Part shown: piece by piece, positions 1 to 64,000 of the stretch
How the letters are laid out: each line of letters opens with the position of its first letter
Position numbering within the stretch: position 1 is the first letter of the stretch
Assembly: GCA_943332615.1 (NCBI GenBank)
Contig: CALQQB010000004.1
Coordinates: 62,001-126,000, forward strand
Origin: Phenylobacterium deserti
GTDB taxonomy: Bacteria > Pseudomonadota > Alphaproteobacteria > Caulobacterales > Caulobacteraceae
DNA: 64,000 nucleotides
Direction of reading: 5' to 3'
Notes under the pieces: generated by a model
The model's input: only the letters and a program-made list of their open reading frames with translations
Database searches by the model: none
What the model was told of the DNA's origin: nothing
Translations under genes and position numbers: made by a program

Positions 1-248
1 TCCACGCCCCAGCGGCGGGCGGCCTTGTCGCCGATCGCCGCGATGATCCCCACCGGCTCGTGTCCGGGGATGACCGGCATCGGCGTCCTCAGCACGCCCT
101 CGAACTGCTCGTAGTCGCTGCCGCAAATGCCGCAGGCCTCGATCCGCAGGATCGCGGTGTCGTCCTCGATGTCGGGGATCGGCAGATCGCGCATTTCCAG
201 CCTGCGCGGCGCCGTCTGAACCATCGCGAAGGTCTTGGCGGGAATCAC
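1..248 (-). CDS. Zinc-dependent alcohol dehydrogenase, N-terminal fragment (runs off the window)
   Basis: This is the first ~80 residues of a medium-chain (GroES-like) dehydrogenase that would oxidise an alcohol with NAD(P). Reading from the GTG at 248 (an ATG at 224 is the alternative), the protein has the catalytic zinc signature CGICGSDYEQF followed by the GHEPVG segment, where the glutamate and histidine of the zinc site sit. The family usually starts a few residues before the AMVQTAPRRLE stretch, which favours the GTG. The C-terminal Rossmann domain lies outside the window. It is divergent from the gene at 391 and shares its upstream region. The family is clear but the substrate cannot be told. 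Confidence 0.75.
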   Translation of the reverse strand, partial: MIPAKTFAMVQTAPRRLEMRDLPIPDIEDDTAILRIEACGICGSDYEQFEGVLRTPMPVIPGHEPVGIIAAIGDKAARRWGV

Positions 249-292
249 CGGGTGGGCGCTCCAGGGTGCGCGAACGGACGATCGTCACACGT

Positions 293-314
293 ATATGTCG
301 TGGTCAACGCATAT
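293..314. promoter_or_regulatory. Weak inverted repeat in the divergent promoter region
   Basis: ATATG at 293-297 and CATAT at 310-314 form a short inverted repeat with a 12-base spacer, between the dehydrogenase and the gene at 391. It may be part of an operator for the local IclR or another regulator. The arms are only five bases, so chance is a real alternative. Confidence 0.2.
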
Positions 315-390
315 CTGTTATGACAAGGAACATGCAAGCGCCTCCGAGCAGCGGCCAGCGGATTTCCGCCTCGGCGTCCTCGGACCTGGG

Positions 391-975
391 ATGCACGCCA
401 TGGCCGACGCCGGACCAAGAGTTGCTCCACTCAGCCTGGACGAGGCGACGCGCGCGGCCAAGGCCGCGGGCCTCTCCGAACAGATGGCGCCGCTCAACGT
501 GTTCCGCGTTCTCCTGCATCATCCGGCGGTCGCGGAGGAACTGGTCTCCACGCTCACCACCCTTCTCTTCCGCGGCAACAGGCTGGACGCGCGACTGCGC
601 GAACTGATCATCATGCGGATCGGCTGGCGGACCGGCTCGGTCTATGAATGGACGCAGCACTGGCGGGTGGCGCGCGGGCTCGACATCCCCGAGGCGGACC
701 TGACAGCGACGCGCGACTGGCGGGGCGCAGCGAACCTTTCCGACGCCGACAGGGCGGTGCTGCAGGCCACCGACGACACCCTTGACGCCGGCATGATCGG
801 GGACGCCGCATGGCAGGCCTGCTGCCGCCACCTGCCGACCGAGGTCGAACGGATCGAGTTGGTGGTGGCCATCGGCAACTGGACCATGTTCTCCCAGCTC
901 CTCCGGAGCCTGCGCATTCCCCTGGAGGACGGCGTCGCGGCGTGGCCGCCGGATGGCAAGGCGCCGCAGCGCTGA
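391..975 (+). CDS. Carboxymuconolactone decarboxylase family protein (AhpD-like fold)
   Basis: A 194-residue all-helical protein of the carboxymuconolactone decarboxylase/AhpD superfamily. The core RLRELIIMRIGWRTGSVYEW, followed by TQH, is typical: the ELIIMRIG helix and then the E-W-x2-H motif. The paired redox cysteines of true AhpD are absent, so a peroxidase-reductase role is unlikely. The usual inference for this subgroup is a decarboxylase, lactone-processing or cofactor-free enzyme beside a catabolic operon. The frame is open further upstream, but the homologous part begins near 430. I chose the ATG at 391; 400 is also possible. The gene ends 28 bases before the MaoC gene, so the two are probably co-transcribed. 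Confidence 0.8.
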   Translation: MHAMADAGPRVAPLSLDEATRAAKAAGLSEQMAPLNVFRVLLHHPAVAEELVSTLTTLLFRGNRLDARLRELIIMRIGWRTGSVYEWTQHWRVARGLDIPEADLTATRDWRGAANLSDADRAVLQATDDTLDAGMIGDAAWQACCRHLPTEVERIELVVAIGNWTMFSQLLRSLRIPLEDGVAAWPPDGKAPQR

Positions 976-1003
976 GTTCCCAGCCCCAAACCGGCGAGGC
1001 CCC

Positions 1004-1852
1004 ATGACACGCAAGCCGATCTCATCCGATCTCGTCGGACTCGAGTTTCCCGTCACGACCCAGACCTGGTCCTCCAAGGACACGATGCTCTACGCTCTGG
1101 GGGTCGGGGCGAGGCCAGCCGGGGATCTGGACTTCATCTATGAAGGCCGCGGCCCGAAGGTTCTCCCCACCTATGCGGTCATTCCGGGCGGCACAGCGCT
1201 GAGCGGGATGATGCGCGCCGTCGAGATGCGCCTTGAAATGCTGCTGCACGGAGAACAGTCCATCGAACTGTTCAAACCTCTTCCGCCCGAGGCCAGCGTT
1301 GAGGTGACCGGCAGGATCACCGAGGTCTGGGACAAGGGAAAGGCCGCGGTGCTGGGCGTGGAGAGTGTCGCGCGAGATGCCGACGGCGAGCTCTTCCGGA
1401 CCCACGCGACGCTGTTCGTGCGCGGCGCCGGCGGCTTTGGCGGCGAGCGCGGACCGTCGGGTGGGGATGGCGACACCGTTCCCGACCGCGCCCCGGACAT
1501 TGTGGCCCGCTTCAATACTCGCCCTGAACAAGGCGCGATCTACCGGCTCTCCGGCGACCGCAATCCCATCCACATCGATCCGGAGTTCGCCAAGATGGGC
1601 GGTTTCGACGCGCCATTCATGCATGGGCTTTGCACATACGGCATCGTGGGTCGGGCTATCCTGCTCGAACTGTGCGCCGACGATCCCGCCGCTTTCCGGT
1701 CGTTCCGGGGCCGCTTCGCTGACCGAGTGCAATACGGCGACACGATCGTCACCAAGTTCTGGCGCACGGGCGATGGTGAGGCGATCATTCAGGGTGAAAC
1801 CGAGGACGGCCGGATTGTCCTGTCGCAAGCCAAGGCCACGTTCCTGAGCTAG
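1004..1852 (+). CDS. MaoC-type 2-enoyl-CoA hydratase with two hotdog domains
   Basis: A 282-residue protein like the hydratase-2 unit of eukaryotic multifunctional enzyme type 2, which adds water to trans-2-enoyl-CoA to give (R)-3-hydroxyacyl-CoA. The N-terminal half is a degenerate hotdog. The C-terminal half has the catalytic motif SGDRNPIHIDPEFAKMGGF, with its Asp and His, followed by a MHG turn. The ATG at 1004 follows an AGGC-rich leader and avoids a long overlap with the preceding gene. The IclR regulator follows 10 bases after the stop, so this looks like one operon in which the regulator is the last gene. The family assignment is strong; the acyl chain handled is unknown. Confidence 0.85.
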   Translation: MTRKPISSDLVGLEFPVTTQTWSSKDTMLYALGVGARPAGDLDFIYEGRGPKVLPTYAVIPGGTALSGMMRAVEMRLEMLLHGEQSIELFKPLPPEASVEVTGRITEVWDKGKAAVLGVESVARDADGELFRTHATLFVRGAGGFGGERGPSGGDGDTVPDRAPDIVARFNTRPEQGAIYRLSGDRNPIHIDPEFAKMGGFDAPFMHGLCTYGIVGRAILLELCADDPAAFRSFRGRFADRVQYGDTIVTKFWRTGDGEAIIQGETEDGRIVLSQAKATFLS

Positions 1853-1862
1853 AAACGACGCC

Positions 1863-2645
1863 ATGCAGAAGCCCGACCCGTCCATCGTCAAATCCGCGGC
1901 CAGGACGCTGGAGATTTTCGAATACTTCGACGAAGTGCGCCGGCCCGCGCATATCCAGGATGTGGCGGTGGCGCTGGGGTATCCACATTCGAGCACAGGC
2001 GCGCTGCTCCGCAGCCTAGCCGACCTCGGCTATCTTGAGTTTTCCGCCGAGGACAAGACTTTCTTCCCCTCCATCCGGGTGTCACTCCTCGGACACTGGG
2101 TCGGGGACGAGATCCTTCCGCTGCGGCGCATCCAGCAACAGATGCGCGAGATCGCGGAGCAAACCCAGATGACCGTGGTGCTGGGCGCGGCGAGCGGCGG
2201 CTATTGCCAATATGTGCGTGTGATCGAGGGCACGACGCCGATCCGCTACCACGTCAAGGCGGGGACGCGGCGATGCCTTGCCCGCTCGACCCTGGGCCGG
2301 GTGCTGCTGGCGATGGAAGTCCCGGATCGCCGGGCGCAGCTGATCGCCGAATCGCTCGCGGTCTGGGACGGCGACGAGGCGCCGGCGAGCCCCGAAGCCA
2401 TCGCCGGGGATGTGGCCCAGGTCGCGGCGCGCGGCCATGCGTTCAACTCCGGACTGGTGAACGCCAACGCGGCGATGCTGGCCATTCCCCTGGCGGTGAG
2501 TCCGCCGGCGCGTCCGCTGGCGCTGGGCCTGGCCGCCCCCAAGGATCTCTTCCGGAGTCGCCGGCCGGAGTTGCTCCAGGTCATGCGCAGCGTCCTGGGC
2601 AGCCTTGGAGCCTCAGACCGGCGTCCGGCCCAGAAGACCGCCTGA
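1863..2645 (+). CDS. IclR family transcriptional regulator
   Basis: A 260-residue IclR-type regulator. Residues ~8-70 form the winged helix-turn-helix (KSAARTLEIFEYF, then a recognition region around HSSTGALLRSLADLGYLEF). The rest is the GAF-like effector domain that binds a small aromatic or acyl ligand. It probably controls the surrounding catabolic genes. The order CMD-like protein, hydratase, regulator, all on one strand with small gaps, supports autoregulation. The opposite-strand thioesterase ends 17 bases beyond its stop, so the two transcripts converge here. Confidence 0.9.
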   Translation: MQKPDPSIVKSAARTLEIFEYFDEVRRPAHIQDVAVALGYPHSSTGALLRSLADLGYLEFSAEDKTFFPSIRVSLLGHWVGDEILPLRRIQQQMREIAEQTQMTVVLGAASGGYCQYVRVIEGTTPIRYHVKAGTRRCLARSTLGRVLLAMEVPDRRAQLIAESLAVWDGDEAPASPEAIAGDVAQVAARGHAFNSGLVNANAAMLAIPLAVSPPARPLALGLAAPKDLFRSRRPELLQVMRSVLGSLGASDRRPAQKTA

Positions 2646-2661
2646 GCGGCGGCGAGCGACG

Positions 2662-3105
2662 TCAGGCGGGCCTGGGGTTCTGGATCAGCACGGTCCCCTG
2701 CGCGGAGCAGCAGAGCCGGCCCTCGTTCTCCATCTCGATCCGGACGACGGCGGTCTGCTTGGTCATCGATATGATCTCCGCCTGCGCCGTGACCGTCCCG
2801 CGGCTTACCGGCGCCAGAAGGTTGATCTTGAACTCGGTGGTCGCCGCCCACTGGCCCTTCTCCATGTGCGGATAGCAGACACATCCCAGCACGTGGTCGC
2901 AGGCGGCCGACAAGACGCCCCCGTGCATGTTGCCGAAGCCGGTCAGCAGCTTCGGATCGACCGCCATCTCCGCCGTCAACCGCCCCGGCTCCATGGCGAC
3001 GATCCGCAAGCCCAGGAACTCCGGGAGGCCGGTCATCCGATTGCTCGAGGCCATGAAGCCCTCGACCATCTCGGCGTGGAATTCGGGCATTCGGCGCACG
3101 GTCAT
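2662..3105 (-). CDS. PaaI-like hotdog thioesterase
   Basis: A 147-residue single-hotdog acyl-CoA thioesterase of the PaaI group, which hydrolyses aryl- or acyl-CoA to free coenzyme A. The signature NMHGGVLSAACDHVLG carries the His-Gly-Gly turn and the acidic residue of the active site. The start at 3105 is chosen because GGAAGGA lies seven bases upstream on the minus strand and because it leaves a 19-base gap to the upstream flavoprotein gene rather than an overlap. Same strand as the flavoprotein and the enoyl-CoA hydratase, so one minus-strand operon is likely. Confidence 0.85.
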   Translation of the reverse strand: MTVRRMPEFHAEMVEGFMASSNRMTGLPEFLGLRIVAMEPGRLTAEMAVDPKLLTGFGNMHGGVLSAACDHVLGCVCYPHMEKGQWAATTEFKINLLAPVSRGTVTAQAEIISMTKQTAVVRIEMENEGRLCCSAQGTVLIQNPRPA

Positions 3106-3124
3106 CGGCATTTCCTTCCAGGGT

Positions 3125-4267
3125 TCAGAGATAGCGATCGGCGCGGGCAAGGGCGATCTCGGCGCCGCCCACGAGATCTTCCAAAACCTCGCGGGCCGGT
3201 CGGATGGCCTTGATGAGACCCATGCCCTGGCCGGCGAATCCCGGGGCTATGTCCTTGCGCTGGTCGTGGGTCGCTGCGGCCAGCACCGGTCCTGCGATCA
3301 TCGACTGGAAGGGCATCGGCAGGGGCTGCTTGTCCGCGTCGACCCAGGCCTGCGCCCACTTGTTGCGGATGATCCGCGCCGGCTTGCCGGTGACCGACTT
3401 CGACACCACCGTGTCGCCGTCGCCGTATTCCACGAGGACTTCCTTCTGGAACTGCTGGATTCCAGCCTCTTCCGTGGCCAGGAACGCGGTGCCGACCCAG
3501 GCGCCCTCGGCGCCCAGCATCATAGCCGCGGCCACCCCGCGACCGTCGGTGATCCCGCCGGCCCCGAGCACAGGCATTCGCCCGTCCATGGCGTCCACCA
3601 CCTGCGGGATCAGCGCCATGGTTCCGATGGGAGAGTTGTGTCCGCCCCCATCATGGCCCTGGGCGACGACGACGTCGATGCCGGACGACGCCACCTGCAG
3701 CGCATGCTTCACCGAGCCGATGACCGCCATCACCTTCGTGCCATTCTCGCGGAGCCGCTCCATCCAGGGTCCTGGATTTCCAAGGCCGGCGGCGTAGACC
3801 GGCACCTTCTCGTCGATGACCACCTCCATCTGCGCCTCGAAGAACTCCTTGGAGAAGAACGCCGGGCCGCCGCGAGCCTCGGCGTTCGTGGCGTCGCGCG
3901 GGCGTGCGATCTTTTGCAGGCCTTCCTGATGCATGAAATCCGCCGCGAACGCCTGATAGTCGCCGATCAGCTCCATGGGAGACGGTTTGCCGCCCCCTCC
4001 GGAGGCCGCCGCCGCATCCACCACCTCGCGGCGCACCGAGGCGGGAAGCAGGGTGTCGACGCCGAACGGCTTGTCGGTGAGCGATCGCACCTCGCGGATC
4101 CAGGCGCGAAGCTCGGCGGGCGAGCAGGCCGCAGCACCCAGGATTCCCAGACCCCCGGCGTTTGAGACGGCCGCCGCCAGGCGGGGAACGCTGGCGCCGC
4201 CCATTCCGGCAAGGACGATGGGATATTGAATGCCGAAAATCTCGCAGATGCGGCTGTGCAACGCCAT
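3125..4267 (-). CDS. Nitronate monooxygenase family FMN protein
   Basis: A 380-residue TIM-barrel flavoprotein of the 2-nitropropane dioxygenase/nitronate monooxygenase family. It opens with MALHSRICEIFGIQYPIV and the AGMGG loop, carries AQGHDGGGH in mid-barrel, and has the FMN phosphate loop GAGGITDGRGVAAAMMLGA. Members oxidise nitronates, but many, especially beside thioesterase and enoyl-CoA hydratase genes as here, act as FMN-dependent enoyl or acyl reductases of unknown substrate. Reading is open further upstream without homology; the ATG at 4267 fits the conserved N-terminus. The gap to the hydratase stop is 46 bases. Confidence 0.88.
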   Translation of the reverse strand: MALHSRICEIFGIQYPIVLAGMGGASVPRLAAAVSNAGGLGILGAAACSPAELRAWIREVRSLTDKPFGVDTLLPASVRREVVDAAAASGGGGKPSPMELIGDYQAFAADFMHQEGLQKIARPRDATNAEARGGPAFFSKEFFEAQMEVVIDEKVPVYAAGLGNPGPWMERLRENGTKVMAVIGSVKHALQVASSGIDVVVAQGHDGGGHNSPIGTMALIPQVVDAMDGRMPVLGAGGITDGRGVAAAMMLGAEGAWVGTAFLATEEAGIQQFQKEVLVEYGDGDTVVSKSVTGKPARIIRNKWAQAWVDADKQPLPMPFQSMIAGPVLAAATHDQRKDIAPGFAGQGMGLIKAIRPAREVLEDLVGGAEIALARADRYL

Positions 4268-4313
4268 AGAGGGATTCCTTGTCTCTTGTGGGCGGGATCG
4301 CGGAGTGGCGGAG

Positions 4314-5124
4314 TTAGCGTCCTTTGAAGACGGGCTTGCGTTTCTGCATGAAGGCGAGCGGGCCCTCTCGCGCATCCTCGGTCCGAAACACCGGCGCCGC
4401 CATTTCGGACTCGATCTGCATGGCCTCGGCCTCCGGCCGCCCCAGGCAGGCCCGAGCGGACCGGCGGATGGCCTGCACAGCGATCGGCCCGTTGGCCGCG
4501 ATGCGCTCGGCCAATTCCAGCGCGGCGGGCAGGACTTCAGCCTGGGGCACGACGCGATTGAGGAACCCCAGCGCAAGCGCCTCGGCGGCCGTGATCAGGT
4601 CGCCGGTAAGCAACAGCTCCATGGCGCGGGCATAAGGGATCTGGCGTGGCAACCGCACCGTTGAGCCACCCCCGGGGAAGATCGCCCATTTGACCTCCTG
4701 CACGCCGAGCCTGGCCGTATCGGACGCGATACGGAGGTCCGTCCCCTGGGCGAGTTCCATACCGCCGGCGATCGCATGGCCGTTGATCGCCGCGATCACC
4801 GGCTTGACCACATCAAACGTCCGCAGAAGCCCCCGGCCGAGCATTTCTTTGTCAGCCAGCAGGCGCCGATCCGATTTCGTCCTCCGGCGGGCGGGCGCGA
4901 CTCATCAGCGGGATGAATCGTCCGAGGTCCGCCCCGGAACAGAAGGCCTTGTCGCCGGCGCCGGTGACCACGGCGACGCGGATCTCCGGATCGTCCCGCA
5001 CCTGGGTCCACGTGTCCGCCAAGCGAACGAGCATCTCCGGGGAGATGGCGTTTCGCGCCTCGGGTCGATTGAGGGTGATGACCGCCACGTGTCCGCACCG
5101 CTCGAAATTGACGACCTCGCCCAT
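4314..5124 (-). pseudogene. Enoyl-CoA hydratase (crotonase) split by a +1 frameshift
   Basis: The two halves together give a normal crotonase of ~269 residues. The first part (5124 to ~4877) encodes the N-terminus through the oxyanion-hole segment CSGADLGRF. The second part (to 4314) resumes with SDRRLLADKEM and carries GHAIAGGMELAQG, the second oxyanion-hole and catalytic-Glu region, and ends in FKGR. Removing one A from the AAA run at 4875-4877 (minus sense) restores a continuous frame. As read, translation stops after ~90 residues, which would give no enzyme. A sequencing error is as likely as a real mutation. It would be the first gene of the minus-strand operon with the flavoprotein and thioesterase. 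Confidence 0.85.
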
Positions 5125-5134
5125 GCACCCTCCG

Positions 5135-5146
5135 ACACATATGTGT
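5135..5146. promoter_or_regulatory. Perfect 12-base palindrome upstream of the hydratase gene
   Basis: ACACATATGTGT lies 11 bases upstream of the hydratase start. A further GTGTC follows at 5153-5157 and could pair with GACAC at 5134-5138. It sits where an operator for the minus-strand operon would be, between that operon and the TetR gene. A similar CACGTATATG word occurs near 289-297 in front of the other catabolic genes. Function is inferred from position and symmetry only. Confidence 0.4.
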
Positions 5147-5234
5147 TTTCTTGTGTCATCCTCATGCTACGCTGGCTAGCCCTAGCTAGGAAGAAGTCTC
5201 GGACGCTTCGATCGACTTGGGACGAACGCCACAC

Positions 5235-5870
5235 CTAACGCACGCCCCGCAGGAACATCGCCCATGCGGCGTCGAAATAGGTGTCCGCCGCTTCTTGAGT
5301 CGGGAACGGCGTACGTCCGAACAGTGCCTGCTGGGTCGGCCATCCCGCGAGCAGGCTGATCATAAGGATGTGGGTCATCTCGGGGTCGTGCATCCGAATC
5401 TGACCGGCCGCCGCCGCCGCGCGCAGCAAGCGATTGATGAGGCCCCACATGGGCGCCATCAGGTCATCAAGCAGATGCTCCCCCAATTCCGGGAAACGTC
5501 CCACTTCCGCGACGAGAATACGCTCAAGCTGGACGACATCCGGCTTGAGCACAAAGTCGAAGAAGAGCCGGCAGCTTTCCTTCAGGGCCTCGATCGGGTT
5601 TTCCTGGGCGGTCTCTGCCGTGGACGCGGCCTCGAACAAGCGCCGCGCCTGTCCGTGGACCACCTCGAGGAACAGCCCTTCCTTGGACGCGAAGCGGCGA
5701 TAGATCGTCTGCTTCCCCGACCCGGCCGCGGCCGCGATCTGTTCGATGGACGTCGCGACGAAGCCCTGATCGATGAAGAGGCGCGTGGCGGTATCGACGA
5801 TATGGCGAAAGATCTCGCCTGACGCCTGCTGGTCAGGTCGCCCGACCCGTCGAGGGAGTTCCGCTGTCAT
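5235..5870 (-). CDS. TetR family transcriptional repressor
   Basis: A 211-residue TetR/AcrR regulator. Residues ~20-65 form the helix-turn-helix, with [20 protein letters not shown] and [11 protein letters not shown]. The helical ligand domain follows, ending [11 protein letters not shown]. The ATG at 5870 is preferred over the one at 5894 because the first eight residues of the longer form are not typical. It is divergent from the emrA-like gene at 5973 with 102 bases between. An inverted repeat in that space makes it the probable local repressor of the efflux operon, relieved by a toxic substrate. It could instead act on the hydratase operon downstream. Confidence 0.9.
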
Positions 5871-5930
5871 TGGACTTGCCTCAGCTCCTCGCAATCCGCG
5901 CGGCGTCTTGCCCGATCACCCGAGGCCTCG

Positions 5931-5959
5931 TATGTGAACGATACCGTCTCGATCACATA
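5931..5959. promoter_or_regulatory. Candidate TetR operator in the tetR-emrA divergent region
   Basis: TATGTGAACGA at 5931-5941 and TCGATCACATA at 5949-5959 are inverted copies matching at 10 of 11 positions across a 7-base spacer. The element ends 13 bases before the emrA start codon and lies 60 bases from the tetR start. Size, symmetry and location are those of a TetR-type operator able to shut off both genes. Confidence 0.5.
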
Positions 5960-5972
5960 GTGGCGCCTGTCG

Positions 5973-7127
5973 ATGGATGATCTAGCGGCCTCCGACGCGA
6001 TCCGGCCCGAACGGGATGAACCGGCCGTCGAGAGCTCCGCACCTCGAGGCCAGGGACGCGGTCGACTGGCGCTGACCATGGTCGTGCTGGCCATCCTGAT
6101 CGGCCTCGCCGGGCTGCTGCTCCATTGGTGGACCGTTGGACGATTTGTTCAAACCACCAACGACGCATTCCTGCAGGCCGACCAGGTGACGGTCGCGTCC
6201 AAGCTGGCCGGCTACGTCGAGGCGGTGTTGGTGCGGGACAACCAGGATGTCCGAGCCGATCAGCCGCTGGTGCGGATCGACGTCCGCGACGTCCAGGCGC
6301 GCCTCGACCAGGCGAACGCGCAGGTCGCGCAGGGCGCAGCGGCGATCGGCCAAGCCCAGGCTCAGATCGCGCTGCAGGACGCCCAGATCGTCCAGGCCCA
6401 GGCCCAGCTCGCAGCGGCGCGGGCGAGCCTCGCGTTCGCATCTGGCGAGGTCGACCGCTATGGACCTCTGGTCCAGGTCGGCGCGGAGACCCGGGAACGC
6501 CTCGAACAACTGCGGAACAACCGCGATCAGGCGAGCGCCCAGACTCAGGCGGCCGCCGCCCAGGTGCTGGCTGGGCAGCGTCAGATCGGCGCCCTCAGGA
6601 CCCACGTGCAGGTGGCGGAAGCCCAAAGCCAGCAGGCTCTGGCTCAGGCACGTCAGGCGCGCCATGCCGTCGACGACGCGGTGATCCGCGCCAGCCTCGA
6701 CGGCCGGATCGGGGACCGGTCGGTCCGCGCCGGACAGTTTGTGCAGCCCGGCACGCGGTTGATGACGGTCGTGCCCGTGCAATCCATCTATCTCGTCGCC
6801 AATTTCAAGGAGACCCAACTCGGTCGCATGCGCCGCGGCCAGCCGGTGGAGATCAGGGTCGATGCGCTCGCTGGGCAGAGGCTCAGGGGCGTGATCGAGA
6901 GCTTCTCCCCCGGGACCGCCGCCCAGTTCGCCCTGCTCCCCGCGAACAACGCCACCGGCAACTTCACCAAGATCGTGCAGCGGGTCCCGGTCCGGATTCG
7001 TGTCGATGCCCCTGCAAATCTGCGCACGAGGCTGCTGCCCGGCCTCTCGGCCGAGGTGTCGGTGGACACGCGCCACCTCTCCGCATCGGCCTGCGACGGC
7101 GTCCGATGCCGCGACGCCGGGCGATGA
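5973..7127 (+). CDS. EmrA-like membrane fusion protein (HlyD family)
   Basis: A 384-residue periplasmic adaptor for an MFS drug exporter. One transmembrane anchor lies at residues ~32-52 (VVLAILIGLAGLLLHWW), followed by the TTNDAFLQADQVTVASKLAG lipoyl half that is typical of EmrA, a long Gln/Ala-rich coiled-coil hairpin (~100-240), the second lipoyl half and a beta-barrel with VANFKETQLGRMRRGQPVE. The ATG at 5973 follows the inverted repeat directly. It overlaps the MFS gene by four bases (ATGA), giving translational coupling. With the next two genes it would form a tripartite pump from inner membrane to outside. Confidence 0.88.
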   Translation: MDDLAASDAIRPERDEPAVESSAPRGQGRGRLALTMVVLAILIGLAGLLLHWWTVGRFVQTTNDAFLQADQVTVASKLAGYVEAVLVRDNQDVRADQPLVRIDVRDVQARLDQANAQVAQGAAAIGQAQAQIALQDAQIVQAQAQLAAARASLAFASGEVDRYGPLVQVGAETRERLEQLRNNRDQASAQTQAAAAQVLAGQRQIGALRTHVQVAEAQSQQALAQARQARHAVDDAVIRASLDGRIGDRSVRAGQFVQPGTRLMTVVPVQSIYLVANFKETQLGRMRRGQPVEIRVDALAGQRLRGVIESFSPGTAAQFALLPANNATGNFTKIVQRVPVRIRVDAPANLRTRLLPGLSAEVSVDTRHLSASACDGVRCRDAGR

Positions 7128-8644
7128 GCGAGCACGCATCAGCTCATCCCGACAAAGCCGGCGCCGGCGCCTGGCCGGCGGTCGCAGCCGGGACCATCGG
7201 TGCGTTCATGGCGACGCTCGATATCTCCATCGTCAACGCTTCCCTGCCAACGATTCAGGGCGAGATCGGGGCCAGCGGCGCCGAAGGAACCTGGATCTCC
7301 ACCGCCTATCTGGTGGCCGAGATCGTGATGATCCCGATGGCGGACTGGCTGGCGAAAATCTTCGGCCTGCGCGGCTTCCTGCTGATCGTTACGGTCCTCT
7401 TCACGGGATTCTCCGTGATGTGCGGCGTGTCGCAGGACCTGAGCCAGATGATCGTGGGGCGGGTGGGCCAGGGGTTCACCGGCGGGGCGATGATCCCCAT
7501 GGCCATGACCATTGTCGCCACGCGCCTGCCGCCCCGCCAGCAGCCGCTGGGCTTGGCGCTGTTCGGCATGACCGCGGTCCTGGGACCGGTGCTCGGTCCG
7601 GTCATTGGCGGCTGGCTGACCGAGAATGTCAGCTGGCACTATGCCTTCTTCCTGAACGTACCGATGGGCCTCGGGCTCGTCGGCCTGCTCATCGGAGGCC
7701 TCCCGCGCGCCCGCGTCCGATGGGGCATGTTCGCGGAAACCGACGTCCTGGGCGTCGCGGGTCTCATCCTGGGCCTCGGCGGCCTGACCATCGTGCTGGA
7801 GGAAGGTCAGCGTGAGCGCTGGCTTGAATCCGCGTTCATCAACAGCCTGATCCTTGTTTCGCTGGCCGGCTGCCTCCTGCTGGCCGCCGGCCAGCTCTTT
7901 AGCCGGCGACCGGTTGTCCAGCTTCGCATCCTGTTCCAGCGTAGCTTCGGCGCCGTCTTCGTCGTGACCTTGATGGTGGGCGCCGTCTTCTACAGCGTCC
8001 TCTACCTCATTCCCCAGTTCCTGGCGCTGGTGGCAGGCTATAACGCCGAGCAGTCCGGCGGCGTGAACATGATCAGCGGGGTACCGACGATCATGATGCT
8101 GGCGGCTTTTCCGCTGCTCGTCCGGCTGATCGACCTGCGCGTCGCGATCGCCATGGGCCTTGTTCTGTATGCCGTGAGCTGCTTCCTGGATTCGAGCCTG
8201 ACGTCGGCATCGGCCGGACCCCAGTTCTTCTGGACGCAGGTCGTGCGCGGCTTCGCGATGTTCTTCTCAATGATGTTCCTCAACCAGGCGGCCGCGACTT
8301 CTGTGCCTCAGGAGCTGGCAGGTGACGCCTCAGGCCTGTTCAACGCGGCGCGCAATCTGGGTGGCTCGGTTGGCCTGGCGAGCGTCGGCGCGCTGCAGGA
8401 TCAGCGCACGACGTTTCACGCCGCGCGCCTGACCGAGACGCTCGGCGCCAATGGGCTCGCCGGCCAGGACGCGGTCGCCGCTCACGGGATGGCCTGGCTG
8501 GATCGACAAATCCACGGCCAAGCCACCGTGATGGCGTTCGCCGACGCTTACTGGGTGCTGGGCGTGTCGATGGTCCTGATGATCCCGCTGGTCCTGCTCT
8601 TGAAGCCTCTGCCGAAGGGGGCGAGCCTTTCGCTCGCCGCGTGA
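7124..8644 (+). CDS. EmrB-like MFS drug exporter (DHA2, 14 TM)
   Basis: A 506-residue proton-driven drug antiporter of the DHA2 family. The conserved start of TM1 is seen (GAFMATLDISIVNASLPTIQ), then motif A variants around AKIFGLRGFLL and the antiporter motif C region GMTAVLGPVLGPVIGG in TM5. The ATG at 7124 overlaps the emrA stop. The frame is open upstream for 333 codons but that stretch is only the shadow of emrA. The stop overlaps the start of the outer-membrane partner, so all three are made from one message. Confidence 0.9.
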   Translation: MSEHASAHPDKAGAGAWPAVAAGTIGAFMATLDISIVNASLPTIQGEIGASGAEGTWISTAYLVAEIVMIPMADWLAKIFGLRGFLLIVTVLFTGFSVMCGVSQDLSQMIVGRVGQGFTGGAMIPMAMTIVATRLPPRQQPLGLALFGMTAVLGPVLGPVIGGWLTENVSWHYAFFLNVPMGLGLVGLLIGGLPRARVRWGMFAETDVLGVAGLILGLGGLTIVLEEGQRERWLESAFINSLILVSLAGCLLLAAGQLFSRRPVVQLRILFQRSFGAVFVVTLMVGAVFYSVLYLIPQFLALVAGYNAEQSGGVNMISGVPTIMMLAAFPLLVRLIDLRVAIAMGLVLYAVSCFLDSSLTSASAGPQFFWTQVVRGFAMFFSMMFLNQAAATSVPQELAGDASGLFNAARNLGGSVGLASVGALQDQRTTFHAARLTETLGANGLAGQDAVAAHGMAWLDRQIHGQATVMAFADAYWVLGVSMVLMIPLVLLLKPLPKGASLSLAA

Positions 8645-10218
8645 TCGCCATGCGCCCTTCCATCCGCACGTCCGTCACGACATCCCTTGTGCTCGCCGCG
8701 CCCCTCGCGCTCGCGGCCTGCGTGGCCGGCCCGGACTACAGGGGACCGCCGTCGGTCGCGCCCCACGCGAGCGCGTCAGGGCAGTTCCACCGGGGGACTG
8801 CGGCCCTGGTGGTGGGCGCGCCGCCGCCCGCCCGATGGTGGGAAGCGCTGAATGATCCGATCCTGACCCGACTGATCGACCGGGCCCTGGCCCGGAGCCC
8901 CACACTCCACGAGGCCCAGGCGCGCGTCCGCGCCGCCCGGGCGCGTCTGGGCGAGGTTCGCAGCAGGGCCCTTCCGGTCGGTGGCGGGCGCGCCCTCGGC
9001 GTTGCCGCACGCGTTCCGACGGGCGCCCTGAGCAGCCTGTCGGGTCGCCCGGGCTCCGACAGCGGCGCCACCAGCGACATCGACCTCTACAGCGTCGGGT
9101 TCGACGCGTCGTGGGAACTCGACGTCTTCGGCGGCGTGCGACGCGGGGTGGAGGCCGCGAGCGCCCAGGCCGCAGCGCAGGCCGCTCAGGCCCAGGACGC
9201 GCAGGTCGAATTGGCCGCCGAGGTGGCGCAAGCCTACGTCAGTTTCCGCAATGCCCAGGCGCAACTGCGACTGGCCCAGGAGTCACATGCGCTACAGCGT
9301 CAGATTCTGGACCTGGTGAGCCAGCGCCGGGCGCGCGGGGCCGCCACGGACGGCGACGTAGAGCGGGTCCAGGCCGGTCTCGACCAGGCGGACGTCCAGA
9401 TGGCGCCGCTGCAGGGGCAGCTTGAGCAGATCGCAGATCGGATCGCGTTACTCACCGGGGGAGAGCCGGGCGCACGCGACGCGGAGCTCGCCGCGGCGGC
9501 GGCGGCCCCTATGCCACCGGCGGTGACGCCGGTGGGCGATCCGGCGGCCCTGTTGCGACGCCGGCCCGACATTCGCGCGGCTGAGCGGCGCCTCGCCGCC
9601 AGCCAGGCCCAGATCGGCCAGAACGTCGCGCAACTCTTTCCGAGTGTGACCCTGCTCGGGGACCTCGGATTCGTCTCCACCGGTCCGGGGCGGCTGCTCG
9701 GCGCCGACGCCTTCAGCGCCATCGGCGCCCCCTCCCTGTCCTGGCGGATTCTCAGCTATCCGCAGGTCCGCGCGCAGATCCGGGGGGCGATCGCGAGTCG
9801 CGACGCCGAAGCAGCGCGTTACGAGGCGACCGTCCTGGCCGCCCTGCGGGACGCAGAGGCCGCGCTCAGCCGCTTCGGCCACCAGCGCCAGAGCCTGGTC
9901 GCGCTCGTCCGCGTGGACGCCGCGGCGGGCCGCGCCGTCGCACTCGCGCAGGTCCGCTATCAAGGCGGGACGGGAAGCCTGATCGACGTCCTGCAGGCCG
10001 CGCGCCAACAGAACGAAATCCAGCGAAGCCTCGTCGAGAGCCAGGCGCAACTCACCAAGGATTATGTCGCTCTCCAGAAGAGCCTGGGGCTGGGGTGGGG
10101 TGAGACGACCGCGTCGCGGGGTCCCGACGAAGGTGGCAGGCCGATGACGCAACAACCGCCCCAGTTTACCACACAGGGAGCCCGTAGATGTCCCGAGACC
10201 AAAACCCGATGGTGCTGA
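8641..10218 (+). CDS. NodT-type outer-membrane efflux lipoprotein
   Basis: A TolC-like outer-membrane channel of up to 525 residues, anchored as a lipoprotein. The signal peptide ends in the lipobox LAAC at about residue 26, followed by VAGPDYRGP, typical of NodT proteins. Two repeated helical domains carry the usual motifs, for example DPAALLRRRPDIRAAERRLA and YQGGTGSLIDVLQA. It starts with GTG at 8641, overlapping the MFS stop (GTGA); an ATG at 8650 is possible. The ~35-residue tail after the conserved region is not typical and overlaps the next gene by 31 bases. Confidence 0.85.
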   Translation: MIAMRPSIRTSVTTSLVLAAPLALAACVAGPDYRGPPSVAPHASASGQFHRGTAALVVGAPPPARWWEALNDPILTRLIDRALARSPTLHEAQARVRAARARLGEVRSRALPVGGGRALGVAARVPTGALSSLSGRPGSDSGATSDIDLYSVGFDASWELDVFGGVRRGVEAASAQAAAQAAQAQDAQVELAAEVAQAYVSFRNAQAQLRLAQESHALQRQILDLVSQRRARGAATDGDVERVQAGLDQADVQMAPLQGQLEQIADRIALLTGGEPGARDAELAAAAAAPMPPAVTPVGDPAALLRRRPDIRAAERRLAASQAQIGQNVAQLFPSVTLLGDLGFVSTGPGRLLGADAFSAIGAPSLSWRILSYPQVRAQIRGAIASRDAEAARYEATVLAALRDAEAALSRFGHQRQSLVALVRVDAAAGRAVALAQVRYQGGTGSLIDVLQAARQQNEIQRSLVESQAQLTKDYVALQKSLGLGWGETTASRGPDEGGRPMTQQPPQFTTQGARRCPETKTRWC

Positions 10219-10901
10219 CCTTTCGGTGTCCGAAGGAACTGGAAGGCCTCATCCCGCCTCCCCTTCCGGCCGCCCGCGGCCTGCCTGGTTGGTTCAAGAC
10301 CATGCCCCAGACGGCGCTCAACCCGATCCTTGGCGCGGAGGATGATACGGTCAAGCGCTGTCCGCCCTTCATCGACGCCATGACCTCCGGCTTCCTGATC
10401 CCGCTGATCTGTGACGTTCAGGTGCAGAATGGCGAGTTCAGTTGGGACAACGACCTTCCACCGGCCGGAGTCGCCGGTTTCGAGCGGGCGCCGCTAGGCT
10501 TCCATCCCCCCAGCCAGGTTGCCGGCTCACCGTTGTTCGACCCGGACCGGTTCCTCATCAAGTTTCACAATCTCTGGACCATCGAGGCGCCGGCCGGCTA
10601 TTCGCTCCTGTTCGCGCACCCGGCCAATCGCTTCGACTTGCCTTTCACCACCCTGACCGGCGTGGTCGATTGCGACCGTTACCACGACGCCAGGATCAAT
10701 TTCCCGGCGCACTGGCACGACACGAGATTCAACGGCGTCCTGCCGAAGGGCACACCCGTCGCCCAGTGCATTCCAATCAAGCGGGAAACCTGGACCGCCG
10801 AACTCGCGGTCTTCACGGAAGAAGAGGCGACGGCCTCCCGCGATCTGGACGATCTGATCCGCCGCGAACGGGGCGTGTACCGCCGTCAGTTCCGGGCCTG
10901 A
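10188..10901 (+). CDS. Conserved hypothetical protein (possibly DUF6065-like)
   Basis: A 237-residue soluble protein with no signal peptide. It opens with LTFRCPKELEGLIPPPLPAA and PGWFKTMP, and contains NRFDLPFTTLTGVVDCDRYH and a CIPIKRETW stretch. The proline-rich CPxxLxxxxPxPxPA start and WxKxMP turn recall DUF6065-type proteins of unknown function; this is recollection, not a search. The gene begins inside the end of the outer-membrane lipoprotein gene, so it may be the last gene of the efflux operon. It converges with the TPR gene with a 16-base overlap. No function can be proposed. Confidence 0.7.
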   Translation: MSRDQNPMVLTFRCPKELEGLIPPPLPAARGLPGWFKTMPQTALNPILGAEDDTVKRCPPFIDAMTSGFLIPLICDVQVQNGEFSWDNDLPPAGVAGFERAPLGFHPPSQVAGSPLFDPDRFLIKFHNLWTIEAPAGYSLLFAHPANRFDLPFTTLTGVVDCDRYHDARINFPAHWHDTRFNGVLPKGTPVAQCIPIKRETWTAELAVFTEEEATASRDLDDLIRRERGVYRRQFRA

Positions 10902-11761
10902 ACGCGATCGGCGGCCTTCGCGACGCCAAGGAATTCCGCGGCGGCGCTGGGCCGCAGGAAGAGACGGCCATGCGATGTCGCCGCGAGCGCTGTCACAGCC
11001 AGTCCGGCCAATTGCGGCCCGCCGCGCGCCGCGATGCGCAAGGTCGCCTCCCCCGCGCTGCGCGCGCCCATTTCCAACAGGCACTTTCCGAGATCGATCC
11101 GTGTCGCCGCATCTTCGGGCCGCAGCGCGAGCGCTCGCCGAAAGAGATCGGCCGCGGCGGCGTGTTCGCCATCCGCGCCCATCACCCGGGCCAAGCCGAC
11201 TGTCGCGTCATGCCGCTCCGGCGCCTCCGCGAGCACCTGCAGGAACAGGCGGCGCGCCATATCGCGGTCGTGTCGCCTCAGGTGGAGAAATCCAAGCCCC
11301 ACGCGCAGGCCGATCCCGTCTGGGGCAAGCGCGAGGCCCTTTTCGAGCACCGCGATGCCCTCGTCGACGCGACCGATCTCGCCGAGCCGCTCGCCCAACT
11401 TGAGGAACGCCAACGGGAATGCGGGTCGCCGCGTGGTCGCCCGGCGCCACTGATCCAGCGCCTCGTCGCCTCGCCCGGCAGCGCCCAGGGCCATGGCCAG
11501 CAGGGTCTCTGTCCCCGGGTCAGGGCTGCGCCGCGCCGACCTCTGCAACAGGCCGATCGCCTCCGCGGACCGGTCCTGCAGCAGCAAGGCCTCGCCCAGT
11601 ACCTGCGCGGCCATGACATTGCCCCGGTTCGCCTTGAGCACGTCTGAGGCGAGACGTTCAGCGACCGCGGGCTGCTGCGCGCGCAGCGCGATAACCGCTT
11701 GGTCCAAGGTGTGGTTGACGGCGCTCGGGCGCGGGCGGGATGAAGGAAGACGCTTCGACAT
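10886..11761 (-). CDS. Tetratricopeptide repeat protein
   Basis: A 291-residue soluble protein made almost wholly of TPR helices from about residue 15 (LDQAVIALRAQQPAVAERLA, ALALRPEDAATRIDLGKCLL). TPR stacks bind partner proteins, and nothing here says which. The start at 11761 (MSKRLPSSRP) is preferred; the in-frame extension to 11917 is Arg-rich and looks non-coding. It converges with the hypothetical gene on the other strand, overlapping it by 16 bases at the 3' ends. It stands alone on its strand, divergent from the MarR gene at 11929. Confidence 0.8.
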   Translation of the reverse strand: MSKRLPSSRPRPSAVNHTLDQAVIALRAQQPAVAERLASDVLKANRGNVMAAQVLGEALLLQDRSAEAIGLLQRSARRSPDPGTETLLAMALGAAGRGDEALDQWRRATTRRPAFPLAFLKLGERLGEIGRVDEGIAVLEKGLALAPDGIGLRVGLGFLHLRRHDRDMARRLFLQVLAEAPERHDATVGLARVMGADGEHAAAADLFRRALALRPEDAATRIDLGKCLLEMGARSAGEATLRIAARGGPQLAGLAVTALAATSHGRLFLRPSAAAEFLGVAKAADRVQARN

Positions 11762-11928
11762 CGGTCTCGCCAACAATTGACCCGCCACGCGTATTCGACG
11801 CTTCGCGGACCCGACCCATCCGAACCCGGCCGTCCGTCCGTCCGCCCGACCGCCGCGGGTCGGTCGATCGGACTCGCTGGCCGCGCCGAGGTCCTTGGGC
11901 CAGGAACCGCCTCGCACTATTATGTTGT

Positions 11929-12366
11929 ATGGTACCTTATATCAATGTCGCCCGCGTGGCAGACGAGGCCACGCTGCTGGGCCGCCGCTGGCGTTCGCAA
12001 TTCGACGCCCGTCTGAGAACCGCCGGCCTCTCGCATGCGCGTTGGCGCGTGTTATCGGTCCTCTCCGAGGCGAGCGCGGGTCTGACCCAGCGCGAATTGG
12101 CCGACAGGCTCGGCGTTGGCGGCCCGACGGTCGTGCGCCACGTGGAACACCTGCAGCTTCGTGGATTGATCCAGCGTGGCCCCGCCACCGGTGACGGTCG
12201 GGCCAAATGTGTGCGGCTCACGCGGGCTGGCGAAGGCCTGATCAAGCAGATCGACGCCATCGCCGAAGGGCTCTCGGCAGATGTCGTCGGCGACGTGTCA
12301 GACGTGGACATGGAGAGCTGCCGGCGCACGCTGAAGATCCTGAGCGCGCACCTAGAACGGCGATAG
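11929..12366 (+). CDS. MarR family transcriptional regulator
   Basis: A 145-residue winged-helix regulator: a dimerisation helix (LLGRRWRSQFDARL), the recognition helix region LTQRELADRLGVGGPTVVRH and a wing around GPATGDGRAKCVRL. The likely start is the ATG at 11929; the reading frame continues upstream into low-complexity DNA. Its own start codon lies in an AT-rich patch with GGTACC at the centre of an imperfect palindrome (about 11924-11946), so autoregulation is plausible. It converges with the SRAP gene. Targets are not evident from context; neighbouring efflux genes already have their own regulators. Confidence 0.85.
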   Translation: MVPYINVARVADEATLLGRRWRSQFDARLRTAGLSHARWRVLSVLSEASAGLTQRELADRLGVGGPTVVRHVEHLQLRGLIQRGPATGDGRAKCVRLTRAGEGLIKQIDAIAEGLSADVVGDVSDVDMESCRRTLKILSAHLERR

Positions 12367-12385
12367 CGGGCCCAAAGCGCGCGCT

Positions 12386-13096
12386 TCACGCGCGGTCACG
12401 GTGCTCGGGCCGCGGCCGGACGACGAAGCCCCCGACCGGCTCGGGGTCCAGAAGCAGCGCCTTGCCCGGCCCGTCGAGCCGCAGCCAGTCCATCCCCTGC
12501 TCAAGGGTCAGCACGCGCGGCTGGCGGGAATTCAGGGGCCGGCCCGTGTCGGCCACCGGGGTCTCATAGGCCCGGCCCGGGCGGCCCGTGACGAAGGCGA
12601 AGCTCTCCAGCGGACCATCGTGGTCGCGGGGGTTGGAGATGTCCCAGAGCCCCGCGAAGTAGCGGACCTGCGCCGAATCGCGCCGCGCCCAGCTGACCTC
12701 CCAGCGGCGGAGGGGCTCGCCCTTGGCCCATCCGGGCGGCGCATCGTATTCGATGTAGCTGGTCACCGGGACCAGCGCGCGGCGGCGCACGTACGGCTGG
12801 CGGAAAGCGTCACGTGTGTCGATGGTTTCCAGCCGCCCATGGATGCAGCGGACCCTCCAATCGTCTACCCTGCCGCGGTGGAAGAAGGGCACCATCCACC
12901 AACGCAAGTGACTGGCGACCAGCCCCGCGGCGGGATGTTCGGGATCTTCCGCGCGCAGGACCGGCGCGCGTTCGGTCGGTCTGAACGGAGTGTTTGGGGG
13001 GCGGTTCGGCGGCCCATCCGTCCAGCGGACCGGTATCTTGAGGGCTCGCAGGAAAGCCACGTCGAACCTCGGCTCAAGATAGTATTCACGGCACAT
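12386..13096 (-). CDS. SRAP (YedK/HMCES-like) protein with swapped active-site residues
   Basis: A 236-residue SOS-response-associated peptidase-like protein. The family crosslinks covalently to abasic sites in single-stranded DNA through Cys2 and so shields them. Cys2 is present (MCREY) and Glu116 in SYIEYD fits the family YYEW glutamate. However, the usual N-x-R-x-E-T segment reads HGRLET (His86 in place of Asn), and the usual H-x-R-M-P segment reads NSRQP (Asn189 in place of His). The overall length, the WWMVP turn and the ALVPVTSYIEY strand fit SRAP. Either activity is altered or the two residues covary. It stands alone between convergent and opposite-strand genes. Confidence 0.8.
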   Translation of the reverse strand: MCREYYLEPRFDVAFLRALKIPVRWTDGPPNRPPNTPFRPTERAPVLRAEDPEHPAAGLVASHLRWWMVPFFHRGRVDDWRVRCIHGRLETIDTRDAFRQPYVRRRALVPVTSYIEYDAPPGWAKGEPLRRWEVSWARRDSAQVRYFAGLWDISNPRDHDGPLESFAFVTGRPGRAYETPVADTGRPLNSRQPRVLTLEQGMDWLRLDGPGKALLLDPEPVGGFVVRPRPEHRDRA

Positions 13097-13186
13097 GATT
13101 GGCGGTCCCGCTCGGCGCGCCGGGCCGATCGCCAGGCGATGAGCATCCGCGCCGCGAGCCGGCGCTGACAGGCCGCTTCGCCCGCA

Positions 13187-14635
13187 TCAGGACGTCCGCC
13201 AGTCGGCCGCCGTAGCGACGTAAAGCTGCACCAGGTCGATGTATCGTTGGCCCTGAATCTGGACCATGGCGCGACGGGCCCGACTGAGCGTGCGCTGCGC
13301 ATGGGCTACGTCGATGAGGGGGCCGCCGCCCAGGCGGTAGGCGGTCTCGGCGTCACGCAGCCCGGATTCCGCGGCCGCGTTAGCTTGCTTTAGACTCTCG
13401 ATGCCGTCCTGGTCGCTCGCCAGCGCCGCCAGGACGTCCGAGACCTGGACGAACGCGCGCGTCACGGTCTGCTGATAGCGGGACAGCGCGACCCTCGCCT
13501 CTGCCTCCGCCACTCTGCGTCTCGCTCTCAGTGTCCCGCCATCGAAGAGCGGCGCGGTGACGCCGGAAGCCAGGTTCCACCCGCTCGCGGAATAGCTGAA
13601 GAGGTTCTCCGGCTGGGTGGTGGTCTGTGTCAGGTCGGCGGAGAGCCGGATGTTGGGATACTGGTTGGCGACCGCGACGCCGATGGCGGCGGTGGCCGTG
13701 TGCAGGTCGGCCTCGGCCGCCAGAATGTCGGGTCGCCGGCGAACCAGGTCCGACGGCAGGCTGATCGGTACGGTCGCAGGCGATGCCAGCGCCGCGAGCT
13801 CGAAGTCCGGCGCGCGGTACGCGGCGGGCGACTTGCCGACCAGGAGGGCCATCTGGTGACGCGCGGCGGCCAGGGCGCGCTCCAGCGGCGGCAACAGCGC
13901 CTCGTCCTCCGCGAGCTGACCGACGCTGACCGACAACGCCGACCGGGCCTCACCCCCGGCGGCCTGCGCCTTCTGGATCATCCCGATGACCCGGCGGTCG
14001 GCGGCGACGATGCCGCGGACTTCGACGATCTCGGCGCGCAGGGCGGCGATCCGCATCGCCTGCAGCGCGACATTGCCGGAAAGAGCCAGGTAGGCGGCGT
14101 CGGCGCGGCGGGCTTCGGCGTCCACCCGGGCGGCGGCCGATTCCACGCGGCGGCGGCGACCGCCGAACAGGTCAAGGTCGTAGGAAACGGAGCCGCCGAC
14201 AGAGAACAGGCTCAGGGTCCGGCTAGGGAAGCCGGTGAAGCCAAACGATTCGGTGTTGATCCGTTGAGTCCGGGCGCCGCCTTTGGCATCGACCTGAGGG
14301 AACTCCCCGCCGCGTTCCGCCGCCAGCTGCGCCTGCGCCCGTTCCAGGGTCGCGGCCGCTTCGTCCGCACTGGGACTGTCCGCGAGCGCCTGGCGGATCG
14401 CCTGGTCGAGCTCGGGGGACTGGAAAGCCTGCCACCATGGACCCGCCACCCGTGCGTCCGGTGACAATTGCACCCGTGGGGCAGCGGGGTCTCCCGCCAT
14501 TGCGTACCCCTCGGCGGCCCGGCCGCGAGGCGCGTCCGGGGTGACGAAGTTCGGCCCGACGGTCGTGCAGGCGTTGAGCGCCAGGGTGGCGGCGGCGGCC
14601 GCAAGGGCCCGGTTGAGTCTAGTCGGCAGCGGCAT
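13187..14635 (-). CDS. NodT-type outer-membrane efflux lipoprotein
   Basis: A 482-residue TolC-like outer-membrane channel, third component of the second EmrAB cassette. The signal peptide ends in the lipobox LNAC (residues ~20-23) followed by TTVGPNF. The two structural repeats show LVRRRPDILAAEADLHTATA and YRLGGGPLIDVAHAQRTLSR. It overlaps the MFS gene by 17 bases, so it is translated in the same operon. It is clearly related to, but not a copy of, the channel at 8641. Confidence 0.88.
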   Translation of the reverse strand: MPLPTRLNRALAAAAATLALNACTTVGPNFVTPDAPRGRAAEGYAMAGDPAAPRVQLSPDARVAGPWWQAFQSPELDQAIRQALADSPSADEAAATLERAQAQLAAERGGEFPQVDAKGGARTQRINTESFGFTGFPSRTLSLFSVGGSVSYDLDLFGGRRRRVESAAARVDAEARRADAAYLALSGNVALQAMRIAALRAEIVEVRGIVAADRRVIGMIQKAQAAGGEARSALSVSVGQLAEDEALLPPLERALAAARHQMALLVGKSPAAYRAPDFELAALASPATVPISLPSDLVRRRPDILAAEADLHTATAAIGVAVANQYPNIRLSADLTQTTTQPENLFSYSASGWNLASGVTAPLFDGGTLRARRRVAEAEARVALSRYQQTVTRAFVQVSDVLAALASDQDGIESLKQANAAAESGLRDAETAYRLGGGPLIDVAHAQRTLSRARRAMVQIQGQRYIDLVQLYVATAADWRTS

Positions 14636-16145
14636 GGGTCGGCGCTCCGCCCGGCTGCCCCGGCTTGCGCAGGAACAGCAGCATGGGCATGCAAACGAGG
14701 GTGATGATCAGCATCAGCTTGAAGGAGTCGACGTAGGCGACCATCGTCGCCTGGCGCGTGATCTCGGCGTTGAGGGCCATGAGTCCTGCCGCGCCTTCGG
14801 GGTTGAAGATCGCCGGCAGGCCGTCGCGAATGACGGGGGCGCTGGGAACGATGTTGGCCGCCAGGGACTCGTGCATCCCCTGGGTGTTTTTCACCACCAG
14901 CGCCTGCATGATCGAGATCCCGACGCTTGATCCCAGGTTCCGCACCAGGGTGTTGACAGCCGATCCTTCCGCACGGAGCGCCGGCGACATGGTGGCGAAC
15001 GCCAGGGTGGACAGCGGAACGAAGATCATTCCGATCCCAAAGCCTTGAACGATACCGGTCACGACCAGCGGACCGCTGCCCATCGACAGGTCGAAATGCG
15101 ACATTTGCCAAAAGGCGGTGGCGCTGAGGGCAAGGCCCGAGAACAGCAGCAGCCGCGTGTCCATCCGTCCGATCAGCCGCCCGACGACCAGCATGCCAAT
15201 GAACGAACCGATGCCGCGTGGCATGCTGACGATGCCGGCCGTCAGCACCGGATAGCCCAGCAGCACCTGCATCAGCGGCGGGAGCAGGGCCATGGCGGAG
15301 TATAGCAGGATCCCGACGAAAAACCCGAAGACGCTGGCGACGACGAAGTTGCGATCCCGCAACAAATTGCGATCAAGGAAGGGATGGTCGGCTGTCATGG
15401 TGTGGATCGCGAACACCCACAGGCCAATCGCCGCGAGGATTGCTTCAGCCCAGACTTCCCGCGAGAGGAACCAGTCTTCACCCGGTCCGCGGTCCAGCAT
15501 CAGCTGGAATGATCCGATGAAGAGCGTGAGCATCCCGAAGCCCAGGAAATCGAAGGGCTTCGTCGCGGCGGGCTTGTCGCCGGTGATGAACACCCAGACG
15601 CCCACCAGGGACAGGATGCCAATGGGCAGGTTGATGTAGAAGCACCACCGCCAGGACAAGTACTCGGTCAGGTAACCGCCCACCGCCGGTCCCAGGATAG
15701 GCCCCAGGATGACCCCGGCCCCGAAGATGGCCATCGCCTGCCCGTGCTTCTCGCGGGGGTTGATGTCGAGCAGCACCGCCTGGGAAAGCGGCATCAGCGC
15801 CGCCCCGAACACCCCTTGCAGCAGGCGGAAGATCACCAGTTCCGGGAGGCTGGTGGCGATGCCGCAGAGCATCGAGGCAATCACAAACCCGGAGATCGAG
15901 ACCAGGAACAGGCGCTTGCGCCCCACCCGCCCGGCCACCCAGCCGGTCAGCGGGGTCATGATCGCGGCGGCGATGATATAGGACGTCAGCACCCAGCCGA
16001 TCTGCTCCGGCCCGGCCTGGACGCTGCCCTGGATGTGCGGCAGGGCCACGTTGGCGATGGTGCTGTCCAACGTGTTCATCGTTGTGGCCAGCATGATGGA
16101 GATGGTGATCGGCCATCTGTTCGCCGCGTCGCGCGCCTCGCTCAT
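14619..16145 (-). CDS. EmrB-like MFS drug exporter (DHA2, 14 TM)
   Basis: A 508-residue DHA2-family proton/drug antiporter. TM1 shows MLATTMNTLDSTIANVALPH, motif A appears around VAGRVGRKRLFL, and TM5 has the antiporter motif GAGVILGPILGPAVGGYL. The second half has the expected helices up to residue ~495. It starts 12 bases downstream of the emrA-like stop. The gene order on the minus strand is marR, emrA, emrB, nodT, the classic emrRAB layout with an added outer-membrane channel. Confidence 0.9.
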   Translation of the reverse strand: MSEARDAANRWPITISIMLATTMNTLDSTIANVALPHIQGSVQAGPEQIGWVLTSYIIAAAIMTPLTGWVAGRVGRKRLFLVSISGFVIASMLCGIATSLPELVIFRLLQGVFGAALMPLSQAVLLDINPREKHGQAMAIFGAGVILGPILGPAVGGYLTEYLSWRWCFYINLPIGILSLVGVWVFITGDKPAATKPFDFLGFGMLTLFIGSFQLMLDRGPGEDWFLSREVWAEAILAAIGLWVFAIHTMTADHPFLDRNLLRDRNFVVASVFGFFVGILLYSAMALLPPLMQVLLGYPVLTAGIVSMPRGIGSFIGMLVVGRLIGRMDTRLLLFSGLALSATAFWQMSHFDLSMGSGPLVVTGIVQGFGIGMIFVPLSTLAFATMSPALRAEGSAVNTLVRNLGSSVGISIMQALVVKNTQGMHESLAANIVPSAPVIRDGLPAIFNPEGAAGLMALNAEITRQATMVAYVDSFKLMLIITLVCMPMLLFLRKPGQPGGAPTHAAAD

Positions 16146-16157
16146 CGCGGCGCGGCC

Positions 16158-17240
16158 CTAGCCGACTCGGCCGGGCGCGCGCACGTCGACCTTGACCTTG
16201 GCCGACAACCCGGCCCGCGCGGCCATGCCGGGCGGCGTCCGGTCGAATTCGATACGCACCGGAAGGCGCTGCGTGACCTTGACCCAGTTGCCGGTGGCGT
16301 TCTGGGCGGGGAGCACGGAGAACGCTGCGCCCGTTCCTGGAGAAAAGCTCGCGACATGACCGCGGAGGCTGCGCTCCGGATAGGCATCGATGTCGATCTC
16401 GACAGGCTGCCCGATCTTCATTTTAGCGAGCTGGTCCTCCTTGAAGTTGGCCTCGATCCAGGGCTGTCCGGACAGCAGCCAGAAGGCCGTCTGAGACGCG
16501 TTGAGGTAGGTTCCGGGCGGCAGCTGCGTCACGCGGGCCACGACGCCGTCGGCGGGCGCAATGACGGTAGTGTAGGACACGTTGAGCTTCGCGCGCTCCA
16601 ACTGCGCCTGCGCCTGCATGACGGCCGGCGCGGCCGCGGGCGCCAGATTGGGATCGCCGCCGAGGCCGGCCAGCGCCTGGGCCGCGGCCTGCTCCGCGAC
16701 CGCCAGGCGCTCGCGCGCCTGCTGCACGGCGTGGTCGGCCTGGTCGGCCTGCTGCTGGGATGCGACGCCCGCGGCCGCCAACAGACGCTGGCGGGCCGCA
16801 TCGCGGATGGCATAGGCAAGGGCTTCGCGTGCGCCCTGAACGCTGGCCTGCTGCTGGCGATAGGCGGCGCGGGCGGCGTCCACCTGCAGGCCGATGTTGG
16901 CGACCTGGGCGGCGGCGGCCTGGGCGTTGGCCTGGTAGTCGCGCGCGTCCAGCCGGAACAGCACCTGGCCACGTCGCACGAACTGGTTCTCATGGACGTA
17001 GATCTCAACGACCCGTCCCGCGATCGAAGGGGCCACGGGGGCCTTGGCGATCTGGACGTATGCGTTGTCTGTGGACTCGTAGCGACCGCTGATCAGGACA
17101 AGATACCCAACGACCGCCAGGATGATCGCGGGTCCGACGATCATCAGCGGGACACGCCAGCGGCGCAGAACTGACCGCCGCCGCAAGGGACTCGCCGCGG
17201 GGGCGCCCTCGTCGATACGGGCCTCAACGGTATCCTTCAT
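16158..17240 (-). CDS. EmrA-like membrane fusion protein (HlyD family)
   Basis: A 360-residue adaptor with one N-terminal membrane anchor (~32-52, LMIVGPAIILAVVGYLVL), then ESTDNAYVQIAKAPVAPSIA, a coiled-coil hairpin with many Gln and Ala (~95-210), and the returning lipoyl and barrel domains (WIEANFKEDQLAKMKIGQP). The ATG at 17240 overlaps the MarR stop by four bases (ATGA). The longer frame to 17432 is the shadow of marR. It partners the MFS exporter just downstream. Confidence 0.88.
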   Translation of the reverse strand: MKDTVEARIDEGAPAASPLRRRSVLRRWRVPLMIVGPAIILAVVGYLVLISGRYESTDNAYVQIAKAPVAPSIAGRVVEIYVHENQFVRRGQVLFRLDARDYQANAQAAAAQVANIGLQVDAARAAYRQQQASVQGAREALAYAIRDAARQRLLAAAGVASQQQADQADHAVQQARERLAVAEQAAAQALAGLGGDPNLAPAAAPAVMQAQAQLERAKLNVSYTTVIAPADGVVARVTQLPPGTYLNASQTAFWLLSGQPWIEANFKEDQLAKMKIGQPVEIDIDAYPERSLRGHVASFSPGTGAAFSVLPAQNATGNWVKVTQRLPVRIEFDRTPPGMAARAGLSAKVKVDVRAPGRVG

Positions 17241-17761
17241 TCGGCGGCCTCGTCGTCGGGGGACTCGATGGTTATGTCCGTCAGGCGCGCGCGGAGGCAG
17301 CCAAGGGTCGCCTGCAACTGCGCGAGTTCCCCGTCGGACAGGTGGCCGAAGCATTCGGCCTGCAACTGGTCGGCGGCGGCGAACATCTCGGGGAGCAGGT
17401 CCCGCGACTTGCGCGTCAGTTGGACCCGCCACTTGCGGCGATCCGCGGCATCGGGCCGGCGCTCGACGTGGCCGCTATGCTCCAGCCGATCGACCGCCTC
17501 GCCGAGCGCGACGCGGGTGATGTGGAGGCGTTTGGCGAGTGAGGCCTGGGTCTGCCCATCGTCGCGCGAGAGGTAGGTGATGACCCGCCGGGTCGAACCC
17601 GTGAGCCCGACATTGCGCATCCGCTGATCGAACGCCAAGCGAAGCAGACGCGTCACCTCCGCCAGGGCGAAGCCCGTATCGAAGCTCGCATAGGCCCGCT
17701 CCCGGGCGGGATCGGGCGCGGCTGGGGCTTGAACACCGGGTGATTTTGGAGGCGTAGCCAT
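17237..17761 (-). CDS. MarR family regulator heading the second emr operon
   Basis: A 174-residue winged-helix regulator with the recognition segment TQASLAKRLHITRVALGEAV and the wing RRPDAADRRKWRVQLT. By analogy with EmrR it would repress its own operon and release DNA when bound by a hydrophobic toxicant. Its stop overlaps the emrA start, showing co-translation. The 51-base space to the divergent hydrolase gene (GTG at 17813) must contain its operator. It holds TGCACCTTGCA but no convincing long palindrome. Confidence 0.87.
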   Translation of the reverse strand: MATPPKSPGVQAPAAPDPARERAYASFDTGFALAEVTRLLRLAFDQRMRNVGLTGSTRRVITYLSRDDGQTQASLAKRLHITRVALGEAVDRLEHSGHVERRPDAADRRKWRVQLTRKSRDLLPEMFAAADQLQAECFGHLSDGELAQLQATLGCLRARLTDITIESPDDEAAE

Positions 17762-17812
17762 GCGATGTAATGCGCCTTATCATGATGCACCTTGCAGTGG
17801 AAGGATCAGCGC

Positions 17813-18685
17813 GTGACGAACCACCGGTCGGAGACCTTCCTGGGTGATGAGGGCCTGGCCCTTGCAGCCGACTGTTACGGTGCGCCGCGACGGGGCACCG
17901 TGTTGCTCGCTCACGGCGGCGGCCAGACTCGCCATGCCTGGGCCAAGACCGGCGTGAGGCTGGCTGAGGCCGGTTGGCGCGCCGTCGCGCTCGACCTGCG
18001 CGGTCACGGCGACAGCGGCTGGTCGCCGACGGGGGACTATCAAATCCAGCGCTTCGCTGCGGATCTGGTCCACGTCGCCACGCAGCTTGGTGATCGTCCG
18101 GCTCTCGTGGGCGCATCGTTGGGCGGCATCGCGGGCATGATGGTCGAGGCGATTGTGGCGCCTGGGACGTTTTCGTCCCTCACCCTCGTCGATGTTACGC
18201 CGCAGATGGAGCCGACGGGCGTCGCCAAGGTCATGGGCTTCATGTCGGAACGCGTGGAGAGCGGCTTTGCGAGCCTCGAGGAAGCCGCGGAGTTCATCGC
18301 CAGCTACCTGCCCAACCGCCCGCGCCCGACGGACCTCAAGGGACTGGACAAGAACCTTCGCCGCCACCCCGATGGCCGCTACCGCTGGCACTGGGATCCG
18401 CGGTTCGTGACGAGCGTAAGGGAAGGCCGCGAGGGCCACTCCACGGCAGACTTCGCGGCCCGCATGGGCGACGTGCGGATACCGGTGCATCTCATCCGTG
18501 GCAAGATGAGCGAACTGGTGTCCGCGGAGGCCGCAAAGGCCTTTCTCGCGGCCGTGCCGCACGCCCGGTTCACGGATGTCGAGAACGCCGGCCATATGGT
18601 CGCCGGGGACCGCAATGATGCGTTCATCGACGCCGTCTTGAGTTTCCTGACACCCACCGACGTGGCGCAACCTCAGAATGGCTAA
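17813..18685 (+). CDS. Alpha/beta hydrolase
   Basis: A 290-residue alpha/beta-hydrolase of the esterase/peroxidase-like group. The oxyanion HGGG motif (AHGGGQTRHAW), the D-LRGHGDS loop, the nucleophile elbow GASLGG and the catalytic His in AGHMVAGD are all in place. The start is the GTG at 17813 because AAGGA lies eight bases upstream; the TTG at 17792 has no such site. It is followed by a hotdog thioesterase with an 8-base overlap, so the two are co-translated and may act in sequence on an ester or thioester. It is divergent from the marR-emr operon, and shared control is possible. Confidence 0.85.
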   Translation: MTNHRSETFLGDEGLALAADCYGAPRRGTVLLAHGGGQTRHAWAKTGVRLAEAGWRAVALDLRGHGDSGWSPTGDYQIQRFAADLVHVATQLGDRPALVGASLGGIAGMMVEAIVAPGTFSSLTLVDVTPQMEPTGVAKVMGFMSERVESGFASLEEAAEFIASYLPNRPRPTDLKGLDKNLRRHPDGRYRWHWDPRFVTSVREGREGHSTADFAARMGDVRIPVHLIRGKMSELVSAEAAKAFLAAVPHARFTDVENAGHMVAGDRNDAFIDAVLSFLTPTDVAQPQNG

Positions 18686-19100
18686 CGCAGCACTCCCACC
18701 CGGGCTCGATGGTGAAGCCCTGCAACGGGCGCTCAGCATCGCGCCGTTTCATGCTTGGCTCGGCCTGCGGATTCTCAGCTCAGGCGAAGGGCGCCTGGAG
18801 ATCGAGATGCCGTGGCGCGACGAGATCGTCTCCAATCCGCGGCTCGGGTCGGCGCACGGCGGCGTCCTGGCGAGCCTTATTGACCTGGCCGGCATGTACG
18901 CCATCCTGACCCAGACGACCGCGGTCAGCGCGACCGCGGGCCTGCACGTGGACTACCATCGCCCGGCGACAGCGGGGCCGATCCGAGTACGCTCCAAAGT
19001 GGTGAAACTGGGCCGGACCCTCTCGGTCGCCTCAGCCGATTTGTTCGGCCCGTCGGAGGGCCTGGTGGCCAGCGGGCGAGGATCCTACCTGATGCGTTGA
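18678..19100 (+). CDS. PaaI-type hotdog thioesterase
   Basis: A 140-residue hotdog-fold acyl-CoA thioesterase. The active-site helix is LGSAHGGVLASLIDLAG, with the His-Gly-Gly turn and the downstream acidic residue. The C-terminal strand HVDYHRPATAGPIRVRSKVV is typical of PaaI. The start overlaps the end of the hydrolase gene by eight bases, so co-translation is expected. The substrate is unknown. Confidence 0.86.
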   Translation: MANAALPPGLDGEALQRALSIAPFHAWLGLRILSSGEGRLEIEMPWRDEIVSNPRLGSAHGGVLASLIDLAGMYAILTQTTAVSATAGLHVDYHRPATAGPIRVRSKVVKLGRTLSVASADLFGPSEGLVASGRGSYLMR

Positions 19101-19154
19101 ACGGCTTGGCGGGATGCAGCCGTCATGCGCAGCGTCGGCCCGGACGAGGATGCA

Positions 19155-19502
19155 ATGGAACACACTCTCGATGCCCTGTTTGCGCGCTGCGAGCCGGTGA
19201 CCCGCGAGACGTTCGACGCGCTGCTTGAGGCGTCGCAGGCTTCGGGTCCGGTGATCGTCGAGGCGAAGAAGACTTCGATTCACCTCGCTGGCCCGAAGAG
19301 CGCCTTCGCGGGCGTCCATCCTCGGAAGGCCGGCTTCGTGCTCAATATCCGCAGCGAGACCCCGATCCGCAGCGCGCGCATCCGCAAGCTGGAGCAGGTT
19401 TCGGCGCGCCGTTTCCACAACGAGCTTCTGTTGACCGAGCCGAGCCAGGTCGATGCGGAACTGCGCAGCTGGCTGCGCGACGCCTACGCGCTGTCGTGCT
19501 GA
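19155..19502 (+). CDS. DUF5655 domain protein
   Basis: A 115-residue protein matching the DUF5655 pattern: EAKKTSIHLAGPKSAFAGVH, RKAGFVLNIRSETPI and a C-terminal helix DAELRSWLRDAYALS. The domain is found alone or fused to other domains in bacteria and its role is not established. The ATG at 19155 starts the conserved part; an in-frame ATG at 19125 adds ten residues that are not typical. It lies 54 bases behind the thioesterase, with no clear link in function. Confidence 0.75.
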   Translation: MEHTLDALFARCEPVTRETFDALLEASQASGPVIVEAKKTSIHLAGPKSAFAGVHPRKAGFVLNIRSETPIRSARIRKLEQVSARRFHNELLLTEPSQVDAELRSWLRDAYALSC

Positions 19503-19652
19503 CCCGCGACCTCCGCGGTGTTCCGCGTCTGTGCGCCACTTGTCGCCAATGCGCCGCGAATTGAGCGACGGCATCGCAGAGAGTGTTCGATGTCTTCGCC
19601 TGCCAGGTCTTCGCGGGCATCGGCCCCGGCGGCTGGCGGCGCTGCGATCTGC

Positions 19653-21002
19653 CTAAGGCGGTGCGAGACCCAGGCGCATGAACTGGGCCACCTCCTCGGC
19701 GATGTGGGCTTGCCGCGTGTGGTCACTGTCGACCATTCCCGCCGCAAGCCAATGCACGGCGCCCGGTCCGGCCAGCGGGGCCAGGTCCGCGCGTAGAGTC
19801 CGCATTTGACCCTCCGCCTGTCCCTGGGCATGCCGGTCGTGTAGCCGGGCCGATTGTGTGCGCCAGCGGATGACGATGATTTGGCGCGCCTGGACGGCGA
19901 GACCGGCGAGTCCGGCAAGGGGTCGGAGGGGCTGAATGTCCTCACGCAGGTACGCCTCGGCGACGGCGCGCGTGACAGCCAGGTCGCAGGCCTCAGCCGT
20001 ACCGCCGAGCCTGGCGGCCTCGTCCTCGATGAACGCGAAGACCTCATGCGCCCGCGCATGGCAGTCCTGGACGATCTGAGGCTTGTCGCCCGCATAGTCC
20101 CGGAGCGCCTGTTCGGAGACGGACAGTGCGGCGCCGAGGTCCTGCATCGATGTCCCATCCACGCCCCGGCGATTGAACAGCCGCGAGGCCGAGGTCAGGA
20201 TCGCCTCCCTCGCGATCTCGGCAGGCCGACGGCCGCACCGCACCCTGCGCAGGTCGACCAGCTGGTCGAGGTCCAGACGCGGCGCCTCGACCCGAGTTGA
20301 GCGCTGCAGGGTCCTGCCGTAGGTCACTAGGCCCTCGACCGCCTCGCCAAGGCGGTGACGGCTCACGGGCGCCAGCGCAAGCTGCGGGCACGAAAGGTGC
20401 GGCGCCCAGCTGACCAGTCCGACAACGGCGCGGGCCGCAAGGTCGAAATCGCACACCCGAACCTTGCCGGCCTGCGCGCCAGAGGCCAACAGGCCGGCGA
20501 GCCGTTGCAGCACGAGATTCCTGAGGTCTCTTATGACGGCGCGTTGAGGCGCCCGCAGCGGGCCGATCTCACATGATGTGACGGTCTCGAATCCGTCGAT
20601 GCTCAGGACGCTCCGAACAAATGACTGGACGACCTTCAGCGGGTGCCGGTTTCGCAGCTCCGCCTGGTCAAGGGCCCATGCGAGGATTTCACAGGTTCGG
20701 CGCCGTCTTTCGAATTCAAGGTCATCGCGGCCGACATCGCCGATGTCGCTCGATTGCGCCGCCGTGGAGTCCTCGATGCGTCGGCGACGAATGGAGGGCG
20801 AGAGCGCGCACCGGTCAGGTGGCCATGCACCGGCCTCCACGTCGGCGCTCCCCTGCGCGGAGGCGCGGTCATCCCAGCCCCGCCTGGGCTCGACCGAGGA
20901 CTGAGGCTGGCCTTCAGGGGAACTCAGGTTCGAGTTAGCGCGGAGGCGCTCCAACTGGAGTCCTCCGCGCGGCGTGGGTCCGTGTCGGTGGCCCGGACTC
21001 AT
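19653..21002 (-). CDS. Tandem TetR-like regulator lacking the first helix-turn-helix
   Basis: As read, this is a 449-residue protein. Residues ~85-235 resemble a TetR ligand domain (DDLEF then RTCEILAWALDQAE). Residues ~259-312 form a TetR helix-turn-helix (AREAILTSASRLFNRRGVDG, ALSVSEQALRDYAGDKPQI), and ~313-449 a second ligand domain. Tandem TetR proteins normally have a DNA-binding domain before each ligand domain. Here the first is missing or shrunk to a short Arg-rich stretch (IRRRRIEDSTAAQSSD), and the first ~65 residues look non-coding, so the true start is uncertain. It begins one base after the TonB receptor stop, so it is probably co-transcribed and may control uptake of the receptor's substrate. 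Confidence 0.6.
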   Translation of the reverse strand: MSPGHRHGPTPRGGLQLERLRANSNLSSPEGQPQSSVEPRRGWDDRASAQGSADVEAGAWPPDRCALSPSIRRRRIEDSTAAQSSDIGDVGRDDLEFERRRRTCEILAWALDQAELRNRHPLKVVQSFVRSVLSIDGFETVTSCEIGPLRAPQRAVIRDLRNLVLQRLAGLLASGAQAGKVRVCDFDLAARAVVGLVSWAPHLSCPQLALAPVSRHRLGEAVEGLVTYGRTLQRSTRVEAPRLDLDQLVDLRRVRCGRRPAEIAREAILTSASRLFNRRGVDGTSMQDLGAALSVSEQALRDYAGDKPQIVQDCHARAHEVFAFIEDEAARLGGTAEACDLAVTRAVAEAYLREDIQPLRPLAGLAGLAVQARQIIVIRWRTQSARLHDRHAQGQAEGQMRTLRADLAPLAGPGAVHWLAAGMVDSDHTRQAHIAEEVAQFMRLGLAPP

Positions 21003-23732
21003 TCACCAGAACTTGTACTGGACCTCGACACCGTAGGTCCGTGGCGGCGTAACCGAGTAGTTGCTGTACACACCCTGAATCGTCGTCGTCCCGACGCCCG
21101 CGGGGCTATTGGACGTCCCTGCGAAGCGGTAGCCGACCGCGCCGGCGTCGTATCCGATGTCGTTGAACAGGTTCTTCACATAGGCGATGACTCGGGTCTT
21201 GCCGTTCGGCGGATCCCAGGTGATACGGGCATCGACCTGATCCCAGGCGGGCGACTTGTTGTAGGAGCGCGAGAACAGCGTTCCGTACTGATTGTCGCGC
21301 CAGATGTAGCTGACCGATCCCGTCACATTCCCGACGTCGAGTTCCCAGGTGTAGTTGACGTTGACGGCCAGCTTGTTCTTCGGCGCGTTGGGCAGGTCGT
21401 TGCCTTTCAGCGACTGGGAGCGCGTGAAACCGCCGTTGGGCTGACCCGCGGTGAAGATGTCGGCGGGACAGAAGTTGGCGGTGCCCACCGCAGCCTGGCA
21501 CTGCGCCACGGTTCGCGTGGGCTTCGCGCTCGGATTGACAGCCGTCGGATCGGCGACATCGATCGCTTCGCCCGCCCGGATCTCGGTATCGAGGTAGGAG
21601 TAGCTGAGGAGGATCTGCAGCCGATCGATCGGCTGCCAGGTCAGCTCGAACTCCAGGCCCTGCGAGATCGACTTGGGGATGTTCTCGAAGTTGGTCGCGC
21701 CCTGGGTGAGGCCGCCGGAGGTGGAGACCGAGGCGATCGGGATCTGCAGGTCGTGGTAGCGGTAGTGGAAGATGGCCGCGTTGGTCTGGATGGTCGGCCC
21801 GAAGTTCTTCTTGAGCCCCACCTCGAAGGAATCCACCGACTCCTCCTTGGTATAGGCGTCGAAGCTCAGCACCGTGAAGATGCCGATGTTGAACCCGCCC
21901 GACTTATAGCCGCGGCTATATTTGGCGTAGACCAGGGTGTCGGTGTCTGGCGTCCACTCCAGGCCCGCCGTGCCCGTGACCGCCTCCCAGCTTGCGCCGT
22001 AAGGGCGGCTCGCCATGCCCGTCTTCGGGTCGAACGTGGTCTTGCCGGTGATGCCCTTGGGCAAAGGATCGGCCGCCGTGCCGGCCGGCGCGGAAACCAC
22101 CGTCGGCAACTGGGTGAGATCGACCGCCGGAACGCCGCCCGGAATAAACGGATTGAGCTCAGGCGCCGCGAAACAGGCCGGCACCGCGAAGCACAGAATC
22201 CGCACCGATTCCGTGCCGTATTTCTTGTCGTGCGAGTAGCGCAGGCCAAGGGTGGTCTTCAACGTGTCGGTGAACTTCCAGTCGATCTGGCCATAGGCCG
22301 CGTAGGACTCGGCATGGATGTCGGGCCGGTTGTCGAAGCGCCGGAACTGGAACCCGGGGGCGCAGACGCCGCCGGTCTGGGCGCAGAAGAATCCTGGTGC
22401 GCCGAAAGGCCCGTTCCACTGCGGCTGGGCCGGGTTGGTGGTGAACACCGGCTGGCGATAGTGTTGCTTGTAGTAGTAGGCGCCCGCGACCCACTGGAGG
22501 GGGCCTTCCTTGGTCGAGATCAGGTTGACCTCGTGACTCCAGAACTTGTTGTACTCGCGGTAGTCGAAGCTCTCCTGTGGATGGATCACCAGGCCGCCGG
22601 GCAGGGTGTAGGAGGTTATCGGCGCACTTGAAGTGTTGGGCAGAGCCGCGACTCCGGGCGGTCCCCTCAGCTCGTAGTGATAGTTCACTCCACCGGTGAT
22701 GTACTTGATGTCGAAATCGTCTGCGTGCCAGGTGAAGTGGCCGGCGATCGTGTTGTAGATCGGCAGCCGCACCTCGTACTGCACGACCCGTGCGATCTTC
22801 CAGGGCGAGTTGAGGGCCGGGTTCGTGCAGCCCGTTGGCGACAGGTTGACGACCGCCGTGACATTGCCGCTACAGGCGTAGCCCGGGTTGAGCTCCGTCG
22901 CCCCTGGGCCGAACTCAAAAGTCGGATAGGGCGCCTTGGTCCACCCTCCAGACTGGCTTCCCGGGCCGCCGGCGCCATTGTGCCACTGGCCCGCGCCGAT
23001 CTTCATCCAGACATCGAGCTTGTCGTCGAAGAATTTGCCCTGCAGCTGGCCCTCCAGGAACAGCTCGTTGCGGACACCGCCTTCGTCCGAGAACCCCGGG
23101 ACGATGTTGTCGATCCAGCCCTGGGTCTGGCGGATCCAGCTGCCGGAAATCCGCCCCTGGATGTTGTTGGTGATCGGCCCGGAGAAGGCCGCCTCGAGGA
23201 AACGGTTCTCATAGTTGGCGTAGCCCGCACGGACCTCGCCGTAGGGCTGCTCGGTCGGTCGCTTTGAAATCTGGTTGAGGGCGCCGCCGATCGCGTTGCG
23301 GCCGTAGAGGGTGCCTTGCGGTCCGCGCAGCACCTCGACCCGGTCCAGGAACAGGGTCGAGCGGCCAGCTTGAACCGCGAAGGTCTCGAACACGCCGTCA
23401 TTGTAGTTGGCGACCGAGGCCTCTGCCGACAGCACGTTGGTCAGGCGGCCGACGCCACGCAGCGACACCCGGTCTGTCGAGCTGTTGTACTGCAGGCCGG
23501 GCGTGAAGTTGGTCATGTCCTGGATGGAATTGATCCCGACGATCTCGCGGCGCTGGTCGGTGAAGGCGGTAATCGCCACCGGCACGTCCTGCAGGCTCTG
23601 GTCCCGCTTCTCCGCGGTGACCACCAATTCCTCGATGACGTTGGTGTTGGCGGCGGCCTGCGCGAACGCCGATGTGCTGATCGCGGCGGCCAGCAAGGTG
23701 CTGGAGGCCAAGAGGATATGTCTGGACGTCAT
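21003..23732 (-). CDS. TonB-dependent outer-membrane receptor
   Basis: A 909-residue receptor. The signal peptide (MTSRHILLASSTLLAAAIST, cut near AFAQA) is followed by the TonB box IEELVVTAEKRDQSLQDVPV, a plug domain (VSLRGVGRLTN, GTLYGRNAIGGALNQISKRP) and a ~750-residue beta barrel ending YGVEVQYKFW. It imports a substrate across the outer membrane using TonB energy. Length and motifs fit the large Caulobacterales/Sphingomonadales receptors for plant or aromatic compounds rather than a classic siderophore receptor; that is inference. The ATG at 23732 starts the signal peptide; the upstream extension in frame is not coding. A TetR-like gene follows directly. Confidence 0.93.
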   Translation of the reverse strand: MTSRHILLASSTLLAAAISTSAFAQAAANTNVIEELVVTAEKRDQSLQDVPVAITAFTDQRREIVGINSIQDMTNFTPGLQYNSSTDRVSLRGVGRLTNVLSAEASVANYNDGVFETFAVQAGRSTLFLDRVEVLRGPQGTLYGRNAIGGALNQISKRPTEQPYGEVRAGYANYENRFLEAAFSGPITNNIQGRISGSWIRQTQGWIDNIVPGFSDEGGVRNELFLEGQLQGKFFDDKLDVWMKIGAGQWHNGAGGPGSQSGGWTKAPYPTFEFGPGATELNPGYACSGNVTAVVNLSPTGCTNPALNSPWKIARVVQYEVRLPIYNTIAGHFTWHADDFDIKYITGGVNYHYELRGPPGVAALPNTSSAPITSYTLPGGLVIHPQESFDYREYNKFWSHEVNLISTKEGPLQWVAGAYYYKQHYRQPVFTTNPAQPQWNGPFGAPGFFCAQTGGVCAPGFQFRRFDNRPDIHAESYAAYGQIDWKFTDTLKTTLGLRYSHDKKYGTESVRILCFAVPACFAAPELNPFIPGGVPAVDLTQLPTVVSAPAGTAADPLPKGITGKTTFDPKTGMASRPYGASWEAVTGTAGLEWTPDTDTLVYAKYSRGYKSGGFNIGIFTVLSFDAYTKEESVDSFEVGLKKNFGPTIQTNAAIFHYRYHDLQIPIASVSTSGGLTQGATNFENIPKSISQGLEFELTWQPIDRLQILLSYSYLDTEIRAGEAIDVADPTAVNPSAKPTRTVAQCQAAVGTANFCPADIFTAGQPNGGFTRSQSLKGNDLPNAPKNKLAVNVNYTWELDVGNVTGSVSYIWRDNQYGTLFSRSYNKSPAWDQVDARITWDPPNGKTRVIAYVKNLFNDIGYDAGAVGYRFAGTSNSPAGVGTTTIQGVYSNYSVTPPRTYGVEVQYKFW

Positions 23733-23875
23733 GAGTGGCTGCCTCCCCGCAGCGCTTTCGTCGTGGCCGGCCTGAAATGTCTGATCGACGGCCGTTCTTG
23801 AGGACGGGGAGCCGCGGCGACGACATGGCCCCTGCCCCATCGAGCCAGGCAGGGTTCAGTCCTCAGCGCCATCTT

Positions 23876-23895
23876 GTATGGGACCATCGCCATAC
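23876..23895. promoter_or_regulatory. Inverted repeat upstream of the TonB receptor
   Basis: GTATGG at 23876-23881 and CCATAC at 23890-23895 form a 6-base inverted repeat with an 8-base spacer, 144 bases upstream of the receptor start. It may be an operator for the TetR-like protein encoded downstream of the receptor. The evidence is symmetry and position only. Confidence 0.3.
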
Positions 23896-24012
23896 TTCTC
23901 TCCCCTGGCCCTAGCGTGTTGGCGCTTATGACGCGCCTTAGTCAGGAGGTTGCTGGCGAAATGCCCGCGCGTCAACAGAAAGCGTAGCCCTTGCCCTGGC
24001 GGGATATCGGAT

Positions 24013-24139
24013 GCCGTTGATGGTAACGGCAAGATATGAGTTGCCTGTGCATTAAATTCAGGTCACGCGTTGCTGCGGTGGATATTTCTCCACCGCAGCA
24101 AATACCTCGGGGAACGGCAACGCGTTCCCCGTTTTTTTT
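24013..24139 (+). ncRNA. Candidate small RNA ending in an intrinsic terminator
   Basis: Three consecutive stem-loops are encoded on the plus strand with no plus-strand gene upstream. The first is GCCGTT/AACGGC (24013-24030). The second is a perfect 13-base stem, TTGCTGCGGTGGA with TCCACCGCAGCAA (24070-24101, 6-base loop). The third is the terminator at 24108-24139. The transcript would be divergent from the TonB receptor gene. The 5' end and promoter could not be placed; TAAATT at 24053 is a possible -10 element, giving an RNA of about 75 nt with only the last two stems. Alternatively the element is the 3' part of a longer untranslated transcript. Confidence 0.4.
24108..24139 (+). terminator. 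Rho-independent terminator
   Basis: A perfect 9-base stem, CGGGGAACG (24108-24116) with CGTTCCCCG (24123-24131), has a 6-base loop and is followed by eight T residues (24132-24139). It is strand-specific: the minus strand has no T run after the stem. No plus-strand gene ends here, which is why a small RNA is proposed. Confidence 0.75.
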
Positions 24140-24273
24140 AAATCTGTCTCGAATGCAATAACTCCGACGAGTTCCGGCCATGGTCTCCGGAGCGCGAGAG
24201 TCTAATGTTGCCAAATCATAATAATAACCTACAATACAAATATCCACTGGAACTACCTCCCCAGGGGCACCTT

Positions 24274-24304
24274 GAGCGTCGCGCGCCTTTGGCGCGCGGC
24301 GCTC
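24274..24304 (-). terminator. Long GC stem-loop downstream of marR
   Basis: GAGCG-T-CGCGCGCC at 24274-24287 pairs with GGCGCGCG-G-CGCTC at 24291-24304 around a TTT loop, giving 14 base pairs including one T-G pair. It lies 46 bases beyond the stop of the minus-strand MarR gene and probably ends that transcript, although the T run is missing. Confidence 0.45.
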
Positions 24305-24349
24305 TTTCAATCAGGGGGGTCTGTCAGGTTGCGCGGGTGCGCGCCCGGC

Positions 24350-24880
24350 TCAGCGCTCGAGTTCGTAGCTCAGGTTCGAACGCATGCGCTCGAGCAGGCG
24401 GCGCAGCATCAGCTCCTCGCTTCGCGAAAGACCCTGGAAGTAGACTTCCCGGAGCCAGCCCGCGGCTTCGACGAGCTTCGGCATCACCTCGTGGGCTTCC
24501 TCGCCAGCGTAGATCAACCATTCCCGCTGGTCGGTCACCGACCGTTCCCGGCGCACCAGCCGCAGGTTTTCCAGCGCGCGCACAAGCTGGCCCAGCGGGG
24601 CACGTTCGATGTCCATGGATCTCGCGAGCATGGATTGCGAGAGGCCTTCATGCTGCAGGACGTAAACCAGCACACGCCATTGGGGCCGGGTCAGTCCGAG
24701 GCCCCTCACCCGACGGTCAAAGCCTTTGCGCATCAGGCGGGTGACGTCGGCGATCAGGAACCCGACACTCTCAATCCGCGCGGCCGCGACCGAGGCGGTC
24801 TCCCGGCCAGCTTGCGACAACGGCGCCGGGTCCCTATCGGGTTCTGACTCGGTGATGGGATTCGTGGTTCTGCGAGCCAT
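24350..24880 (-). CDS. MarR family transcriptional regulator
   Basis: A 176-residue MarR protein: the N-terminal helix FLIADVTRLMRKGFDRRV, the core LTRPQWRVLVYVLQHEGLSQ with recognition helix SMDIERAPLGQLVRALE, and the wing RRERSVTDQREWLIY. The ATG at 24880 (MARRTTNPITE) begins the plausible protein; upstream codons to 24979 are unlikely to be used. It stands alone, with no gene sharing its promoter region closely, so its target is unknown. Confidence 0.87.
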   Translation of the reverse strand: MARRTTNPITESEPDRDPAPLSQAGRETASVAAARIESVGFLIADVTRLMRKGFDRRVRGLGLTRPQWRVLVYVLQHEGLSQSMLARSMDIERAPLGQLVRALENLRLVRRERSVTDQREWLIYAGEEAHEVMPKLVEAAGWLREVYFQGLSRSEELMLRRLLERMRSNLSYELER

Positions 24881-25010
24881 GGCGCGATGGTCTAGGTAAC
24901 CGCGGTCTTGCGCAAGCGCGACACCGCCGCACCTGCTCTCCCCCGCGGCAGAACGCAAGGCGTGCCGGGCGCACGTCAACCCGATGACGCGGGACCTCTC
25001 TGGTCTCCCG

Positions 25011-25319
25011 CTAGGAAGGCTTTGCCGCGCCCTTGCAGGCCGCGACCTTCTCGGGACTCAGCGACCGCTTCGAGTCGCCGAGACTTTCGATCGCGCCAAC
25101 CCGCTTCGACAGCTGCCTGCATGCTTCCAGCGTGATGGTGCGATCGGTCGGACCCGCCGAGATGCACTCGGGTCCCTGGCAGATGAAGACCGCGCCGCCG
25201 GCGATGACGGACATCTTCTTGGCGGTCGGCGTCTGCAGCTTGGCGACCACAGGCTCAGCCGCGGCGGCGGATGCGGAGGTCAGCAGGATGACCACGGCCG
25301 CGATCGGAAGGCATTTCAT
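25011..25319 (-). CDS. Small secreted CC_3452-like family protein
   Basis: A 102-residue protein with a clear signal peptide (MKCLPIAAVVILLTSASAAA, cut near AEP). The mature part has four cysteines in the pattern CQGPEC, ACRQLSKRVG and ACKG, and likely forms two disulfides in the periplasm. The spacing and the C..L.K..G layout match the Caulobacterales CC_3452-type family as I recall it. Function is unknown. It has its own promoter region and no operon partner. Confidence 0.68.
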   Translation of the reverse strand: MKCLPIAAVVILLTSASAAAAEPVVAKLQTPTAKKMSVIAGGAVFICQGPECISAGPTDRTITLEACRQLSKRVGAIESLGDSKRSLSPEKVAACKGAAKPS

Positions 25320-25669
25320 CGTATCCCCAGTTCTGACGCAACGGCGATCACGGGCCGTGACATATGCTCGGCTTTGCCGTCGTCCCCATCCGTTGATTTT
25401 GTATCATATGCACATCATTATCGCGTCCGCAATCCGATGGAATTTTCGTCGACAAGCACGATGTCTCGGCGGACGACCCGATGTAATCCGGCAAATTTCC
25501 TATGTATTGTTTGCGGCGAGGCCCCAGCTGCTGGAGCATGTGGGCGGACGCGTCAGGACAGGATAGCGCTTTTGACGTATGCACGCTTACAGCGATGTCC
25601 GCGGACGGAGCCTCTTCGCAAGCCCCATCGTCCGTGATCCAGGTGTTGGGGCCCGAAGGAAGGCGGCGG
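25320..25669. other. 350-base intergenic region, AT-richer than its surroundings
   Basis: No coding sequence is supported here. It holds the promoter of the small secreted protein gene (minus) and that of the MucR-like gene (plus). CATATG-containing words occur at about 25360 and 25406, and a local AT-rich patch runs from ~25395 to 25510. MucR-type proteins bind AT-rich DNA, so this may be an autoregulatory site. Confidence 0.4.
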
Positions 25670-26038
25670 ATGACGTTCTTGATCGTCTCCTATCTCCAGA
25701 GCCCCGCGTCCCCGCCGATCAGCATGGCAAGCTTGGCTGAGTTTGTGCGGCAGGTGCTCGCCGTCTCGGCGCAACTCTCGACCCCACGCGGACCCATTGC
25801 CGAGATCATCACTCAATCCAGGATCGCCCGCTCCATCTCGCGCGACGCCTTGATCAGCTTCGAGGATGGGAAGCCCTACAGACGATTGCGGCGTCATCTG
25901 GCGGCCCGGGGCCTGACCGCGGAGGCCTATTGCCGGAAATGGCAATTGCCCGATGATTATCCGATGGTTTGCGCGGACTACTGTGAAGAGGTCGCGGAGC
26001 GTCGCCGGCCGCCGGCGCTCGGCGCTCGGCGTCGCTAG
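25670..26038 (+). CDS. MucR/Ros-like transcriptional regulator without zinc ligands
   Basis: A 122-residue protein with the MucR layout: a helical N-terminal oligomerisation part and then ISFEDGKPYRRLRRHLAARG and LTAEAYCRKWQLPDDYPMVC. MucR proteins are global regulators binding AT-rich DNA. In classical Ros/MucR the finger has Cys-Cys-His-His ligands. Here the first cysteine position reads Ser and the second histidine is replaced in HLAARG, so zinc binding is doubtful. The start at 25670 is chosen because AAGGAAGG lies six bases upstream; the in-frame ATG at 25595 has no ribosome site. The Arg-rich end is unusual. Confidence 0.78.
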   Translation: MTFLIVSYLQSPASPPISMASLAEFVRQVLAVSAQLSTPRGPIAEIITQSRIARSISRDALISFEDGKPYRRLRRHLAARGLTAEAYCRKWQLPDDYPMVCADYCEEVAERRRPPALGARRR

Positions 26039-26121
26039 TTAGCTAGTGGTCGCCGAGCCGGCCGGAGACTCCCCATGACGAGACCACGCGACTTGAAACG
26101 CATTCCCCCACTCGGTCGCGG

Positions 26122-26601
26122 ATGACGGTGGAGCCTGGCCAGTCTGTGCTGGTGGTGGAGGATGACGTCTTCGTCCAGGAACTGCTGCGCGTCGGCCTGG
26201 CGGACGCCGGATTCCGGCTTGAGTTGGCGGGGAACGAGCAACAGGCGGTTGCCGCGCTCGAGGCGCACCGCGCTCAGCCGCTCGCGGGCCTCGTGACCGA
26301 CGTGAACCTTGGCCGAGGCCGGACCGGTTGGGACATCGCCCAACTGGCTAGGGAGTTCAATCCGCACCTACCTGTGGTCTACGTCAGCGGGGACAGCGCC
26401 CACGCGTGGGCCGCACGCGGCGTTCCGCGCAGCACCATGATCCCGAAACCGTTTGTTCCCGCCCAGATCGTGATGAGCGCCGTCCAGAAAGCCGCCCAGC
26501 GGGATCTCGACGACATCGCTGCGGAACGGGATGTCATATTCGCGCGTCCGCGCCACACCGACCGCGTTGGCGTCGACCTTCTGGTCGGCGGGCGCCCATA
26601 G
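26122..26601 (+). CDS. Receiver-domain response regulator with a foreign C-terminal tail
   Basis: A stand-alone CheY-like receiver. The acidic pocket is VVEDD near residue 13, the phospho-acceptor is Asp60 in LVTDVNLG, the Thr/Ser switch is in VVYVSGDS and the conserved Lys is Lys109 in IPKPF. The domain should end at about residue 125. The remaining ~35 residues (DIAAERDVIFARPRHTDRVG onward) are the antisense of the membrane-anchor gene, so the natural stop appears lost at a junction near 26480-26500. It would pass a phosphate signal from a histidine kinase not in this window. Confidence 0.8.
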   Translation: MTVEPGQSVLVVEDDVFVQELLRVGLADAGFRLELAGNEQQAVAALEAHRAQPLAGLVTDVNLGRGRTGWDIAQLAREFNPHLPVVYVSGDSAHAWAARGVPRSTMIPKPFVPAQIVMSAVQKAAQRDLDDIAAERDVIFARPRHTDRVGVDLLVGGRP

Positions 26602-26766
26602 GCGACTGAGGCCCGAGAGCTTGCCCAGGCCCAGTGGATCCTTGTGGAACTCCGCCGGCAGGATCGCGCCCAGCACGATAAGCGCGGCGACAACCGCCGC
26701 GCCGAGCGTCGCGGCGATCAGCGACCCCTTCGCCATGGGCCGGGTGGGTTGCTCGTTCGGGCTCAT
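26368..26766 (-). pseudogene. Truncated transmembrane anchor protein of the czc cluster
   Basis: The first ~85 residues match the small anchor protein often encoded after czcA and hupE: a short N-terminus, one transmembrane helix (LIAATLGAAVVAALIVLGAI), LPAEFHKDPLGLGKLSGL and the start of the soluble domain, YDIPFRSDVVEIPLGGF. The remaining frame is the antisense of the response regulator and carries no anchor motif. The full-length protein is normally ~190 residues, so the C-terminal half is missing. Its start overlaps the hupE stop by four bases (ATGA). Its role in metal efflux clusters is unknown. Confidence 0.65.
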
Positions 26767-27468
26767 GAAACCGCTCCACCGAAGATGTATCGGGCCACCT
26801 GCTGCCCCGCGAGCACGAAGCCCGCCAGCATCAGGAGGACATTGGCGCCGCGCGCCGTGGGTTCGAAGGCGGCCGTGCGCCGCCACAGGGTCATGACGGC
26901 CAGGATCAGGGTCAGGGCCAGCACCTGGCCGATCTCGACGCCGACGTTGAACGACACCAGGTTGGCCAGCAGGCCGTCAGGATTGAGGTTGAGCGCCTGG
27001 AGCTTGGTGGCCAGGCCGAAGCCATGGATCAGCCCGAAACCGAACACCGCCACCTTGGGGTCGGGCTGGATTCCCGCGAGTGTCTTGAAACCCGACAGGT
27101 TGTCGAAGGCCTTGTAGGCGACGGACAGGCCGATCACCGCGTCGACCAGATGCGGGTCCACGTGCAGCTTGAAGAACACCCCGGCCAGCAGGGTGATCGA
27201 GTGGCCCAGCGAGAACAGGCTGACGTAGAGCGCGATCTGGCGCAGCCGGAACAGGAAGAAAGATCACGCCCACCAGGAAGGCCAGGTGGTCGTAGCCGGT
27301 CACCATGTGCTTGGCGCCGAGGTAGAGGAACGGGATCGGGTCCGCCGCACGGGTCGCCGCCACGAAGGCCGCGTCGGTGCCGCCGATGTTGTGGGCCAGC
27401 GCCGCGCCAGCCACGGCCAACGCCAGCGCAAAGGCGGTCAAGCCCGCGCCGAGACGAAGACGGCTCAT
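26763..27468 (-). pseudogene. HupE/UreJ family membrane protein with a +1 frameshift
   Basis: The two halves join to a ~234-residue HupE/UreJ-type protein, a family implicated in nickel or cobalt movement. The N-terminal part has a signal-like helix and GAKHMVTGYDHLAFLVGVIF. The C-terminal part continues FLFRLRQIAL in another frame and includes YKAFDNL and FGFGLIHGFGLATKL, with several membrane helices. One extra base in the AAA run at 27259-27261 (TTT in coding sense) explains the break. As read, the protein would lose its last ~165 residues. It overlaps the czcA stop by four bases, so it is the second gene of that operon. Confidence 0.82.
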
Positions 27469-30400
27469 GCAACGACCTCACGGCCCAGGGCGGCCGCGCG
27501 GCGGCGGGGCCGGCCCATGACGAGATGGCAGATCGCCGGCAGCACGAACAGCGTGAGCGCCGTCGAGGTAATCAGCCCGCCGATGACCACGGTGGCCAAC
27601 GGTCGCTGGACCTCGGCGCCGGTGCCATGTGCGATCGCCATGGGCACGAAGCCCAGGGAGGCGACCAGGGCGGTCATCAGGACGGGCCGCAGGCGCTCGA
27701 GCGACCCTTCGATGATGGCGGTGTCGAGCTCGCGCCCCATCTCCAGACGCCGGCGGATCGCGGAAATCAGCACCAGGCCGTTCAGCACCGCGACCCCCGA
27801 GACCGCGATGAACCCAACGGCCGCCGAGACGGAGAACGGGATGCCGCGCAGGGCGATCGCGAAGACGCCGCCTGCGAGGGCCAGGGGCACGGCGGTGAAG
27901 ACGGTCCCGGCCAGAGCCGCGTCGCCCAGCGCGATGAACAGCACCACGAAGATCAACAGGAAGCAGACGGGCACGACGATCGAGAGGCGCGCCGTGGCGG
28001 CCTCCAGGTTCTGGAACTGGCCGCCCCACTCCGTCCACATCCCCGGCGCGAGCTTCACTTCGTCGGCCATGGTCCGCTGCGCCTCGGTGACGAACGAGCC
28101 CAGGTCGCGGCCGCGCACATTGGCCTCGACGTAGATCCGGCGCTTGCCATTGTCGCGGCTCACCTCGTTCAGGCCCTCGGTGAGCCGGAAGCTGGCGAGC
28201 TGCCGAAGCGGCACGGACGCGCGCGACGCACCGGGTTCGGTGGGCAGGATCACCGGAATGGCGCCCAGCAGTTCAAGGTCGTTGCGCTGCGGATTGGCGA
28301 GGCGGACGACGACGTCGAAGCGCTGGTCGCCCTCGAAGACCTGGCCCGCGGGACGGCCGCCCAGCGCCGTCGAGACAGTGCTGGCGACGTCCTGGACGCT
28401 CAGCCCGTAGCGCGAGATGGCGTCGCGGTCGAAGGCGATGTCGAACGTCGGGAAGCCTTCGGTCTGCGCCACGCGAACATCGGCGGCGCCGGGGGTCTTG
28501 CGCAGGACCGCGGCGACCCGCTGGGCGCTGCTGGCCAGCTGATCGAGATCGTCGCCATAGATCTTGACCGCCACGTCGCTCCGGACGCCGCCGATCAGCT
28601 CGTTGAACCGCATTTCGATCGGCTGGGTCGTGTCATAGGCGTTGCCGACGATGCCCTCGGTCACCTTGTGGATGCGGTCGATGACCTGGTCCTTGGTCGT
28701 CACCCCGGCCGGCCAGTCCTTCTTCGGCTTCAGGATGATGTAGTTGTCGGAGGCGTTGGGCGGCATGGGGTCGGCCGCCAGGCTCGCGGTGCCGGCCTTG
28801 GAGTAGACCATGGCCACCTCCGGCAGGGCCAACACGGCCCGTTCCAGCGGCAAGTCGAGCGCCAGGGACTGGTCGATGGACATCGATGGGATGCGAACCG
28901 AGGAGAGATTTAGGTTCTGCTCGTCCAGCGTCGGCATGAACTCGCGGCCGAGGAAGAAGAACGTCACCAGCGCAGCGGCGAAGACCCCGACGCCAGCGCC
29001 GATGAACGGCCAGGGGCGCGCCACGGCCTTGCGCAGCCACGGCTCGTAAGCCTGCTTGGCCCGGGCGATCACCGGGACCTCAGTCTCGCTGACCCGGCCA
29101 CGGACCAGCAAGGCGACCATGGCGGGGACGAAGGTCAGCGACAGCACGAATGCCGAGGCGAGCGCCAGCATCAGGGTGATGACCATAGGCGAGAACATCT
29201 TGCCCTCGACCCCCTGGAAGGTGAGGCAGGGCAGGAAGACCAGGAAGATGACGATCTGGCCGTAGACGGTCGGACGGATCATCTCATGCGAGGAGCCCAC
29301 GACCTCCTCTAGGCGCTCGGAGGTGGACAACAGGCGGCCTTCGCGGTGCTGGCGTTCCGCCAGTCGACGCAAGGTGTTCTCCACGATGATCACCGCCCCG
29401 TCGATGATCAGACCGAAGTCGAGCGCCCCTAGGCTCATCAGGTTGCCGGAGATCTTCATGGCGTTCATGCCGCCGGCGCTCATCAGCATCGAGAGCGGGA
29501 TGACCAGGGTGGCGATCAGGGCGGCGCGCCAGTTACCCAGCAGGAGGAAGAGGATCGCGATCACCAGCAGCGCGCCCTCCGCCAGGTTGCGGGTGACGGT
29601 GGTGATGGTCGCAACCACCAGCTGCGACCGATCCAACGTGGGCACGGCGACGATCCCGGTGGGAAGGGTCTTCTGGATGTCCTTGAGTTTCTCGCCGACG
29701 CCATGAGCGACGGTGCGGCTGTTCTCGCCCACCAGCATCAAGGCGCTGCCGATGACCGTTTCGTAGCCGTTGCGGCTGGCCGCGCCGCGGCGAAGCTCCC
29801 CGCCGATGCGGACGTAGGCGACGTCGATGACCCGGACCGGAACCCCGCCACGGGTCGCAACCACAGCGCGGGCGATCTGGTCGACCGAGCGAATGCGGGC
29901 GTCGGCGCGCACGAGGTAGGCCTCGCCGCCGCGCTGGATGAAGTCCGCGCCGATGGACAGGTTGGCTCGCTCCAGCCCTTCGGCCAGGTCGTCGAAGGAG
30001 ATGCCGTAGCCGGCGAGTTTCACCGGATCGGGTTCGACCACATACTGCTTTACGAAGCCGCCCAGGGAGTCGACGTCCGCGACCCCCGGTACGCCGCGCA
30101 GCTGCGGCCGGATGATCCAGTCCTGCACGGTACGCAGATAGGCGACCTGGGCGGTGTGGTCGGCGAGCCGCTCGCCGTCATCGGTAAGAAAGGCGCCGTC
30201 GCTTTGCCACCCGGGCTTGCCGTCGTGGACAGGGGCGCCCTTGCCGCCGGGATGGGCGAACTCGACGCTGTAGTGGAAGACTTCGCCCAGGCCGGTCGAC
30301 ACCGGGCCCATCTGCGGCTCGGCGCCGGGCGGCAGGCTGGTGCGGGCCTGGGCCAGACGCTCGGCCACCTGCTGGCGCATGAAGTAGAGGTTCGCGTCCT

Positions 30401-30695
30401 CGCGGAAGACCGCCGTCACCTGGCTGAAGCCGTTGCGCGAGAAGGAGCGGATATTCTCGACGCCCTTCAGACCGGCCAACGCGGTCTCGATCGGGAAGGT
30501 CACCCGTTTCTCCACCTCCACGGGCCCCAGGGTCGGGATCACGGTGTTGATCTGAACCTGCTTGTTGGTGATGTCCGGCGTCACATCGATCGGCAGGCGC
30601 GTGAGCTGCCAGAAGCCGAATCCCGCGACCAGGGCCGTCAGGAGCACGACGATCCAGCGGGCGCGCACCGCCATCGTAATGATCCGACCCATCAT
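27465..30695 (-). CDS. czcA: CzcA-type heavy-metal RND exporter (first copy)
   Basis: A 1076-residue inner-membrane proton/metal antiporter of the HME-RND family. The family signature DFGLIIDGAVIIVEN lies at residues 426-440 in TM4; this DFGxxxDG form is that of the Zn/Co/Cd (HME1) group. The N-terminus RARWIVVLLT and DVTPDITNKQVQINT are typical. Start ATGATG at 30695/30692. Unlike the second copy at 44156, no czcB or czcC lies upstream: the next gene is a divergent CsoR repressor, so this pump must borrow its adaptor and channel or be an incomplete unit. Downstream are hupE and an anchor remnant. Confidence 0.92.
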   Translation of the reverse strand: MMGRIITMAVRARWIVVLLTALVAGFGFWQLTRLPIDVTPDITNKQVQINTVIPTLGPVEVEKRVTFPIETALAGLKGVENIRSFSRNGFSQVTAVFREDANLYFMRQQVAERLAQARTSLPPGAEPQMGPVSTGLGEVFHYSVEFAHPGGKGAPVHDGKPGWQSDGAFLTDDGERLADHTAQVAYLRTVQDWIIRPQLRGVPGVADVDSLGGFVKQYVVEPDPVKLAGYGISFDDLAEGLERANLSIGADFIQRGGEAYLVRADARIRSVDQIARAVVATRGGVPVRVIDVAYVRIGGELRRGAASRNGYETVIGSALMLVGENSRTVAHGVGEKLKDIQKTLPTGIVAVPTLDRSQLVVATITTVTRNLAEGALLVIAILFLLLGNWRAALIATLVIPLSMLMSAGGMNAMKISGNLMSLGALDFGLIIDGAVIIVENTLRRLAERQHREGRLLSTSERLEEVVGSSHEMIRPTVYGQIVIFLVFLPCLTFQGVEGKMFSPMVITLMLALASAFVLSLTFVPAMVALLVRGRVSETEVPVIARAKQAYEPWLRKAVARPWPFIGAGVGVFAAALVTFFFLGREFMPTLDEQNLNLSSVRIPSMSIDQSLALDLPLERAVLALPEVAMVYSKAGTASLAADPMPPNASDNYIILKPKKDWPAGVTTKDQVIDRIHKVTEGIVGNAYDTTQPIEMRFNELIGGVRSDVAVKIYGDDLDQLASSAQRVAAVLRKTPGAADVRVAQTEGFPTFDIAFDRDAISRYGLSVQDVASTVSTALGGRPAGQVFEGDQRFDVVVRLANPQRNDLELLGAIPVILPTEPGASRASVPLRQLASFRLTEGLNEVSRDNGKRRIYVEANVRGRDLGSFVTEAQRTMADEVKLAPGMWTEWGGQFQNLEAATARLSIVVPVCFLLIFVVLFIALGDAALAGTVFTAVPLALAGGVFAIALRGIPFSVSAAVGFIAVSGVAVLNGLVLISAIRRRLEMGRELDTAIIEGSLERLRPVLMTALVASLGFVPMAIAHGTGAEVQRPLATVVIGGLITSTALTLFVLPAICHLVMGRPRRRAAALGREVVA

Positions 30696-30862
30696 GCTCT
30701 GGCGTCTCTCGTGTGTTGGATGACCGTCCGCGTCAGGCCGTGACGGCCGGCCGCAGGCGCGCTCGGAGGCGCCGCCTCTCTTGGCGCAGTGGCGCGCGAC
30801 CGCGCCAGCAGCGATTGACCGCATTGGCCGGCGCTATCGCACCCAAATCTCATCGAACCCAT

Positions 30863-30891
30863 TTGACCTTATCCCCTCCTGGGGGATAGCA
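30863..30891 (+). promoter_or_regulatory. Promoter with embedded CsoR-type operator
   Basis: A -35 element TTGACC (30863-30868) is followed 17 bases later by a weak -10 ATAGCA (30886-30891). The spacer is almost filled by a perfect inverted repeat, TATCCCC-TCCTG-GGGGATA (30870-30888). G/C-tract palindromes of this kind bind CsoR/RcnR/FrmR tetramers. The site lies just upstream of the csoR-like start, so the repressor would block its own promoter, and perhaps the divergent czcA as well. Confidence 0.65.
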
Positions 30892-30897
30892 AAGCAA

Positions 30898-31176
30898 ATG
30901 GCAAAAGCACATGTCCATGAAACGCACCCGGATATCATCAAGCGGCTGAAGCGCGCCGAGGGCCACCTGCGCGGGGTCGTCGAGATGATCGAGGCCGGCC
31001 GGCCCTGCCTCGATGTCGCCCAGCAGCTGCACGCGGTCGAGAAGGCCGTCGCGCAGGCGAAGAAGACCCTGATCCAGGATCACCTCGACCACTGCCTCGA
31101 AGATGTCGTCGGGCCGCTGGCGCGCGACCAGCGCCAGTCGATCGACGAGTTCAAGCAGATCACCAAGTATCTCTGA
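30898..31176 (+). CDS. CsoR/RcnR family metal-sensing repressor
   Basis: A 92-residue all-helical repressor. The metal ligand set reads Cys37 (RPCLDVAQQL), His62 and Cys66 (DHLDHCLEDV), which is the Cys-His-Cys pattern of CsoR and of the nickel sensor InrS rather than the His-rich RcnR set; extra His at 5, 7 and 10 could add a ligand. Metal binding would release DNA. The operator is in its own promoter. The His-rich exporter starts 13 bases downstream, so that gene is the likely target. Nickel or cobalt is favoured by the partner; copper is not excluded. Confidence 0.88.
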   Translation: MAKAHVHETHPDIIKRLKRAEGHLRGVVEMIEAGRPCLDVAQQLHAVEKAVAQAKKTLIQDHLDHCLEDVVGPLARDQRQSIDEFKQITKYL

Positions 31177-31189
31177 GGGCGCCCTGCGC

Positions 31190-32233
31190 ATGATCGAATC
31201 CTTCTTCCTCTCGATCGTCGCGACCGGGTTCATCGTCGCCTTCGCCCATGCCGCCATCCCCACGCACTGGCTGCCTTTCGTGGTCGCCGGACGCGGGCAG
31301 CGCTGGAGCAAGCCCAAGACGCTGCTGGTGGTCGCGCTCTGCGGCTCAGGCCACGTGCTGTTCACCACCGGCCTCGGCGTCCTCGTCGTCTGGCTGGGCC
31401 TGGAGACCAGCAAGTTTACCGGCGCGGTCTTCCCCAAGATCGCCGGCGGCGCGCTGATCCTGTTCGGACTCTACTATCTTGTTCGTCAGGCCCGCGGCGG
31501 CGGCCACGGCCACAGCCATTTCGGCGGCGGGCACGCACATGGCGAAGAAGCGCATGGCGCCCATGGCCATGACCACGCCGGCCACGCGGCGGACACCAAG
31601 CGGGTCGACACCGGCCACGGCGTCCTGCTGCTGGAGGTCTTCGAAGACGGCCTGCCCCCGAGGTTCCGGGTGCGGACGGAAGGCACGGACGGCCACCTGC
31701 CCGACGCCGGGGCGTTGACTGTCGAAACCCTTCGACCGGACGGCGTGCGCCAGGCCTTCGCCTTCGTCGCCCGCGCCGGCTATCTGGAGTCCACAGCCGA
31801 AATCCCTGAACCGCATGAGTTCACCGCGAACGTGACCCTGTCGCACGGCGGCCACGCCCACGGCCACGCGCTCCGCTTCGAGGAACACGACCACGGCCCG
31901 GCCGCGGCGGCCCAGGCCGCCACGGCGGGCGCGGGCGGCAAGATCAAATCGGACCGCGCCGTCGTCCTCGGCCTCTTCACCCTGCTGACCTTCTCGCCCT
32001 GCGAAGGCTTCCTGCCGGTCTACCTCTCCGGCATCAAATACGGCTGGGCCGGCTTTATCGTCCTGAGCACGGTGCTGGCGTTCGCGACGATCGCAGGGAT
32101 GGTGGTCTTCACCTGGCTGACGCTGTCGGGGATGGAACGCCTGCGGCTGGGCTTCCTGGAGCGCTACGAAAGCGGCCTGCTCGGTGCGTTCATCCTGCTC
32201 CTCGGCCTCGGCGTCATCTTCTTCAACTTCTAG
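31190..32233 (+). CDS. His-rich membrane exporter, NicO/RcnA or LysE-like
   Basis: A 347-residue membrane protein in two halves. Three N-terminal helices include AHAAIPTHWLPFVVAG, with conserved His residues, and GSGHVLFTTGLGVLVVWLG. Three C-terminal helices include TFSPCEGFLPVYLSG. Between them lies a ~150-residue soluble insert with several His clusters (GHGHSHFGGGHAHGEEAHG; GGHAHGHALRFEEHDHG). The layout recalls RcnA/NicO nickel-cobalt exporters, and pairing with a CsoR-like repressor supports metal export from the cytoplasm. The folded insert with beta-like sequence between the His clusters is larger than in RcnA. Exact family is uncertain. Confidence 0.75.
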   Translation: MIESFFLSIVATGFIVAFAHAAIPTHWLPFVVAGRGQRWSKPKTLLVVALCGSGHVLFTTGLGVLVVWLGLETSKFTGAVFPKIAGGALILFGLYYLVRQARGGGHGHSHFGGGHAHGEEAHGAHGHDHAGHAADTKRVDTGHGVLLLEVFEDGLPPRFRVRTEGTDGHLPDAGALTVETLRPDGVRQAFAFVARAGYLESTAEIPEPHEFTANVTLSHGGHAHGHALRFEEHDHGPAAAAQAATAGAGGKIKSDRAVVLGLFTLLTFSPCEGFLPVYLSGIKYGWAGFIVLSTVLAFATIAGMVVFTWLTLSGMERLRLGFLERYESGLLGAFILLLGLGVIFFNF

Positions 32234-32358
32234 CGCAGGCCGCGAGCTCGGCCTGGGTCCGCCTGGGTTTCGACCCTTGCGCCGGTTTCGCGCGTTAGGG
32301 CGCCGGAGCCACGCGGCACAGAAGACGCGAGGCTCGAAACCGCTGAAGGAGTTTCCGC

Positions 32359-32601
32359 ATGACGGACCCCAAAACAGATCGAGCGCGCGACAGTGCGGCG
32401 GGCCCAAAGCCAGCGGACGCCAAACCCCAAGATGAGGCGTCGGGGCCGACGAACGTGGCCGCGTCTCAAGGTCAGCCCCAAGCCGAGGAACAACCGGGCG
32501 GCATGATCGGCGAAGGCCGCGCTACCGGGCCCGTCGAAGAGGTGACGGAAGCCGCGCCGCGGTCGAGCAAGGAGGGCGGAATGATCGGCGAAGGGTCCTG
32601 A
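32359..32601 (+). CDS. Small disordered protein with a repeated GGMIGEG motif
   Basis: An 80-residue protein rich in Lys, Ala, Pro, Gln and Glu with no hydrophobic core, so probably unfolded in the cytoplasm. The heptad GGMIGEG occurs twice, at about residues 47-53 and 73-79, the second at the C-terminus. A good ribosome site (GAAGGAG) precedes the ATG. It lies between the exporter and the P1B ATPase. The repeated Met-containing motif might bind a metal or a partner, but nothing establishes this. Confidence 0.6.
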   Translation: MTDPKTDRARDSAAGPKPADAKPQDEASGPTNVAASQGQPQAEEQPGGMIGEGRATGPVEEVTEAAPRSSKEGGMIGEGS

Positions 32602-32652
32602 TCGGTCCCAAACCCGCGTTACGCCCAGGCAGAAAGACCGCTTCGCAAACGT

Positions 32653-32684
32653 CTTGCTCCTCTAGCGACATGAGGATTCAGACT
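32653..32684 (+). promoter_or_regulatory. MerR-type operator/promoter A (P1B ATPase gene)
   Basis: CTTGCTCCTCTAG begins at 32653, with ATGAGG closing an imperfect palindrome at 32670-32675. The -35 element TTGCTC (32654-32659) is separated by 19 bases from CAGACT (32679-32684), the over-long spacing that MerR activators correct. The ATPase start follows 24 bases later, after AAGGAGGG. The same element recurs at 36402-36433 and 50480-50511. Confidence 0.7.
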
Positions 32685-32707
32685 GGTCAGGCACGAAGGA
32701 GGGTCTG

Positions 32708-34876
32708 ATGTCCGCCCCGCTCAAGACTCGCTACCGCATCGAAGGCATGGATTGCGGCGCCTGCGCCACGAAGATCGAAACGGCCGCGCGCCGGATGGAC
32801 GGCGTGGCCGAGGTTTCGGTCTCCGTCGCCGGCCACAGCATGGTCATCGAGCATAGTCCGCAGACCGACCTCACCGAGCTTGCGAAGCGGGTGACAGGCC
32901 TGGGCTACAAGGTCTTCCCCGTCGCCGAGCCGACCTCCAACGGCGCACCGGCCGCCGCCAATACCAACGCCAAGCCACCGGCCGCCCACAGCCACCTTGA
33001 CGCCGCGCCGCGAGCGGCATGGTGGCAGAGCGGCAAGGGACGCCTGATGATCGCGACCGGCCTGGCCGCCGCGGCGGCCTATGTCGTCTCGAAGCTCGCC
33101 CCCGGCCTCGGACAGTGGCCGTTCGCGGCGGCGATGCTGGTGGGCCTCATCCCCATCGGCCGGCGCGCGGCCATGGCGGCGCTGGCCGGCACGCCGTTCT
33201 CCATCGAGATGCTGATGACGATCGCCGCCGTGGGCGCGGTGTTCATCGGCGCCTCGCAGGAAGCCGCCGCGGTGGTGTTTCTCTTCCTGATCGGCGAGCT
33301 GCTGGAAGGTGTCGCGGCAGGCAAGGCCCGCGCCAGCATCCAGGCCCTGACGAAGCTGGTCCCCAAGACCGCCTTCGTCGAGCGCGGCGACGCGGTGGAG
33401 GAGGTCCCGGCGGAGCGCCTGGTCGTGGGGGACATGATCCTCGTGCGGCCCGGCGACCGCGTGCCCGCGGACGGGACCATCGAGTCCGGTACCGGCGAGA
33501 TCAATGAGGCGCCGGTGACCGGCGAGAGCCTCCCGGCTCACAAGGGCCCCGGCGGCTCGGTCTTCGCCGGCACGGTCAACGGCGACGCGGCGCTACATGT
33601 CCGCGTCACCGCGGCGGCGGCGGACAACACCATCGCGCGGGTCGTGAAGCTGGTTGAGGAGGCCCAGGAGAGCAAGGCGCCCACCGAGCGCTTCATCGAC
33701 CGCTTCTCGCGCTACTACACCCCGGCTGTCGTCGTGGTCGCCGCTCTGGTGGCGACGGTCCCGCCCCTGATGTTCGGCGGGGCCTGGCAGGCCTGGATCT
33801 ACAAGGGCCTCGCTATCCTGCTGATCGGCTGTCCCTGCGCCCTGGTGATCTCGACCCCCGCGGCCATCGCCGCCAGCCTGTCGGCGGGCGCGCGGCGGGG
33901 CCTGCTGCTGAAGGGCGGCGCCGTGCTGGAAGCGCTCGGCAAGATCAACCTCGTCGCGTTCGACAAGACGGGCACGCTGACCGCCGGCAAGCCGCTAGTG
34001 ACCGACGTGCAAGGCTTCGGCGTCTCCGAAGAAGAGGTCATCCGCTACGCCGTCGCGCTGGAAACCGGCTCGAGCCACCCGCTGGCGAGCGCGATCCTCG
34101 CGAAGGCCACGGAGATGGGCGTTACCGCGCCCGTGGCGACAGAGGCCTCCACCGTCGGGGGCAAGGGCGTCACCGGCACGGTTCAGAAGGCGCAGGTCTT
34201 CCTCGGGTCCGCCCAGGCCGCCGCGGCCCAGACAGCGCTGTCCGACGCTCAGACCGCCTTGGTCACGGCCTTGAGCGATCAGGGCAAGACGGTCTCCATT
34301 CTGCTGCGGGACGGCAAGGTCGTCGGCGCCATCGCCATGCGCGACGAGCCGCGCGCCGACGCGCAGGCGGGGTTGAAACTGCTGCAGGACGCCGGAGTCC
34401 GGACCGTCATGCTGACGGGCGACAACGCGCGCACGGCCCAGGCCATCGGACAGCAACTCGGCGTCGAGGTGCGCGCCGGCCTGCTGCCGGAAGACAAGCA
34501 ACGGATCGTCCAAGCCTACCAGGCCGAGGGCCTCAAAGTCGCCAAGGTGGGCGACGGCATCAACGACGCGCCGGCCCTGGCCGCCGCGCACGTCGGCATC
34601 GCCATGGGCGGCGGGACGGACGTGGCGCTGGAGACCGCCGGGGCCGCGGCGCTGCACGCGCGGGTCGCGGACGTGGCCGCGATGATCACGCTTTCCAAGC
34701 GCACCATGGGCAACATCGGCCAGAACATCACCATCGCGCTCGGCCTGAAGGCGGTGTTCCTGGTGACCACGGTCGTGGGCCTCACGGGCCTCTGGCCCGC
34801 CATCCTGGCCGACACGGGCGCGACGGTGCTGGTCACCTTGAACGCCATGCGGCTGCTTGGGCCTTCGCGGTCGTAG
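32708..34876 (+). CDS. zntA: Zn/Cd/Pb-exporting P1B-type ATPase (ZntA/CadA-like)
   Basis: A 722-residue heavy-metal ATPase that pumps Zn, Cd or Pb out of the cytoplasm. Residues ~5-70 form one HMA domain with GMDCGAC; a His-containing linker follows. Then come the membrane helices, the phosphatase TGES loop, the metal site CPC in LIGCPCALVIS, the DKTGTLT phosphorylation site, SSHPLASAIL and GDGINDAPAL. The CPC motif with this HMA domain is typical of the Zn/Cd/Pb group. Operator A lies directly upstream. An LspA-like gene follows seven bases after the stop, as in PbrA-PbrB/C lead-resistance units. Confidence 0.93.
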   Translation: MSAPLKTRYRIEGMDCGACATKIETAARRMDGVAEVSVSVAGHSMVIEHSPQTDLTELAKRVTGLGYKVFPVAEPTSNGAPAAANTNAKPPAAHSHLDAAPRAAWWQSGKGRLMIATGLAAAAAYVVSKLAPGLGQWPFAAAMLVGLIPIGRRAAMAALAGTPFSIEMLMTIAAVGAVFIGASQEAAAVVFLFLIGELLEGVAAGKARASIQALTKLVPKTAFVERGDAVEEVPAERLVVGDMILVRPGDRVPADGTIESGTGEINEAPVTGESLPAHKGPGGSVFAGTVNGDAALHVRVTAAAADNTIARVVKLVEEAQESKAPTERFIDRFSRYYTPAVVVVAALVATVPPLMFGGAWQAWIYKGLAILLIGCPCALVISTPAAIAASLSAGARRGLLLKGGAVLEALGKINLVAFDKTGTLTAGKPLVTDVQGFGVSEEEVIRYAVALETGSSHPLASAILAKATEMGVTAPVATEASTVGGKGVTGTVQKAQVFLGSAQAAAAQTALSDAQTALVTALSDQGKTVSILLRDGKVVGAIAMRDEPRADAQAGLKLLQDAGVRTVMLTGDNARTAQAIGQQLGVEVRAGLLPEDKQRIVQAYQAEGLKVAKVGDGINDAPALAAAHVGIAMGGGTDVALETAGAAALHARVADVAAMITLSKRTMGNIGQNITIALGLKAVFLVTTVVGLTGLWPAILADTGATVLVTLNAMRLLGPSRS

Positions 34877-34882
34877 TCGCCC

Positions 34883-35398
34883 ATGAGCCCCGCGGACGCG
34901 GAAATGGCAGAGAGAGCAGAGACCGGAGGGCGGATCCGCGCGTACACCCAATGGCCGCTCGGCATCGTCATCGCTTCGATGTGGACGGGCTGGGACCTGG
35001 CCGCGAAGGCGTGGCTCGAAGTGCGCCTCCGCGATGCGCCTGACCATCGACTGCCGCTGACGCCAGGGCTCGACCTGCGGCTCGTCTATGACCAGTCCCC
35101 CTGGCCGACCGCGGCGCTGCTGGGTTCGGCCTTGGCTGCGATCCTCCTGCTGGCGTTGCTGTTCAGGATTCGGCGCACGGCGCCCGCCGTCGCCGTGGCG
35201 CTGGGATTCGCTGGCTTCCTGGGCGACCTACTCGATCAACTTCCGGACCGGCAGCTGACCCATTTCATCGCCTTCCGGCCGTTCGGGCTGAACGTCCCAT
35301 GCTTCAATTTTTCCGAGGTCGGCATCGGCGCGCTCGCGCTCTATGCCGCCTGGACGGGGTTTCGGCGATTGCGCGTGGACCTTTCGGCGCGAACCTAG
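34883..35398 (+). CDS. Signal peptidase II-like protein (LspA/PbrC-like), altered active site
   Basis: A 171-residue, four-helix protein of the LspA family, which cleaves prolipoprotein signal peptides. The TGWDLAAKAWLEV start, the AGFLGDLLDQL segment (usual GNLIDR) and NVPCFNFSEVGIGAL (usual FNxAD) can be aligned. The first catalytic Asp is kept, but the second reads Glu, and the conserved Asn and Arg are changed to Asp and Gln. LspA paralogues beside lead/cadmium ATPases occur in pbr clusters. Here the housekeeping enzyme is presumably elsewhere, so this may be a specialised or non-catalytic form. It overlaps the convergent CDF gene by four bases. Confidence 0.75.
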   Translation: MSPADAEMAERAETGGRIRAYTQWPLGIVIASMWTGWDLAAKAWLEVRLRDAPDHRLPLTPGLDLRLVYDQSPWPTAALLGSALAAILLLALLFRIRRTAPAVAVALGFAGFLGDLLDQLPDRQLTHFIAFRPFGLNVPCFNFSEVGIGALALYAAWTGFRRLRVDLSART

Positions 35399-36378
35399 AC
35401 TCGTTCGTCCGACACGAGCGCGCAAGGCGGCCCGTCGCCGGTCTCGAACTGCAGGGTAGCGTGGTTGATCCTGAACTTCGTCTTCAACTGGCGGGCGATC
35501 TCGACCGTGAAGGCGTCGTCCACGGTCGCGTCGGCGCGGACCAAGTGAGCGGTGAGCGCCGTCTCCGTGGTGCTCAACGGCCAGATGTGCAGGTCATGGA
35601 CGGAGGTCACGCCGGGCAGGCCCGACAGGTGCGCGTGGACGTCGTCTCGGTCCACATGGTCGGGCACCGCGTCGATCGCCATCCCCGCGGAGTCCTTCAG
35701 GAGACCCCAGGTGCCAAGGGCGATCACCGCCACGATGGCGAGGCTGACGACGGGGTCGAGCCAGAGCCACCCTGTGTAGATGATCGCCAGACCGGCCAGC
35801 ACCACGCCGGCCGAGACGCCGGCGTCCGCCGCCATGTGAAGGAAGGCGCCGCGGATGTTGATGTCGCCCTTGCGCCCGCGCATGAAGAGCATCGCCGTCG
35901 CGGCGTTGATGACGATGCCGATGGCGGCGACGATCATCACCGTTCCGCCCTGCACCGGTGTGGGCGTCTCGAAGCGCCGGATGGCCTCCCAGGCGATGGC
36001 CCCGATGGCGAGCAGCAGCAGGACAGCGTTCCCCAGCGCGGCCAGGATCGACGCGCGGCCGAAGCCATAGGTGCGCTTCGCGGTGGGCTTGCGCCGTCCT
36101 AGCCACGTCGCCCCCCACGCCAAAACGAGGCCGGCGACGTCGCTGAGGTTATGTCCCGCGTCGGCAAGCAGCGCGAGCGAGTTGGCGGCGATCCCGTAGA
36201 CCGCCTCGATGACCACGAAGACGATGTTCAGGCCGATACCGATGGCGAAGGCGCGGTCGAAACTCGCTGGCGCATGGGCGTGTCCGTGGCCGCCGCCATG
36301 GCTGTGGCCGTGGTCATGGCCATCGCCCTTGGCGTGGTCATGGGCGGCATGATCGTGTTCGGCGCTGTGTCCAGCCAT
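35395..36378 (-). CDS. czcD: Cation diffusion facilitator (CzcD/ZitB-like)
   Basis: A 327-residue six-helix Zn/Cd/Co proton antiporter of the inner membrane. The N-terminus is His-rich (HSAEHDHAAHDHAKGDGHDH). The transport-site motifs are LADAGHNLSDVAG in TM2 and HMAADAGVSAG in TM5, each with the required His and Asp. The C-terminal cytoplasmic domain has VHDLHIWPLSTTETALTAHL. Operator B lies 24 bases upstream of the start, so it has its own metal-induced promoter even though it also closes the long minus-strand gene train. Confidence 0.92.
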   Translation of the reverse strand: MAGHSAEHDHAAHDHAKGDGHDHGHSHGGGHGHAHAPASFDRAFAIGIGLNIVFVVIEAVYGIAANSLALLADAGHNLSDVAGLVLAWGATWLGRRKPTAKRTYGFGRASILAALGNAVLLLLAIGAIAWEAIRRFETPTPVQGGTVMIVAAIGIVINAATAMLFMRGRKGDINIRGAFLHMAADAGVSAGVVLAGLAIIYTGWLWLDPVVSLAIVAVIALGTWGLLKDSAGMAIDAVPDHVDRDDVHAHLSGLPGVTSVHDLHIWPLSTTETALTAHLVRADATVDDAFTVEIARQLKTKFRINHATLQFETGDGPPCALVSDERV

Positions 36379-36401
36379 GGTGGGCTCCGCGGTTCTCGGC
36401 G

Positions 36402-36433
36402 AGGATCGGTCCTCTAGCCGCTAGAGGAGCAAG
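36402..36433 (-). promoter_or_regulatory. MerR-type operator/promoter B (CDF gene)
   Basis: On the minus strand, CTTGCTCCTCTAG is followed by CGGCTAGAGG, forming the palindrome CCTCTAG-CCG-CTAGAGG when read on the plus strand (36411-36427). The -35 TTGCTC (36432-36427) and GATCCT (36407-36402) are 19 bases apart. The CDF start codon is 24 bases further on, the same distance as at site A. Confidence 0.72.
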
Positions 36434-36436
36434 CGC

Positions 36437-37177
36437 TTAATTCGCCATCGCCGGGGCGGGTTGCACGGCCAGAGGCGCGGTCGCGGTGGACGGGGTCTCC
36501 ATGAGGTCGGCCATGAGCAGCAGCAGCAGGAAGCCCACGAAGAACATTGCCGTGATCCAGGGCCTGTCCGGGACCTCATGGGCCTCGACCAGCAGCTCCT
36601 CCGTGACCAGGTAGAGCAGCGCGACAAGCCCAAAGGCCAGGAAGCCGGTCACCACGGCCGGTGGCAGGGTGGCGATCGGGGCGCTGAGCAGCGCCCCGAA
36701 GGGCAGCAGCAACGCCAGCAGCGCCGTCACCCCGACCGTGCGCGCCCAACTCCCGGTCTTGAGCCCCACCGCAATCGTCAGACCCAGGAACAGGATCTCG
36801 ATCGTCAGCGCGATGGTCAGGAGAAGCCCCTGGGTTTGTCCAGCCACGAACGCCAGCCCCAGGACCAGGCCGTCGATGAAGATATCGACGCCGATGGTCA
36901 CCAGGAGGCCGACGGGGCCGGACGCGCGCGCTTCCAGCGTCTGGATCAGGAGCATGACGGCGATGCCGGCGCCGCCGCCGATCATCACCGGCCAGACCGC
37001 GCCGGCATGCTTCAGGTCGGGCAGGATTTCACCGGCCGCGGCGGCGAAGACCACGCCGGCTGCGAAGTGCTGGATCGCGCTTACCAGTTGCGGGCCAGGC
37101 CGTCGCCAGGCGGTGGCGCCGGCGCCGACGATGGCGGCCAGGACCGGCGGCAGGGTGAAGAGCAGGATCTGCATCAT
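36437..37177 (-). CDS. ZIP family metal transporter
   Basis: A 246-residue membrane protein with about eight helices, of the ZIP/GufA type, which move Zn or other divalent cations toward the cytoplasm. TM4/TM5-type motifs are seen: IQHFAAGVVFAAAAGEILPD near residue 40, IGVDIFIDGLVLGLAF at mid-length and VTEELLVEAHE near residue 215. The ATG pair at 37177/37174 starts the first helix; the extension to 37249 is not typical. An importer in a resistance cluster is odd, but ZIP proteins are recorded in such islands and may give broad metal intake or work in reverse. It ends four bases before operator B. Confidence 0.82.
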   Translation of the reverse strand: MMQILLFTLPPVLAAIVGAGATAWRRPGPQLVSAIQHFAAGVVFAAAAGEILPDLKHAGAVWPVMIGGGAGIAVMLLIQTLEARASGPVGLLVTIGVDIFIDGLVLGLAFVAGQTQGLLLTIALTIEILFLGLTIAVGLKTGSWARTVGVTALLALLLPFGALLSAPIATLPPAVVTGFLAFGLVALLYLVTEELLVEAHEVPDRPWITAMFFVGFLLLLLMADLMETPSTATAPLAVQPAPAMAN

Positions 37178-37261
37178 CCCTGAGCGCTGCGCACCGTGGC
37201 GGGTTCCCCACCGGCGGTCGGATGGCTGGCGCGCCAGGTGTGCAGACACATGGCCACGCGC

Positions 37262-37618
37262 CTAGCTCCGCGGGATGGCCGCCGCCGCATGGCCCCCGTA
37301 CCGGATCACTTCGACCTTTTCCAAGGTCACGAGACCCACCTCGTGGACATCGCCGAGGCTGGCGACGAACTCCCGCAGCCGAGTCTCCTCATCGACGATT
37401 TCGATGACGACCGGCAGGTTGTCGTTCAGGCTGAAGGCCCGGCGCTGGTGAAGGTGGGCCGACTCGCCGAAGCCTTGGATGGCGCGCAGCACCGTGGCGC
37501 CGGCGAGGCGCGCCTCCCGCGCATGCCTCACGATGTCCTCCACCAGCGAGCGGTCGCCGATGAGCGCGTTCTCGTCGGTGTAGATGCGGAGCAGGACAGC
37601 TGATCCTGAGGCTTCCAT
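37262..37618 (-). CDS. DUF190 protein (second of two in the island)
   Basis: A 118-residue protein of the DUF190 family, PII-like in fold by family knowledge. It has AVLLRIYTDENALIGDRSLV, then GATVLRAIQGFGES, LPVVIEIVDEETRL and the C-terminal VEVIRYGGH. It is close to the protein at 43698. DUF190 proteins often lie beside transporters or CrcB, suggesting a regulatory subunit that senses a nucleotide or ion; this is inferred. It is 84 bases ahead of the ZIP gene on the same strand. Confidence 0.83.
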   Translation of the reverse strand: MEASGSAVLLRIYTDENALIGDRSLVEDIVRHAREARLAGATVLRAIQGFGESAHLHQRRAFSLNDNLPVVIEIVDEETRLREFVASLGDVHEVGLVTLEKVEVIRYGGHAAAAIPRS

Positions 37619-37759
37619 GAGGTTTTCCTTCCCGTGCGCGCTCTTGCGGCGCGCGCGTCCCTTTGGGGACAGTGACATCATCGATCACGTCACGACAGCG
37701 TCGCGTTGCCACGTGAGGCTGGGTCGCAGGCTTGGTCGCCGGAGCCACCATCCCCTGCC

Positions 37760-38242
37760 CTACCTGACCTTTCGCGCCGCCCGGCGGCTGTGGCGGTTTC
37801 CCGCGCCGACGGGAGGCTCTCGCACGGTCTTTCCGGCCAGCGCCTCGCCCAGCGCGAGATAGTACGGTGCGAGCCGTTCGATCTTCAGGCGATCGCGGAA
37901 CGCCCACTTCGCTGCGAACCCGGCGAACGCGATGCCGTGCCTCACCCGGACCCCCTTCGCAGTGGGCTGCAGATGAAACCATCGTCGGGCGCTGAACCCG
38001 GCCCACCCGGAACCGTACTCAAAGACCTTGCCGGGCTCGAACCGGGTGATGCGCGCGCTCGATGTCTGGGTCTTGCCGCCGGCGCCCCACCGCGTGGTCA
38101 CGCGGATCTTCGAACCCGCCGCGGCGACGCCGGTGATCGTCTGGTAGGGGTTCCATTCCGGATACGCATCGAAGGCCGTCAGCCGGCGCCAGACGACATC
38201 CTCCGGCTGCGCGATCTCGATCTCCGTCGCGTATTCGATCAC
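37760..38242 (-). CDS. SRPBCC family protein
   Basis: A 160-residue START/Bet v1-fold protein. The N-terminal strand EYATEIEIAQPEDVVWRRLT and then DAYPEWNPYQTITGVAA are typical of the polyketide cyclase-like SRPBCC group, which bind hydrophobic ligands in a deep pocket. The last ~30 residues are Arg-rich. It lies 37 bases after the CusF-like gene in the minus-strand train. No metal ligands are obvious, and its role in the island is unknown. Confidence 0.82.
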   Translation of the reverse strand: MIEYATEIEIAQPEDVVWRRLTAFDAYPEWNPYQTITGVAAAGSKIRVTTRWGAGGKTQTSSARITRFEPGKVFEYGSGWAGFSARRWFHLQPTAKGVRVRHGIAFAGFAAKWAFRDRLKIERLAPYYLALGEALAGKTVREPPVGAGNRHSRRAARKVR

Positions 38243-38279
38243 CTGGCCAAACTCCCACTATGGCGATGACGCCACGCGT

Positions 38280-38795
38280 TCAACGGCGCGGGCGCGTAAC
38301 GACAGCGCCCGCCAGGTCTGCCGCCTCGCGGGCCGCCACCGGATCTGGCGGCTTCGCCGCCGCCGGCGCGGGAGGCGCCGGTGGCGTCATCGGCCCAAGC
38401 TCGGAGATCTGCTGGCTCTCCAGCCGGAAGCGCACCCGCTCTCCGATCCCTCGGCCTTCCAGCAGGGATGCCCGTCCGACCGCGAATGGCATCGTGCCGG
38501 CCGGCCAGCCCAAGGCCTCTATGGCGTCGTAGGCGATCGTGACCCGGCCGGCTGCGGCGTCGATGGCGCGGATGACGCCGACGCCCATGACGTTCGTGGT
38601 CGGCTCCGGCCGGCGGGCCGGCGGCGGAACGGCGCGTGTCCTCGTCGGCCCGCGCGATGGTCCGCGTCCGCCCTGTGATCGACTGGTCCCGCCGTTTCGA
38701 CCGTATTGCGCCATGGCCGGCTCCGCTAGCGCGATCGCCAGTCCGAACAGCGCAGCCGTCCAGGCGAGGCGACGTCGTTCCACGATGCGGATCAA
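38280..38795 (-). CDS. Periplasmic CusF-like protein
   Basis: A 171-residue exported protein. The signal peptide (LAWTAALFGLAIALAEPAMA) is followed by a Gly/Arg/Pro-rich linker (~35-65) and a CusF-type OB domain, VGVIRAIDAAAGRVTIAY, then LGWPAGTMPFAVG. CusF binds Cu(I)/Ag(I) through a His, a Trp and two Met. Here the WPAMTM motif reads WPAGTM, so one Met ligand is lost and binding may be weak or for another metal. The start is taken as TTG at 38795, overlapping the previous stop (TTGA); GTG at 38783 is possible. The C-terminus is Pro/Ala-rich. Confidence 0.72.
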   Translation of the reverse strand: MIRIVERRRLAWTAALFGLAIALAEPAMAQYGRNGGTSRSQGGRGPSRGPTRTRAVPPPARRPEPTTNVMGVGVIRAIDAAAGRVTIAYDAIEALGWPAGTMPFAVGRASLLEGRGIGERVRFRLESQQISELGPMTPPAPPAPAAAKPPDPVAAREAADLAGAVVTRPRR

Positions 38796-39217
38796 TGCCG
38801 GTGTCCGCCGCCGCGATGGCCGCCGTGACCGTGGCCGCCGCCGAAGTAGCTGAAGCCGAAGCCGCCGTAGTACGGTCCACCGTAATACCCGCCGCGATAG
38901 AAGGGGTCGGGATAGTAGCGGCTGGCGGCATAGGCCCCGGACCGTGTCACTCCGACGATGCAGACCGGAGGCTCGCTTGCCGGCGGCGATACGGCCGCGG
39001 CGGGCGGGGCGGTGGCGGGAGCGTCTGTCGTTGCGCCGCCCACGCCCGGCGACGCGGCCACCGGTCCGCCGGTGCGGATCGCGCCGGGGGTGTCGCACGG
39101 AACGATGAGATAGGTGTAGCGCGGCTGAGCCTGGGGCTGGTTGAGGCTCGCGCAACCGCCGAGCGCGGCGGCTCCCGCCAGCACGCCGATGAGTCCGATC
39201 TGCTGAAGTGTCATCAT
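38792..39217 (-). CDS. Lipoprotein with Gly-His-Tyr-rich C-terminus
   Basis: A 141-residue lipoprotein. The signal peptide ends in the lipobox LGGC at about residue 22. The mature part has two further cysteines (VPCDTPGA; PPVCIVG) and a Pro/Ala-rich middle. It ends in a tail of Gly, Tyr and His (GGYYGGPYYGGFGFSYFGGG, then repeated GHG and HRH), which could bind metal ions at the outer membrane. AGGAG lies seven bases before the ATG at 39217. The gene is 89 bases after the BamE-like gene and overlaps the CusF-like start. Confidence 0.68.
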   Translation of the reverse strand: MMTLQQIGLIGVLAGAAALGGCASLNQPQAQPRYTYLIVPCDTPGAIRTGGPVAASPGVGGATTDAPATAPPAAAVSPPASEPPVCIVGVTRSGAYAASRYYPDPFYRGGYYGGPYYGGFGFSYFGGGHGHGGHRGGGHRH

Positions 39218-39306
39218 GGTCATGCTCCTATGGGCTTGATCGGCCGTGAGATTGGGCCTTGCCGCGAGGTCCGGCTGGAAGGCGTGCGTCGACCGCAGAG
39301 ACGGGC

Positions 39307-39816
39307 TCATCGCCGGCGGTCCCCGGGCCGGTTTCCGGGAACGCCCTGATCCTGCTGCGGCAGCAGTCCGCCACGTCCCACGCTGCCGAGCAGTTGCTCG
39401 AGGACCGTCATTTCGCGGCCGCGGGTCGGCGTCTCGCGTGTGCTGAAGGCGATCTGCTTGCCGTCGCCGAGGTCGAAGCTCTGCACGCTGCTGACCAGTT
39501 CGGTCTCCTTGTCGAAGGTGACGGCGACGACGTCGCGCTTGACCACCTGCGGGCGGCGGAAAGCCACCCGTTGCTTCAGCTGGCTGATGTAGAACCAGAC
39601 GTTTGGGTCGAAGGTGGAGACCACGGAGGGCGAGCCGAGCTTGGCGCGGGTCGTCGATTTCGTGTCGGTCCCCGCCACCAGGTCGGTGGGCTTGGAATCG
39701 ATCGCCTGGAAGCCGGAATAGGCGCTGATCGGCGTGCAGGCGCCGAGGGTGAGGCTTCCCACGCAGAGGCTCGCGAGCACGGACCAGCTGGCGGGGTGGG
39801 TCATAATTTTAGGCAT
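39307..39816 (-). CDS. BamE (SmpA/OmlA)-like outer-membrane assembly lipoprotein
   Basis: A 169-residue lipoprotein. The lipobox LGAC lies at about residue 24, followed by a SmpA/OmlA domain: LGSPSVVSTFDPNVWFYISQ, then VVAVTFDKETELVSSVQSFD and the alphaproteobacterial ending ETPTRGREMTVLEQLLG. BamE supports the BAM machine that inserts outer-membrane beta-barrels. The house copy is normally elsewhere on the chromosome, so this is probably a paralogue carried by the metal island. The ATG at 39816 precedes the signal peptide. The reading continues a few Gln/Pro/Arg residues past the usual end. Confidence 0.78.
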   Translation of the reverse strand: MPKIMTHPASWSVLASLCVGSLTLGACTPISAYSGFQAIDSKPTDLVAGTDTKSTTRAKLGSPSVVSTFDPNVWFYISQLKQRVAFRRPQVVKRDVVAVTFDKETELVSSVQSFDLGDGKQIAFSTRETPTRGREMTVLEQLLGSVGRGGLLPQQDQGVPGNRPGDRRR

Positions 39817-39878
39817 GAAGGAATCCTTCCGATGCGCCGGAGCGGCGCCGACTGGCGACGGAGGCACGGGTCGGGGCG

Positions 39879-40310
39879 TCACGGGGCCGCACCGCAAGCC
39901 GTCTGGAACCGCACCGCGCAGACCCGCACGCGTTCAGCTGGGCCGATCGTCCAGTCGGTCGCCACGTCGTAGTAGGCGCAGGGCTGTCCGCGGTAGGTGA
40001 GGTTGGGCAAGGTCTGCGCCGCCGAGGCCACGACCCCGCCCGCCGCGCCTAGCCGCTCGACCCGGATCTGGTTCCAGACCTGGGCCGTCGAACCGCGACA
40101 GATCAATCCGTGGAACCGCGTCCCGGTCGTGGTCTTGATCGCCACCGGCCGCTGAAGCTTGACGCCGCGCGACGCCGTGACGTCCGTGGCGACGTCCAGC
40201 AAGGGCGCACCGCCGTAGGCGGCGCAGCCCGCCATCGCGGCCATCAGCAGGACGCCCAGCGCGCGCAGCGGGACCGGGATAAGCGACCGTCGGTTCAGGG
40301 GCTTCAGCAT
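39879..40310 (-). CDS. Hypothetical lipoprotein
   Basis: A 143-residue protein with a signal peptide and lipobox MAGC at about residue 29. The mature domain of ~110 residues is probably beta-rich (VAIKTTTGTRFHGLICRGST; VWNQIRVERLG) and has three more cysteines, in LICRG, QPCAYY and TACGAAP. I do not recognise a family. It follows the small membrane protein by eight bases and precedes the BamE-like gene by 62, so it belongs to the same envelope module. Confidence 0.65.
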   Translation of the reverse strand: MLKPLNRRSLIPVPLRALGVLLMAAMAGCAAYGGAPLLDVATDVTASRGVKLQRPVAIKTTTGTRFHGLICRGSTAQVWNQIRVERLGAAGGVVASAAQTLPNLTYRGQPCAYYDVATDWTIGPAERVRVCAVRFQTACGAAP

Positions 40311-40318
40311 CCGGAAAT

Positions 40319-40432
40319 TCAGACTCCCATCAAGAGCAAGGTGAGGACGACAGCGAAGGCGATGAGCGAGGCGGCCAGCAGCAGCACCGCCCAGCGCGAC
40401 GCGCGGCTTTCGGGCGGTTTCGACTCATCCAT
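40319..40432 (-). CDS. 37-residue single-helix membrane protein
   Basis: A short frame beginning MDESKPPESRASRW and continuing into one uninterrupted hydrophobic helix (AVLLLAASLIAFAVV, then LTLLLMGV), ending in TGA. The polar N-terminus and positive SRASR suggest N-inside insertion in the inner membrane. Its ATG overlaps the last eight bases of the M23 peptidase gene, so it is likely to be translated by coupling. Small membrane proteins of this kind often adjust a transporter or protease; here a partner would be the peptidase or the P1B ATPase. It is below usual gene-finder length limits. Confidence 0.6.
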   Translation of the reverse strand: MDESKPPESRASRWAVLLLAASLIAFAVVLTLLLMGV

Positions 40433-41141
40433 GTCGCGCCTGCGCGGGGGCGCGATGTGCCGCGAGGCCGGTGGACAGTGACGCTGGAAGGGCAGGCAGC
40501 ACGACGAGCGGATCGAGGCGGGCGCCCCGGCGCCCAGTGAATTCGACGTGCACGTGATTGGTCATGCCGGCCGGGTAACGGACGCCCAGGTCCTGCGCTT
40601 GGCCGATCATATCGCCGGCTTCGATCAGCGCCCCGGGCCGCACGAGCGGCCGCAGGTAGAGCACCCGCGCAGTGTAACGCGTGACAGGATTGACGATCTC
40701 AACATATCGCAGCGAATCCGAGCCGCCGTAGGCGGCGCCGATCCGCGTCACCACGCCGGCGATCGGCGCTCGAATGGCCTCGCCAGGCGCCGCCACCAGG
40801 TCGACGCCGTGGTGGGCGCGCCGTCCGCCGTCGCGCGCCGCCCCGAAGGCGCCCGACCCGTAGGCGTCGACGCCACGGACGCCCCGGTCGGCGGGCAGCG
40901 CCACGTCGAGCCGTCCGTCCCCGTCGAGATCGATCCCGGGCAGGGGCCGCTGACCATTCGCCGGTGCGGCGTCGGCCGCCGCGGCGAGGCGAGGCGCCGG
41001 CATGCCACGCTCCGTGGCGGCCCCGGCCCAGACGCCGCCGCCGAATCCCGCCAGCACGGCGATCGACAGGCCCAGGCGCCCGACCTTCGACGCCGGAAAA
41101 CGGATGGCCCGAAGCCAAGTCTGGAGGTGTGGCGGCCTCAC
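40425..41141 (-). CDS. M23 family peptidase-like protein with a calcium-loop motif
   Basis: A 238-residue exported or membrane-anchored LytM/M23 protein. A hydrophobic helix lies at ~21-42. The segment GIDLDGDGRLDVALP (~69-83) looks like a D-x-D-G-D-G calcium loop. The M23 domain follows, with the zinc ligands His110 and Asp114 (HHGVDL) and His196-Val-His198 (NHVHVEF). The usual Y-x-H-L histidine reads LYLRP, so catalysis may be lost, as in regulatory LytM proteins. The start overlaps the P1B ATPase stop (ATGA), an unusual coupling of a wall enzyme to a metal pump. Confidence 0.8.
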   Translation of the reverse strand: MRPPHLQTWLRAIRFPASKVGRLGLSIAVLAGFGGGVWAGAATERGMPAPRLAAAADAAPANGQRPLPGIDLDGDGRLDVALPADRGVRGVDAYGSGAFGAARDGGRRAHHGVDLVAAPGEAIRAPIAGVVTRIGAAYGGSDSLRYVEIVNPVTRYTARVLYLRPLVRPGALIEAGDMIGQAQDLGVRYPAGMTNHVHVEFTGRRGARLDPLVVLPALPASLSTGLAAHRAPAQARHG

Positions 41142-43681
41142 GCCGTCTTGTCCTTGTAGGCCAGCAACCGCAGGGCGTTGGCCACGACGAGCAGCGTCGA
41201 ACCTTCATGGAAGACAACCGCCGCGCCGATCTTCAGGCCGAAGAGGGTCGCCGGGATGAGGAAGGCCACCATGCCCAGGCTGACGAAGAGGTTTTGCTTG
41301 ATGATGCCGCTCGTGCGCCGGCTCAGCCCCACCGCGAACGGCAGGTGGGTCAGGTCATCGGCCATCAGGGCGACGTCGGCGGTCTCCAGAGCGACGTCCG
41401 ATCCGGCGGCGCCCATGGCGATGCCGACGGTGGCGTTGGCCATGGCCGGCGCGTCGTTGACGCCGTCGCCGACCATCGCGACCTTCCCGGCCGCGGCCTT
41501 CATCGCGCGGATGACCTCGACCTTGTCCTCGGGCATCAGCCCGGCCTTGGCTTCGTCGAGGCCGAGGTCCTGGGCGATGGCGTTGGCCACGGACGGGTTG
41601 TCGCCAGACAGCATGACGATGCGCTTGATGCCGAGCGCGCGCAGCCGCTGGATCACCGCCTTCGCCGCCGGCCGCGCGGTGTCCATCAAGCCGAGAGCAC
41701 CCAGGTAGCGGTCCCCGTGCCGCACGATCACCACTGTGCGGCCACGGCGCTCGAGGCGCTCGGCGTCGTTCAGCACCGCCTCCGGCAACGAAAGGCCAGG
41801 GTCGGACGCGAACATGCCGGGTTTGCCGATCAGGACCTCCTGTCCCGCGACCTGCGCCCGCACGCCTTGGCCCGTGAGGCTTTGGGCCCCTTCCGCGATC
41901 AGGCGGGGATGGTCGGCGAGGCGTTCGCCGCCATCGCGGACGATCGCTGCGGCCAGGGGGTGGTCGCTCAGCGTTTCCACGGCCACCGCGACCGCGAGCA
42001 GTTCGTGGTCCTCCACCCCAAGTGCGGCCTCGATGTCGGTCAGCCGCGGCTTGCCCTCAGTAAGCGTGCCCGTCTTGTCGAAGGCCATGGCGGTGAGCGT
42101 CCCGAGGTTCTCCAGCGGGCCGCCGCCTTTCACCAACACCCCGCCCCGACCGGCGCGCGCGATGCCGCTCAAGACGGCGCTGGGTACCGAGATGGCCAGG
42201 GCGCAAGGGCTGGCGGCGACCAGCACGGCCATGGCGCGGTAGAAGCTGACCCTGAACGGCTCGTCGACGACCGCCCAGGCGAACATCAAGAGCCCGACAC
42301 CGACCAGGACGGCCGGCACGAAGATCCGCTCGAAGCGGTCTGTGAAGCGCTGGGTAGGCGAGCGCTGGGCTTCGGCCTCGGCGACCATCTTAACCACCCG
42401 CGCCAGCGTGCTCTCGCCAGCCTTGCGCGCGACCGAGACGTCCAGGGCGCCGGCGCCGTTGATCGTGCCTGCGAACACCCGGTGGGCGGCGCCCGCCTTG
42501 GCGAAATCGAGATCCGGCGCGGGCGCGGCCCGCTTGTCCACCGGCGCGCTCTCGCCGGTGACGGGCGCCTGGTTCACGCTGCTTTCACCAGCGACCACGA
42601 CGCCGTCGGCGGCGATCCGCTCATTGGGCCGCACCAGCACGACGTCGCCGATCACCAGTTCGGCCACGGCCACGTCCTCAGTCCTGTCGCCCCGGCGAAC
42701 GGTGGCACGCTCCGGCGCCAGTTCGGCCAGAGCCTCGATGGCGCGCCGCGCGCGGCCCATGGCGTAGTGCTCAAGGGCATGGCCGATGCTGAAGAGGAAT
42801 AGCAACAAGGCGCCTTCGGCCCATTGGCCCAGCGCCGCTGCGCCGGCCGCCGCCACCAGCATGAGGGTGTCGATTTCGAAGCTGCGCCGGCGTAGGTTGC
42901 CGATCGCCTCGACCAGCGTGAAGTAGCCGCCGAATACATAGGCTGCGACGTAGAAGGCCAAGGGGAAGCCGCCTGGCCATCGTTGGCTGATCAGCCAGCC
43001 CGCCACGAGCGTGACGCCCGACAAAACGGCGAAGATCAGTTCGCCGCGCGGACCGAAGATCCCGCCATGATCGCCATGGCCGCCCGAACCAAGGTTGTGC
43101 CCACCCGCGCCATGGTCATGAGCGGCTGCGACGGGCGCAGGTCCGCTCCCCGCATCGTTTTGGGACGCCGGCGTCGGCGCACGCGCGGCTTGCGAAGGGG
43201 CTCTCGGCGCGGCGGACGGCTGGGGCGCGCCTTGTGCCAGGACACGTCCGCCGGCGGCACGGATCGCCGTCTTGAGATCCACCCCGTCGCTCTTGGCGCG
43301 GCTGAACTCCACGAAGCCATAGCCGCTGGGCCCGATCTCCGCCTGCACGACACCCGGTTGCGCCCGGAGGCGGGCCGCGAACCCCCGCACCGACCGGGCG
43401 TGGGCGCCCGCGCCGAGGTCGAAGCGGATGTGGCCGAACCGGTCGTCGATGACCGCGCCGGCCTGCAGGGCAAAGCCCCGCAGCTGGTCAAGGGTGAGAC
43501 GGCCGGCATCGAAGTGGATGCAGAGGGCGCTTGCGCCCCCGTCGGCCGTCGTCACGTGGACCTCCGATACGCCCTCTCGGCCCTTCAGGAGGTCAGTCAG
43601 GTCGCTCACGCAGCGCGCGCACGCCGCCCCCGATTCCGGCAGCAGCAGCGGGAGATCCAGGCGGAGCCTGTCGTCGTTCAT
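41138..43681 (-). CDS. SPC-type P1B metal ATPase with N-terminal metal-binding domains
   Basis: An 847-residue P-type ATPase. The metal site in TM6 reads SPC (VAASPCALAIS), the mark of the P1B-4 group (Co/Zn/Ni/Cd, such as CzcP and CoaT). The core has TGES, DKTGTLT, DHPLAAAIV and GDGVNDAPAM. P1B-4 pumps usually lack N-terminal metal domains. This one has ~220 extra residues: an HMA-like domain with CARC, a second HMA-like repeat without cysteines (~75-150) and a His-rich linker (AAHDHGAGGHNLGSGGHGDH). DUF190 lies 16 bases upstream and the M23 gene overlaps its end by four bases. Confidence 0.9.
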   Translation of the reverse strand: MNDDRLRLDLPLLLPESGAACARCVSDLTDLLKGREGVSEVHVTTADGGASALCIHFDAGRLTLDQLRGFALQAGAVIDDRFGHIRFDLGAGAHARSVRGFAARLRAQPGVVQAEIGPSGYGFVEFSRAKSDGVDLKTAIRAAGGRVLAQGAPQPSAAPRAPSQAARAPTPASQNDAGSGPAPVAAAHDHGAGGHNLGSGGHGDHGGIFGPRGELIFAVLSGVTLVAGWLISQRWPGGFPLAFYVAAYVFGGYFTLVEAIGNLRRRSFEIDTLMLVAAAGAAALGQWAEGALLLFLFSIGHALEHYAMGRARRAIEALAELAPERATVRRGDRTEDVAVAELVIGDVVLVRPNERIAADGVVVAGESSVNQAPVTGESAPVDKRAAPAPDLDFAKAGAAHRVFAGTINGAGALDVSVARKAGESTLARVVKMVAEAEAQRSPTQRFTDRFERIFVPAVLVGVGLLMFAWAVVDEPFRVSFYRAMAVLVAASPCALAISVPSAVLSGIARAGRGGVLVKGGGPLENLGTLTAMAFDKTGTLTEGKPRLTDIEAALGVEDHELLAVAVAVETLSDHPLAAAIVRDGGERLADHPRLIAEGAQSLTGQGVRAQVAGQEVLIGKPGMFASDPGLSLPEAVLNDAERLERRGRTVVIVRHGDRYLGALGLMDTARPAAKAVIQRLRALGIKRIVMLSGDNPSVANAIAQDLGLDEAKAGLMPEDKVEVIRAMKAAAGKVAMVGDGVNDAPAMANATVGIAMGAAGSDVALETADVALMADDLTHLPFAVGLSRRTSGIIKQNLFVSLGMVAFLIPATLFGLKIGAAVVFHEGSTLLVVANALRLLAYKDKTA

Positions 43682-43697
43682 CGCGCCCTCCGCGCCC

Positions 43698-44093
43698 CTA
43701 GGAATGGTCTTCGGTGTGGTGGCCGCCGTAGCGGAGGACCTCGACCTTCTCGAAGGTCATCAGGCCAATGTCCGGCAGGTCGTTGAGGCTCGCGACGAAG
43801 CCGCTGAGCCTCGCCTCTTCGTCGACGATCTCGATCACCACGGGGAGGTTGTCGTTGAGGTCGAAGGGCCGGTGGCCATGGAGGCGCGCCGACTCCCCAA
43901 AGCCCTTGCGGCCCCGCAGGACGGTCGCGCCCGCGAGCCGCGCGTCCTTCGCCCGACGCACGATCGTCTCGAGCAGGGAGCGGTCGCCAATCAGCGCGCG
44001 CTCGTCGGTGTAGATGCGCAAAAGGACGGCTTGCCCGGGCGCCAGGGGTGCTGGGGGCGTTGTCGCGGTCGTGGGGTCAGGTGGGTTGGTCAT
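43698..44093 (-). CDS. DUF190 protein (first of two)
   Basis: A 131-residue DUF190 protein: a Pro/Thr-rich start, AVLLRIYTDERALIGDRSLL, GATVLRGRKGFGES, LPVVIEIVDEEARLSGF and the end VEVLRYGGHHTEDHS. Family fold is PII-like by established knowledge. It sits between czcA (62 bases upstream) and the SPC-type ATPase (16 bases downstream), so it probably acts on one of these pumps. It is more than half identical by eye to the protein at 37262, which precedes the ZIP gene. Confidence 0.84.
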   Translation of the reverse strand: MTNPPDPTTATTPPAPLAPGQAVLLRIYTDERALIGDRSLLETIVRRAKDARLAGATVLRGRKGFGESARLHGHRPFDLNDNLPVVIEIVDEEARLSGFVASLNDLPDIGLMTFEKVEVLRYGGHHTEDHS

Positions 44094-44155
44094 GGCATGC
44101 CTCGGAATTGGGGGGCGATGCGCCGGCGTGGTTGGGGTCCACGCCCGCGCCCGGC

Positions 44156-47100
44156 TCAGGACGCCAGGGGGGATGGCGTCGCTGGGCTCTCCGCCGCAGC
44201 CGCGGGCTCGCGTCCACGGCGGAGGATGAGTTGCGAGATGGCTGGCAGGACCACGAGCGTGACGGCCGTGGCCGTGATCAGGCCGCCGATGACCACCATC
44301 GCCAGCGGTTTCTGCACCTCGGCGCCCGTGCCATGCGCCAGGGCCATGGGGATGAACCCGATGGCCGGGACGAGGCCGGTCATCAGCACTGGGCGGAAGC
44401 GTTCGATCGCCCCGTCGTAGATCGCCTTCGCGACCGGGACGCCGTCATCGATCCGCTGGCCGATGCCGGTCATGACCACCAGCCCGTTCAGGACGGCCAC
44501 GCCTGCGAGCACGATGAAGCCAACGGCCGCGGAGATCGAGAAGGTGATGCCCGTCACGGCCAGGGCGAAGACCCCGCCGGCCAACCCCAGCGGGATGGCC
44601 GCAAACACCGCCGCCGCCCGGGCAAACCCTCCGAGCGCCATGTACAGGAGCACGAAGATCATGATGAAGCAGATTGGCACGACCAGGCTGAGACGCGCCG
44701 TAGCCGCCTTCAGGTTTTCGTACTGCCCGCCCCAGGTGATCCATGAGCCCGTTGGAAGGGCGACTTTCGACACCTTGGCCTGAGCCTCGGTCACGAAAGA
44801 GCCGATGTCGCGGTCGCGCACATTGACCTGGATCACCACCCGACGCTTGCCGTCCTCGCGGCTCACCTGGTTGAGCCCGTCCGAGAAGCGGAATTCGACA
44901 ACCTCGCGAAGCGGAACCGAGCGATGCGGCTGGCCTTCGGCTGAGGGCAGCATTACCGGCAGGGCGCCCAGCAGGTTCAGGTCATTGCGCTGATTGCCCG
45001 GCACGCGCACGACGATGTCGAACCGCCGGTCGCCTTCGAAGACCTCGCCCGCCTCGCGCCCGCCCAGGGCGGCGGAGACGGTGTCGGCCACCTCCTCCAC
45101 CGTCAGGCCGAACCGCGCGATAGCGGCGCGGTCGAACCGCACCTCCAGCGTCGGCGCGCCGGCGGTCTGTTCGACGCGGACGCCCTCCGCGCCCTGAATG
45201 GTCTGCAGGGCCGCGCCGATCTTGGCGGCCGAGGCGCTCATCTTGTCGAGATCGTCGCCGTAGAGCTTGATCGCGACGTCGCCCCGCACCCCGGCGATGA
45301 GCTCGTTGAAGCGCATCTGGATCGGCTGGGTCACTTCGTAGGCGTTGCCGAGCAAGGGCGCGACCTTGTCCTCGATGCGTTTCACGACCTCGGATTTGGT
45401 CTTCACGCCCTTGGGCCACTTGTCCTGCGGCTTCAGGATGATGAACCCGTCCGACTGGTTGACGGGCATCGGGTCGGTCGCCACCTCGGCCGTGCCGGTC
45501 TTGGAGAACATCATCTCCACTTCCGGCAGGGAGCTCACCGCCTTTTCGACCTGCTGCTGCATGGCCCGCGACTGCTCGAGCGCCGTCGAGGGAATCTTCA
45601 GCGCCCCCATGGCGACGTTCTTCTCGTCGAGCTGTGGGATGAACTCCTGGCCGAGGGTGGTGAACACTACGCCCGCCAAGGCGAACACCGCGATGGCCCC
45701 GCCGATAAACGGCCAGGGCCGGGCGATCGAGCGTTGCAGAACGGGCTCATACCAGCGCTTGGACCACTGGATGACCCGCACTTCCTTTTCCGCGACCTTG
45801 CCGCGCATCAGGATCGCCACCATCGCCGGGACGAAGGTCAGCGAGAGGATGAACGCCGCGCCCAGCGCCAGCATGATGGTGATGGCCATGGGCGAGAACG
45901 TCTTGCCCTCGACGCCGGTGAAGGTGAGCAGCGGGGCGAAAACCAGGAAGATGATCGCCTGGCCGTACACCGTCGGACGGATCATCTCCTGGGCGGCGTG
46001 CAGGACGGTTTCCAGGCGTTCGCGCAGCACCAGCAACCGGCCCTGATGGTGTTGTCGCTCGGCCAGCCGCAGCAGGCAGTTCTCGATGATGATGACCGTG
46101 CCGTCGACGATCAGGCCGAAGTCCAGCGCGCCCAGGCTCATCAGGTTGCCGGGCACCTTCAGGCTGTTCATGCCGATGGCCATCATCAGGAACGATAGCG
46201 GGATGATCAGCACCGCAATCAGGGCGGCGCGGACATTGCCGAGCAGCAGGAAGAGCGTGGCCGCCACCAGGATGGCGCCCTCCGTCAGGTTCCTCTGCAC
46301 CGTGCCCACGGTCGCGTTCACCAGCACGGAGCGGTCGAGCGTCGTGTTGACCACCACGCCTGGCGGCAGCGATTTCTTGACCACCGCCAGCTTCTCGCCG
46401 ACCGCCTTGGCGACGGTTCGGCTATTCTCGCCGATCAGCATCAGCGCTGTTCCGATGACGACCTCATCGCCGTTCTTGCTGGCGGCGCCGGTGCGCAGAT
46501 CGCCGCCGACGCGGACCGTCGCGACGTCGCGCACCGCCACCGGCACCGTGCCGCGCGTCGCGATGACCGCGGCCTCGATCTCGTCCAGGTCCCGGACCCG
46601 CGCGTCGGCGCGGACCAGGTAGGCCTCGCCGGATCGCTCCACGAAATTGGCGCCGACCGAGAGGTTCGCCGCCTCCAGGGCCTTGGCGAGGTCGGTGTAG
46701 GACACGCCATAGGCCGCCAGCTTCGAGGCGTCGGGCTCGACCACATACTGCTTGGCGTAGCCGCCGATGGAGTCGATGCCGGCCACGCCGCCGACGGTGC
46801 GCAGCTGGGGCCGGATGATCCAGTCCTGGACGGTCCGAAGATAGCCGGCCTGGGCGATCGGATCGGTCAGGCGTTCGCCTTCCACCGTCAGATAGGCCCC
46901 ATCGCTCTGCCAGCCCGGAGCGCCGTCGCGCCGCGTTGCGCCGCGCCCGCCAGGGTTGGCGAACTCGACGGAGTACATGAAGACTTCGCCCAGGCCGGTG
47001 GTCACCGGACCGATCTGAGGCTGGACGCCGGCCGGCAGGCTGTCGCGGGCCTGGGTGAGGCGTTCGGCGACCTGCTGGCGGGCGAAGTAGAGGTCGGTCT

Positions 47101-47398
47101 TTTCGGTGAAGACCGCCGAGACCTGCGAGAACCCGTTGCGGGAGATCGACCGCGTCGTCTCCAGGCCGGGGATCCCGGCCAGGGCCGTCTCCACCGGGAA
47201 GGTGACTCGCTTTTCGATCTCGATCGGCGAGAGCGCCGGCGAGATAGTGTTGATCTGCACCTGCTTGTTGGTGATGTCGGGGACGGCGTCGATCGGCAGC
47301 TTCGTTAGCTGCCAGCCGCCGTAGATGGCGATCATCAGGGTCAGGATGACGACGTACCAGCGCGCCTGGACGGCGAGGGAGAGAATGCGGCCGATCAT
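44156..47398 (-). CDS. czcA: CzcA-type heavy-metal RND exporter (second copy)
   Basis: A 1080-residue Zn/Co/Cd RND pump. TM4 carries DFGLIVDGTVIIIEN, the HME1 signature; the N-terminus reads IGRILSLAVQARWYVVILTL and VPDITNKQVQINTISPAL. It is related to the copy at 27465 along its whole length (roughly two thirds identical by eye), but here the complete czcC-czcB-czcA set is present on the same strand. The 31-base gap to czcB and the shared direction indicate one operon under operator C. Confidence 0.93.
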   Translation of the reverse strand: MIGRILSLAVQARWYVVILTLMIAIYGGWQLTKLPIDAVPDITNKQVQINTISPALSPIEIEKRVTFPVETALAGIPGLETTRSISRNGFSQVSAVFTEKTDLYFARQQVAERLTQARDSLPAGVQPQIGPVTTGLGEVFMYSVEFANPGGRGATRRDGAPGWQSDGAYLTVEGERLTDPIAQAGYLRTVQDWIIRPQLRTVGGVAGIDSIGGYAKQYVVEPDASKLAAYGVSYTDLAKALEAANLSVGANFVERSGEAYLVRADARVRDLDEIEAAVIATRGTVPVAVRDVATVRVGGDLRTGAASKNGDEVVIGTALMLIGENSRTVAKAVGEKLAVVKKSLPPGVVVNTTLDRSVLVNATVGTVQRNLTEGAILVAATLFLLLGNVRAALIAVLIIPLSFLMMAIGMNSLKVPGNLMSLGALDFGLIVDGTVIIIENCLLRLAERQHHQGRLLVLRERLETVLHAAQEMIRPTVYGQAIIFLVFAPLLTFTGVEGKTFSPMAITIMLALGAAFILSLTFVPAMVAILMRGKVAEKEVRVIQWSKRWYEPVLQRSIARPWPFIGGAIAVFALAGVVFTTLGQEFIPQLDEKNVAMGALKIPSTALEQSRAMQQQVEKAVSSLPEVEMMFSKTGTAEVATDPMPVNQSDGFIILKPQDKWPKGVKTKSEVVKRIEDKVAPLLGNAYEVTQPIQMRFNELIAGVRGDVAIKLYGDDLDKMSASAAKIGAALQTIQGAEGVRVEQTAGAPTLEVRFDRAAIARFGLTVEEVADTVSAALGGREAGEVFEGDRRFDIVVRVPGNQRNDLNLLGALPVMLPSAEGQPHRSVPLREVVEFRFSDGLNQVSREDGKRRVVIQVNVRDRDIGSFVTEAQAKVSKVALPTGSWITWGGQYENLKAATARLSLVVPICFIMIFVLLYMALGGFARAAAVFAAIPLGLAGGVFALAVTGITFSISAAVGFIVLAGVAVLNGLVVMTGIGQRIDDGVPVAKAIYDGAIERFRPVLMTGLVPAIGFIPMALAHGTGAEVQKPLAMVVIGGLITATAVTLVVLPAISQLILRRGREPAAAAESPATPSPLAS

Positions 47399-47429
47399 TT
47401 CGGCAAGCCTCCGCGCATGAGGGGATGGG

Positions 47430-48602
47430 TCATTCTTCTTCCGCGCCCTTGCCGAGCTCGGCCTTCAGCAGGAAGGCGTTCTTGACGGCGATCTGCTGGC
47501 CCGCCGTGAGGCCCTCGGTGATCGCCACGCGGCCGCCGGAGCGTTGACCGAGCGCGACCCGCTGCACGCGGAACCCCGTCGTGGTGCGCAGGAAGACCAC
47601 GTCGTGGCCGTCGACGGTCTGCACCGCCTCTTCCGGCACGACGATTCCGCTGGTCGCCGAGCGACGCGCCGTGATGCGTGTGCGCACCAGCTGTCCCGGC
47701 TGCAGCACGCCGGAGCCGCCGACCAGCGCCAGGACGACCGTAGCGGAGCGCGTCTCCTCGCTGACGCCTGGGGTGACGGACCGCACCACGGCATTCACCG
47801 TCTGGCCGGTGTTCACTTCCACCACGGCGGTGTCGCCGGGCTGGACGCGTTGGGCGTCGGTGGCCGTGACGGCCGCCTCGATCTGGATCTTGGCCGGGTC
47901 GGAGATCCGGAAGAGTTCAGTCTCCGGCTGCACGAAGGCGCCGAGGCTCACGGTCATGGCTGTGATCCGCCCGTTGATCGGGCTGGTGACCGCCAGGTAT
48001 CGCCCGTCCCGAGAGACGGCCGCCGCGCCGGCGGCGCTGGAGGCGCGGCGCGCCTCGGCTTCGGCTGCGACAAGTTCAGCCTGGGCGGCTTCATAGTCTT
48101 GCCGGGGGCTGACCTTCTGCTCGTATAGGCGGCGCTCGCGGGCCAGCACCTTGCGGGCGAGGTCCGCCTTGGCCGAGGCGACACTGCGGTCGGCGGAAAT
48201 CTGCGCCGCCTCGCGGCTCTCGACGAACGCCAGCGTTTCGCCCGCGCGCACGGGATCCCCGAGGCGCTTCGTCAGGCGCGCCACCGAGCCGGCCGCGCGC
48301 GCGGTGAGCACCGCCATCCCGGTCGGTTCCGCCTCGACGGTGCCCTGGGCCACGATCTCGGACGCTAGGCCGCCGACCGCGACGGCCTGGACCTGGACGC
48401 CCGACGCGGAGAGGCGCGCCTGGTCCATGGCGAGCACGCCGGCGGGCGCCGCGGCTTCACCGTCCTTGGCGGCTTCCGCGGCGGGGCCTGCCTTGGGTGT
48501 GGTCAGCTTGGCGGCGCCGAACCCGACGCCGGCAGCCACGATGAGCGCCCCGCCGGCCAGCAGCCATTGACGGTTGGCGGCGATGAAGGATGTGCGAGGC
48601 AT
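47430..48602 (-). CDS. czcB: CzcB-type periplasmic adaptor protein
   Basis: A 390-residue membrane fusion protein linking CzcA to CzcC. It has an N-terminal signal/anchor helix (QWLLAGGALIVAAGVGFGAA), the lipoyl segment TARAAGSVARLTKRLGDPVR, a short coiled hairpin (~135-195), the barrel (LGAFVQPETELFRISDPAKI) and a membrane-proximal domain ending FLLKAELGKGAEEE. Its start overlaps the czcC stop by one base (TGATG), so the two are coupled. The long His-rich N-terminal segment of some CzcB proteins is absent. Confidence 0.9.
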   Translation of the reverse strand: MPRTSFIAANRQWLLAGGALIVAAGVGFGAAKLTTPKAGPAAEAAKDGEAAAPAGVLAMDQARLSASGVQVQAVAVGGLASEIVAQGTVEAEPTGMAVLTARAAGSVARLTKRLGDPVRAGETLAFVESREAAQISADRSVASAKADLARKVLARERRLYEQKVSPRQDYEAAQAELVAAEAEARRASSAAGAAAVSRDGRYLAVTSPINGRITAMTVSLGAFVQPETELFRISDPAKIQIEAAVTATDAQRVQPGDTAVVEVNTGQTVNAVVRSVTPGVSEETRSATVVLALVGGSGVLQPGQLVRTRITARRSATSGIVVPEEAVQTVDGHDVVFLRTTTGFRVQRVALGQRSGGRVAITEGLTAGQQIAVKNAFLLKAELGKGAEEE

Positions 48603-49864
48603 CAGCGGTCTCCGAGGGAGCGGCCTTGAAGGCGCGCAAGGCCGGCCTCGGCGCGCAGGCGCGCCAATTGGGCTTCGATGGTTTGGGCGCGCGCGTCGGC
48701 CAGGGCTCGGCGCGCGTTGAGGAGTTCGACCAGCGGGGCCTTGCCGGCCTCGTAGGCGATCTGGGTGAGCCGGTAGGCTTCGACGGCCGTGGTTTCGCTC
48801 TCGGTGGCGGCGCTCACCCGGGTCAGCGCGGCGTCCACTTGGAAGAGCCCGGTGCGCAGGTCGGCCTGGGCATCGAGCCGCGCCGCGTTCAGGCGGGCCT
48901 CCGCCCCTTGCAGTTCGCCCTGCGCCGCGGTGATGTTCCCGCGGTTCTGGTCGAAGACCGGAATGGGTACGGAGAAGCCCGCGACAAGCGCGGTGGAGTC
49001 ATCGCCGCTGAAGCGGCGCACGCCCCCCGAGACCGTGACGTCAGGCACGGCGCGGGTGCGTTCCACCCGGACCCGACGGGCCGCGGCTTCCCGCTCCGCT
49101 TCGGCCGCGACGACGGCCGGCGTGGTCAGCACATCGATATCGCGTCGGGGCAAAGTCGAGTTCGCCTCGGTCAGCAAGCTCTGGCTGAGCGAGGTGAACG
49201 GCGCGGCCGAACCCGACAAGGCCGTAAGCCGTGCGAAGGCGCCGGTCCGTTCTGCCCGGGCGGCGTCGAGCGCGGCGCGGGCCGAGGTGACCGCCGCCTG
49301 GGCCTGGAGGCTGCGGAGCTCGGCTTCCTTGCCGGCCTCCACCAGGGCCCGGGCCACCCGCAGCACCTCCTCGGCGAGCGTCAAGCCCTCCTGTGCCAAC
49401 GCAACCTGGCGCTCGGCGGCCTCCGCCTGGCCGTAGGCGTCGGCCAGGGCGAAGCCATAGTCCGCCCGAGACTGGGCCAGCCTCGCGCGAGCGGCCTCGA
49501 GACCGGCCCGTCCGGCCGCGACACGTGCGCCGCGCTTGCCGCCCAGTTCCAGCGGCTGGCCGATCGAGAAGGTGGTCTCGGCCTGGTCCGTCCCGCGGAA
49601 CGGACCCGACCCGTTGAAATTTTCGTATTCGAGCGACGCGGTCGGATTGGGCCGCGCCGCGGCTTGCCGTGCGAGGCCTTCGGCCTGGCGGACGCTCGCC
49701 GCGGCTTCGGCGAGGCGTGGGGCCGTTTCGCGGGATTGCAGGAGCAGGGCCGCGAAGGCTGGCGCGGGTTCGGCGACGGCGCGTCCGGCGGGCGCAAGGG
49801 CGCCGAGCAGGGCGATCGCGCTCGCGACCGCCCAAAGCGGATCGCGACGCATGATGAGTGACAT
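48602..49864 (-). CDS. czcC: CzcC-type outer-membrane channel
   Basis: A 420-residue TolC-family protein. It has a signal peptide (VASAIALLGALAPAGRAVA), two helical repeats with long coiled segments, the family stretch TTFSIGQPLELGGKRGARVA and, near the end, YEAGKAPLVELLNARRALAD. It forms the outer-membrane exit of the CzcCBA pump. The ATG at 49864 is used; ATG at 49852 is possible. The upstream CzcI-like gene ends 56 bases before it. Confidence 0.9.
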   Translation of the reverse strand: MSLIMRRDPLWAVASAIALLGALAPAGRAVAEPAPAFAALLLQSRETAPRLAEAAASVRQAEGLARQAAARPNPTASLEYENFNGSGPFRGTDQAETTFSIGQPLELGGKRGARVAAGRAGLEAARARLAQSRADYGFALADAYGQAEAAERQVALAQEGLTLAEEVLRVARALVEAGKEAELRSLQAQAAVTSARAALDAARAERTGAFARLTALSGSAAPFTSLSQSLLTEANSTLPRRDIDVLTTPAVVAAEAEREAAARRVRVERTRAVPDVTVSGGVRRFSGDDSTALVAGFSVPIPVFDQNRGNITAAQGELQGAEARLNAARLDAQADLRTGLFQVDAALTRVSAATESETTAVEAYRLTQIAYEAGKAPLVELLNARRALADARAQTIEAQLARLRAEAGLARLQGRSLGDR

Positions 49865-49920
49865 GGTGGTGGAGTTTCCCTCTGACTGTGACGACGGCGG
49901 CGCCTCAGGGCGCGTCGACG

Positions 49921-50328
49921 TCAGAGTCTCGGGGGGCGCTCCAGTCGGGTTGACGAATTCATCGCCAGTTCAGCCCCGGACAGCACGGGCCAAGCCATGC
50001 CGGAGTGTTCGGTCACGGCGATCTCGCCGCCGATTTCCGGTAGGCCCGCGGCGTGAGACGAACAATGCCCGGTGCAATGCGACGCGCCGCCGAAGGACTT
50101 GCCGTGGGGGGCCTTATCAGGTCCATCCAGACCCGATGGCTGGCCCTTGCCCTCGATGCTTTGCTCAACGCCGGCCTGGCCCGCGTCGAGCGACGCGTGC
50201 GCGACGGAAGTGGTGAACAGCGACGTCAGGACGATCGACAGCACCATCAACAAGGAGATCGCCAGCCGACGGCCGACGCTTTCGCGTGGCAGTACAGCGG
50301 CTCGGGCCCTGGTGACGGAGCGGGTCAT
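49921..50328 (-). CDS. CzcI/DUF2946-like small exported protein
   Basis: A 135-residue protein with an N-terminal membrane or signal helix (RRLAISLLMVLSIVLTSLFT, cut near AHA). The mature part is small and contains SHCTGHCSSHAAGLP, a Cys/His cluster likely to bind metal in the periplasm. Similar small proteins (CzcI, DUF2946) open czc and cop operons in proteobacteria and may tune induction. It is the first gene behind operator C on the minus strand. A gene of the same general type is at 53873. Confidence 0.65.
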   Translation of the reverse strand: MTRSVTRARAAVLPRESVGRRLAISLLMVLSIVLTSLFTTSVAHASLDAGQAGVEQSIEGKGQPSGLDGPDKAPHGKSFGGASHCTGHCSSHAAGLPEIGGEIAVTEHSGMAWPVLSGAELAMNSSTRLERPPRL

Positions 50329-50479
50329 TCCACGGGCCTTGTGACCGGCTGGCCCTCAGCGAGCAAGAGGTTTGTCGTGGCCCTCGCAGGTCGATGTTCG
50401 TGACGCATCGCCCGCGCGACCCGCGGAGGCGCGGTGCGGCAGCCTGCTGAAAGGGTGGGAGGACGGCTCATCGCGCACA

Positions 50480-50511
50480 GTCCTAGAACCTCTAGCTACT
50501 AGAGGAGCAAG
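50480..50511 (-). promoter_or_regulatory. MerR-type operator/promoter C (CzcI-czcCBA operon)
   Basis: On the plus strand CCTCTAG-CTA-CTAGAGG (50489-50505) is a perfect palindrome followed by AGCAAG. Read on the minus strand, the -35 TTGCTC (50510-50505) and TAGGAC (50485-50480) are 19 bases apart and point to the CzcI-like gene and czcCBA. The CadR-like MerR gene starts 30 bases away in the other direction, so the site would also control the regulator itself. Confidence 0.75.
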
Positions 50512-50540
50512 CCCCTATTTTGCGGGGGAAGGAGCCGCGC

Positions 50541-50990
50541 ATGAATTTCCCGATCGGCGAGCTCGCCAAGGCGAGCGGCGTCAAGGTCCCGACCATTCGC
50601 TTCTACGAACAGATTGGGCTGTTGCGCGTCCCGCAGCGAACCGAGTCGCAGCGCCGAATCTACGACGGCGCCGCGGTGAAGCGGCTGGCCTTCATCAAGC
50701 ACGCGCGTCAGCTCGGCTTCGCCATCGATGCGATTCGCACCCTGCTGGATCTGTCGGACCAGCCGGATCGCATCTGCGACGACGCGAACGCCCTGGCGCA
50801 GGAGCAACTTGTCGCCGTCGAGGGCAAGATCGCCCAGCTCGAACGCCTGCGCGACGAACTGGCGCGGATGGTCGAGGCCTCGTGTCACGGCCCGGTCGCG
50901 GAATGCCGGGTCATCGAGGTGCTCAGCGACCATAGCCTTTGTCAGCACGAACACGATCGCGAGAGCCTTGCGACCCTGCCCCATGGCTAG
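50541..50990 (+). CDS. cadR: CadR/PbrR-like MerR family metal activator
   Basis: A 149-residue MerR regulator. The helix-turn-helix is FPIGELAKASGVKVPTIRFY with EQIGLLRVPQRT. A dimer coiled coil follows and the metal loop has Cys79, Cys115 and Cys122, close in spacing to the three cysteines of CadR (77, 112, 119), which bind Cd, Zn or Pb. The ATG at 50541 follows GGAAGGAG. It would twist DNA at the 19-base-spaced promoters A, B and C when metal is bound. Its stop overlaps the Zur-like gene start, placing two opposite kinds of metal sensor in one message. Confidence 0.88.
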   Translation: MNFPIGELAKASGVKVPTIRFYEQIGLLRVPQRTESQRRIYDGAAVKRLAFIKHARQLGFAIDAIRTLLDLSDQPDRICDDANALAQEQLVAVEGKIAQLERLRDELARMVEASCHGPVAECRVIEVLSDHSLCQHEHDRESLATLPHG

Positions 50991-51471
50991 CGCGAGACCG
51001 GCCTGCGACCATCACACGCCGCTCACCCTGACGCGCGGCGCCGTGGACGCCGCGCTCGCCGCGGCGGAGCGGCGCTGCCTGTCAGCGGGTGAGCGCTGGA
51101 CCCCGCCGCGGCGGCGCACCTACGAGCTCCTGGTCACCAACCCCGGACCGCGCAAGGCCTACGACCTCATCGCCGCGTTCAAGCGGCACGCCGCGACCAC
51201 TAAGCCGCCCACCGTCTATCGGTCCCTGGACTTTCTTGTGGGTCTGGGCCTCGTCCACCGCGTCGAAAGCCTGAATGCCTTCGTCGCCTGCACGGGCTCC
51301 GAACCGACCCACACGCCCGAGTTCCTCATCTGCGACTGCTGCGGACAGACCGAAGAGATGTCCGCCGGCCCCGTGTCTATGCCGTCACTCGCGGCCGGGA
51401 GCCGCTTTGAGGTGCGTCACCTGGTCATCGAGCTACATGGGACCTGCGGCGCGTGCCGCGTCACATCCTGA
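50983..51471 (+). CDS. zur: Zur-like Fur family repressor
   Basis: A 162-residue Fur-superfamily regulator. The winged helix is seen around WTPPRRRTYELLVTNPGPRK and AYDLIAAFKRH, with PPTVYRSLDFLVGLGLVHRV. The structural zinc site is formed by CDCCG and CGACR. Zur proteins repress zinc uptake when zinc is plentiful. It overlaps the CadR-like gene by eight bases, so a zinc-efflux activator and a zinc-uptake repressor are co-translated. The neighbouring ZIP gene (36437) is a natural candidate target. The ATG at 50983 is used. Confidence 0.83.
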   Translation: MASARPACDHHTPLTLTRGAVDAALAAAERRCLSAGERWTPPRRRTYELLVTNPGPRKAYDLIAAFKRHAATTKPPTVYRSLDFLVGLGLVHRVESLNAFVACTGSEPTHTPEFLICDCCGQTEEMSAGPVSMPSLAAGSRFEVRHLVIELHGTCGACRVTS

Positions 51472-51498
51472 TGTCGGCGAGCGGTGGGCCGGTTGCGC

Positions 51499-52311
51499 AT
51501 GGCCGAGCCTGAACCCGCCCCGCGCCGTTCGCTGATTCAGCGCCGCCCCAAGGTCACGCTCTTTGGGGCGCTGGCCGCGGGCCTGGCCGTGTCCTGGGGC
51601 CTGCAGTCTGTGGCAGCGCCCTCCCCGCGCCTCGCGGAGACGCCCGTCTATCTTGCGGTGGTCAACGACAGCGCCGCGCCCGGGTTAAAACCGCTCGGCG
51701 CCGATGTGACGGTGGTCGTGTTCACGGACTACCGCTGCGGGGTCTGCAAGCTCTCGGAACCGGTGCTGCTAAAGCGCGTCGCCCGGGACCCTCGCATTCG
51801 CGTGCTCTACAAGGAATGGCCGATCCTCGGCGCGGACTCCCGACTGGCGGCCCGCGTGGCCCTCGCGGCGGATCGGCAGGGCAAATACCTGCCGGTTCAC
51901 CAGGCGCTGATGGCGGCGTCCGGGCGACTTGATCCCGACACGGTCCGCCGGATCGCGGAACGCGCCGGCGCCGATTGGCCGAGGCTGCAGTCCGACCTCC
52001 AACAGCATGGCCGCGACATCGACGCCGATCTCGCTCGCAACAACCTGCAGGCCTTCTCGCTGGGCCTCGAGGGCACGCCTGCGTTTCTGATCGGCCCCTA
52101 CCTCATCAAGGGACGCCTTCGGGAGCTTCAGCTGGGGGCCAAGCTGGCGGCGTCCCGCCGCACGCACGAGTCTGCCGGGCTTGCACTGCAGCAGCCGACC
52201 GCACGCGGCGTGGCGAAATCTTCGAGGATAACGCAGGCCGAGCCCGGCCCTCCGGCGCAGGCCGCGTCGCAATCGGTGACCAAGGTTGCGAGACTGGACT
52301 CCAGGGCGTGA
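51499..52311 (+). CDS. DsbA-family thioredoxin-fold protein
   Basis: An exported or membrane-anchored thiol oxidoreductase of the DsbA/DSBA-like group. One N-terminal helix (VTLFGALAAGLAVSWGLQSV) is followed by a thioredoxin fold with the active site CGVC (residues 80-83, TDYRCGVCKLSEP) and a helical insert, then GTPAFLIGPYLIKG with the cis-Pro. The domain should end near residue 222. The last ~50 residues are Gln/Ser/Ala-rich and overlap the opposite MerR gene by 184 bases, so the natural stop may be missing. The start is ATG 51499; GTG 51484 is possible. It may protect or reduce cysteines during metal stress. Confidence 0.82.
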   Translation: MAEPEPAPRRSLIQRRPKVTLFGALAAGLAVSWGLQSVAAPSPRLAETPVYLAVVNDSAAPGLKPLGADVTVVVFTDYRCGVCKLSEPVLLKRVARDPRIRVLYKEWPILGADSRLAARVALAADRQGKYLPVHQALMAASGRLDPDTVRRIAERAGADWPRLQSDLQQHGRDIDADLARNNLQAFSLGLEGTPAFLIGPYLIKGRLRELQLGAKLAASRRTHESAGLALQQPTARGVAKSSRITQAEPGPPAQAASQSVTKVARLDSRA

Positions 52312-52616
52312 AGTTCGGCGAGTTTGGCGCGGACCACGGCCAAATGATCCGCGGCTACGTCACGCGCCTCGGCGCACGGACGATCGCCGTTCTCGCGCAG
52401 GTCAACCAGGCTGCGCACCTGGTCGATGGGAAAGCCGAACTCCCGACAGCGGCGGATGAAGGTCAGCCGACGCAGGTCGCTCTCGCCATAGATCCGGTGG
52501 CCGCTGTCCCGACGATCCGGACGCTTCAGCAGCCCGATCTGCTCGTAGTAGCGGATGGTGGGTGTGTTCGTGCGGCTCTGTTCAGCAAGGCGGCCGATGG
52601 AAAGCGCCTGGTCCAT
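52128..52616 (-). CDS. MerR family metal regulator (second)
   Basis: A 162-residue MerR protein: the helix-turn-helix SIGRLAEQSRTNTPTIRYYE with QIGLLKRPDRR, the coiled coil, and Cys81, Cys116, Cys120 and Cys128 (CDAACAGGPGSACVI), a layout like that of MerR-type Hg or related thiophilic metal sensors. Two extra cysteines follow (GCCSASP). The ATG at 52616 is chosen because the upstream frame is not coding. It is divergent from the genes at 52731 and 53080, and the intervening promoter has the 19-base spacing it needs. The 3' end overlaps the DsbA-like gene. Confidence 0.86.
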   Translation of the reverse strand: MDQALSIGRLAEQSRTNTPTIRYYEQIGLLKRPDRRDSGHRIYGESDLRRLTFIRRCREFGFPIDQVRSLVDLRENGDRPCAEARDVAADHLAVVRAKLAELHALESSLATLVTDCDAACAGGPGSACVILEDFATPRAVGCCSASPADSCVRRDAASLAPS

Positions 52617-52638
52617 GCGAATGGGCTCCGGAAGGGGC

Positions 52639-52669
52639 TTGAACCTCAAGTCACTTGAACTTCTATGTT
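52639..52669 (+). promoter_or_regulatory. MerR-type promoter for the 52731-53469 genes
   Basis: The -35 TTGAAC (52639-52644) and -10 TATGTT (52664-52669) are exactly 19 bases apart. Between them is the palindrome TCAAGT-C-ACTTGA (52646-52658). This is the classic MerR activator design. It differs in sequence from operators A-C and so belongs to the divergent MerR at 52616. Confidence 0.75.
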
Positions 52670-52730
52670 GCGTGTCCCGGGCGTCGCCGCAAGGCGCAAG
52701 CGTCCGTCCGAAACTCGGAGACTGGACATC

Positions 52731-53078
52731 ATGAACTTCGACCCCGTCATCGCCTGCACCCTCGGCCCCGGCGACTTCCAGACGCGAATGCGATGGATCG
52801 CCGACCTGAATGGCCGGCACCTGAAGGCCCAGCGGCGCGACGGGCTCACCCTGCACCTCAGCTACCAGCCGGCCGCGCTCGAAGACGTCCGCGAGCTGGT
52901 CCGCCGCGAGACGGAGTGCTGCGCTTTCCTGACCTTCGCGCTGGCGGAAGCGCCCGGCGAGATCACGCTCGCCGTCAAGGTGCCGGAAGCGGCGGCCGAA
53001 GCCAGCGAGACGATCTTCGCGGGGCTGCTCAGCCAGGCGCCGGCGCCGGCGCCGGCCCGCGCCTGCGGCTGCTGCTGA
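52731..53078 (+). CDS. Cys-tailed conserved hypothetical protein
   Basis: A 115-residue soluble protein. It starts NFDPVIACTLGPGDFQTRMR and has LTLHLSYQPAALEDVRELV, ETECCAFLTFAL with a Cys pair, and ends in an Ala/Pro linker with ACGCC at the very C-terminus. The two Cys groups suggest cytoplasmic capture of a soft metal, such as mercury or copper, and hand-over to the membrane protein encoded next. The ATG at 52731 follows CGGAG. It is the first gene behind the MerR-type promoter and ends one base before the next gene. No established family function is known to me. Confidence 0.75.
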   Translation: MNFDPVIACTLGPGDFQTRMRWIADLNGRHLKAQRRDGLTLHLSYQPAALEDVRELVRRETECCAFLTFALAEAPGEITLAVKVPEAAAEASETIFAGLLSQAPAPAPARACGCC

Positions 53079-53079
53079 A

Positions 53080-53469
53080 ATGGCGCTCTCCGAACACGAG
53101 ACCTCCGCCCCGCCGCATACGGCGGGCCGTCAAGGCGCCGTCGGCCTGGGGGCTGTTGTCGCCGCAGCGGGGACGGCCGCCGCCTGCGCGGCCTGCTGCG
53201 TGCTGCCCATCGCCTTCCCCGCCCTCGCGCTGGCCGGCTTCGGCGGGGTCATCGCCGCGTTCGCCGGCGCGAGGCCCTGGCTGGGTCCGCTGGCCGCAGC
53301 CGGCGTGGCGGTCGCCTGGCTCTGGGTGGGTTGGGACAGCTGGCGGACGCGTCGTCGACCGGCCCGCGCCACCGCCGTGCTGATGCTCCTGGCGACGGCC
53401 CTGCTGGCTATTGCGCTCCTCTGGCCGCGAATCGAACCCCTGGTGCTGGCAGCTTTGCGGAGGGGCTAG
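53080..53469 (+). CDS. MerT-like metal transport membrane protein
   Basis: A 129-residue membrane protein with about four helices. The first helix contains adjacent cysteines in [20 protein letters not shown], like the CC pair in TM1 of MerT, which accepts Hg(II). The later helices are [20 protein letters not shown] and [18 protein letters not shown]. The second Cys pair of MerT is not seen. Gene order (divergent merR, Cys-tailed protein, MerT-like protein) resembles a mer-type operon, but no merA or merP is present. Substrate metal is therefore uncertain. Confidence 0.7.
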
Positions 53470-53500
53470 GCCCAACCGCCAAGGGCCGTATGGTCTCGCC

Positions 53501-53824
53501 ATGACGTGGATCTACTACGCCGGCGCCGCCTTCGCCGAAATCGCCGGCTGCTTCGCCTTCTGGGCCTATTTTCGGCTTGAGCGGTCACCGCTCTGGCTGG
53601 CGCCCGGCATGGCATCGCTTGCCCTGTTCGCCTTCCTGCTCACCAGGGTCGACAGCGACTTCGCGGGCCGCGCCTATGCGACCTACGGCGGCGTCTACAT
53701 CGTCGCCTCGCTGGTCTGGTTGTGGCTGGTCGAGCACAGGACGCCCGACCGCTGGGACGCGATCGGGGCGGCGATCTGCCTGGCCGGGGCCGCCGTGATC
53801 CTGTTCGGACCCCGTCACGCCTGA
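53501..53824 (+). CDS. YnfA family membrane protein (UPF0060)
   Basis: A 107-residue, four-helix inner-membrane protein: [40 protein letters not shown], then [20 protein letters not shown] and a last helix ending ILFGPRHA. The conserved E in TM1 and the AYxTYGGVYI stretch are the marks of YnfA, an SMR-like family linked in some bacteria to efflux of cations. The ATG at 53501 is the conserved start. It lies 31 bases after the MerT-like gene and may be co-transcribed. Confidence 0.9.
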
Positions 53825-53872
53825 GGCCGGTCGCTTGCGCCAAGGCCGCGTCGAGCCCATCCTTGTCGTCGG

Positions 53873-54229
53873 ATGCTGCGCGCGAACACCTTCCTCGCCC
53901 TGCTCGCCACGATCATGCTCGTGATCGCCGGCGCACCGGCGCGCGTCTCGGCGACCCCGTGCAATCCCTGTCCCCCCGACTGCGCGATGACGCAGCAGAT
54001 GGCCGCATCGATGGATCATCACGGCAAGGCCCCCGAACCGGGCGGAGTTCCCGACAATCCCTGCAAGCAGAGCCTCGCATGCCAGGCGTCGTTTGCCGCA
54101 CCTGCGCTCGCGCAGGTCTCGGTGGCGGTGGTGTTGACGGCGGATGTCGCCGAGCACGCCCCGTTCGATCCGCTCGCCGCGCCCTCGCGACCGCCAGACC
54201 GAGGTCTCCGTCCGCCCATACAGCTCTGA
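53873..54229 (+). CDS. DUF2946-like small exported protein preceding the cus operon
   Basis: A 118-residue protein with a signal peptide (TFLALLATIMLVIAGAPARV, cut near SATP). The mature part contains CNPCPPDCAM, MDHHGK and NPCKQSLAC, a Cys/His/Met-rich stretch suited to soft metals in the periplasm. It then has a second hydrophobic stretch (VSVAVVLTADVA). Proteins of this type commonly open copper or czc operons. It lies 69 bases before the cusC-like gene and is probably the first gene of that operon. Family assignment is by pattern only. Confidence 0.62.
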   Translation: MLRANTFLALLATIMLVIAGAPARVSATPCNPCPPDCAMTQQMAASMDHHGKAPEPGGVPDNPCKQSLACQASFAAPALAQVSVAVVLTADVAEHAPFDPLAAPSRPPDRGLRPPIQL

Positions 54230-54298
54230 ACCCTTCTGACCCGGCGGCGCCGACCGCCGGCCCTGGCGCATGCGCGCCGTCAATTGGAGTTCCGGAGC

Positions 54299-55531
54299 AT
54301 GCCTCCCTTTCGATGGCTGCCACTCGCGGTCGCGGCCGCCTATGCCGGCTCGGCCACCGCCGAGCCCCTGACATACGCCGGCGCGCTCGACCTGGCGGGG
54401 CGATCCGCGCCCAGCCTCCAGGCCAGCGCACTAAAGGTCGACGCCGCGCGCGCCTCCAGCCGGGCCGCGGGCCGCCTGCCCGACCCGAAGCTCAATGTCG
54501 GCGTCCAGGACTACCCGGTGTCCGGGCCCAACGCCGGGAGCTTCACGCGCGACGATTTCACGATGACCAAGCTCGGCGTCATGCAGGACGTGCCCAACGC
54601 CGCGCGACGCCGCGCAGAGGTCGCCGGGGCCACGGCCGAGATCGGCGTCGCCCAGGCCGAGACCCTGATGGAACAGCGCAACGTCCGCGTGGCGACCGCG
54701 ATGGCCTGGATCGATCTGGTCTACGCCGAGCGTCGCCTCGCAGCGCTCGACGAACTGGTCGGCGGCCTCAGGACCCTCTGGGAGGGCCAGCCGGCCAGCG
54801 TCGCCTCCGGGGCCTCTCGCCCGGCCGTCGGCCTGGAGCCCGCGCGGCTGAAGGCCGTGTTCGCCGACAAGCGGAGCGAACTTGTCGCCGCCGTCGCCAA
54901 GGCCCGCGCCGAGCTCACTCGCTGGACCGGAGACGCCGCGCCGACCACGTCCGGTGAGGCGCCGCACTATGAGATCGATCCCGCGACCCTGCACGCCGAC
55001 CTTGAGCGCCATCCCAGCCTGCTCGTCTCCCAGGCCGACGCGCGCAGGGCGGAGGCCGGCGTCGACGCCGCGCGCGCCGCCACGCGGCCCGACTGGGGCT
55101 TCGAGGTGTCCTATGGCCGCCGCGATCCGCGGTTCGGCGACCTGGTCTCGGCCGGCGTGACGGTGAGCCTGCCGCTGTTCCAGGGAACGCGTCAGGAGCC
55201 GGTGATCGCGGCGCGGCTGGCGGACCGCAACCGGGTGCGTATCGAGCGCGAGGACCGGCGGCGCAGGCTCGTGGCCGGGCTCGACAGCGACATCGCCGAC
55301 CACGTCATGCACCACGACCAGTGGCGCCGCGCCGTCGAGGTGCTGGTCCCCACGGCCGAACAGCGGGCCCATCTCGAGGTCACCAGCTACGGCGCCGGCC
55401 GTGCCGGCTTCGACGACGTGCGCATGGCGTTGACCGATCTCGCCGACGCGAAGCTCGACGTGCTGGAGCGCGAGGCGATGGTCGCCCGCGACGGCGCCCG
55501 CATCCTGCTCACCTACGGAGCCGACCAATGA
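54299..55531 (+). CDS. cusC: CusC-like outer-membrane channel (TolC family)
   Basis: A 410-residue TolC-type channel with a signal peptide (RWLPLAVAAAYAGSATA), an early motif PDPKLNVGVQDYPVSGPNA, MTKLGVMQDVPNAARRRAEV, and VSLPLFQGTRQEPVIAAR in the second repeat. It is the outer-membrane part of the copper/silver pump. The ATG at 54299 has GGAG seven bases upstream. It overlaps the adaptor gene by four bases (ATGA). No lipobox is present, in contrast to the NodT proteins earlier in the window. Confidence 0.85.
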   Translation: MPPFRWLPLAVAAAYAGSATAEPLTYAGALDLAGRSAPSLQASALKVDAARASSRAAGRLPDPKLNVGVQDYPVSGPNAGSFTRDDFTMTKLGVMQDVPNAARRRAEVAGATAEIGVAQAETLMEQRNVRVATAMAWIDLVYAERRLAALDELVGGLRTLWEGQPASVASGASRPAVGLEPARLKAVFADKRSELVAAVAKARAELTRWTGDAAPTTSGEAPHYEIDPATLHADLERHPSLLVSQADARRAEAGVDAARAATRPDWGFEVSYGRRDPRFGDLVSAGVTVSLPLFQGTRQEPVIAARLADRNRVRIEREDRRRRLVAGLDSDIADHVMHHDQWRRAVEVLVPTAEQRAHLEVTSYGAGRAGFDDVRMALTDLADAKLDVLEREAMVARDGARILLTYGADQ

Positions 55532-57006
55532 CCCGCGCCCAGACCGTCGCCCTCGTCTTGGCGGGGGTCGTCGCCATCGGCGCCGCCGGCTTCTTCGGAG
55601 GCCGGATGAGCCGCCCCGCCCCGCCGGCGGCCCCGGCCGAAGCCGGCCGCAAGGTCCTCTACTGGTACGATCCGATGGTTCCGGCCCAGCACTTCGACAA
55701 GCCGGGCAAGTCCCCGTTCATGGATATGCAGCTGCAGCCCAGGTACGCGGGCGAGACAGTGGGCGGCGCAGGCGCGGGCGTCCAGATCGACCCCGCCAGG
55801 ACCCAGAACCTGGGCGTGCGCCTGGCCGCCGTGGAGCGCGGAACGCTGGCGGCCGGGGTCACCGCCACTGGCGTCATCGATTTCAACGAACGCGACGTCG
55901 CCATCGTCCAGGCCAAGGCCGCGGGCTTCGTCCAACGCGTCTACGGCCGCGCGCCCGGCGACGTGATCGGCGCGGGCGCGCCCTTGGCGGACGTGCTGGT
56001 CCCCGAATGGGCCGGCGCCCAGGGCGAGTACCTGGCCGTGCGCCGCACGGGCGATCCGGCGCTGATCGACGCCGCGCGGCAGCGGCTGCAACTGCTCGGC
56101 ATGCCGCCGTCACTCGTCAGCGCGGTCGAACGCAGCGGCGCGGTCCGCAACGTCGCGACCGTCACGACGCCGAGCGGCGGGGTGATCAAGACCCTGGCCG
56201 TCCGCAACGGCATGACCGTCTCTGCCGGTCAGACGCTCGCCGAGGTCAACGGCCTGGCGAGGGTGTGGTTGAACGCCGCCTTACCCGAGGCGCAGGCGGG
56301 GCAGGTGCGGCTGGGCGAGGCCGCAACGGCCGTCCTGGCGGCCTACCCGGGTGAGACCTTCACCGGCCGCGTCACCGCGGTGCTGCCGCAGGCGGAGGCG
56401 GCGACGCGCACCCTGACCGTGCGGATCGAATTGCCAAATCCAGGCAGCCGGCTGAAGCCCGGCATGTTCGCAACCGTGCGGTTCGGCGGCCAGTCGACGC
56501 CAGTGCTGCTCGTGCCGTCGGAAGCGCTGATCCGCACCGGCAAACGGACCCTGGTCATGGTCGCCCAGGCCGGCGGTCGCTATCTGCCGGCCGAGGTCAC
56601 CACCGGCCGCGAGGCGGGCGACCGCACCGAGGTCCTGGCGGGGCTTTCCGAGGGCGAGAAGGTGGTGGCCTCCGGCCAGTTCCTGATCGACTCGGAAGCC
56701 AGCCTGTCCGGCGTCCAGGCGAGGCCGGCCCGCGCGCCGGCGGGGCCGACAAAGCCGGCGCCTGTCGCCGCGGCGGCCACGCTGCATCGAGGACTAGGCC
56801 GCGTGGAGGCCATCTCCTCCAAGTCCGTGACCCTCTCGCACGGGCCGATCCCCACGGTCCCCTGGCCCGCCATGACCATGACGTTCGGACTGGGCTCGCC
56901 AGCCCCCGCCCAAGGCGTCAAGGCCGGAGACCGCGTGACCTTCGCCTTCGCGCAAACGCCTGGCGGGCCGGTCGTTCGCAAGATCACCAAGGCGGCGGCC
57001 CAATGA
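55528..57006 (+). CDS. cusB: CusB-like adaptor with fused C-terminal CusF domain
   Basis: A 492-residue periplasmic adaptor. The signal/anchor helix ([20 protein letters not shown]) is followed by a heavy-metal-binding domain, [20 protein letters not shown] then [10 protein letters not shown], typical of CusB. Next come the lipoyl and barrel domains (~95-400), a Pro/Ala linker (~405-425) and a CusF OB domain, with [20 protein letters not shown] and MTMTF carrying the His, Trp and Met ligands for Cu(I)/Ag(I). The frame is open upstream, but the ATG at 55528 overlapping cusC is the sensible start. The stop overlaps cusA. Confidence 0.9.
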
Positions 57007-60000
57007 TCGCCGCCGTCATCCGCGCCTCAGTCCGGGGCCGCTTCCTGGTGCTGATGGCCGCGGTCGCGCTGGCGATCGTCGGCGTCTTCGCGGTGCGCTC
57101 CACGCCGGTGGATGCCCTGCCGGACCTCTCGGACGTGCAGGTCATCGTGCGCACGACCTACCCCGGCCAGGCGCCGCAGATCGTCGAGAACCAGGTCACC
57201 TATCCGCTGACCACGACCATGCTCTCCGTGCCAGGCGCCCAGACCGTCCGCGGCTATTCCTTCTTCGGCGACAGCTTCGTCTATGTGCTGTTCGAGGACG
57301 GCACCGACCTCTACTGGGCCCGCTCGCGGGTGCTGGAATACCTCAACCAGGTGCAGGGCCGGCTGCCACAGGGCGCGCGGGCGTCCCTGGGACCGGACGC
57401 CACCGGCGTCGGCTGGATCTACGAGTATGCGCTGGTGGACAAGAGCGGCCGCCACGACCTCTCCCAGCTGCGGTCCCTGCAGGACTGGTTTCTGCGCTAC
57501 GAGCTGAAGAGCCTGCCGGGCGTGGCCGAGGTCGCCAGCATCGGCGGCATGGTCAAGCAGTACCAGGTGACGCTCGACCCGGTGAAGCTCGCCGCCTACG
57601 GCGTCACCCACCCGCAGGTCGTCGCGGCGATCCAGCGCGCCAACCAGGAGACCGGCGGCTCCGTCCTGGAGATGGGCGAGGCCGAGTACATGGTCCGCGC
57701 CGGCGGCTACCTGAAGACCTTGGACGATTTCCGCGCCATCCCCCTGCGCACGGCGGCCGGCGGCGTGCCCGTGCGCCTGGGCGACGTGGCCACGATCCAG
57801 CTTGGCCCGGAGATGCGCCGCGGCATCGCCGAGCTGAACGGCGACGGCGAGGTGGCCGGCGGCGTGGTGATCCTGCGCTCCGGCAAGAACGCGCGGGAGA
57901 CCATCCACGCCGTGCAGGGCAAGCTGGCCGAGCTGAAACGCAGCCTGCCGGCCGGCGTCGAGGTGGTCACCACCTATGACCGGTCCCAGCTCATCGACCG
58001 GGCGATCTCCAACCTCTCAACCAAGCTCATCGAGGAGTTCGTGGTGGTGGCGCTGGTCTGCGCCCTCTTCCTCTGGCGCCTGCGCTCGGCGTTGGTGGCG
58101 ATCCTCACCTTGCCGCTGGGGGTGCTGTTCGCCTTCATCGTGATGCGCGTCCAGGGCGTGAACGCCAACATCATGTCCCTGGGCGGCATCGCCATCGCCA
58201 TCGGGGCCATGGTCGACGCCGCCATCGTGATGATCGAGAACGCCCACAAGCGGCTGGAAGCCTGGGAGCACCAGCATCCGGGCGAGGAGATGACGGCCGA
58301 TACCCGCTGGCGGGTGATCACCGACGCCGCCGCCGAGGTCGGGCCGGCCCTCTTCCTCAGCCTGGTGATCATCACGCTCAGCTTCGTGCCGGTCTTCGCA
58401 TTGCAGGCGCAGGAAGGGCGCCTCTTCTCGCCCCTGGCCTTCACCAAGAGCTACGCCATGGCCGGCGCGGCGATCCTCTCGGTGACCCTGGTCCCGGTGC
58501 TGATGGGCTTCCTGATCCGCGGCAAGATCCCGTCGGAGACCGCCAACCCGGTGAACCGCTGGCTGATGGCCGCCTATGAGCCGGTGATCGACTGGGTGCT
58601 CCGCAAACCGAAGACGGTCCTGCTGATCGCCCTCATCGCCTTCGCCACCACCGCCTGGCCGCTCAGCCGCCTGGGCGGCGAGTTCATCCCGCCGATGAAC
58701 GAGGGCGACCTGCTCTACATGCCCTCGGCCCTGCCGGGGATCTCGGCGGCCAAGGCCTCGGAGCTGCTGCAGCAGACGGACCGGCTGATCAAGACCGTGC
58801 CGGAGGTGAAGACGGTGTTCGGCAAGGCCGGCCGCGCCGAAAGCGCCACCGACCCCGCCCCGCTGGAGATGTTCGAGACCACCATCCAGTTCAAGCCGCA
58901 GAAGGAGTGGCGGCCCGGCATGACGCCCGAGAAGCTCACCGAGGAACTGGACCGGGTGGTGAAGGTCCCGGGCCTGGCCAACGTCTGGGTCCCGCCCATC
59001 CGCAATCGCGTCGACATGCTGGCGACCGGCATCAAGAGCCCGATCGGCGTGAAGGTCTCGGGCGCCGACCTCACCCAGATCGACCGCGTCGCCGCCGAAG
59101 TGGAGGCCGTCGCCAAGCGCACCAACGGCGTCTCTTCGGCCCTGGCGGAGCGGCTGACCGGCGGCCGCTACGTCGATATCCAGATCGACCGCGCCGCGGC
59201 CGCCCGCTACGGCCTGAACATCGCCGACGTGGAGGACATTGTCGCCGGCGCCATCGGCGGCGAGACCGTCGGCGAGACGGTGGAGGGCGTCGCCCGCTAC
59301 CCGATCAGCGTCCGCTACCCGCGCGAACTACGCGACAGCCTGGAGGGCGTCCGCAGCCTGCCGATCCTCACGTCCATGGGGCAACAGATCACCCTCTCGA
59401 CAGTGGCTCGTGTCGAGGTCGCCGACGGCCCGCCGATGCTGAAGACCGAGAACGCCCGGCCCTCGACCTGGGTCTATGTCGACGTCCGCGGGCGCGACCT
59501 GAACTCCGTGGTCACCGATCTTCAGAAGGCCGTGGCCAGGGACGTCAAGCTGCCGCCCGGCGTGTCGGTCGCCTACTCGGGCCAGTTCGAATACCTGCAG
59601 CGCGCGGCGGAGCGGCTCAAGGTGGTCGTGCCGGCGACCCTGGCGATCATCTTCCTGTTGCTCTACGTCACCTTCCGGCGCTTCGACGAGGCGGCCCTGA
59701 TCATGGGGACCCTGCCCTTCGCGCTCACCGGCGGCATCTGGGCGCTCTACCTCCTGGGCTACAACCAGTCGATCGCCACAGGAGTAGGCTTCATCGCCCT
59801 GGCCGGTGTTTCCGCAGAGTTCGGGGTGGTGATGCTGATCTACCTCAAGCACGCCCTGGCCGAGCGCGGGCCAAACCCCACTCGCGAGGATGTGGCGGCC
59901 GCCGTCCACGAAGGCGCACTGCTGCGCGTGCGCCCCAAGGCCATGACCGTCGCCGTGATCCTGGCCGGCCTCGCCCCGATCCTCGTCGACCATGGGGCCG

Positions 60001-60161
60001 GGTCCGAAGTCATGAGCCGCATCGCAGCCCCGATGATCGGCGGCATGCTCACCGCGCCGCTGCTCTCGATGCTGGTTATCCCCGCGGGCTACCTGCTGCT
60101 CAGACGCAGGCGGCAGGCCCCCCTTTCCTCCACCGCTTCTACCCAAGGAGACACTCCATGA
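57003..60161 (+). CDS. cusA: CusA-type copper/silver RND exporter
   Basis: A 1052-residue HME-RND pump. The TM4 signature is [20 protein letters not shown], the Cu(I)/Ag(I) (HME4) form, unlike the DFG form of the two CzcA proteins. The periplasmic part has [20 protein letters not shown] and [13 protein letters not shown], which carry methionines used in Cu(I) relay, and [18 protein letters not shown]. It exports Cu(I) or Ag(I) from periplasm and cytoplasm through CusB and CusC. Four-base overlaps with cusB and cusF show a tight operon. Confidence 0.94.
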
Positions 60162-60532
60162 AACGCCTGATCCTGACCGCGACCGCCCTCACGCTTGCCG
60201 GCGCGCTCGCCGCTTGTAGCAAGAAGGCGGAGACATCGCCGTCCGAGGCCGCCGCGGCGCCCCCCGCCGCCCCGGCCGCTGACGCCATGGCCTCGATGCC
60301 GATGGCGGCCGGCGCCAAGATGGCTAAGGGCGCCGGCACGGTCACCGCGGTCAGCGCCGACAGCATCACCGTCGATCACGCGCCGATCCCGGAAGCCAAC
60401 TGGCCGGCGATGACCATGGCCTTCAAGGCCGCGCCCGACCTCGCCAAGTCCGTGAAGCCCGGCGACAAGGTGGCCTTCGATGTGAAGCTGCAAGGCGGCG
60501 CGGGGGAGATCACGGCGATTAGGAAGCAATAG
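60158..60532 (+). CDS. cusF: CusF-like periplasmic copper/silver chaperone (lipoprotein)
   Basis: A 124-residue protein with a lipobox LAAC at about residue 20, so lipid-anchored rather than soluble. After an Ala/Pro linker with [12 protein letters not shown] the OB domain reads [20 protein letters not shown] and WPAMTMAF, with the full His, Trp and two-Met set of CusF. It would load Cu(I)/Ag(I) onto the CusB/CusA pump and duplicates the domain fused to CusB. Its ATG overlaps the cusA stop, making it the last gene of the operon. Confidence 0.9.
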
Positions 60533-60629
60533 GTGACAGCCCAGGCGGCGGCAGGCCTACGCTGCTGCCGGACATTCCGATCTCGCGGATCTCATCCACG
60601 AGGTCGAGGTGGAGCCCCGCCCCTGCGAG

Positions 60630-61046
60630 TTACTCGGTGTAACCTGCCCCGCCCGACTGCGCGCACGAGGGGGACCCGTCGTCGAAGCCCGCCGACATCC
60701 GGAGCTGGTCGAAGGCGCGGCGCATGTGGTCACCGGCCTCGGTCGCGTCCGCCGGGATATAGGTGGTCGCCAGAACGAGGTTGGTTGCGATGAGCCGGAT
60801 GACGCGCCGCTTTTCGAACTCGAGATCCTGCAGACCCTCGAGGGCCACGCCGACCGCAAACGGGCCCGCGAGGCTCAGCGCGGTGACGAGTTCAAGGCCG
60901 CGGTCCGCCGCCTCCACGATCAGCCTTTCCATGCGGGTCACGGTCGCGAGCGCCGACTGCACGATGGCGACCCGCGCCGGGTCCGGAACTGGCGCCGCCA
61001 CCGCGCCGCCGGCCGGGAAAAGGCCGATCGCCGCGAAGAGCGCCAC
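60630..61046 (-). CDS. Hypothetical exported protein
   Basis: A 138-residue protein with an N-terminal hydrophobic stretch (ALFAAIGLFPAGGAVAAPVP) that looks like a signal peptide. The mature part is helical (VQSALATVTRMERLIVEAAD; FEKRRVIRLIATNLVLATTY) and ends PSCAQSGGAGYTE. The start appears to be GTG at 61046. I do not recognise a family. It converges with cusF, 97 bases apart, and marks the right end of the metal island. Confidence 0.55.
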   Translation of the reverse strand: MALFAAIGLFPAGGAVAAPVPDPARVAIVQSALATVTRMERLIVEAADRGLELVTALSLAGPFAVGVALEGLQDLEFEKRRVIRLIATNLVLATTYIPADATEAGDHMRRAFDQLRMSAGFDDGSPSCAQSGGAGYTE

Positions 61047-61068
61047 GCACCGTGCCGAGAGCCCCCCT

Positions 61069-61296
61069 CTAGTTCAGCACATGGGACCTGGGCGCGCCGT
61101 AAATCAGGGCCAGGGTGTCGGCGATCACCTGAACCTCGGCGCGTAAGGCCTCGTGTTCGGCCAGGCTGGTCGGGGGCGTGAGCGCGATGAGGGCGAGGCA
61201 TCGGTCGATGAGCTGCATCGCCTGGCGGTTGCCGCGCGCCTTCAAGCGCAGCTCCAACAGCCAAGCCAGGTTCGGATCGTCGTCGTTATCGAGCAT
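61069..61296 (-). CDS. Small hypothetical protein
   Basis: A 75-residue, probably helical cytoplasmic protein: LDNDDDPNLAWLLELRLKAR, then LIDRCLALIALTPPTSLAEH and ALRAEVQVIADTLALIYGAP. The ATG at 61296 starts the coherent part; the longer upstream frame is not coding. It lies 22 bases ahead of the exported protein on the same strand. Function is unknown. Confidence 0.55.
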   Translation of the reverse strand: MLDNDDDPNLAWLLELRLKARGNRQAMQLIDRCLALIALTPPTSLAEHEALRAEVQVIADTLALIYGAPRSHVLN

Positions 61297-61363
61297 GCGC
61301 CACCGTACCACGCCGATGGCCAAGGTCCGGCGCTGCCCGTCTCTCCGCGCTCCATCTGCGCAC

Positions 61364-61678
61364 CTAGGCTGCCTCTTCGCCGACGAACTGAGGCTGGTAG
61401 CGGGCCACCAGATCCTGATGCTCCGAGCCCCGGGCGGCGCGAGATACATTGAGCCGCGTGTAGACCTGCGCCACCTCAAGGGTCTTGAGACGCGGGAGGG
61501 GTCTACGCGCCGCGGACAGGTCGTTGGTGACCCCGACACCCAGGACTTCCATGTCCTGATCTGCGATCCGCACGTAGACGTAACTGCCGGCGATCGGCTG
61601 GTGGGCGTCACCCTCCCGCCAAAGGCGGAATCGGTAGGTGCGGCCTGACGCGCCTTCAAGGTCGATGAACTCTCTCAT
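61364..61678 (-). CDS. Small hypothetical protein
   Basis: A 104-residue soluble protein with a beta-rich first half (LEGASGRTYRFRLWREGD; GSYVYVRIADQDMEVLGVGV) and a basic second half ending RYQPQFVGEEAA. Codon use and the lack of shadowing genes support coding. It resembles short hypothetical proteins common in Caulobacterales, but I cannot name a family. It is alone or loosely grouped with its small minus-strand neighbours. Confidence 0.6.
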   Translation of the reverse strand: MREFIDLEGASGRTYRFRLWREGDAHQPIAGSYVYVRIADQDMEVLGVGVTNDLSAARRPLPRLKTLEVAQVYTRLNVSRAARGSEHQDLVARYQPQFVGEEAA

Positions 61679-61788
61679 GCTGAGGCAAGTCTAGCCTGCC
61701 TCTTGGCGAAAATCAGGGCGGAGGACGCCGCGTGGCCGATGAAAGTAACGGCTCGGTCGCTCGGCCGAGCCCCCTCCCCGCCTTGGCG

Positions 61789-62019
61789 CTATCCGAGCTG
61801 CGCCAGGACAGCGGCGCACCGCGGTTTGAGCGCGACGTGAGCCGGTCGCGTCTGCAGCCATGCCCCCAGAGCGCTGATTTCCGCCTCCTCTCGCGCCGAC
61901 CAGCCGACCGCGCGAGAGAGATCGCCGTAGAGCCTTTGAGCGTGCTGACGCGGGTCCGGCGCTGCCGCGAACCCACGCAGCAGTTTGCGCGCCGAATAGA
62001 GGGCCTCTTCGCGGGACAT
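61789..62019 (-). CDS. Small hypothetical protein
   Basis: A 76-residue helical protein beginning SREEALYSARKLLRGFAAAP and continuing with RLYGDLSRAVGWSAREEAEI and ALGAWLQTRPAHVALKPRCA. The ATG at 62019 is preferred, since upstream codons have no protein-like composition. No family is recognised. It follows the same strand as the other short genes in this end region. Confidence 0.5.
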   Translation of the reverse strand: MSREEALYSARKLLRGFAAAPDPRQHAQRLYGDLSRAVGWSAREEAEISALGAWLQTRPAHVALKPRCAAVLAQLG

Positions 62020-62802
62020 TGCGCTCAAACTTCGGTCTCTCAAGTGGACTGTCGGTGCCGCCCTGGGCCATACGGAAGCCACGCTAAGCGCGGTCCGGCG
62101 CCCCTCTCCTAATCGTACCAGAGGCCGACCGTCGCCGCGACGACGTCCTTCCCGCTGGCCTTGAACGACTGCATCTTCGTAGCGACTTGCTCGTCGTGTC
62201 GGCGGGCCCGCGCTTGAGAAGCAATGATTGTAGGCCCGGCAGGACTCAAACTGCCTGGGGAGCATCCCTCGGCGGCTGAACATCTCCCAACAAATATACC
62301 AACAACGGTGGAAACCCGCCGGCCGGGCCCTCCTACGACCTGGCAGCGACCATCTCTGCTTCGCCGCTCGCGGTCCCGAGGTCGGTCACCAGCCAATCTG
62401 GTGTTTGCGGTCGAGAACCCCCAAGGGCGGCGTCGCGCGGGAGCTGCTGGAGGACTTTGCTTCGGCTAGTCCGGCGGAAAGATGCTGCTGCTGCGCTGAG
62501 CGTCGACCGCGATCTGATCTCTGGCTCTGAAGTCCGCAGGGAATGGCGAACTCGCCTGTCGAACGGGCAGCGTGAGGTTGGCCGCCGGCTCCCTTTTGCG
62601 CGTACGAGCCGGGCGGGTTCCGGAACTCCTCAATCGTGCGTGCTTGCTCCAGCATCCAGCGGGCGTTGGCGTGAAACACCCGCCGCTCGTTGAAGGCTTT
62701 GCGGGGCGGAACGTGCTCGAACGAAAGCGGGGGAGGGAGTGAGAACAATACGCGAACTGTCAGTAGACCTTCAGCAGCCATCGGGCGTATGCGCAGCCCT
62801 TG
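62020..62802. other. 780-base region without a supported gene
   Basis: No convincing gene is seen. On the minus strand 62109 to ~62230 reads ATKMQSFKASGKDVVAATVG and LWYD, which looks like the end of an outer-membrane barrel protein whose start is missing. A minus-strand frame at 62386-62781 (HANARWMLEQARTIEEFRNP in the middle) is open but of mixed composition and could be a decayed gene. Together they suggest a stretch of gene remnants. Confidence 0.4.
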
Positions 62803-63362
62803 ATGGGCATCCACAACGAGAACCGGAGGCCGTTGGCGTGGCAGGGCGCGCTGGGTCAAATGCGCGCCCACGGGACGCGCCTGGTGCTGGCCTGTACGGC
62901 GCGCGGGTGCTCGGCCTGGGTTCCGTTGAGCCTCGAGGCGTTGATCGCCGAGCACGGTTCGGACTGGACGGCCTGGGATCGCCGGGCCCCCTGCCCGACC
63001 TGCGCGCTCCCGCGCACTACATGGCCTCGCCCGGCGACAGCACGCCCTTCCGGCCGCTGTTGAGCGGCATGATCCGCGCCGCGGCGCGCCGCGCGTTCCT
63101 GCGGCAGTTCGGGTTCACCAAGCGCGACATCGTACGCATCAAGGCCCTGGCGGCTGAGGTCACACAGACTTACCAACCGGCCGCACTGAACGACCTGGAC
63201 GTGGCGTTCCGGGTGGGCGCCCACACCCGCGAGAGCGCGGCGCGATGCAGCGGCGAGCCGCTGGGCGAGTGGGACGGCCGCGTCCTGGTCTACTGGCCGA
63301 TGCTCGGGCGCGAGCTGGACCGCTGGCGCAGCCGCCGGCCGGGCCCGCGCAAGGTGCCCTGA
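62803..63362 (+). pseudogene. Zinc-ribbon hypothetical protein with a -1 frameshift
   Basis: The first part (from ATG 62803) reads RRPLAWQGALGQMRAHGTRL, VLACTARGCSAWVPLSLEAL and RRAPCPTC, a zinc-ribbon-like Cys pattern. The second part, in another frame, continues APAHYMASPGDSTPFRPLLS and runs to RRPGPRKVP at 63362. Restoring one G near 63003 (TGC-GGC-GCT) gives one protein of ~187 residues. The pattern CxxxxC...CPxCGAP followed by the MASPG stretch is one I associate with alphaproteobacterial hypothetical proteins. Either an assembly error or a real break. Confidence 0.65.
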
Positions 63363-63384
63363 AGGTCGAACAGAGACCCAGACG

Positions 63385-63524
63385 ATGCCTGTAGACCCCC
63401 GCCTGCGATCGAAGACCTGGAGTTCCTGCTGGAGGCGCGCGGCGATGATCCGCCGGCGTCGGCCGAGACGATCGCCGAGCTTCGGGCGGCGCTGGCCGAG
63501 CTGCTGCCGGGTCACCCGGACTGA
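63385..63524 (+). pseudogene. Small acidic hypothetical protein with a -1 frameshift
   Basis: ATG at 63385 begins MPVDPRL. The rest in the next frame, AIEDLEFLLEARGDDPPASA then ETIAELRAALAELLPGHPD, is a clean amphipathic helical protein ending at 63524. One missing G near 63405 (CTG-GCG instead of CTGCG) would join them into 46 residues. It lies 22 bases after the zinc-ribbon gene and is probably its operon partner. Too short for a family call. Confidence 0.45.
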
Positions 63525-63543
63525 AGGCGCATGAGGCCCCCGA

Positions 63544-63966
63544 TCATCGGAAGTCCTTTGACATCTTGTGATCGTCAGGTGCGTAGCTCACGGTGATGCG
63601 GATGATCTGGCTTCGCGGAACGCGGAGACCGACCTTGTAAAACGCCTTCAAGTCGCCCTTCTGGCCGCTCATCCCGAACCAGCGGACCGCCTTGCGCGCG
63701 AGCACCTTGTCGTCTGAGCCGTACGCAATCACGTGCAGATGCCCTTGGATGGGCCCGCTCCACAGCGGATCCCTACGCAGTTGGCCGCGCACAACCGCAG
63801 GCATGCCGGCCCGAGTGAGATAGCCGCTCACAACGGTGAGATGCGGGCCGCCGTGGAGTTCCGCCGGAACGGTTGAAGGCTGAGCAAAAGGCGCCATCGC
63901 ACAGCCGCCGAGCACCAGGGTCGCCGAGGCGCCAAGTAGGCTTGCAGCAAACGAACTCGCGCTCAT
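63544..63966 (-). CDS. Hypothetical outer-membrane lipoprotein
   Basis: A 140-residue lipoprotein. The signal peptide ends in the lipobox LGGC at about residue 22 (LVLGGCAMAPF). The mature domain has a beta-rich pattern (HLTVVSGYLTRAGMPAVVRG; LHVIAYGSDDKVLARKAVRW) and a late basic strand (VPRSQIIRITVSYAPDD), suggesting a small immunoglobulin-like fold. AGGAG lies seven bases before the ATG at 63966. The family is not recognised. Confidence 0.65.
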   Translation of the reverse strand: MSASSFAASLLGASATLVLGGCAMAPFAQPSTVPAELHGGPHLTVVSGYLTRAGMPAVVRGQLRRDPLWSGPIQGHLHVIAYGSDDKVLARKAVRWFGMSGQKGDLKAFYKVGLRVPRSQIIRITVSYAPDDHKMSKDFR

Positions 63967-64000
63967 GTCTCGGCTCCTACGCAATTCGACCTTCTGAAGC

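Follow-up and report, generated by a model that had tools for sequence, protein, structure and literature searches.

Activation of transcription by distortion of promoter DNA is well established for MerR and PbrR. In Pseudomonas, control of metal export is divided, with a cytosolic MerR-type regulator acting on the ATPase and a two-component system acting on the RND pump. According to two reports, CadR of P. aeruginosa binds two validated genomic sites, one at cadA and one elsewhere, and in P. putida CadR acts on czcCBA through czcRS3 (PMC12301328, PMC8469834). Permina et al. (2006) also noted that members of such regulons may sit outside a single locus (PMC1526738). In the CadR-PbrR recognition code, Glu at the recognition position pairs with G at position 5 of the operator (PMC5045206). 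The mechanism that we propose for P0001, the MerR-family protein encoded next to the czc operon described here (Table 1), is the textbook one, and the wiring, common to its relatives, is less usual. Three traits depart from the common pattern: a MerR-type protein predicted to act directly at a czc promoter, a Pro at a recognition position together with a matching change in the operator, and, at most regulator-adjacent sites, an ATG at predicted +1 to +3.

Table 1. Features in and around the three predicted export units, A, B and C; coordinates refer to the window, i.e. the whole stretch of 64,000 nucleotides analysed.
Feature	Coordinates	Strand	Remarks
Operator A	32653..32675	+	-35 TTGCTC 32654-32659; -10 CAGACT 32679-32684
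P1B-type heavy-metal ATPase (ZntA/CadA-like), unit A	32708..34876	+	TIGR01525 578 bits, TIGR01512 510 bits, both above cut-off
Signal-peptidase-II-like protein	34883..35398	+	PF01252 24.6 bits, slightly below the cut-off of 25
CDF exporter, accessory type, unit B	35395..36378	-	TIGR01297 263 bits
Operator B	36411..36433	-	-35 TTGCTC 36432-36427; -10 GATCCT 36407-36402 (poor)
DUF190 protein, second P-type ATPase, M23 peptidase	40425..44093	-	
CzcA/CusA-family RND pump	44156..47398	-	TIGR00914 1503 bits, above cut-off
CzcB-like periplasmic adaptor	47430..48602	-	TIGR01730 158.5 bits, above cut-off; TIGR00999 226.5 bits, below cut-off
CzcC-like outer-membrane channel, TolC family	48602..49864	-	below curated cut-offs
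CzcI-like small protein	49921..50328	-	named by position and weak similarity; without NCBIfam match
48-codon ORF	50325..50471	-	begins at predicted +3; stop overlaps czcI start (ATGA)
Operator C	50489..50511	-	-35 TTGCTC 50510-50505; -10 TAGGAC 50485-50480
P0001, MerR-family metal sensor	50541..50990	+	predicted to regulate all three units
P0006, second metal-type MerR	52128..52616	-	own operator; not predicted reader of A-C
Operator of P0006	52639..52660	+	TTGAACCTCAAG-N3-CTTGAAC

The repeats on which the preliminary description was built are real: CTTGCTCCTCTAG occurs exactly at 32653-32665 (+), 36433-36421 (-) and 50511-50499 (-), and no fourth exact copy was found in the whole assembly (4,671,784 bases). 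The genome scan that it had called for, run with TTGCTCCTCTAGYRRCTAGAGG and up to 3 mismatches, returned A, B, C and site B read in reverse, and nothing else; the reversed pattern gave 0 matches in the same genome at the same tolerance. Used alone in the window with 3 mismatches, the 13-mer is uninformative (17 matches, shuffles giving a mean of 11.65 with sd 3.37). The TTGCTC hexamer and the 19-base spacing were borne out at all three sites, and the gap between half-sites, previously given as 2-4 bases, is 3 bases at each; at A this gap (CGA) is followed by CATGAGG, a half-site with two mismatches. Each site is a dyad operator within a 19-bp promoter spacer, in keeping with the spacers of 19-20 bp that mark the metal-sensing branch of the MerR family.

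Scored with a matrix built on 81 sites of relatives, in which a YANNNT -10 element falls at the 19-bp spacing, operator A, inside its 19-bp spacer, has a dyad of 26.8 bits, close to the relatives' minimum of 26.7, and a -10 region of 12.7 bits. Operators B and C are perfect dyads (36.8 and 35.9 bits); the -10 region of B, at -1.5 bits, lies below the relatives' 10th percentile of 3.6, and that of C reaches 3.8 bits. That each copy is aimed at a metal gene holds for the ATPase (A), the CDF exporter (B) and czc (C), except that C, lying between the czc operon and the regulator gene, is not close to czcI, the ATG of which lies 182 bases away, counted from the leading T of the -35. A start codon 24 bases past the -10 hexamer is indeed found at A and B, where the ATG is 54 bases from the -35 when counted from its first T. 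This equality is not special, since in relatives the ATGs following regulator-distant sites group at 51-61. All three sites are within 18 kb of one metal-gene cluster, as might be expected if the repeats were chance occurrences or remnants of local duplication devoid of any regulatory role. Such an origin is hardly credible, however: local duplication was rejected on the lack of similarity by eye in the flanks beyond the operator, chance on the 0 reversed-pattern matches in the genome, and both position and spacing are conserved across the genus.

Among 100 genomes of the genus, the site and the P0001 orthologue were found together in 38, the orthologue alone in 1 (G046, where it is partial), the site alone in 2 (G013 and G065) and neither in 59 (Fisher p 5e-24, relatedness being ignored). 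At 3 mismatches the reversed pattern matched in most of the 100 genomes, so lone matches of this quality carry little meaning. Because the reversed pattern differs in oligomer content from the CTAG-rich one, the 61 genomes lacking the orthologue were used as background, and 2/61 had a match. In loci fetched around operator hits, 40/44 orthologues had a site and 4/44 had none at up to 2 mismatches; as this manner of retrieval biases the figure upward, a set fetched by the P0001 protein alone was added. There, a site with at most 2 mismatches lay within 300 bp of the regulator start in 35/37 loci (3 of the 35 being dyads without the TTG of the -35), the remaining 2 were siteless, and control stretches gave 0/36. 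The fourth base of the -35 (TTGCTC or TTGATC) is uniform within genomes to a degree reached in 20/5000 permutations; this may reflect shared ancestry and was left out as evidence.

Sites away from the regulator made up 53/93 in the loci fetched around operator hits. By our tally, 24 of these 53 precede a CDF or P-type ATPase gene, 10 a cytochrome c-FTR1 permease, and 19 other or unrecognised genes. Sites of relatives also precede signal peptidase II, and in the window the signal-peptidase-II-like gene, judged by spacing, probably shares a transcript with the ATPase. The site was present in 9/9 ATPase loci and in 4/5 of the accessory CDF, and in 0/25 examined cases of the core CDF paralogue. 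P0001 might nevertheless run only C, perhaps together with its own gene, with A and B being inherited sites that are weakly bound or unused; the weakest dyad is that of A, and the weakest -10 that of B. We consider this very unlikely, as the -10 of A is still good and the dyad of B is perfect, and the ATPase and the accessory CDF retain the site although they are placed differently among relatives.

Unit C probably extends downstream through the DUF190, P-type ATPase and M23 genes, and the same three follow czcCBA on the plasmid of P. zucineum HLK1. At its other end, the 48-codon ORF starts at a distance of 39 bases from the site C -35, measured from its first T, and may be a chance occurrence. 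Short ORFs before czcI were considered as conserved leader peptides and rejected; their shared VTHS ending derives from a conserved DNA element, and therefore no peptide claim is made. An ATG occupies predicted positions +1 to +3 at 36/40 regulator-adjacent sites, suggesting a leaderless mRNA. If true, this would offer a clean setting to study leaderless translation, since a MerR operator dictates the transcription start.

P0001 has the MerR winged-helix domains (PF13411, PF00376 and PF09278, all above cut-off) and four cysteines, C79, C115, C122 and C134, the first three of which match cysteine positions in CadR chains of known structure (6jgv and others). The earlier label of a CadR-like MerR is apt as a description; as a membership it fails, the protein scoring 104.1 bits against the 151.45 demanded by the CadR-PbrR equivalog TIGR02047. 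It also falls short of the ZntR equivalogs (NF007069, 108.2 against 143 bits; TIGR02043, 100.8 against 167.95). Its recognition helix carries V16-P17, and in place of the Glu/G pair there are Pro17 and an operator C, the mapping of residue and site onto PMC5045206 being our own. Where CadR-type proteins have Glu and Arg as recognition residues, P0001 has Pro17 and Gln24. Table 2 of that paper does not list Pro paired with a C at position 5 of the operator; if true, this pairing would extend the MerR recognition code in a way open to test.

No metal-type MerR besides P0001 and P0006 was found in the genome; P0006 is 44% identical to P0001 and encoded 1.1 kb away. Like P0001, it carries Pro at the recognition position, the recognition helix otherwise differing, and its half-site CTCAAG is one base apart from CTCTAG. 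It could accordingly be imagined that P0006 reads at least one of A-C, alone or in cross-talk with P0001. However, the operator at its own promoter is a distinct one, matched perfectly at a single place in the genome and once more with 3 mismatches, and it scores 17.5 bits on the matrix of P0001 sites, where the lowest site of a relative has 26.7. Proteins 59-68% identical to P0006 are accompanied by CTCAAG or TTCAAG where a dyad is found, and the dyad is absent in 2/7 loci. On these grounds P0006 was rejected as the main regulator of A-C, and we regard even partial reading by it as quite unlikely.

The proposal that one regulator controls all three units is supported by the co-occurrence across the genus (38/1/2/59), the loci fetched by protein alone, the shared kinds of targets conserved in relatives, the siteless core CDF and the different operator of P0006; on this evidence a single MerR-type sensor, P0001, very probably serves them all. 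An operator stands at every unit, and relatives provide the link to the regulator. Taken as a whole, the facts are best explained, with good though not complete confidence, by a P0001 dimer acting on CCTCTAG-N3-CTAGAGG and activating A, B and C together. P0001 would be a cytosolic sensor of a soft divalent metal, most likely Cd, Zn or Pb, its dimer occupying the dyad in three sigma-70-type promoters whose 19-bp spacers are overly long. Metal bound at C79, C115 and C122 would cause P0001 to distort the DNA and align -35 with -10, whereupon RNA polymerase would transcribe the P1B ATPase, the CDF and the czc operon jointly, combining transport from cytoplasm to periplasm (A and B) with expulsion from the cell (C). 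By this geometry, transcripts would begin near 32691 (A), 36395 (B) and 50473 (C). For P0001 itself, the binding, the metal, the induction and the distortion are all inferred.

A broader reading, to which we give an even chance, is that a separate Pro-helix MerR subfamily occurs in Phenylobacterium and some of its relatives, reads CCTCTAG-N3-CTAGAGG and directly commands a dispersed multi-metal regulon, bypassing CzcRS and producing a leaderless czc mRNA. Its targets would be RND, P1B and CDF pumps, joined in relatives by an HMA-CDF fusion that faces a cytochrome c-FTR1 permease. At the czc promoter, MerR geometry would make the A of the start codon the +1 base; in loci that have lost the first gene, a short ORF would still begin at this base. 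If true, a single cytosolic sensor on all pump types replaces the split control of the Pseudomonas style, and is conserved in part of the genus. Among the open-licence papers listed, judged by titles and beginnings of abstracts, none was found to describe this operator or a MerR-run czc operon in Phenylobacterium.

Several known systems share parts of this design. The czrCBA-zntA operon of Caulobacter, a member of the same family, likewise combines RND and P1B export, but is activated by Zur (PMC4176598); a Zur-like box with a -10 of the tested form was not found on the czc side within the window. The same type of RND pump is driven in Pseudomonas by the periplasmic metal-sensing two-component system CzcRS (PMC10393844), unlike what is proposed for P0001; no TIGR01386 kinase above cut-off was found in the genome, the 56 weaker matches including 0 on this contig. 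PbrT is an FTR1-type permease, and the P-type ATPase, signal peptidase II and FTR1 permease targets of relatives recall pbrA, pbrC and pbrT. The pbr operon of Cupriavidus metallidurans also shows a 19-bp spacer, an imperfect dyad and a weak -10, but forms one cluster adjoining its regulator, whereas the predicted units of P0001 are dispersed and include a czc pump (PMC3431237). Shortening of the spacer is reported to lower metal dependence in the PbrR system. Permina et al. (2006) likewise predicted MerR regulons, those of CadR/PbrR, in which the targets are P-type ATPases or CDF proteins; these differ in operator composition, and the main text does not mention czc (PMC1526738). CadR of Pseudomonas, too, is a cytosolic MerR-family Cd/Zn sensor with the three aligned cysteines, a dyad between -35 and -10, and more than one promoter bound (PMC12301328, PMC8469834). 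P0001 differs from it in recognition helix and half-site and misses the CadR-PbrR cut-off, and, unlike CadR of P. putida as described there, has its predicted site directly at the czc promoter.

The 13-mer CTTGCTCCTCTAG occurs exactly at 32653 (+), 36433 (-) and 50511 (-) of the window, the starts of sites A, B and C, with no further exact copy in the 4.67 Mb assembly. When the full dyad was sought genome-wide at 3 mismatches, only sites A, B and C and the reverse reading of B were recovered, and the reversed-pattern control gave no match in the genome. The three repeats and their 19-base spacing stand as given in the preliminary description; its half-site gap of 2-4 bases does not, as the gap is 3 bases at all three sites, which also share TTGCTC. 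A matrix built from 81 distinct sites of relatives (the 93 described below minus duplicates and near-end ones, window sites excluded) places a YANNNT -10 element exactly at the hexamer 19 bases on from TTGCTC, and on this matrix sites A, B and C score highest in the window, the operator of the second metal-type MerR being next. Among the three, the -10 is best at site A and worst at site B, whereas the dyad is best at B and worst at A.

Features of the window, with the hexamer 19 bases on from TTGCTC, the score on the relatives' matrix and the downstream gene assigned by profile matches
Feature	Coordinates	Strand	Hexamer	Score (bits)	Downstream
Site A	32653-32675	+	CAGACT	39.5	P1B ATPase
Site B	36411-36433	-	GATCCT	35.3	CDF
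270-aa membrane-type protein	36437-37249				
Site C	50489-50511	-	TAGGAC	39.6	czc operon
P0001, MerR-family sensor	50541-50990	+			
Fur-family protein (PF01475, 34.4 bits)	50998-51468				
DsbA-like protein	51484-52311				
Second metal-type MerR	52128-52616	-			
Operator of second MerR	52639-52660	+		23.8	

The proposal that one regulator, P0001, would control all three units is well supported by comparison across the genus. Among 100 Phenylobacterium genomes, including that of the window, an orthologue of P0001 (at least 50% identity) was found in at least 39 (in pieces only in G046 and G017) and an operator match (up to 3 mismatches) in 40. Among the matches listed, 38 genomes had both, one the orthologue only (G046), two the operator only (G013, G065) and 59 neither; the Fisher test on this table takes no account of relatedness. 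As an unbiased check, 37 loci were retrieved with the regulator protein alone, and a site with up to 2 mismatches lay within 300 bp of the gene start in 35 of them (18 perfect, 9 with one mismatch, 8 with two, of which 3 lacked the TTG of the -35 element) and was absent from that interval in two; control stretches gave 0/36 at up to 3 mismatches. In L135, L136 and L137 the regulator-adjacent dyad persists without the TTG; such sites are perhaps repressor-only or decayed. In three Devosia loci (L154-L156), TTGATG-CTCTAG-N3-CTAGAG stands beside the gene of a regulator relative (51-52% identity), and the operator type therefore extends beyond the genus; no such operator was found in two other distant loci, L152 and L153.

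The surroundings of most operator matches from this survey contained 93 sites at up to 2 mismatches, 40 of them within 250 bp of an orthologue, reading mainly towards a czc-type operon, and 53 elsewhere, spread over 23 genomes. By our tally, with family labels taken from representatives, the distant sites precede a CDF or P-type ATPase (24), a cytochrome c-FTR1 permease facing a 290-aa HMA-CDF fusion (10), DUF3703 (3), signal peptidase II (3), a phospholipid-methyltransferase-like protein (2), a TonB receptor (2) or genes without assignment (9). A natural control for the tie between operator and target is offered by the accessory CDF (at least 72% identical to that of the window) and the core CDF: the former has a site in 4/5 loci, the gene in the fifth (G010) lying about 7 kb downstream of the czc-side operator on the same strand, whereas the latter has none in 25 loci (the 25 best-scoring among the roughly 95 genomes in which a CDF was matched), the closest sequences having 5-9 mismatches. 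The ATPase has a site at up to 3 mismatches in 9/9 loci from 6 genomes, all with the regulator. At ten loci (L050, L063, L066, L079, L084, L086, L096, L097, L107, L111) operators about 40-50 bp apart stand back to back, one facing the HMA-CDF fusion and the other the permease, an arrangement that would place an exporter and perhaps an importer under a single sensor.

P0001 has MerR domains and cysteines at 79, 115, 122 and 134; its best Protein Data Bank matches are solved CadR chains, and its scores against the metal MerR equivalog models (ZntR, CueR, CadR-PbrR and MerR, 99-108 bits) are all under the curated cut-offs. A search of the genome found six MerR homologues, in four of which, all weak, the C-terminal cysteine pair was not seen by eye. 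The second metal-type MerR has T-P in its recognition helix and CTCAAG at its promoter, whereas P0001 has V-P and CTCTAG at promoters of its type; the motif of the former occurs perfectly at one place in the genome, its own promoter, besides one 3-mismatch match. Among homologues with a dyad found, Glu at the second of these helix residues accompanies CTGTAG or CCGTAG, in agreement with published correlated positions (PMC5045206), Table 2 of which lacks the pairing of Pro with C. With Thr the half-sites vary (CTCTAG, CTCCAG, CTATAG, CTACAG), and thus the recognition code is not strict.

On the HLK1 plasmid of P. zucineum, czcCBA is followed by genes for DUF190, a further P-type ATPase and an M23 peptidase, and the czc unit of the window therefore probably extends over its own copies of these genes, which would be cotranscribed with it. 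Neither the CzcI-like ORF nor the 270-aa ORF matched NCBIfam at E 0.001, and the latter had no Pfam match; it ends 4 bases before site B, and in L083 and L107 its homologue instead follows the CDF that stands behind the operator. The Fur-family gene directly follows P0001, and the DsbA-like gene comes after it.

With a 19-bp spacer and a start seven bases past the -10, the predicted +1 lies 37 bases beyond the first T of TTG. An ATG stands at 37-39 in 36/40 regulator-adjacent sites (exactly 37 in 30) and in just 3/53 others, which suggests leaderless transcripts; in Caulobacter such mRNAs are common, 375 being reported (PMC4117421). At 28/93 sites this ATG is the start codon of a CDF-like gene whose product has 162-239 aa (apparently truncated in two cases); most of these proteins begin with a Cys-rich stretch, for example MSSCS. 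On the P. zucineum plasmid (NC_011143.1, L235) the small cation transporter is annotated 23 codons late, at 278722 rather than at the predicted leaderless ATG at 278653, and the public gene table therefore misses the Cys-rich start. This CDF-like gene is absent from the window, where a putative 48-codon ORF runs from predicted +3, its stop overlapping the czcI start.

L051, L055, L072, L075, L077, L089, L092 and others share a further conserved element directly before czcI, downstream of the czc-side operator by about 120-715 bases: GTNA-N5-TAAC (mostly TAACGCATTCCC), at a fixed distance from a TATAG. It was found in 17/39 czc-side regions (reversed control 0) and is absent, with its TATAG, from the window. 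Its similarity to the Zur box of Caulobacter, GTTA-N5-TAAC (PMC4176598), suggests that these relatives may carry a MerR and a Zur promoter in series. In Caulobacter itself, the czrCBA-zntA operon is activated by Zur (PMC4176598). The two-component system CzcRS drives the czcCBA pump in Pseudomonas (PMC10393844), whereas in this genome no kinase scored above the cut-off of TIGR01386 and the 56 weaker matches all lay on other contigs. CadR acts on czcRS3 in P. putida (PMC8469834) and has two validated sites in P. aeruginosa (PMC12301328). The CadR/PbrR regulons of Permina et al. comprise ATPases, CDFs and pbr genes, and 'czc' is not found in the main text of that paper (PMC1526738). Compared with these systems, the mechanism is the known one and the wiring is a variant.
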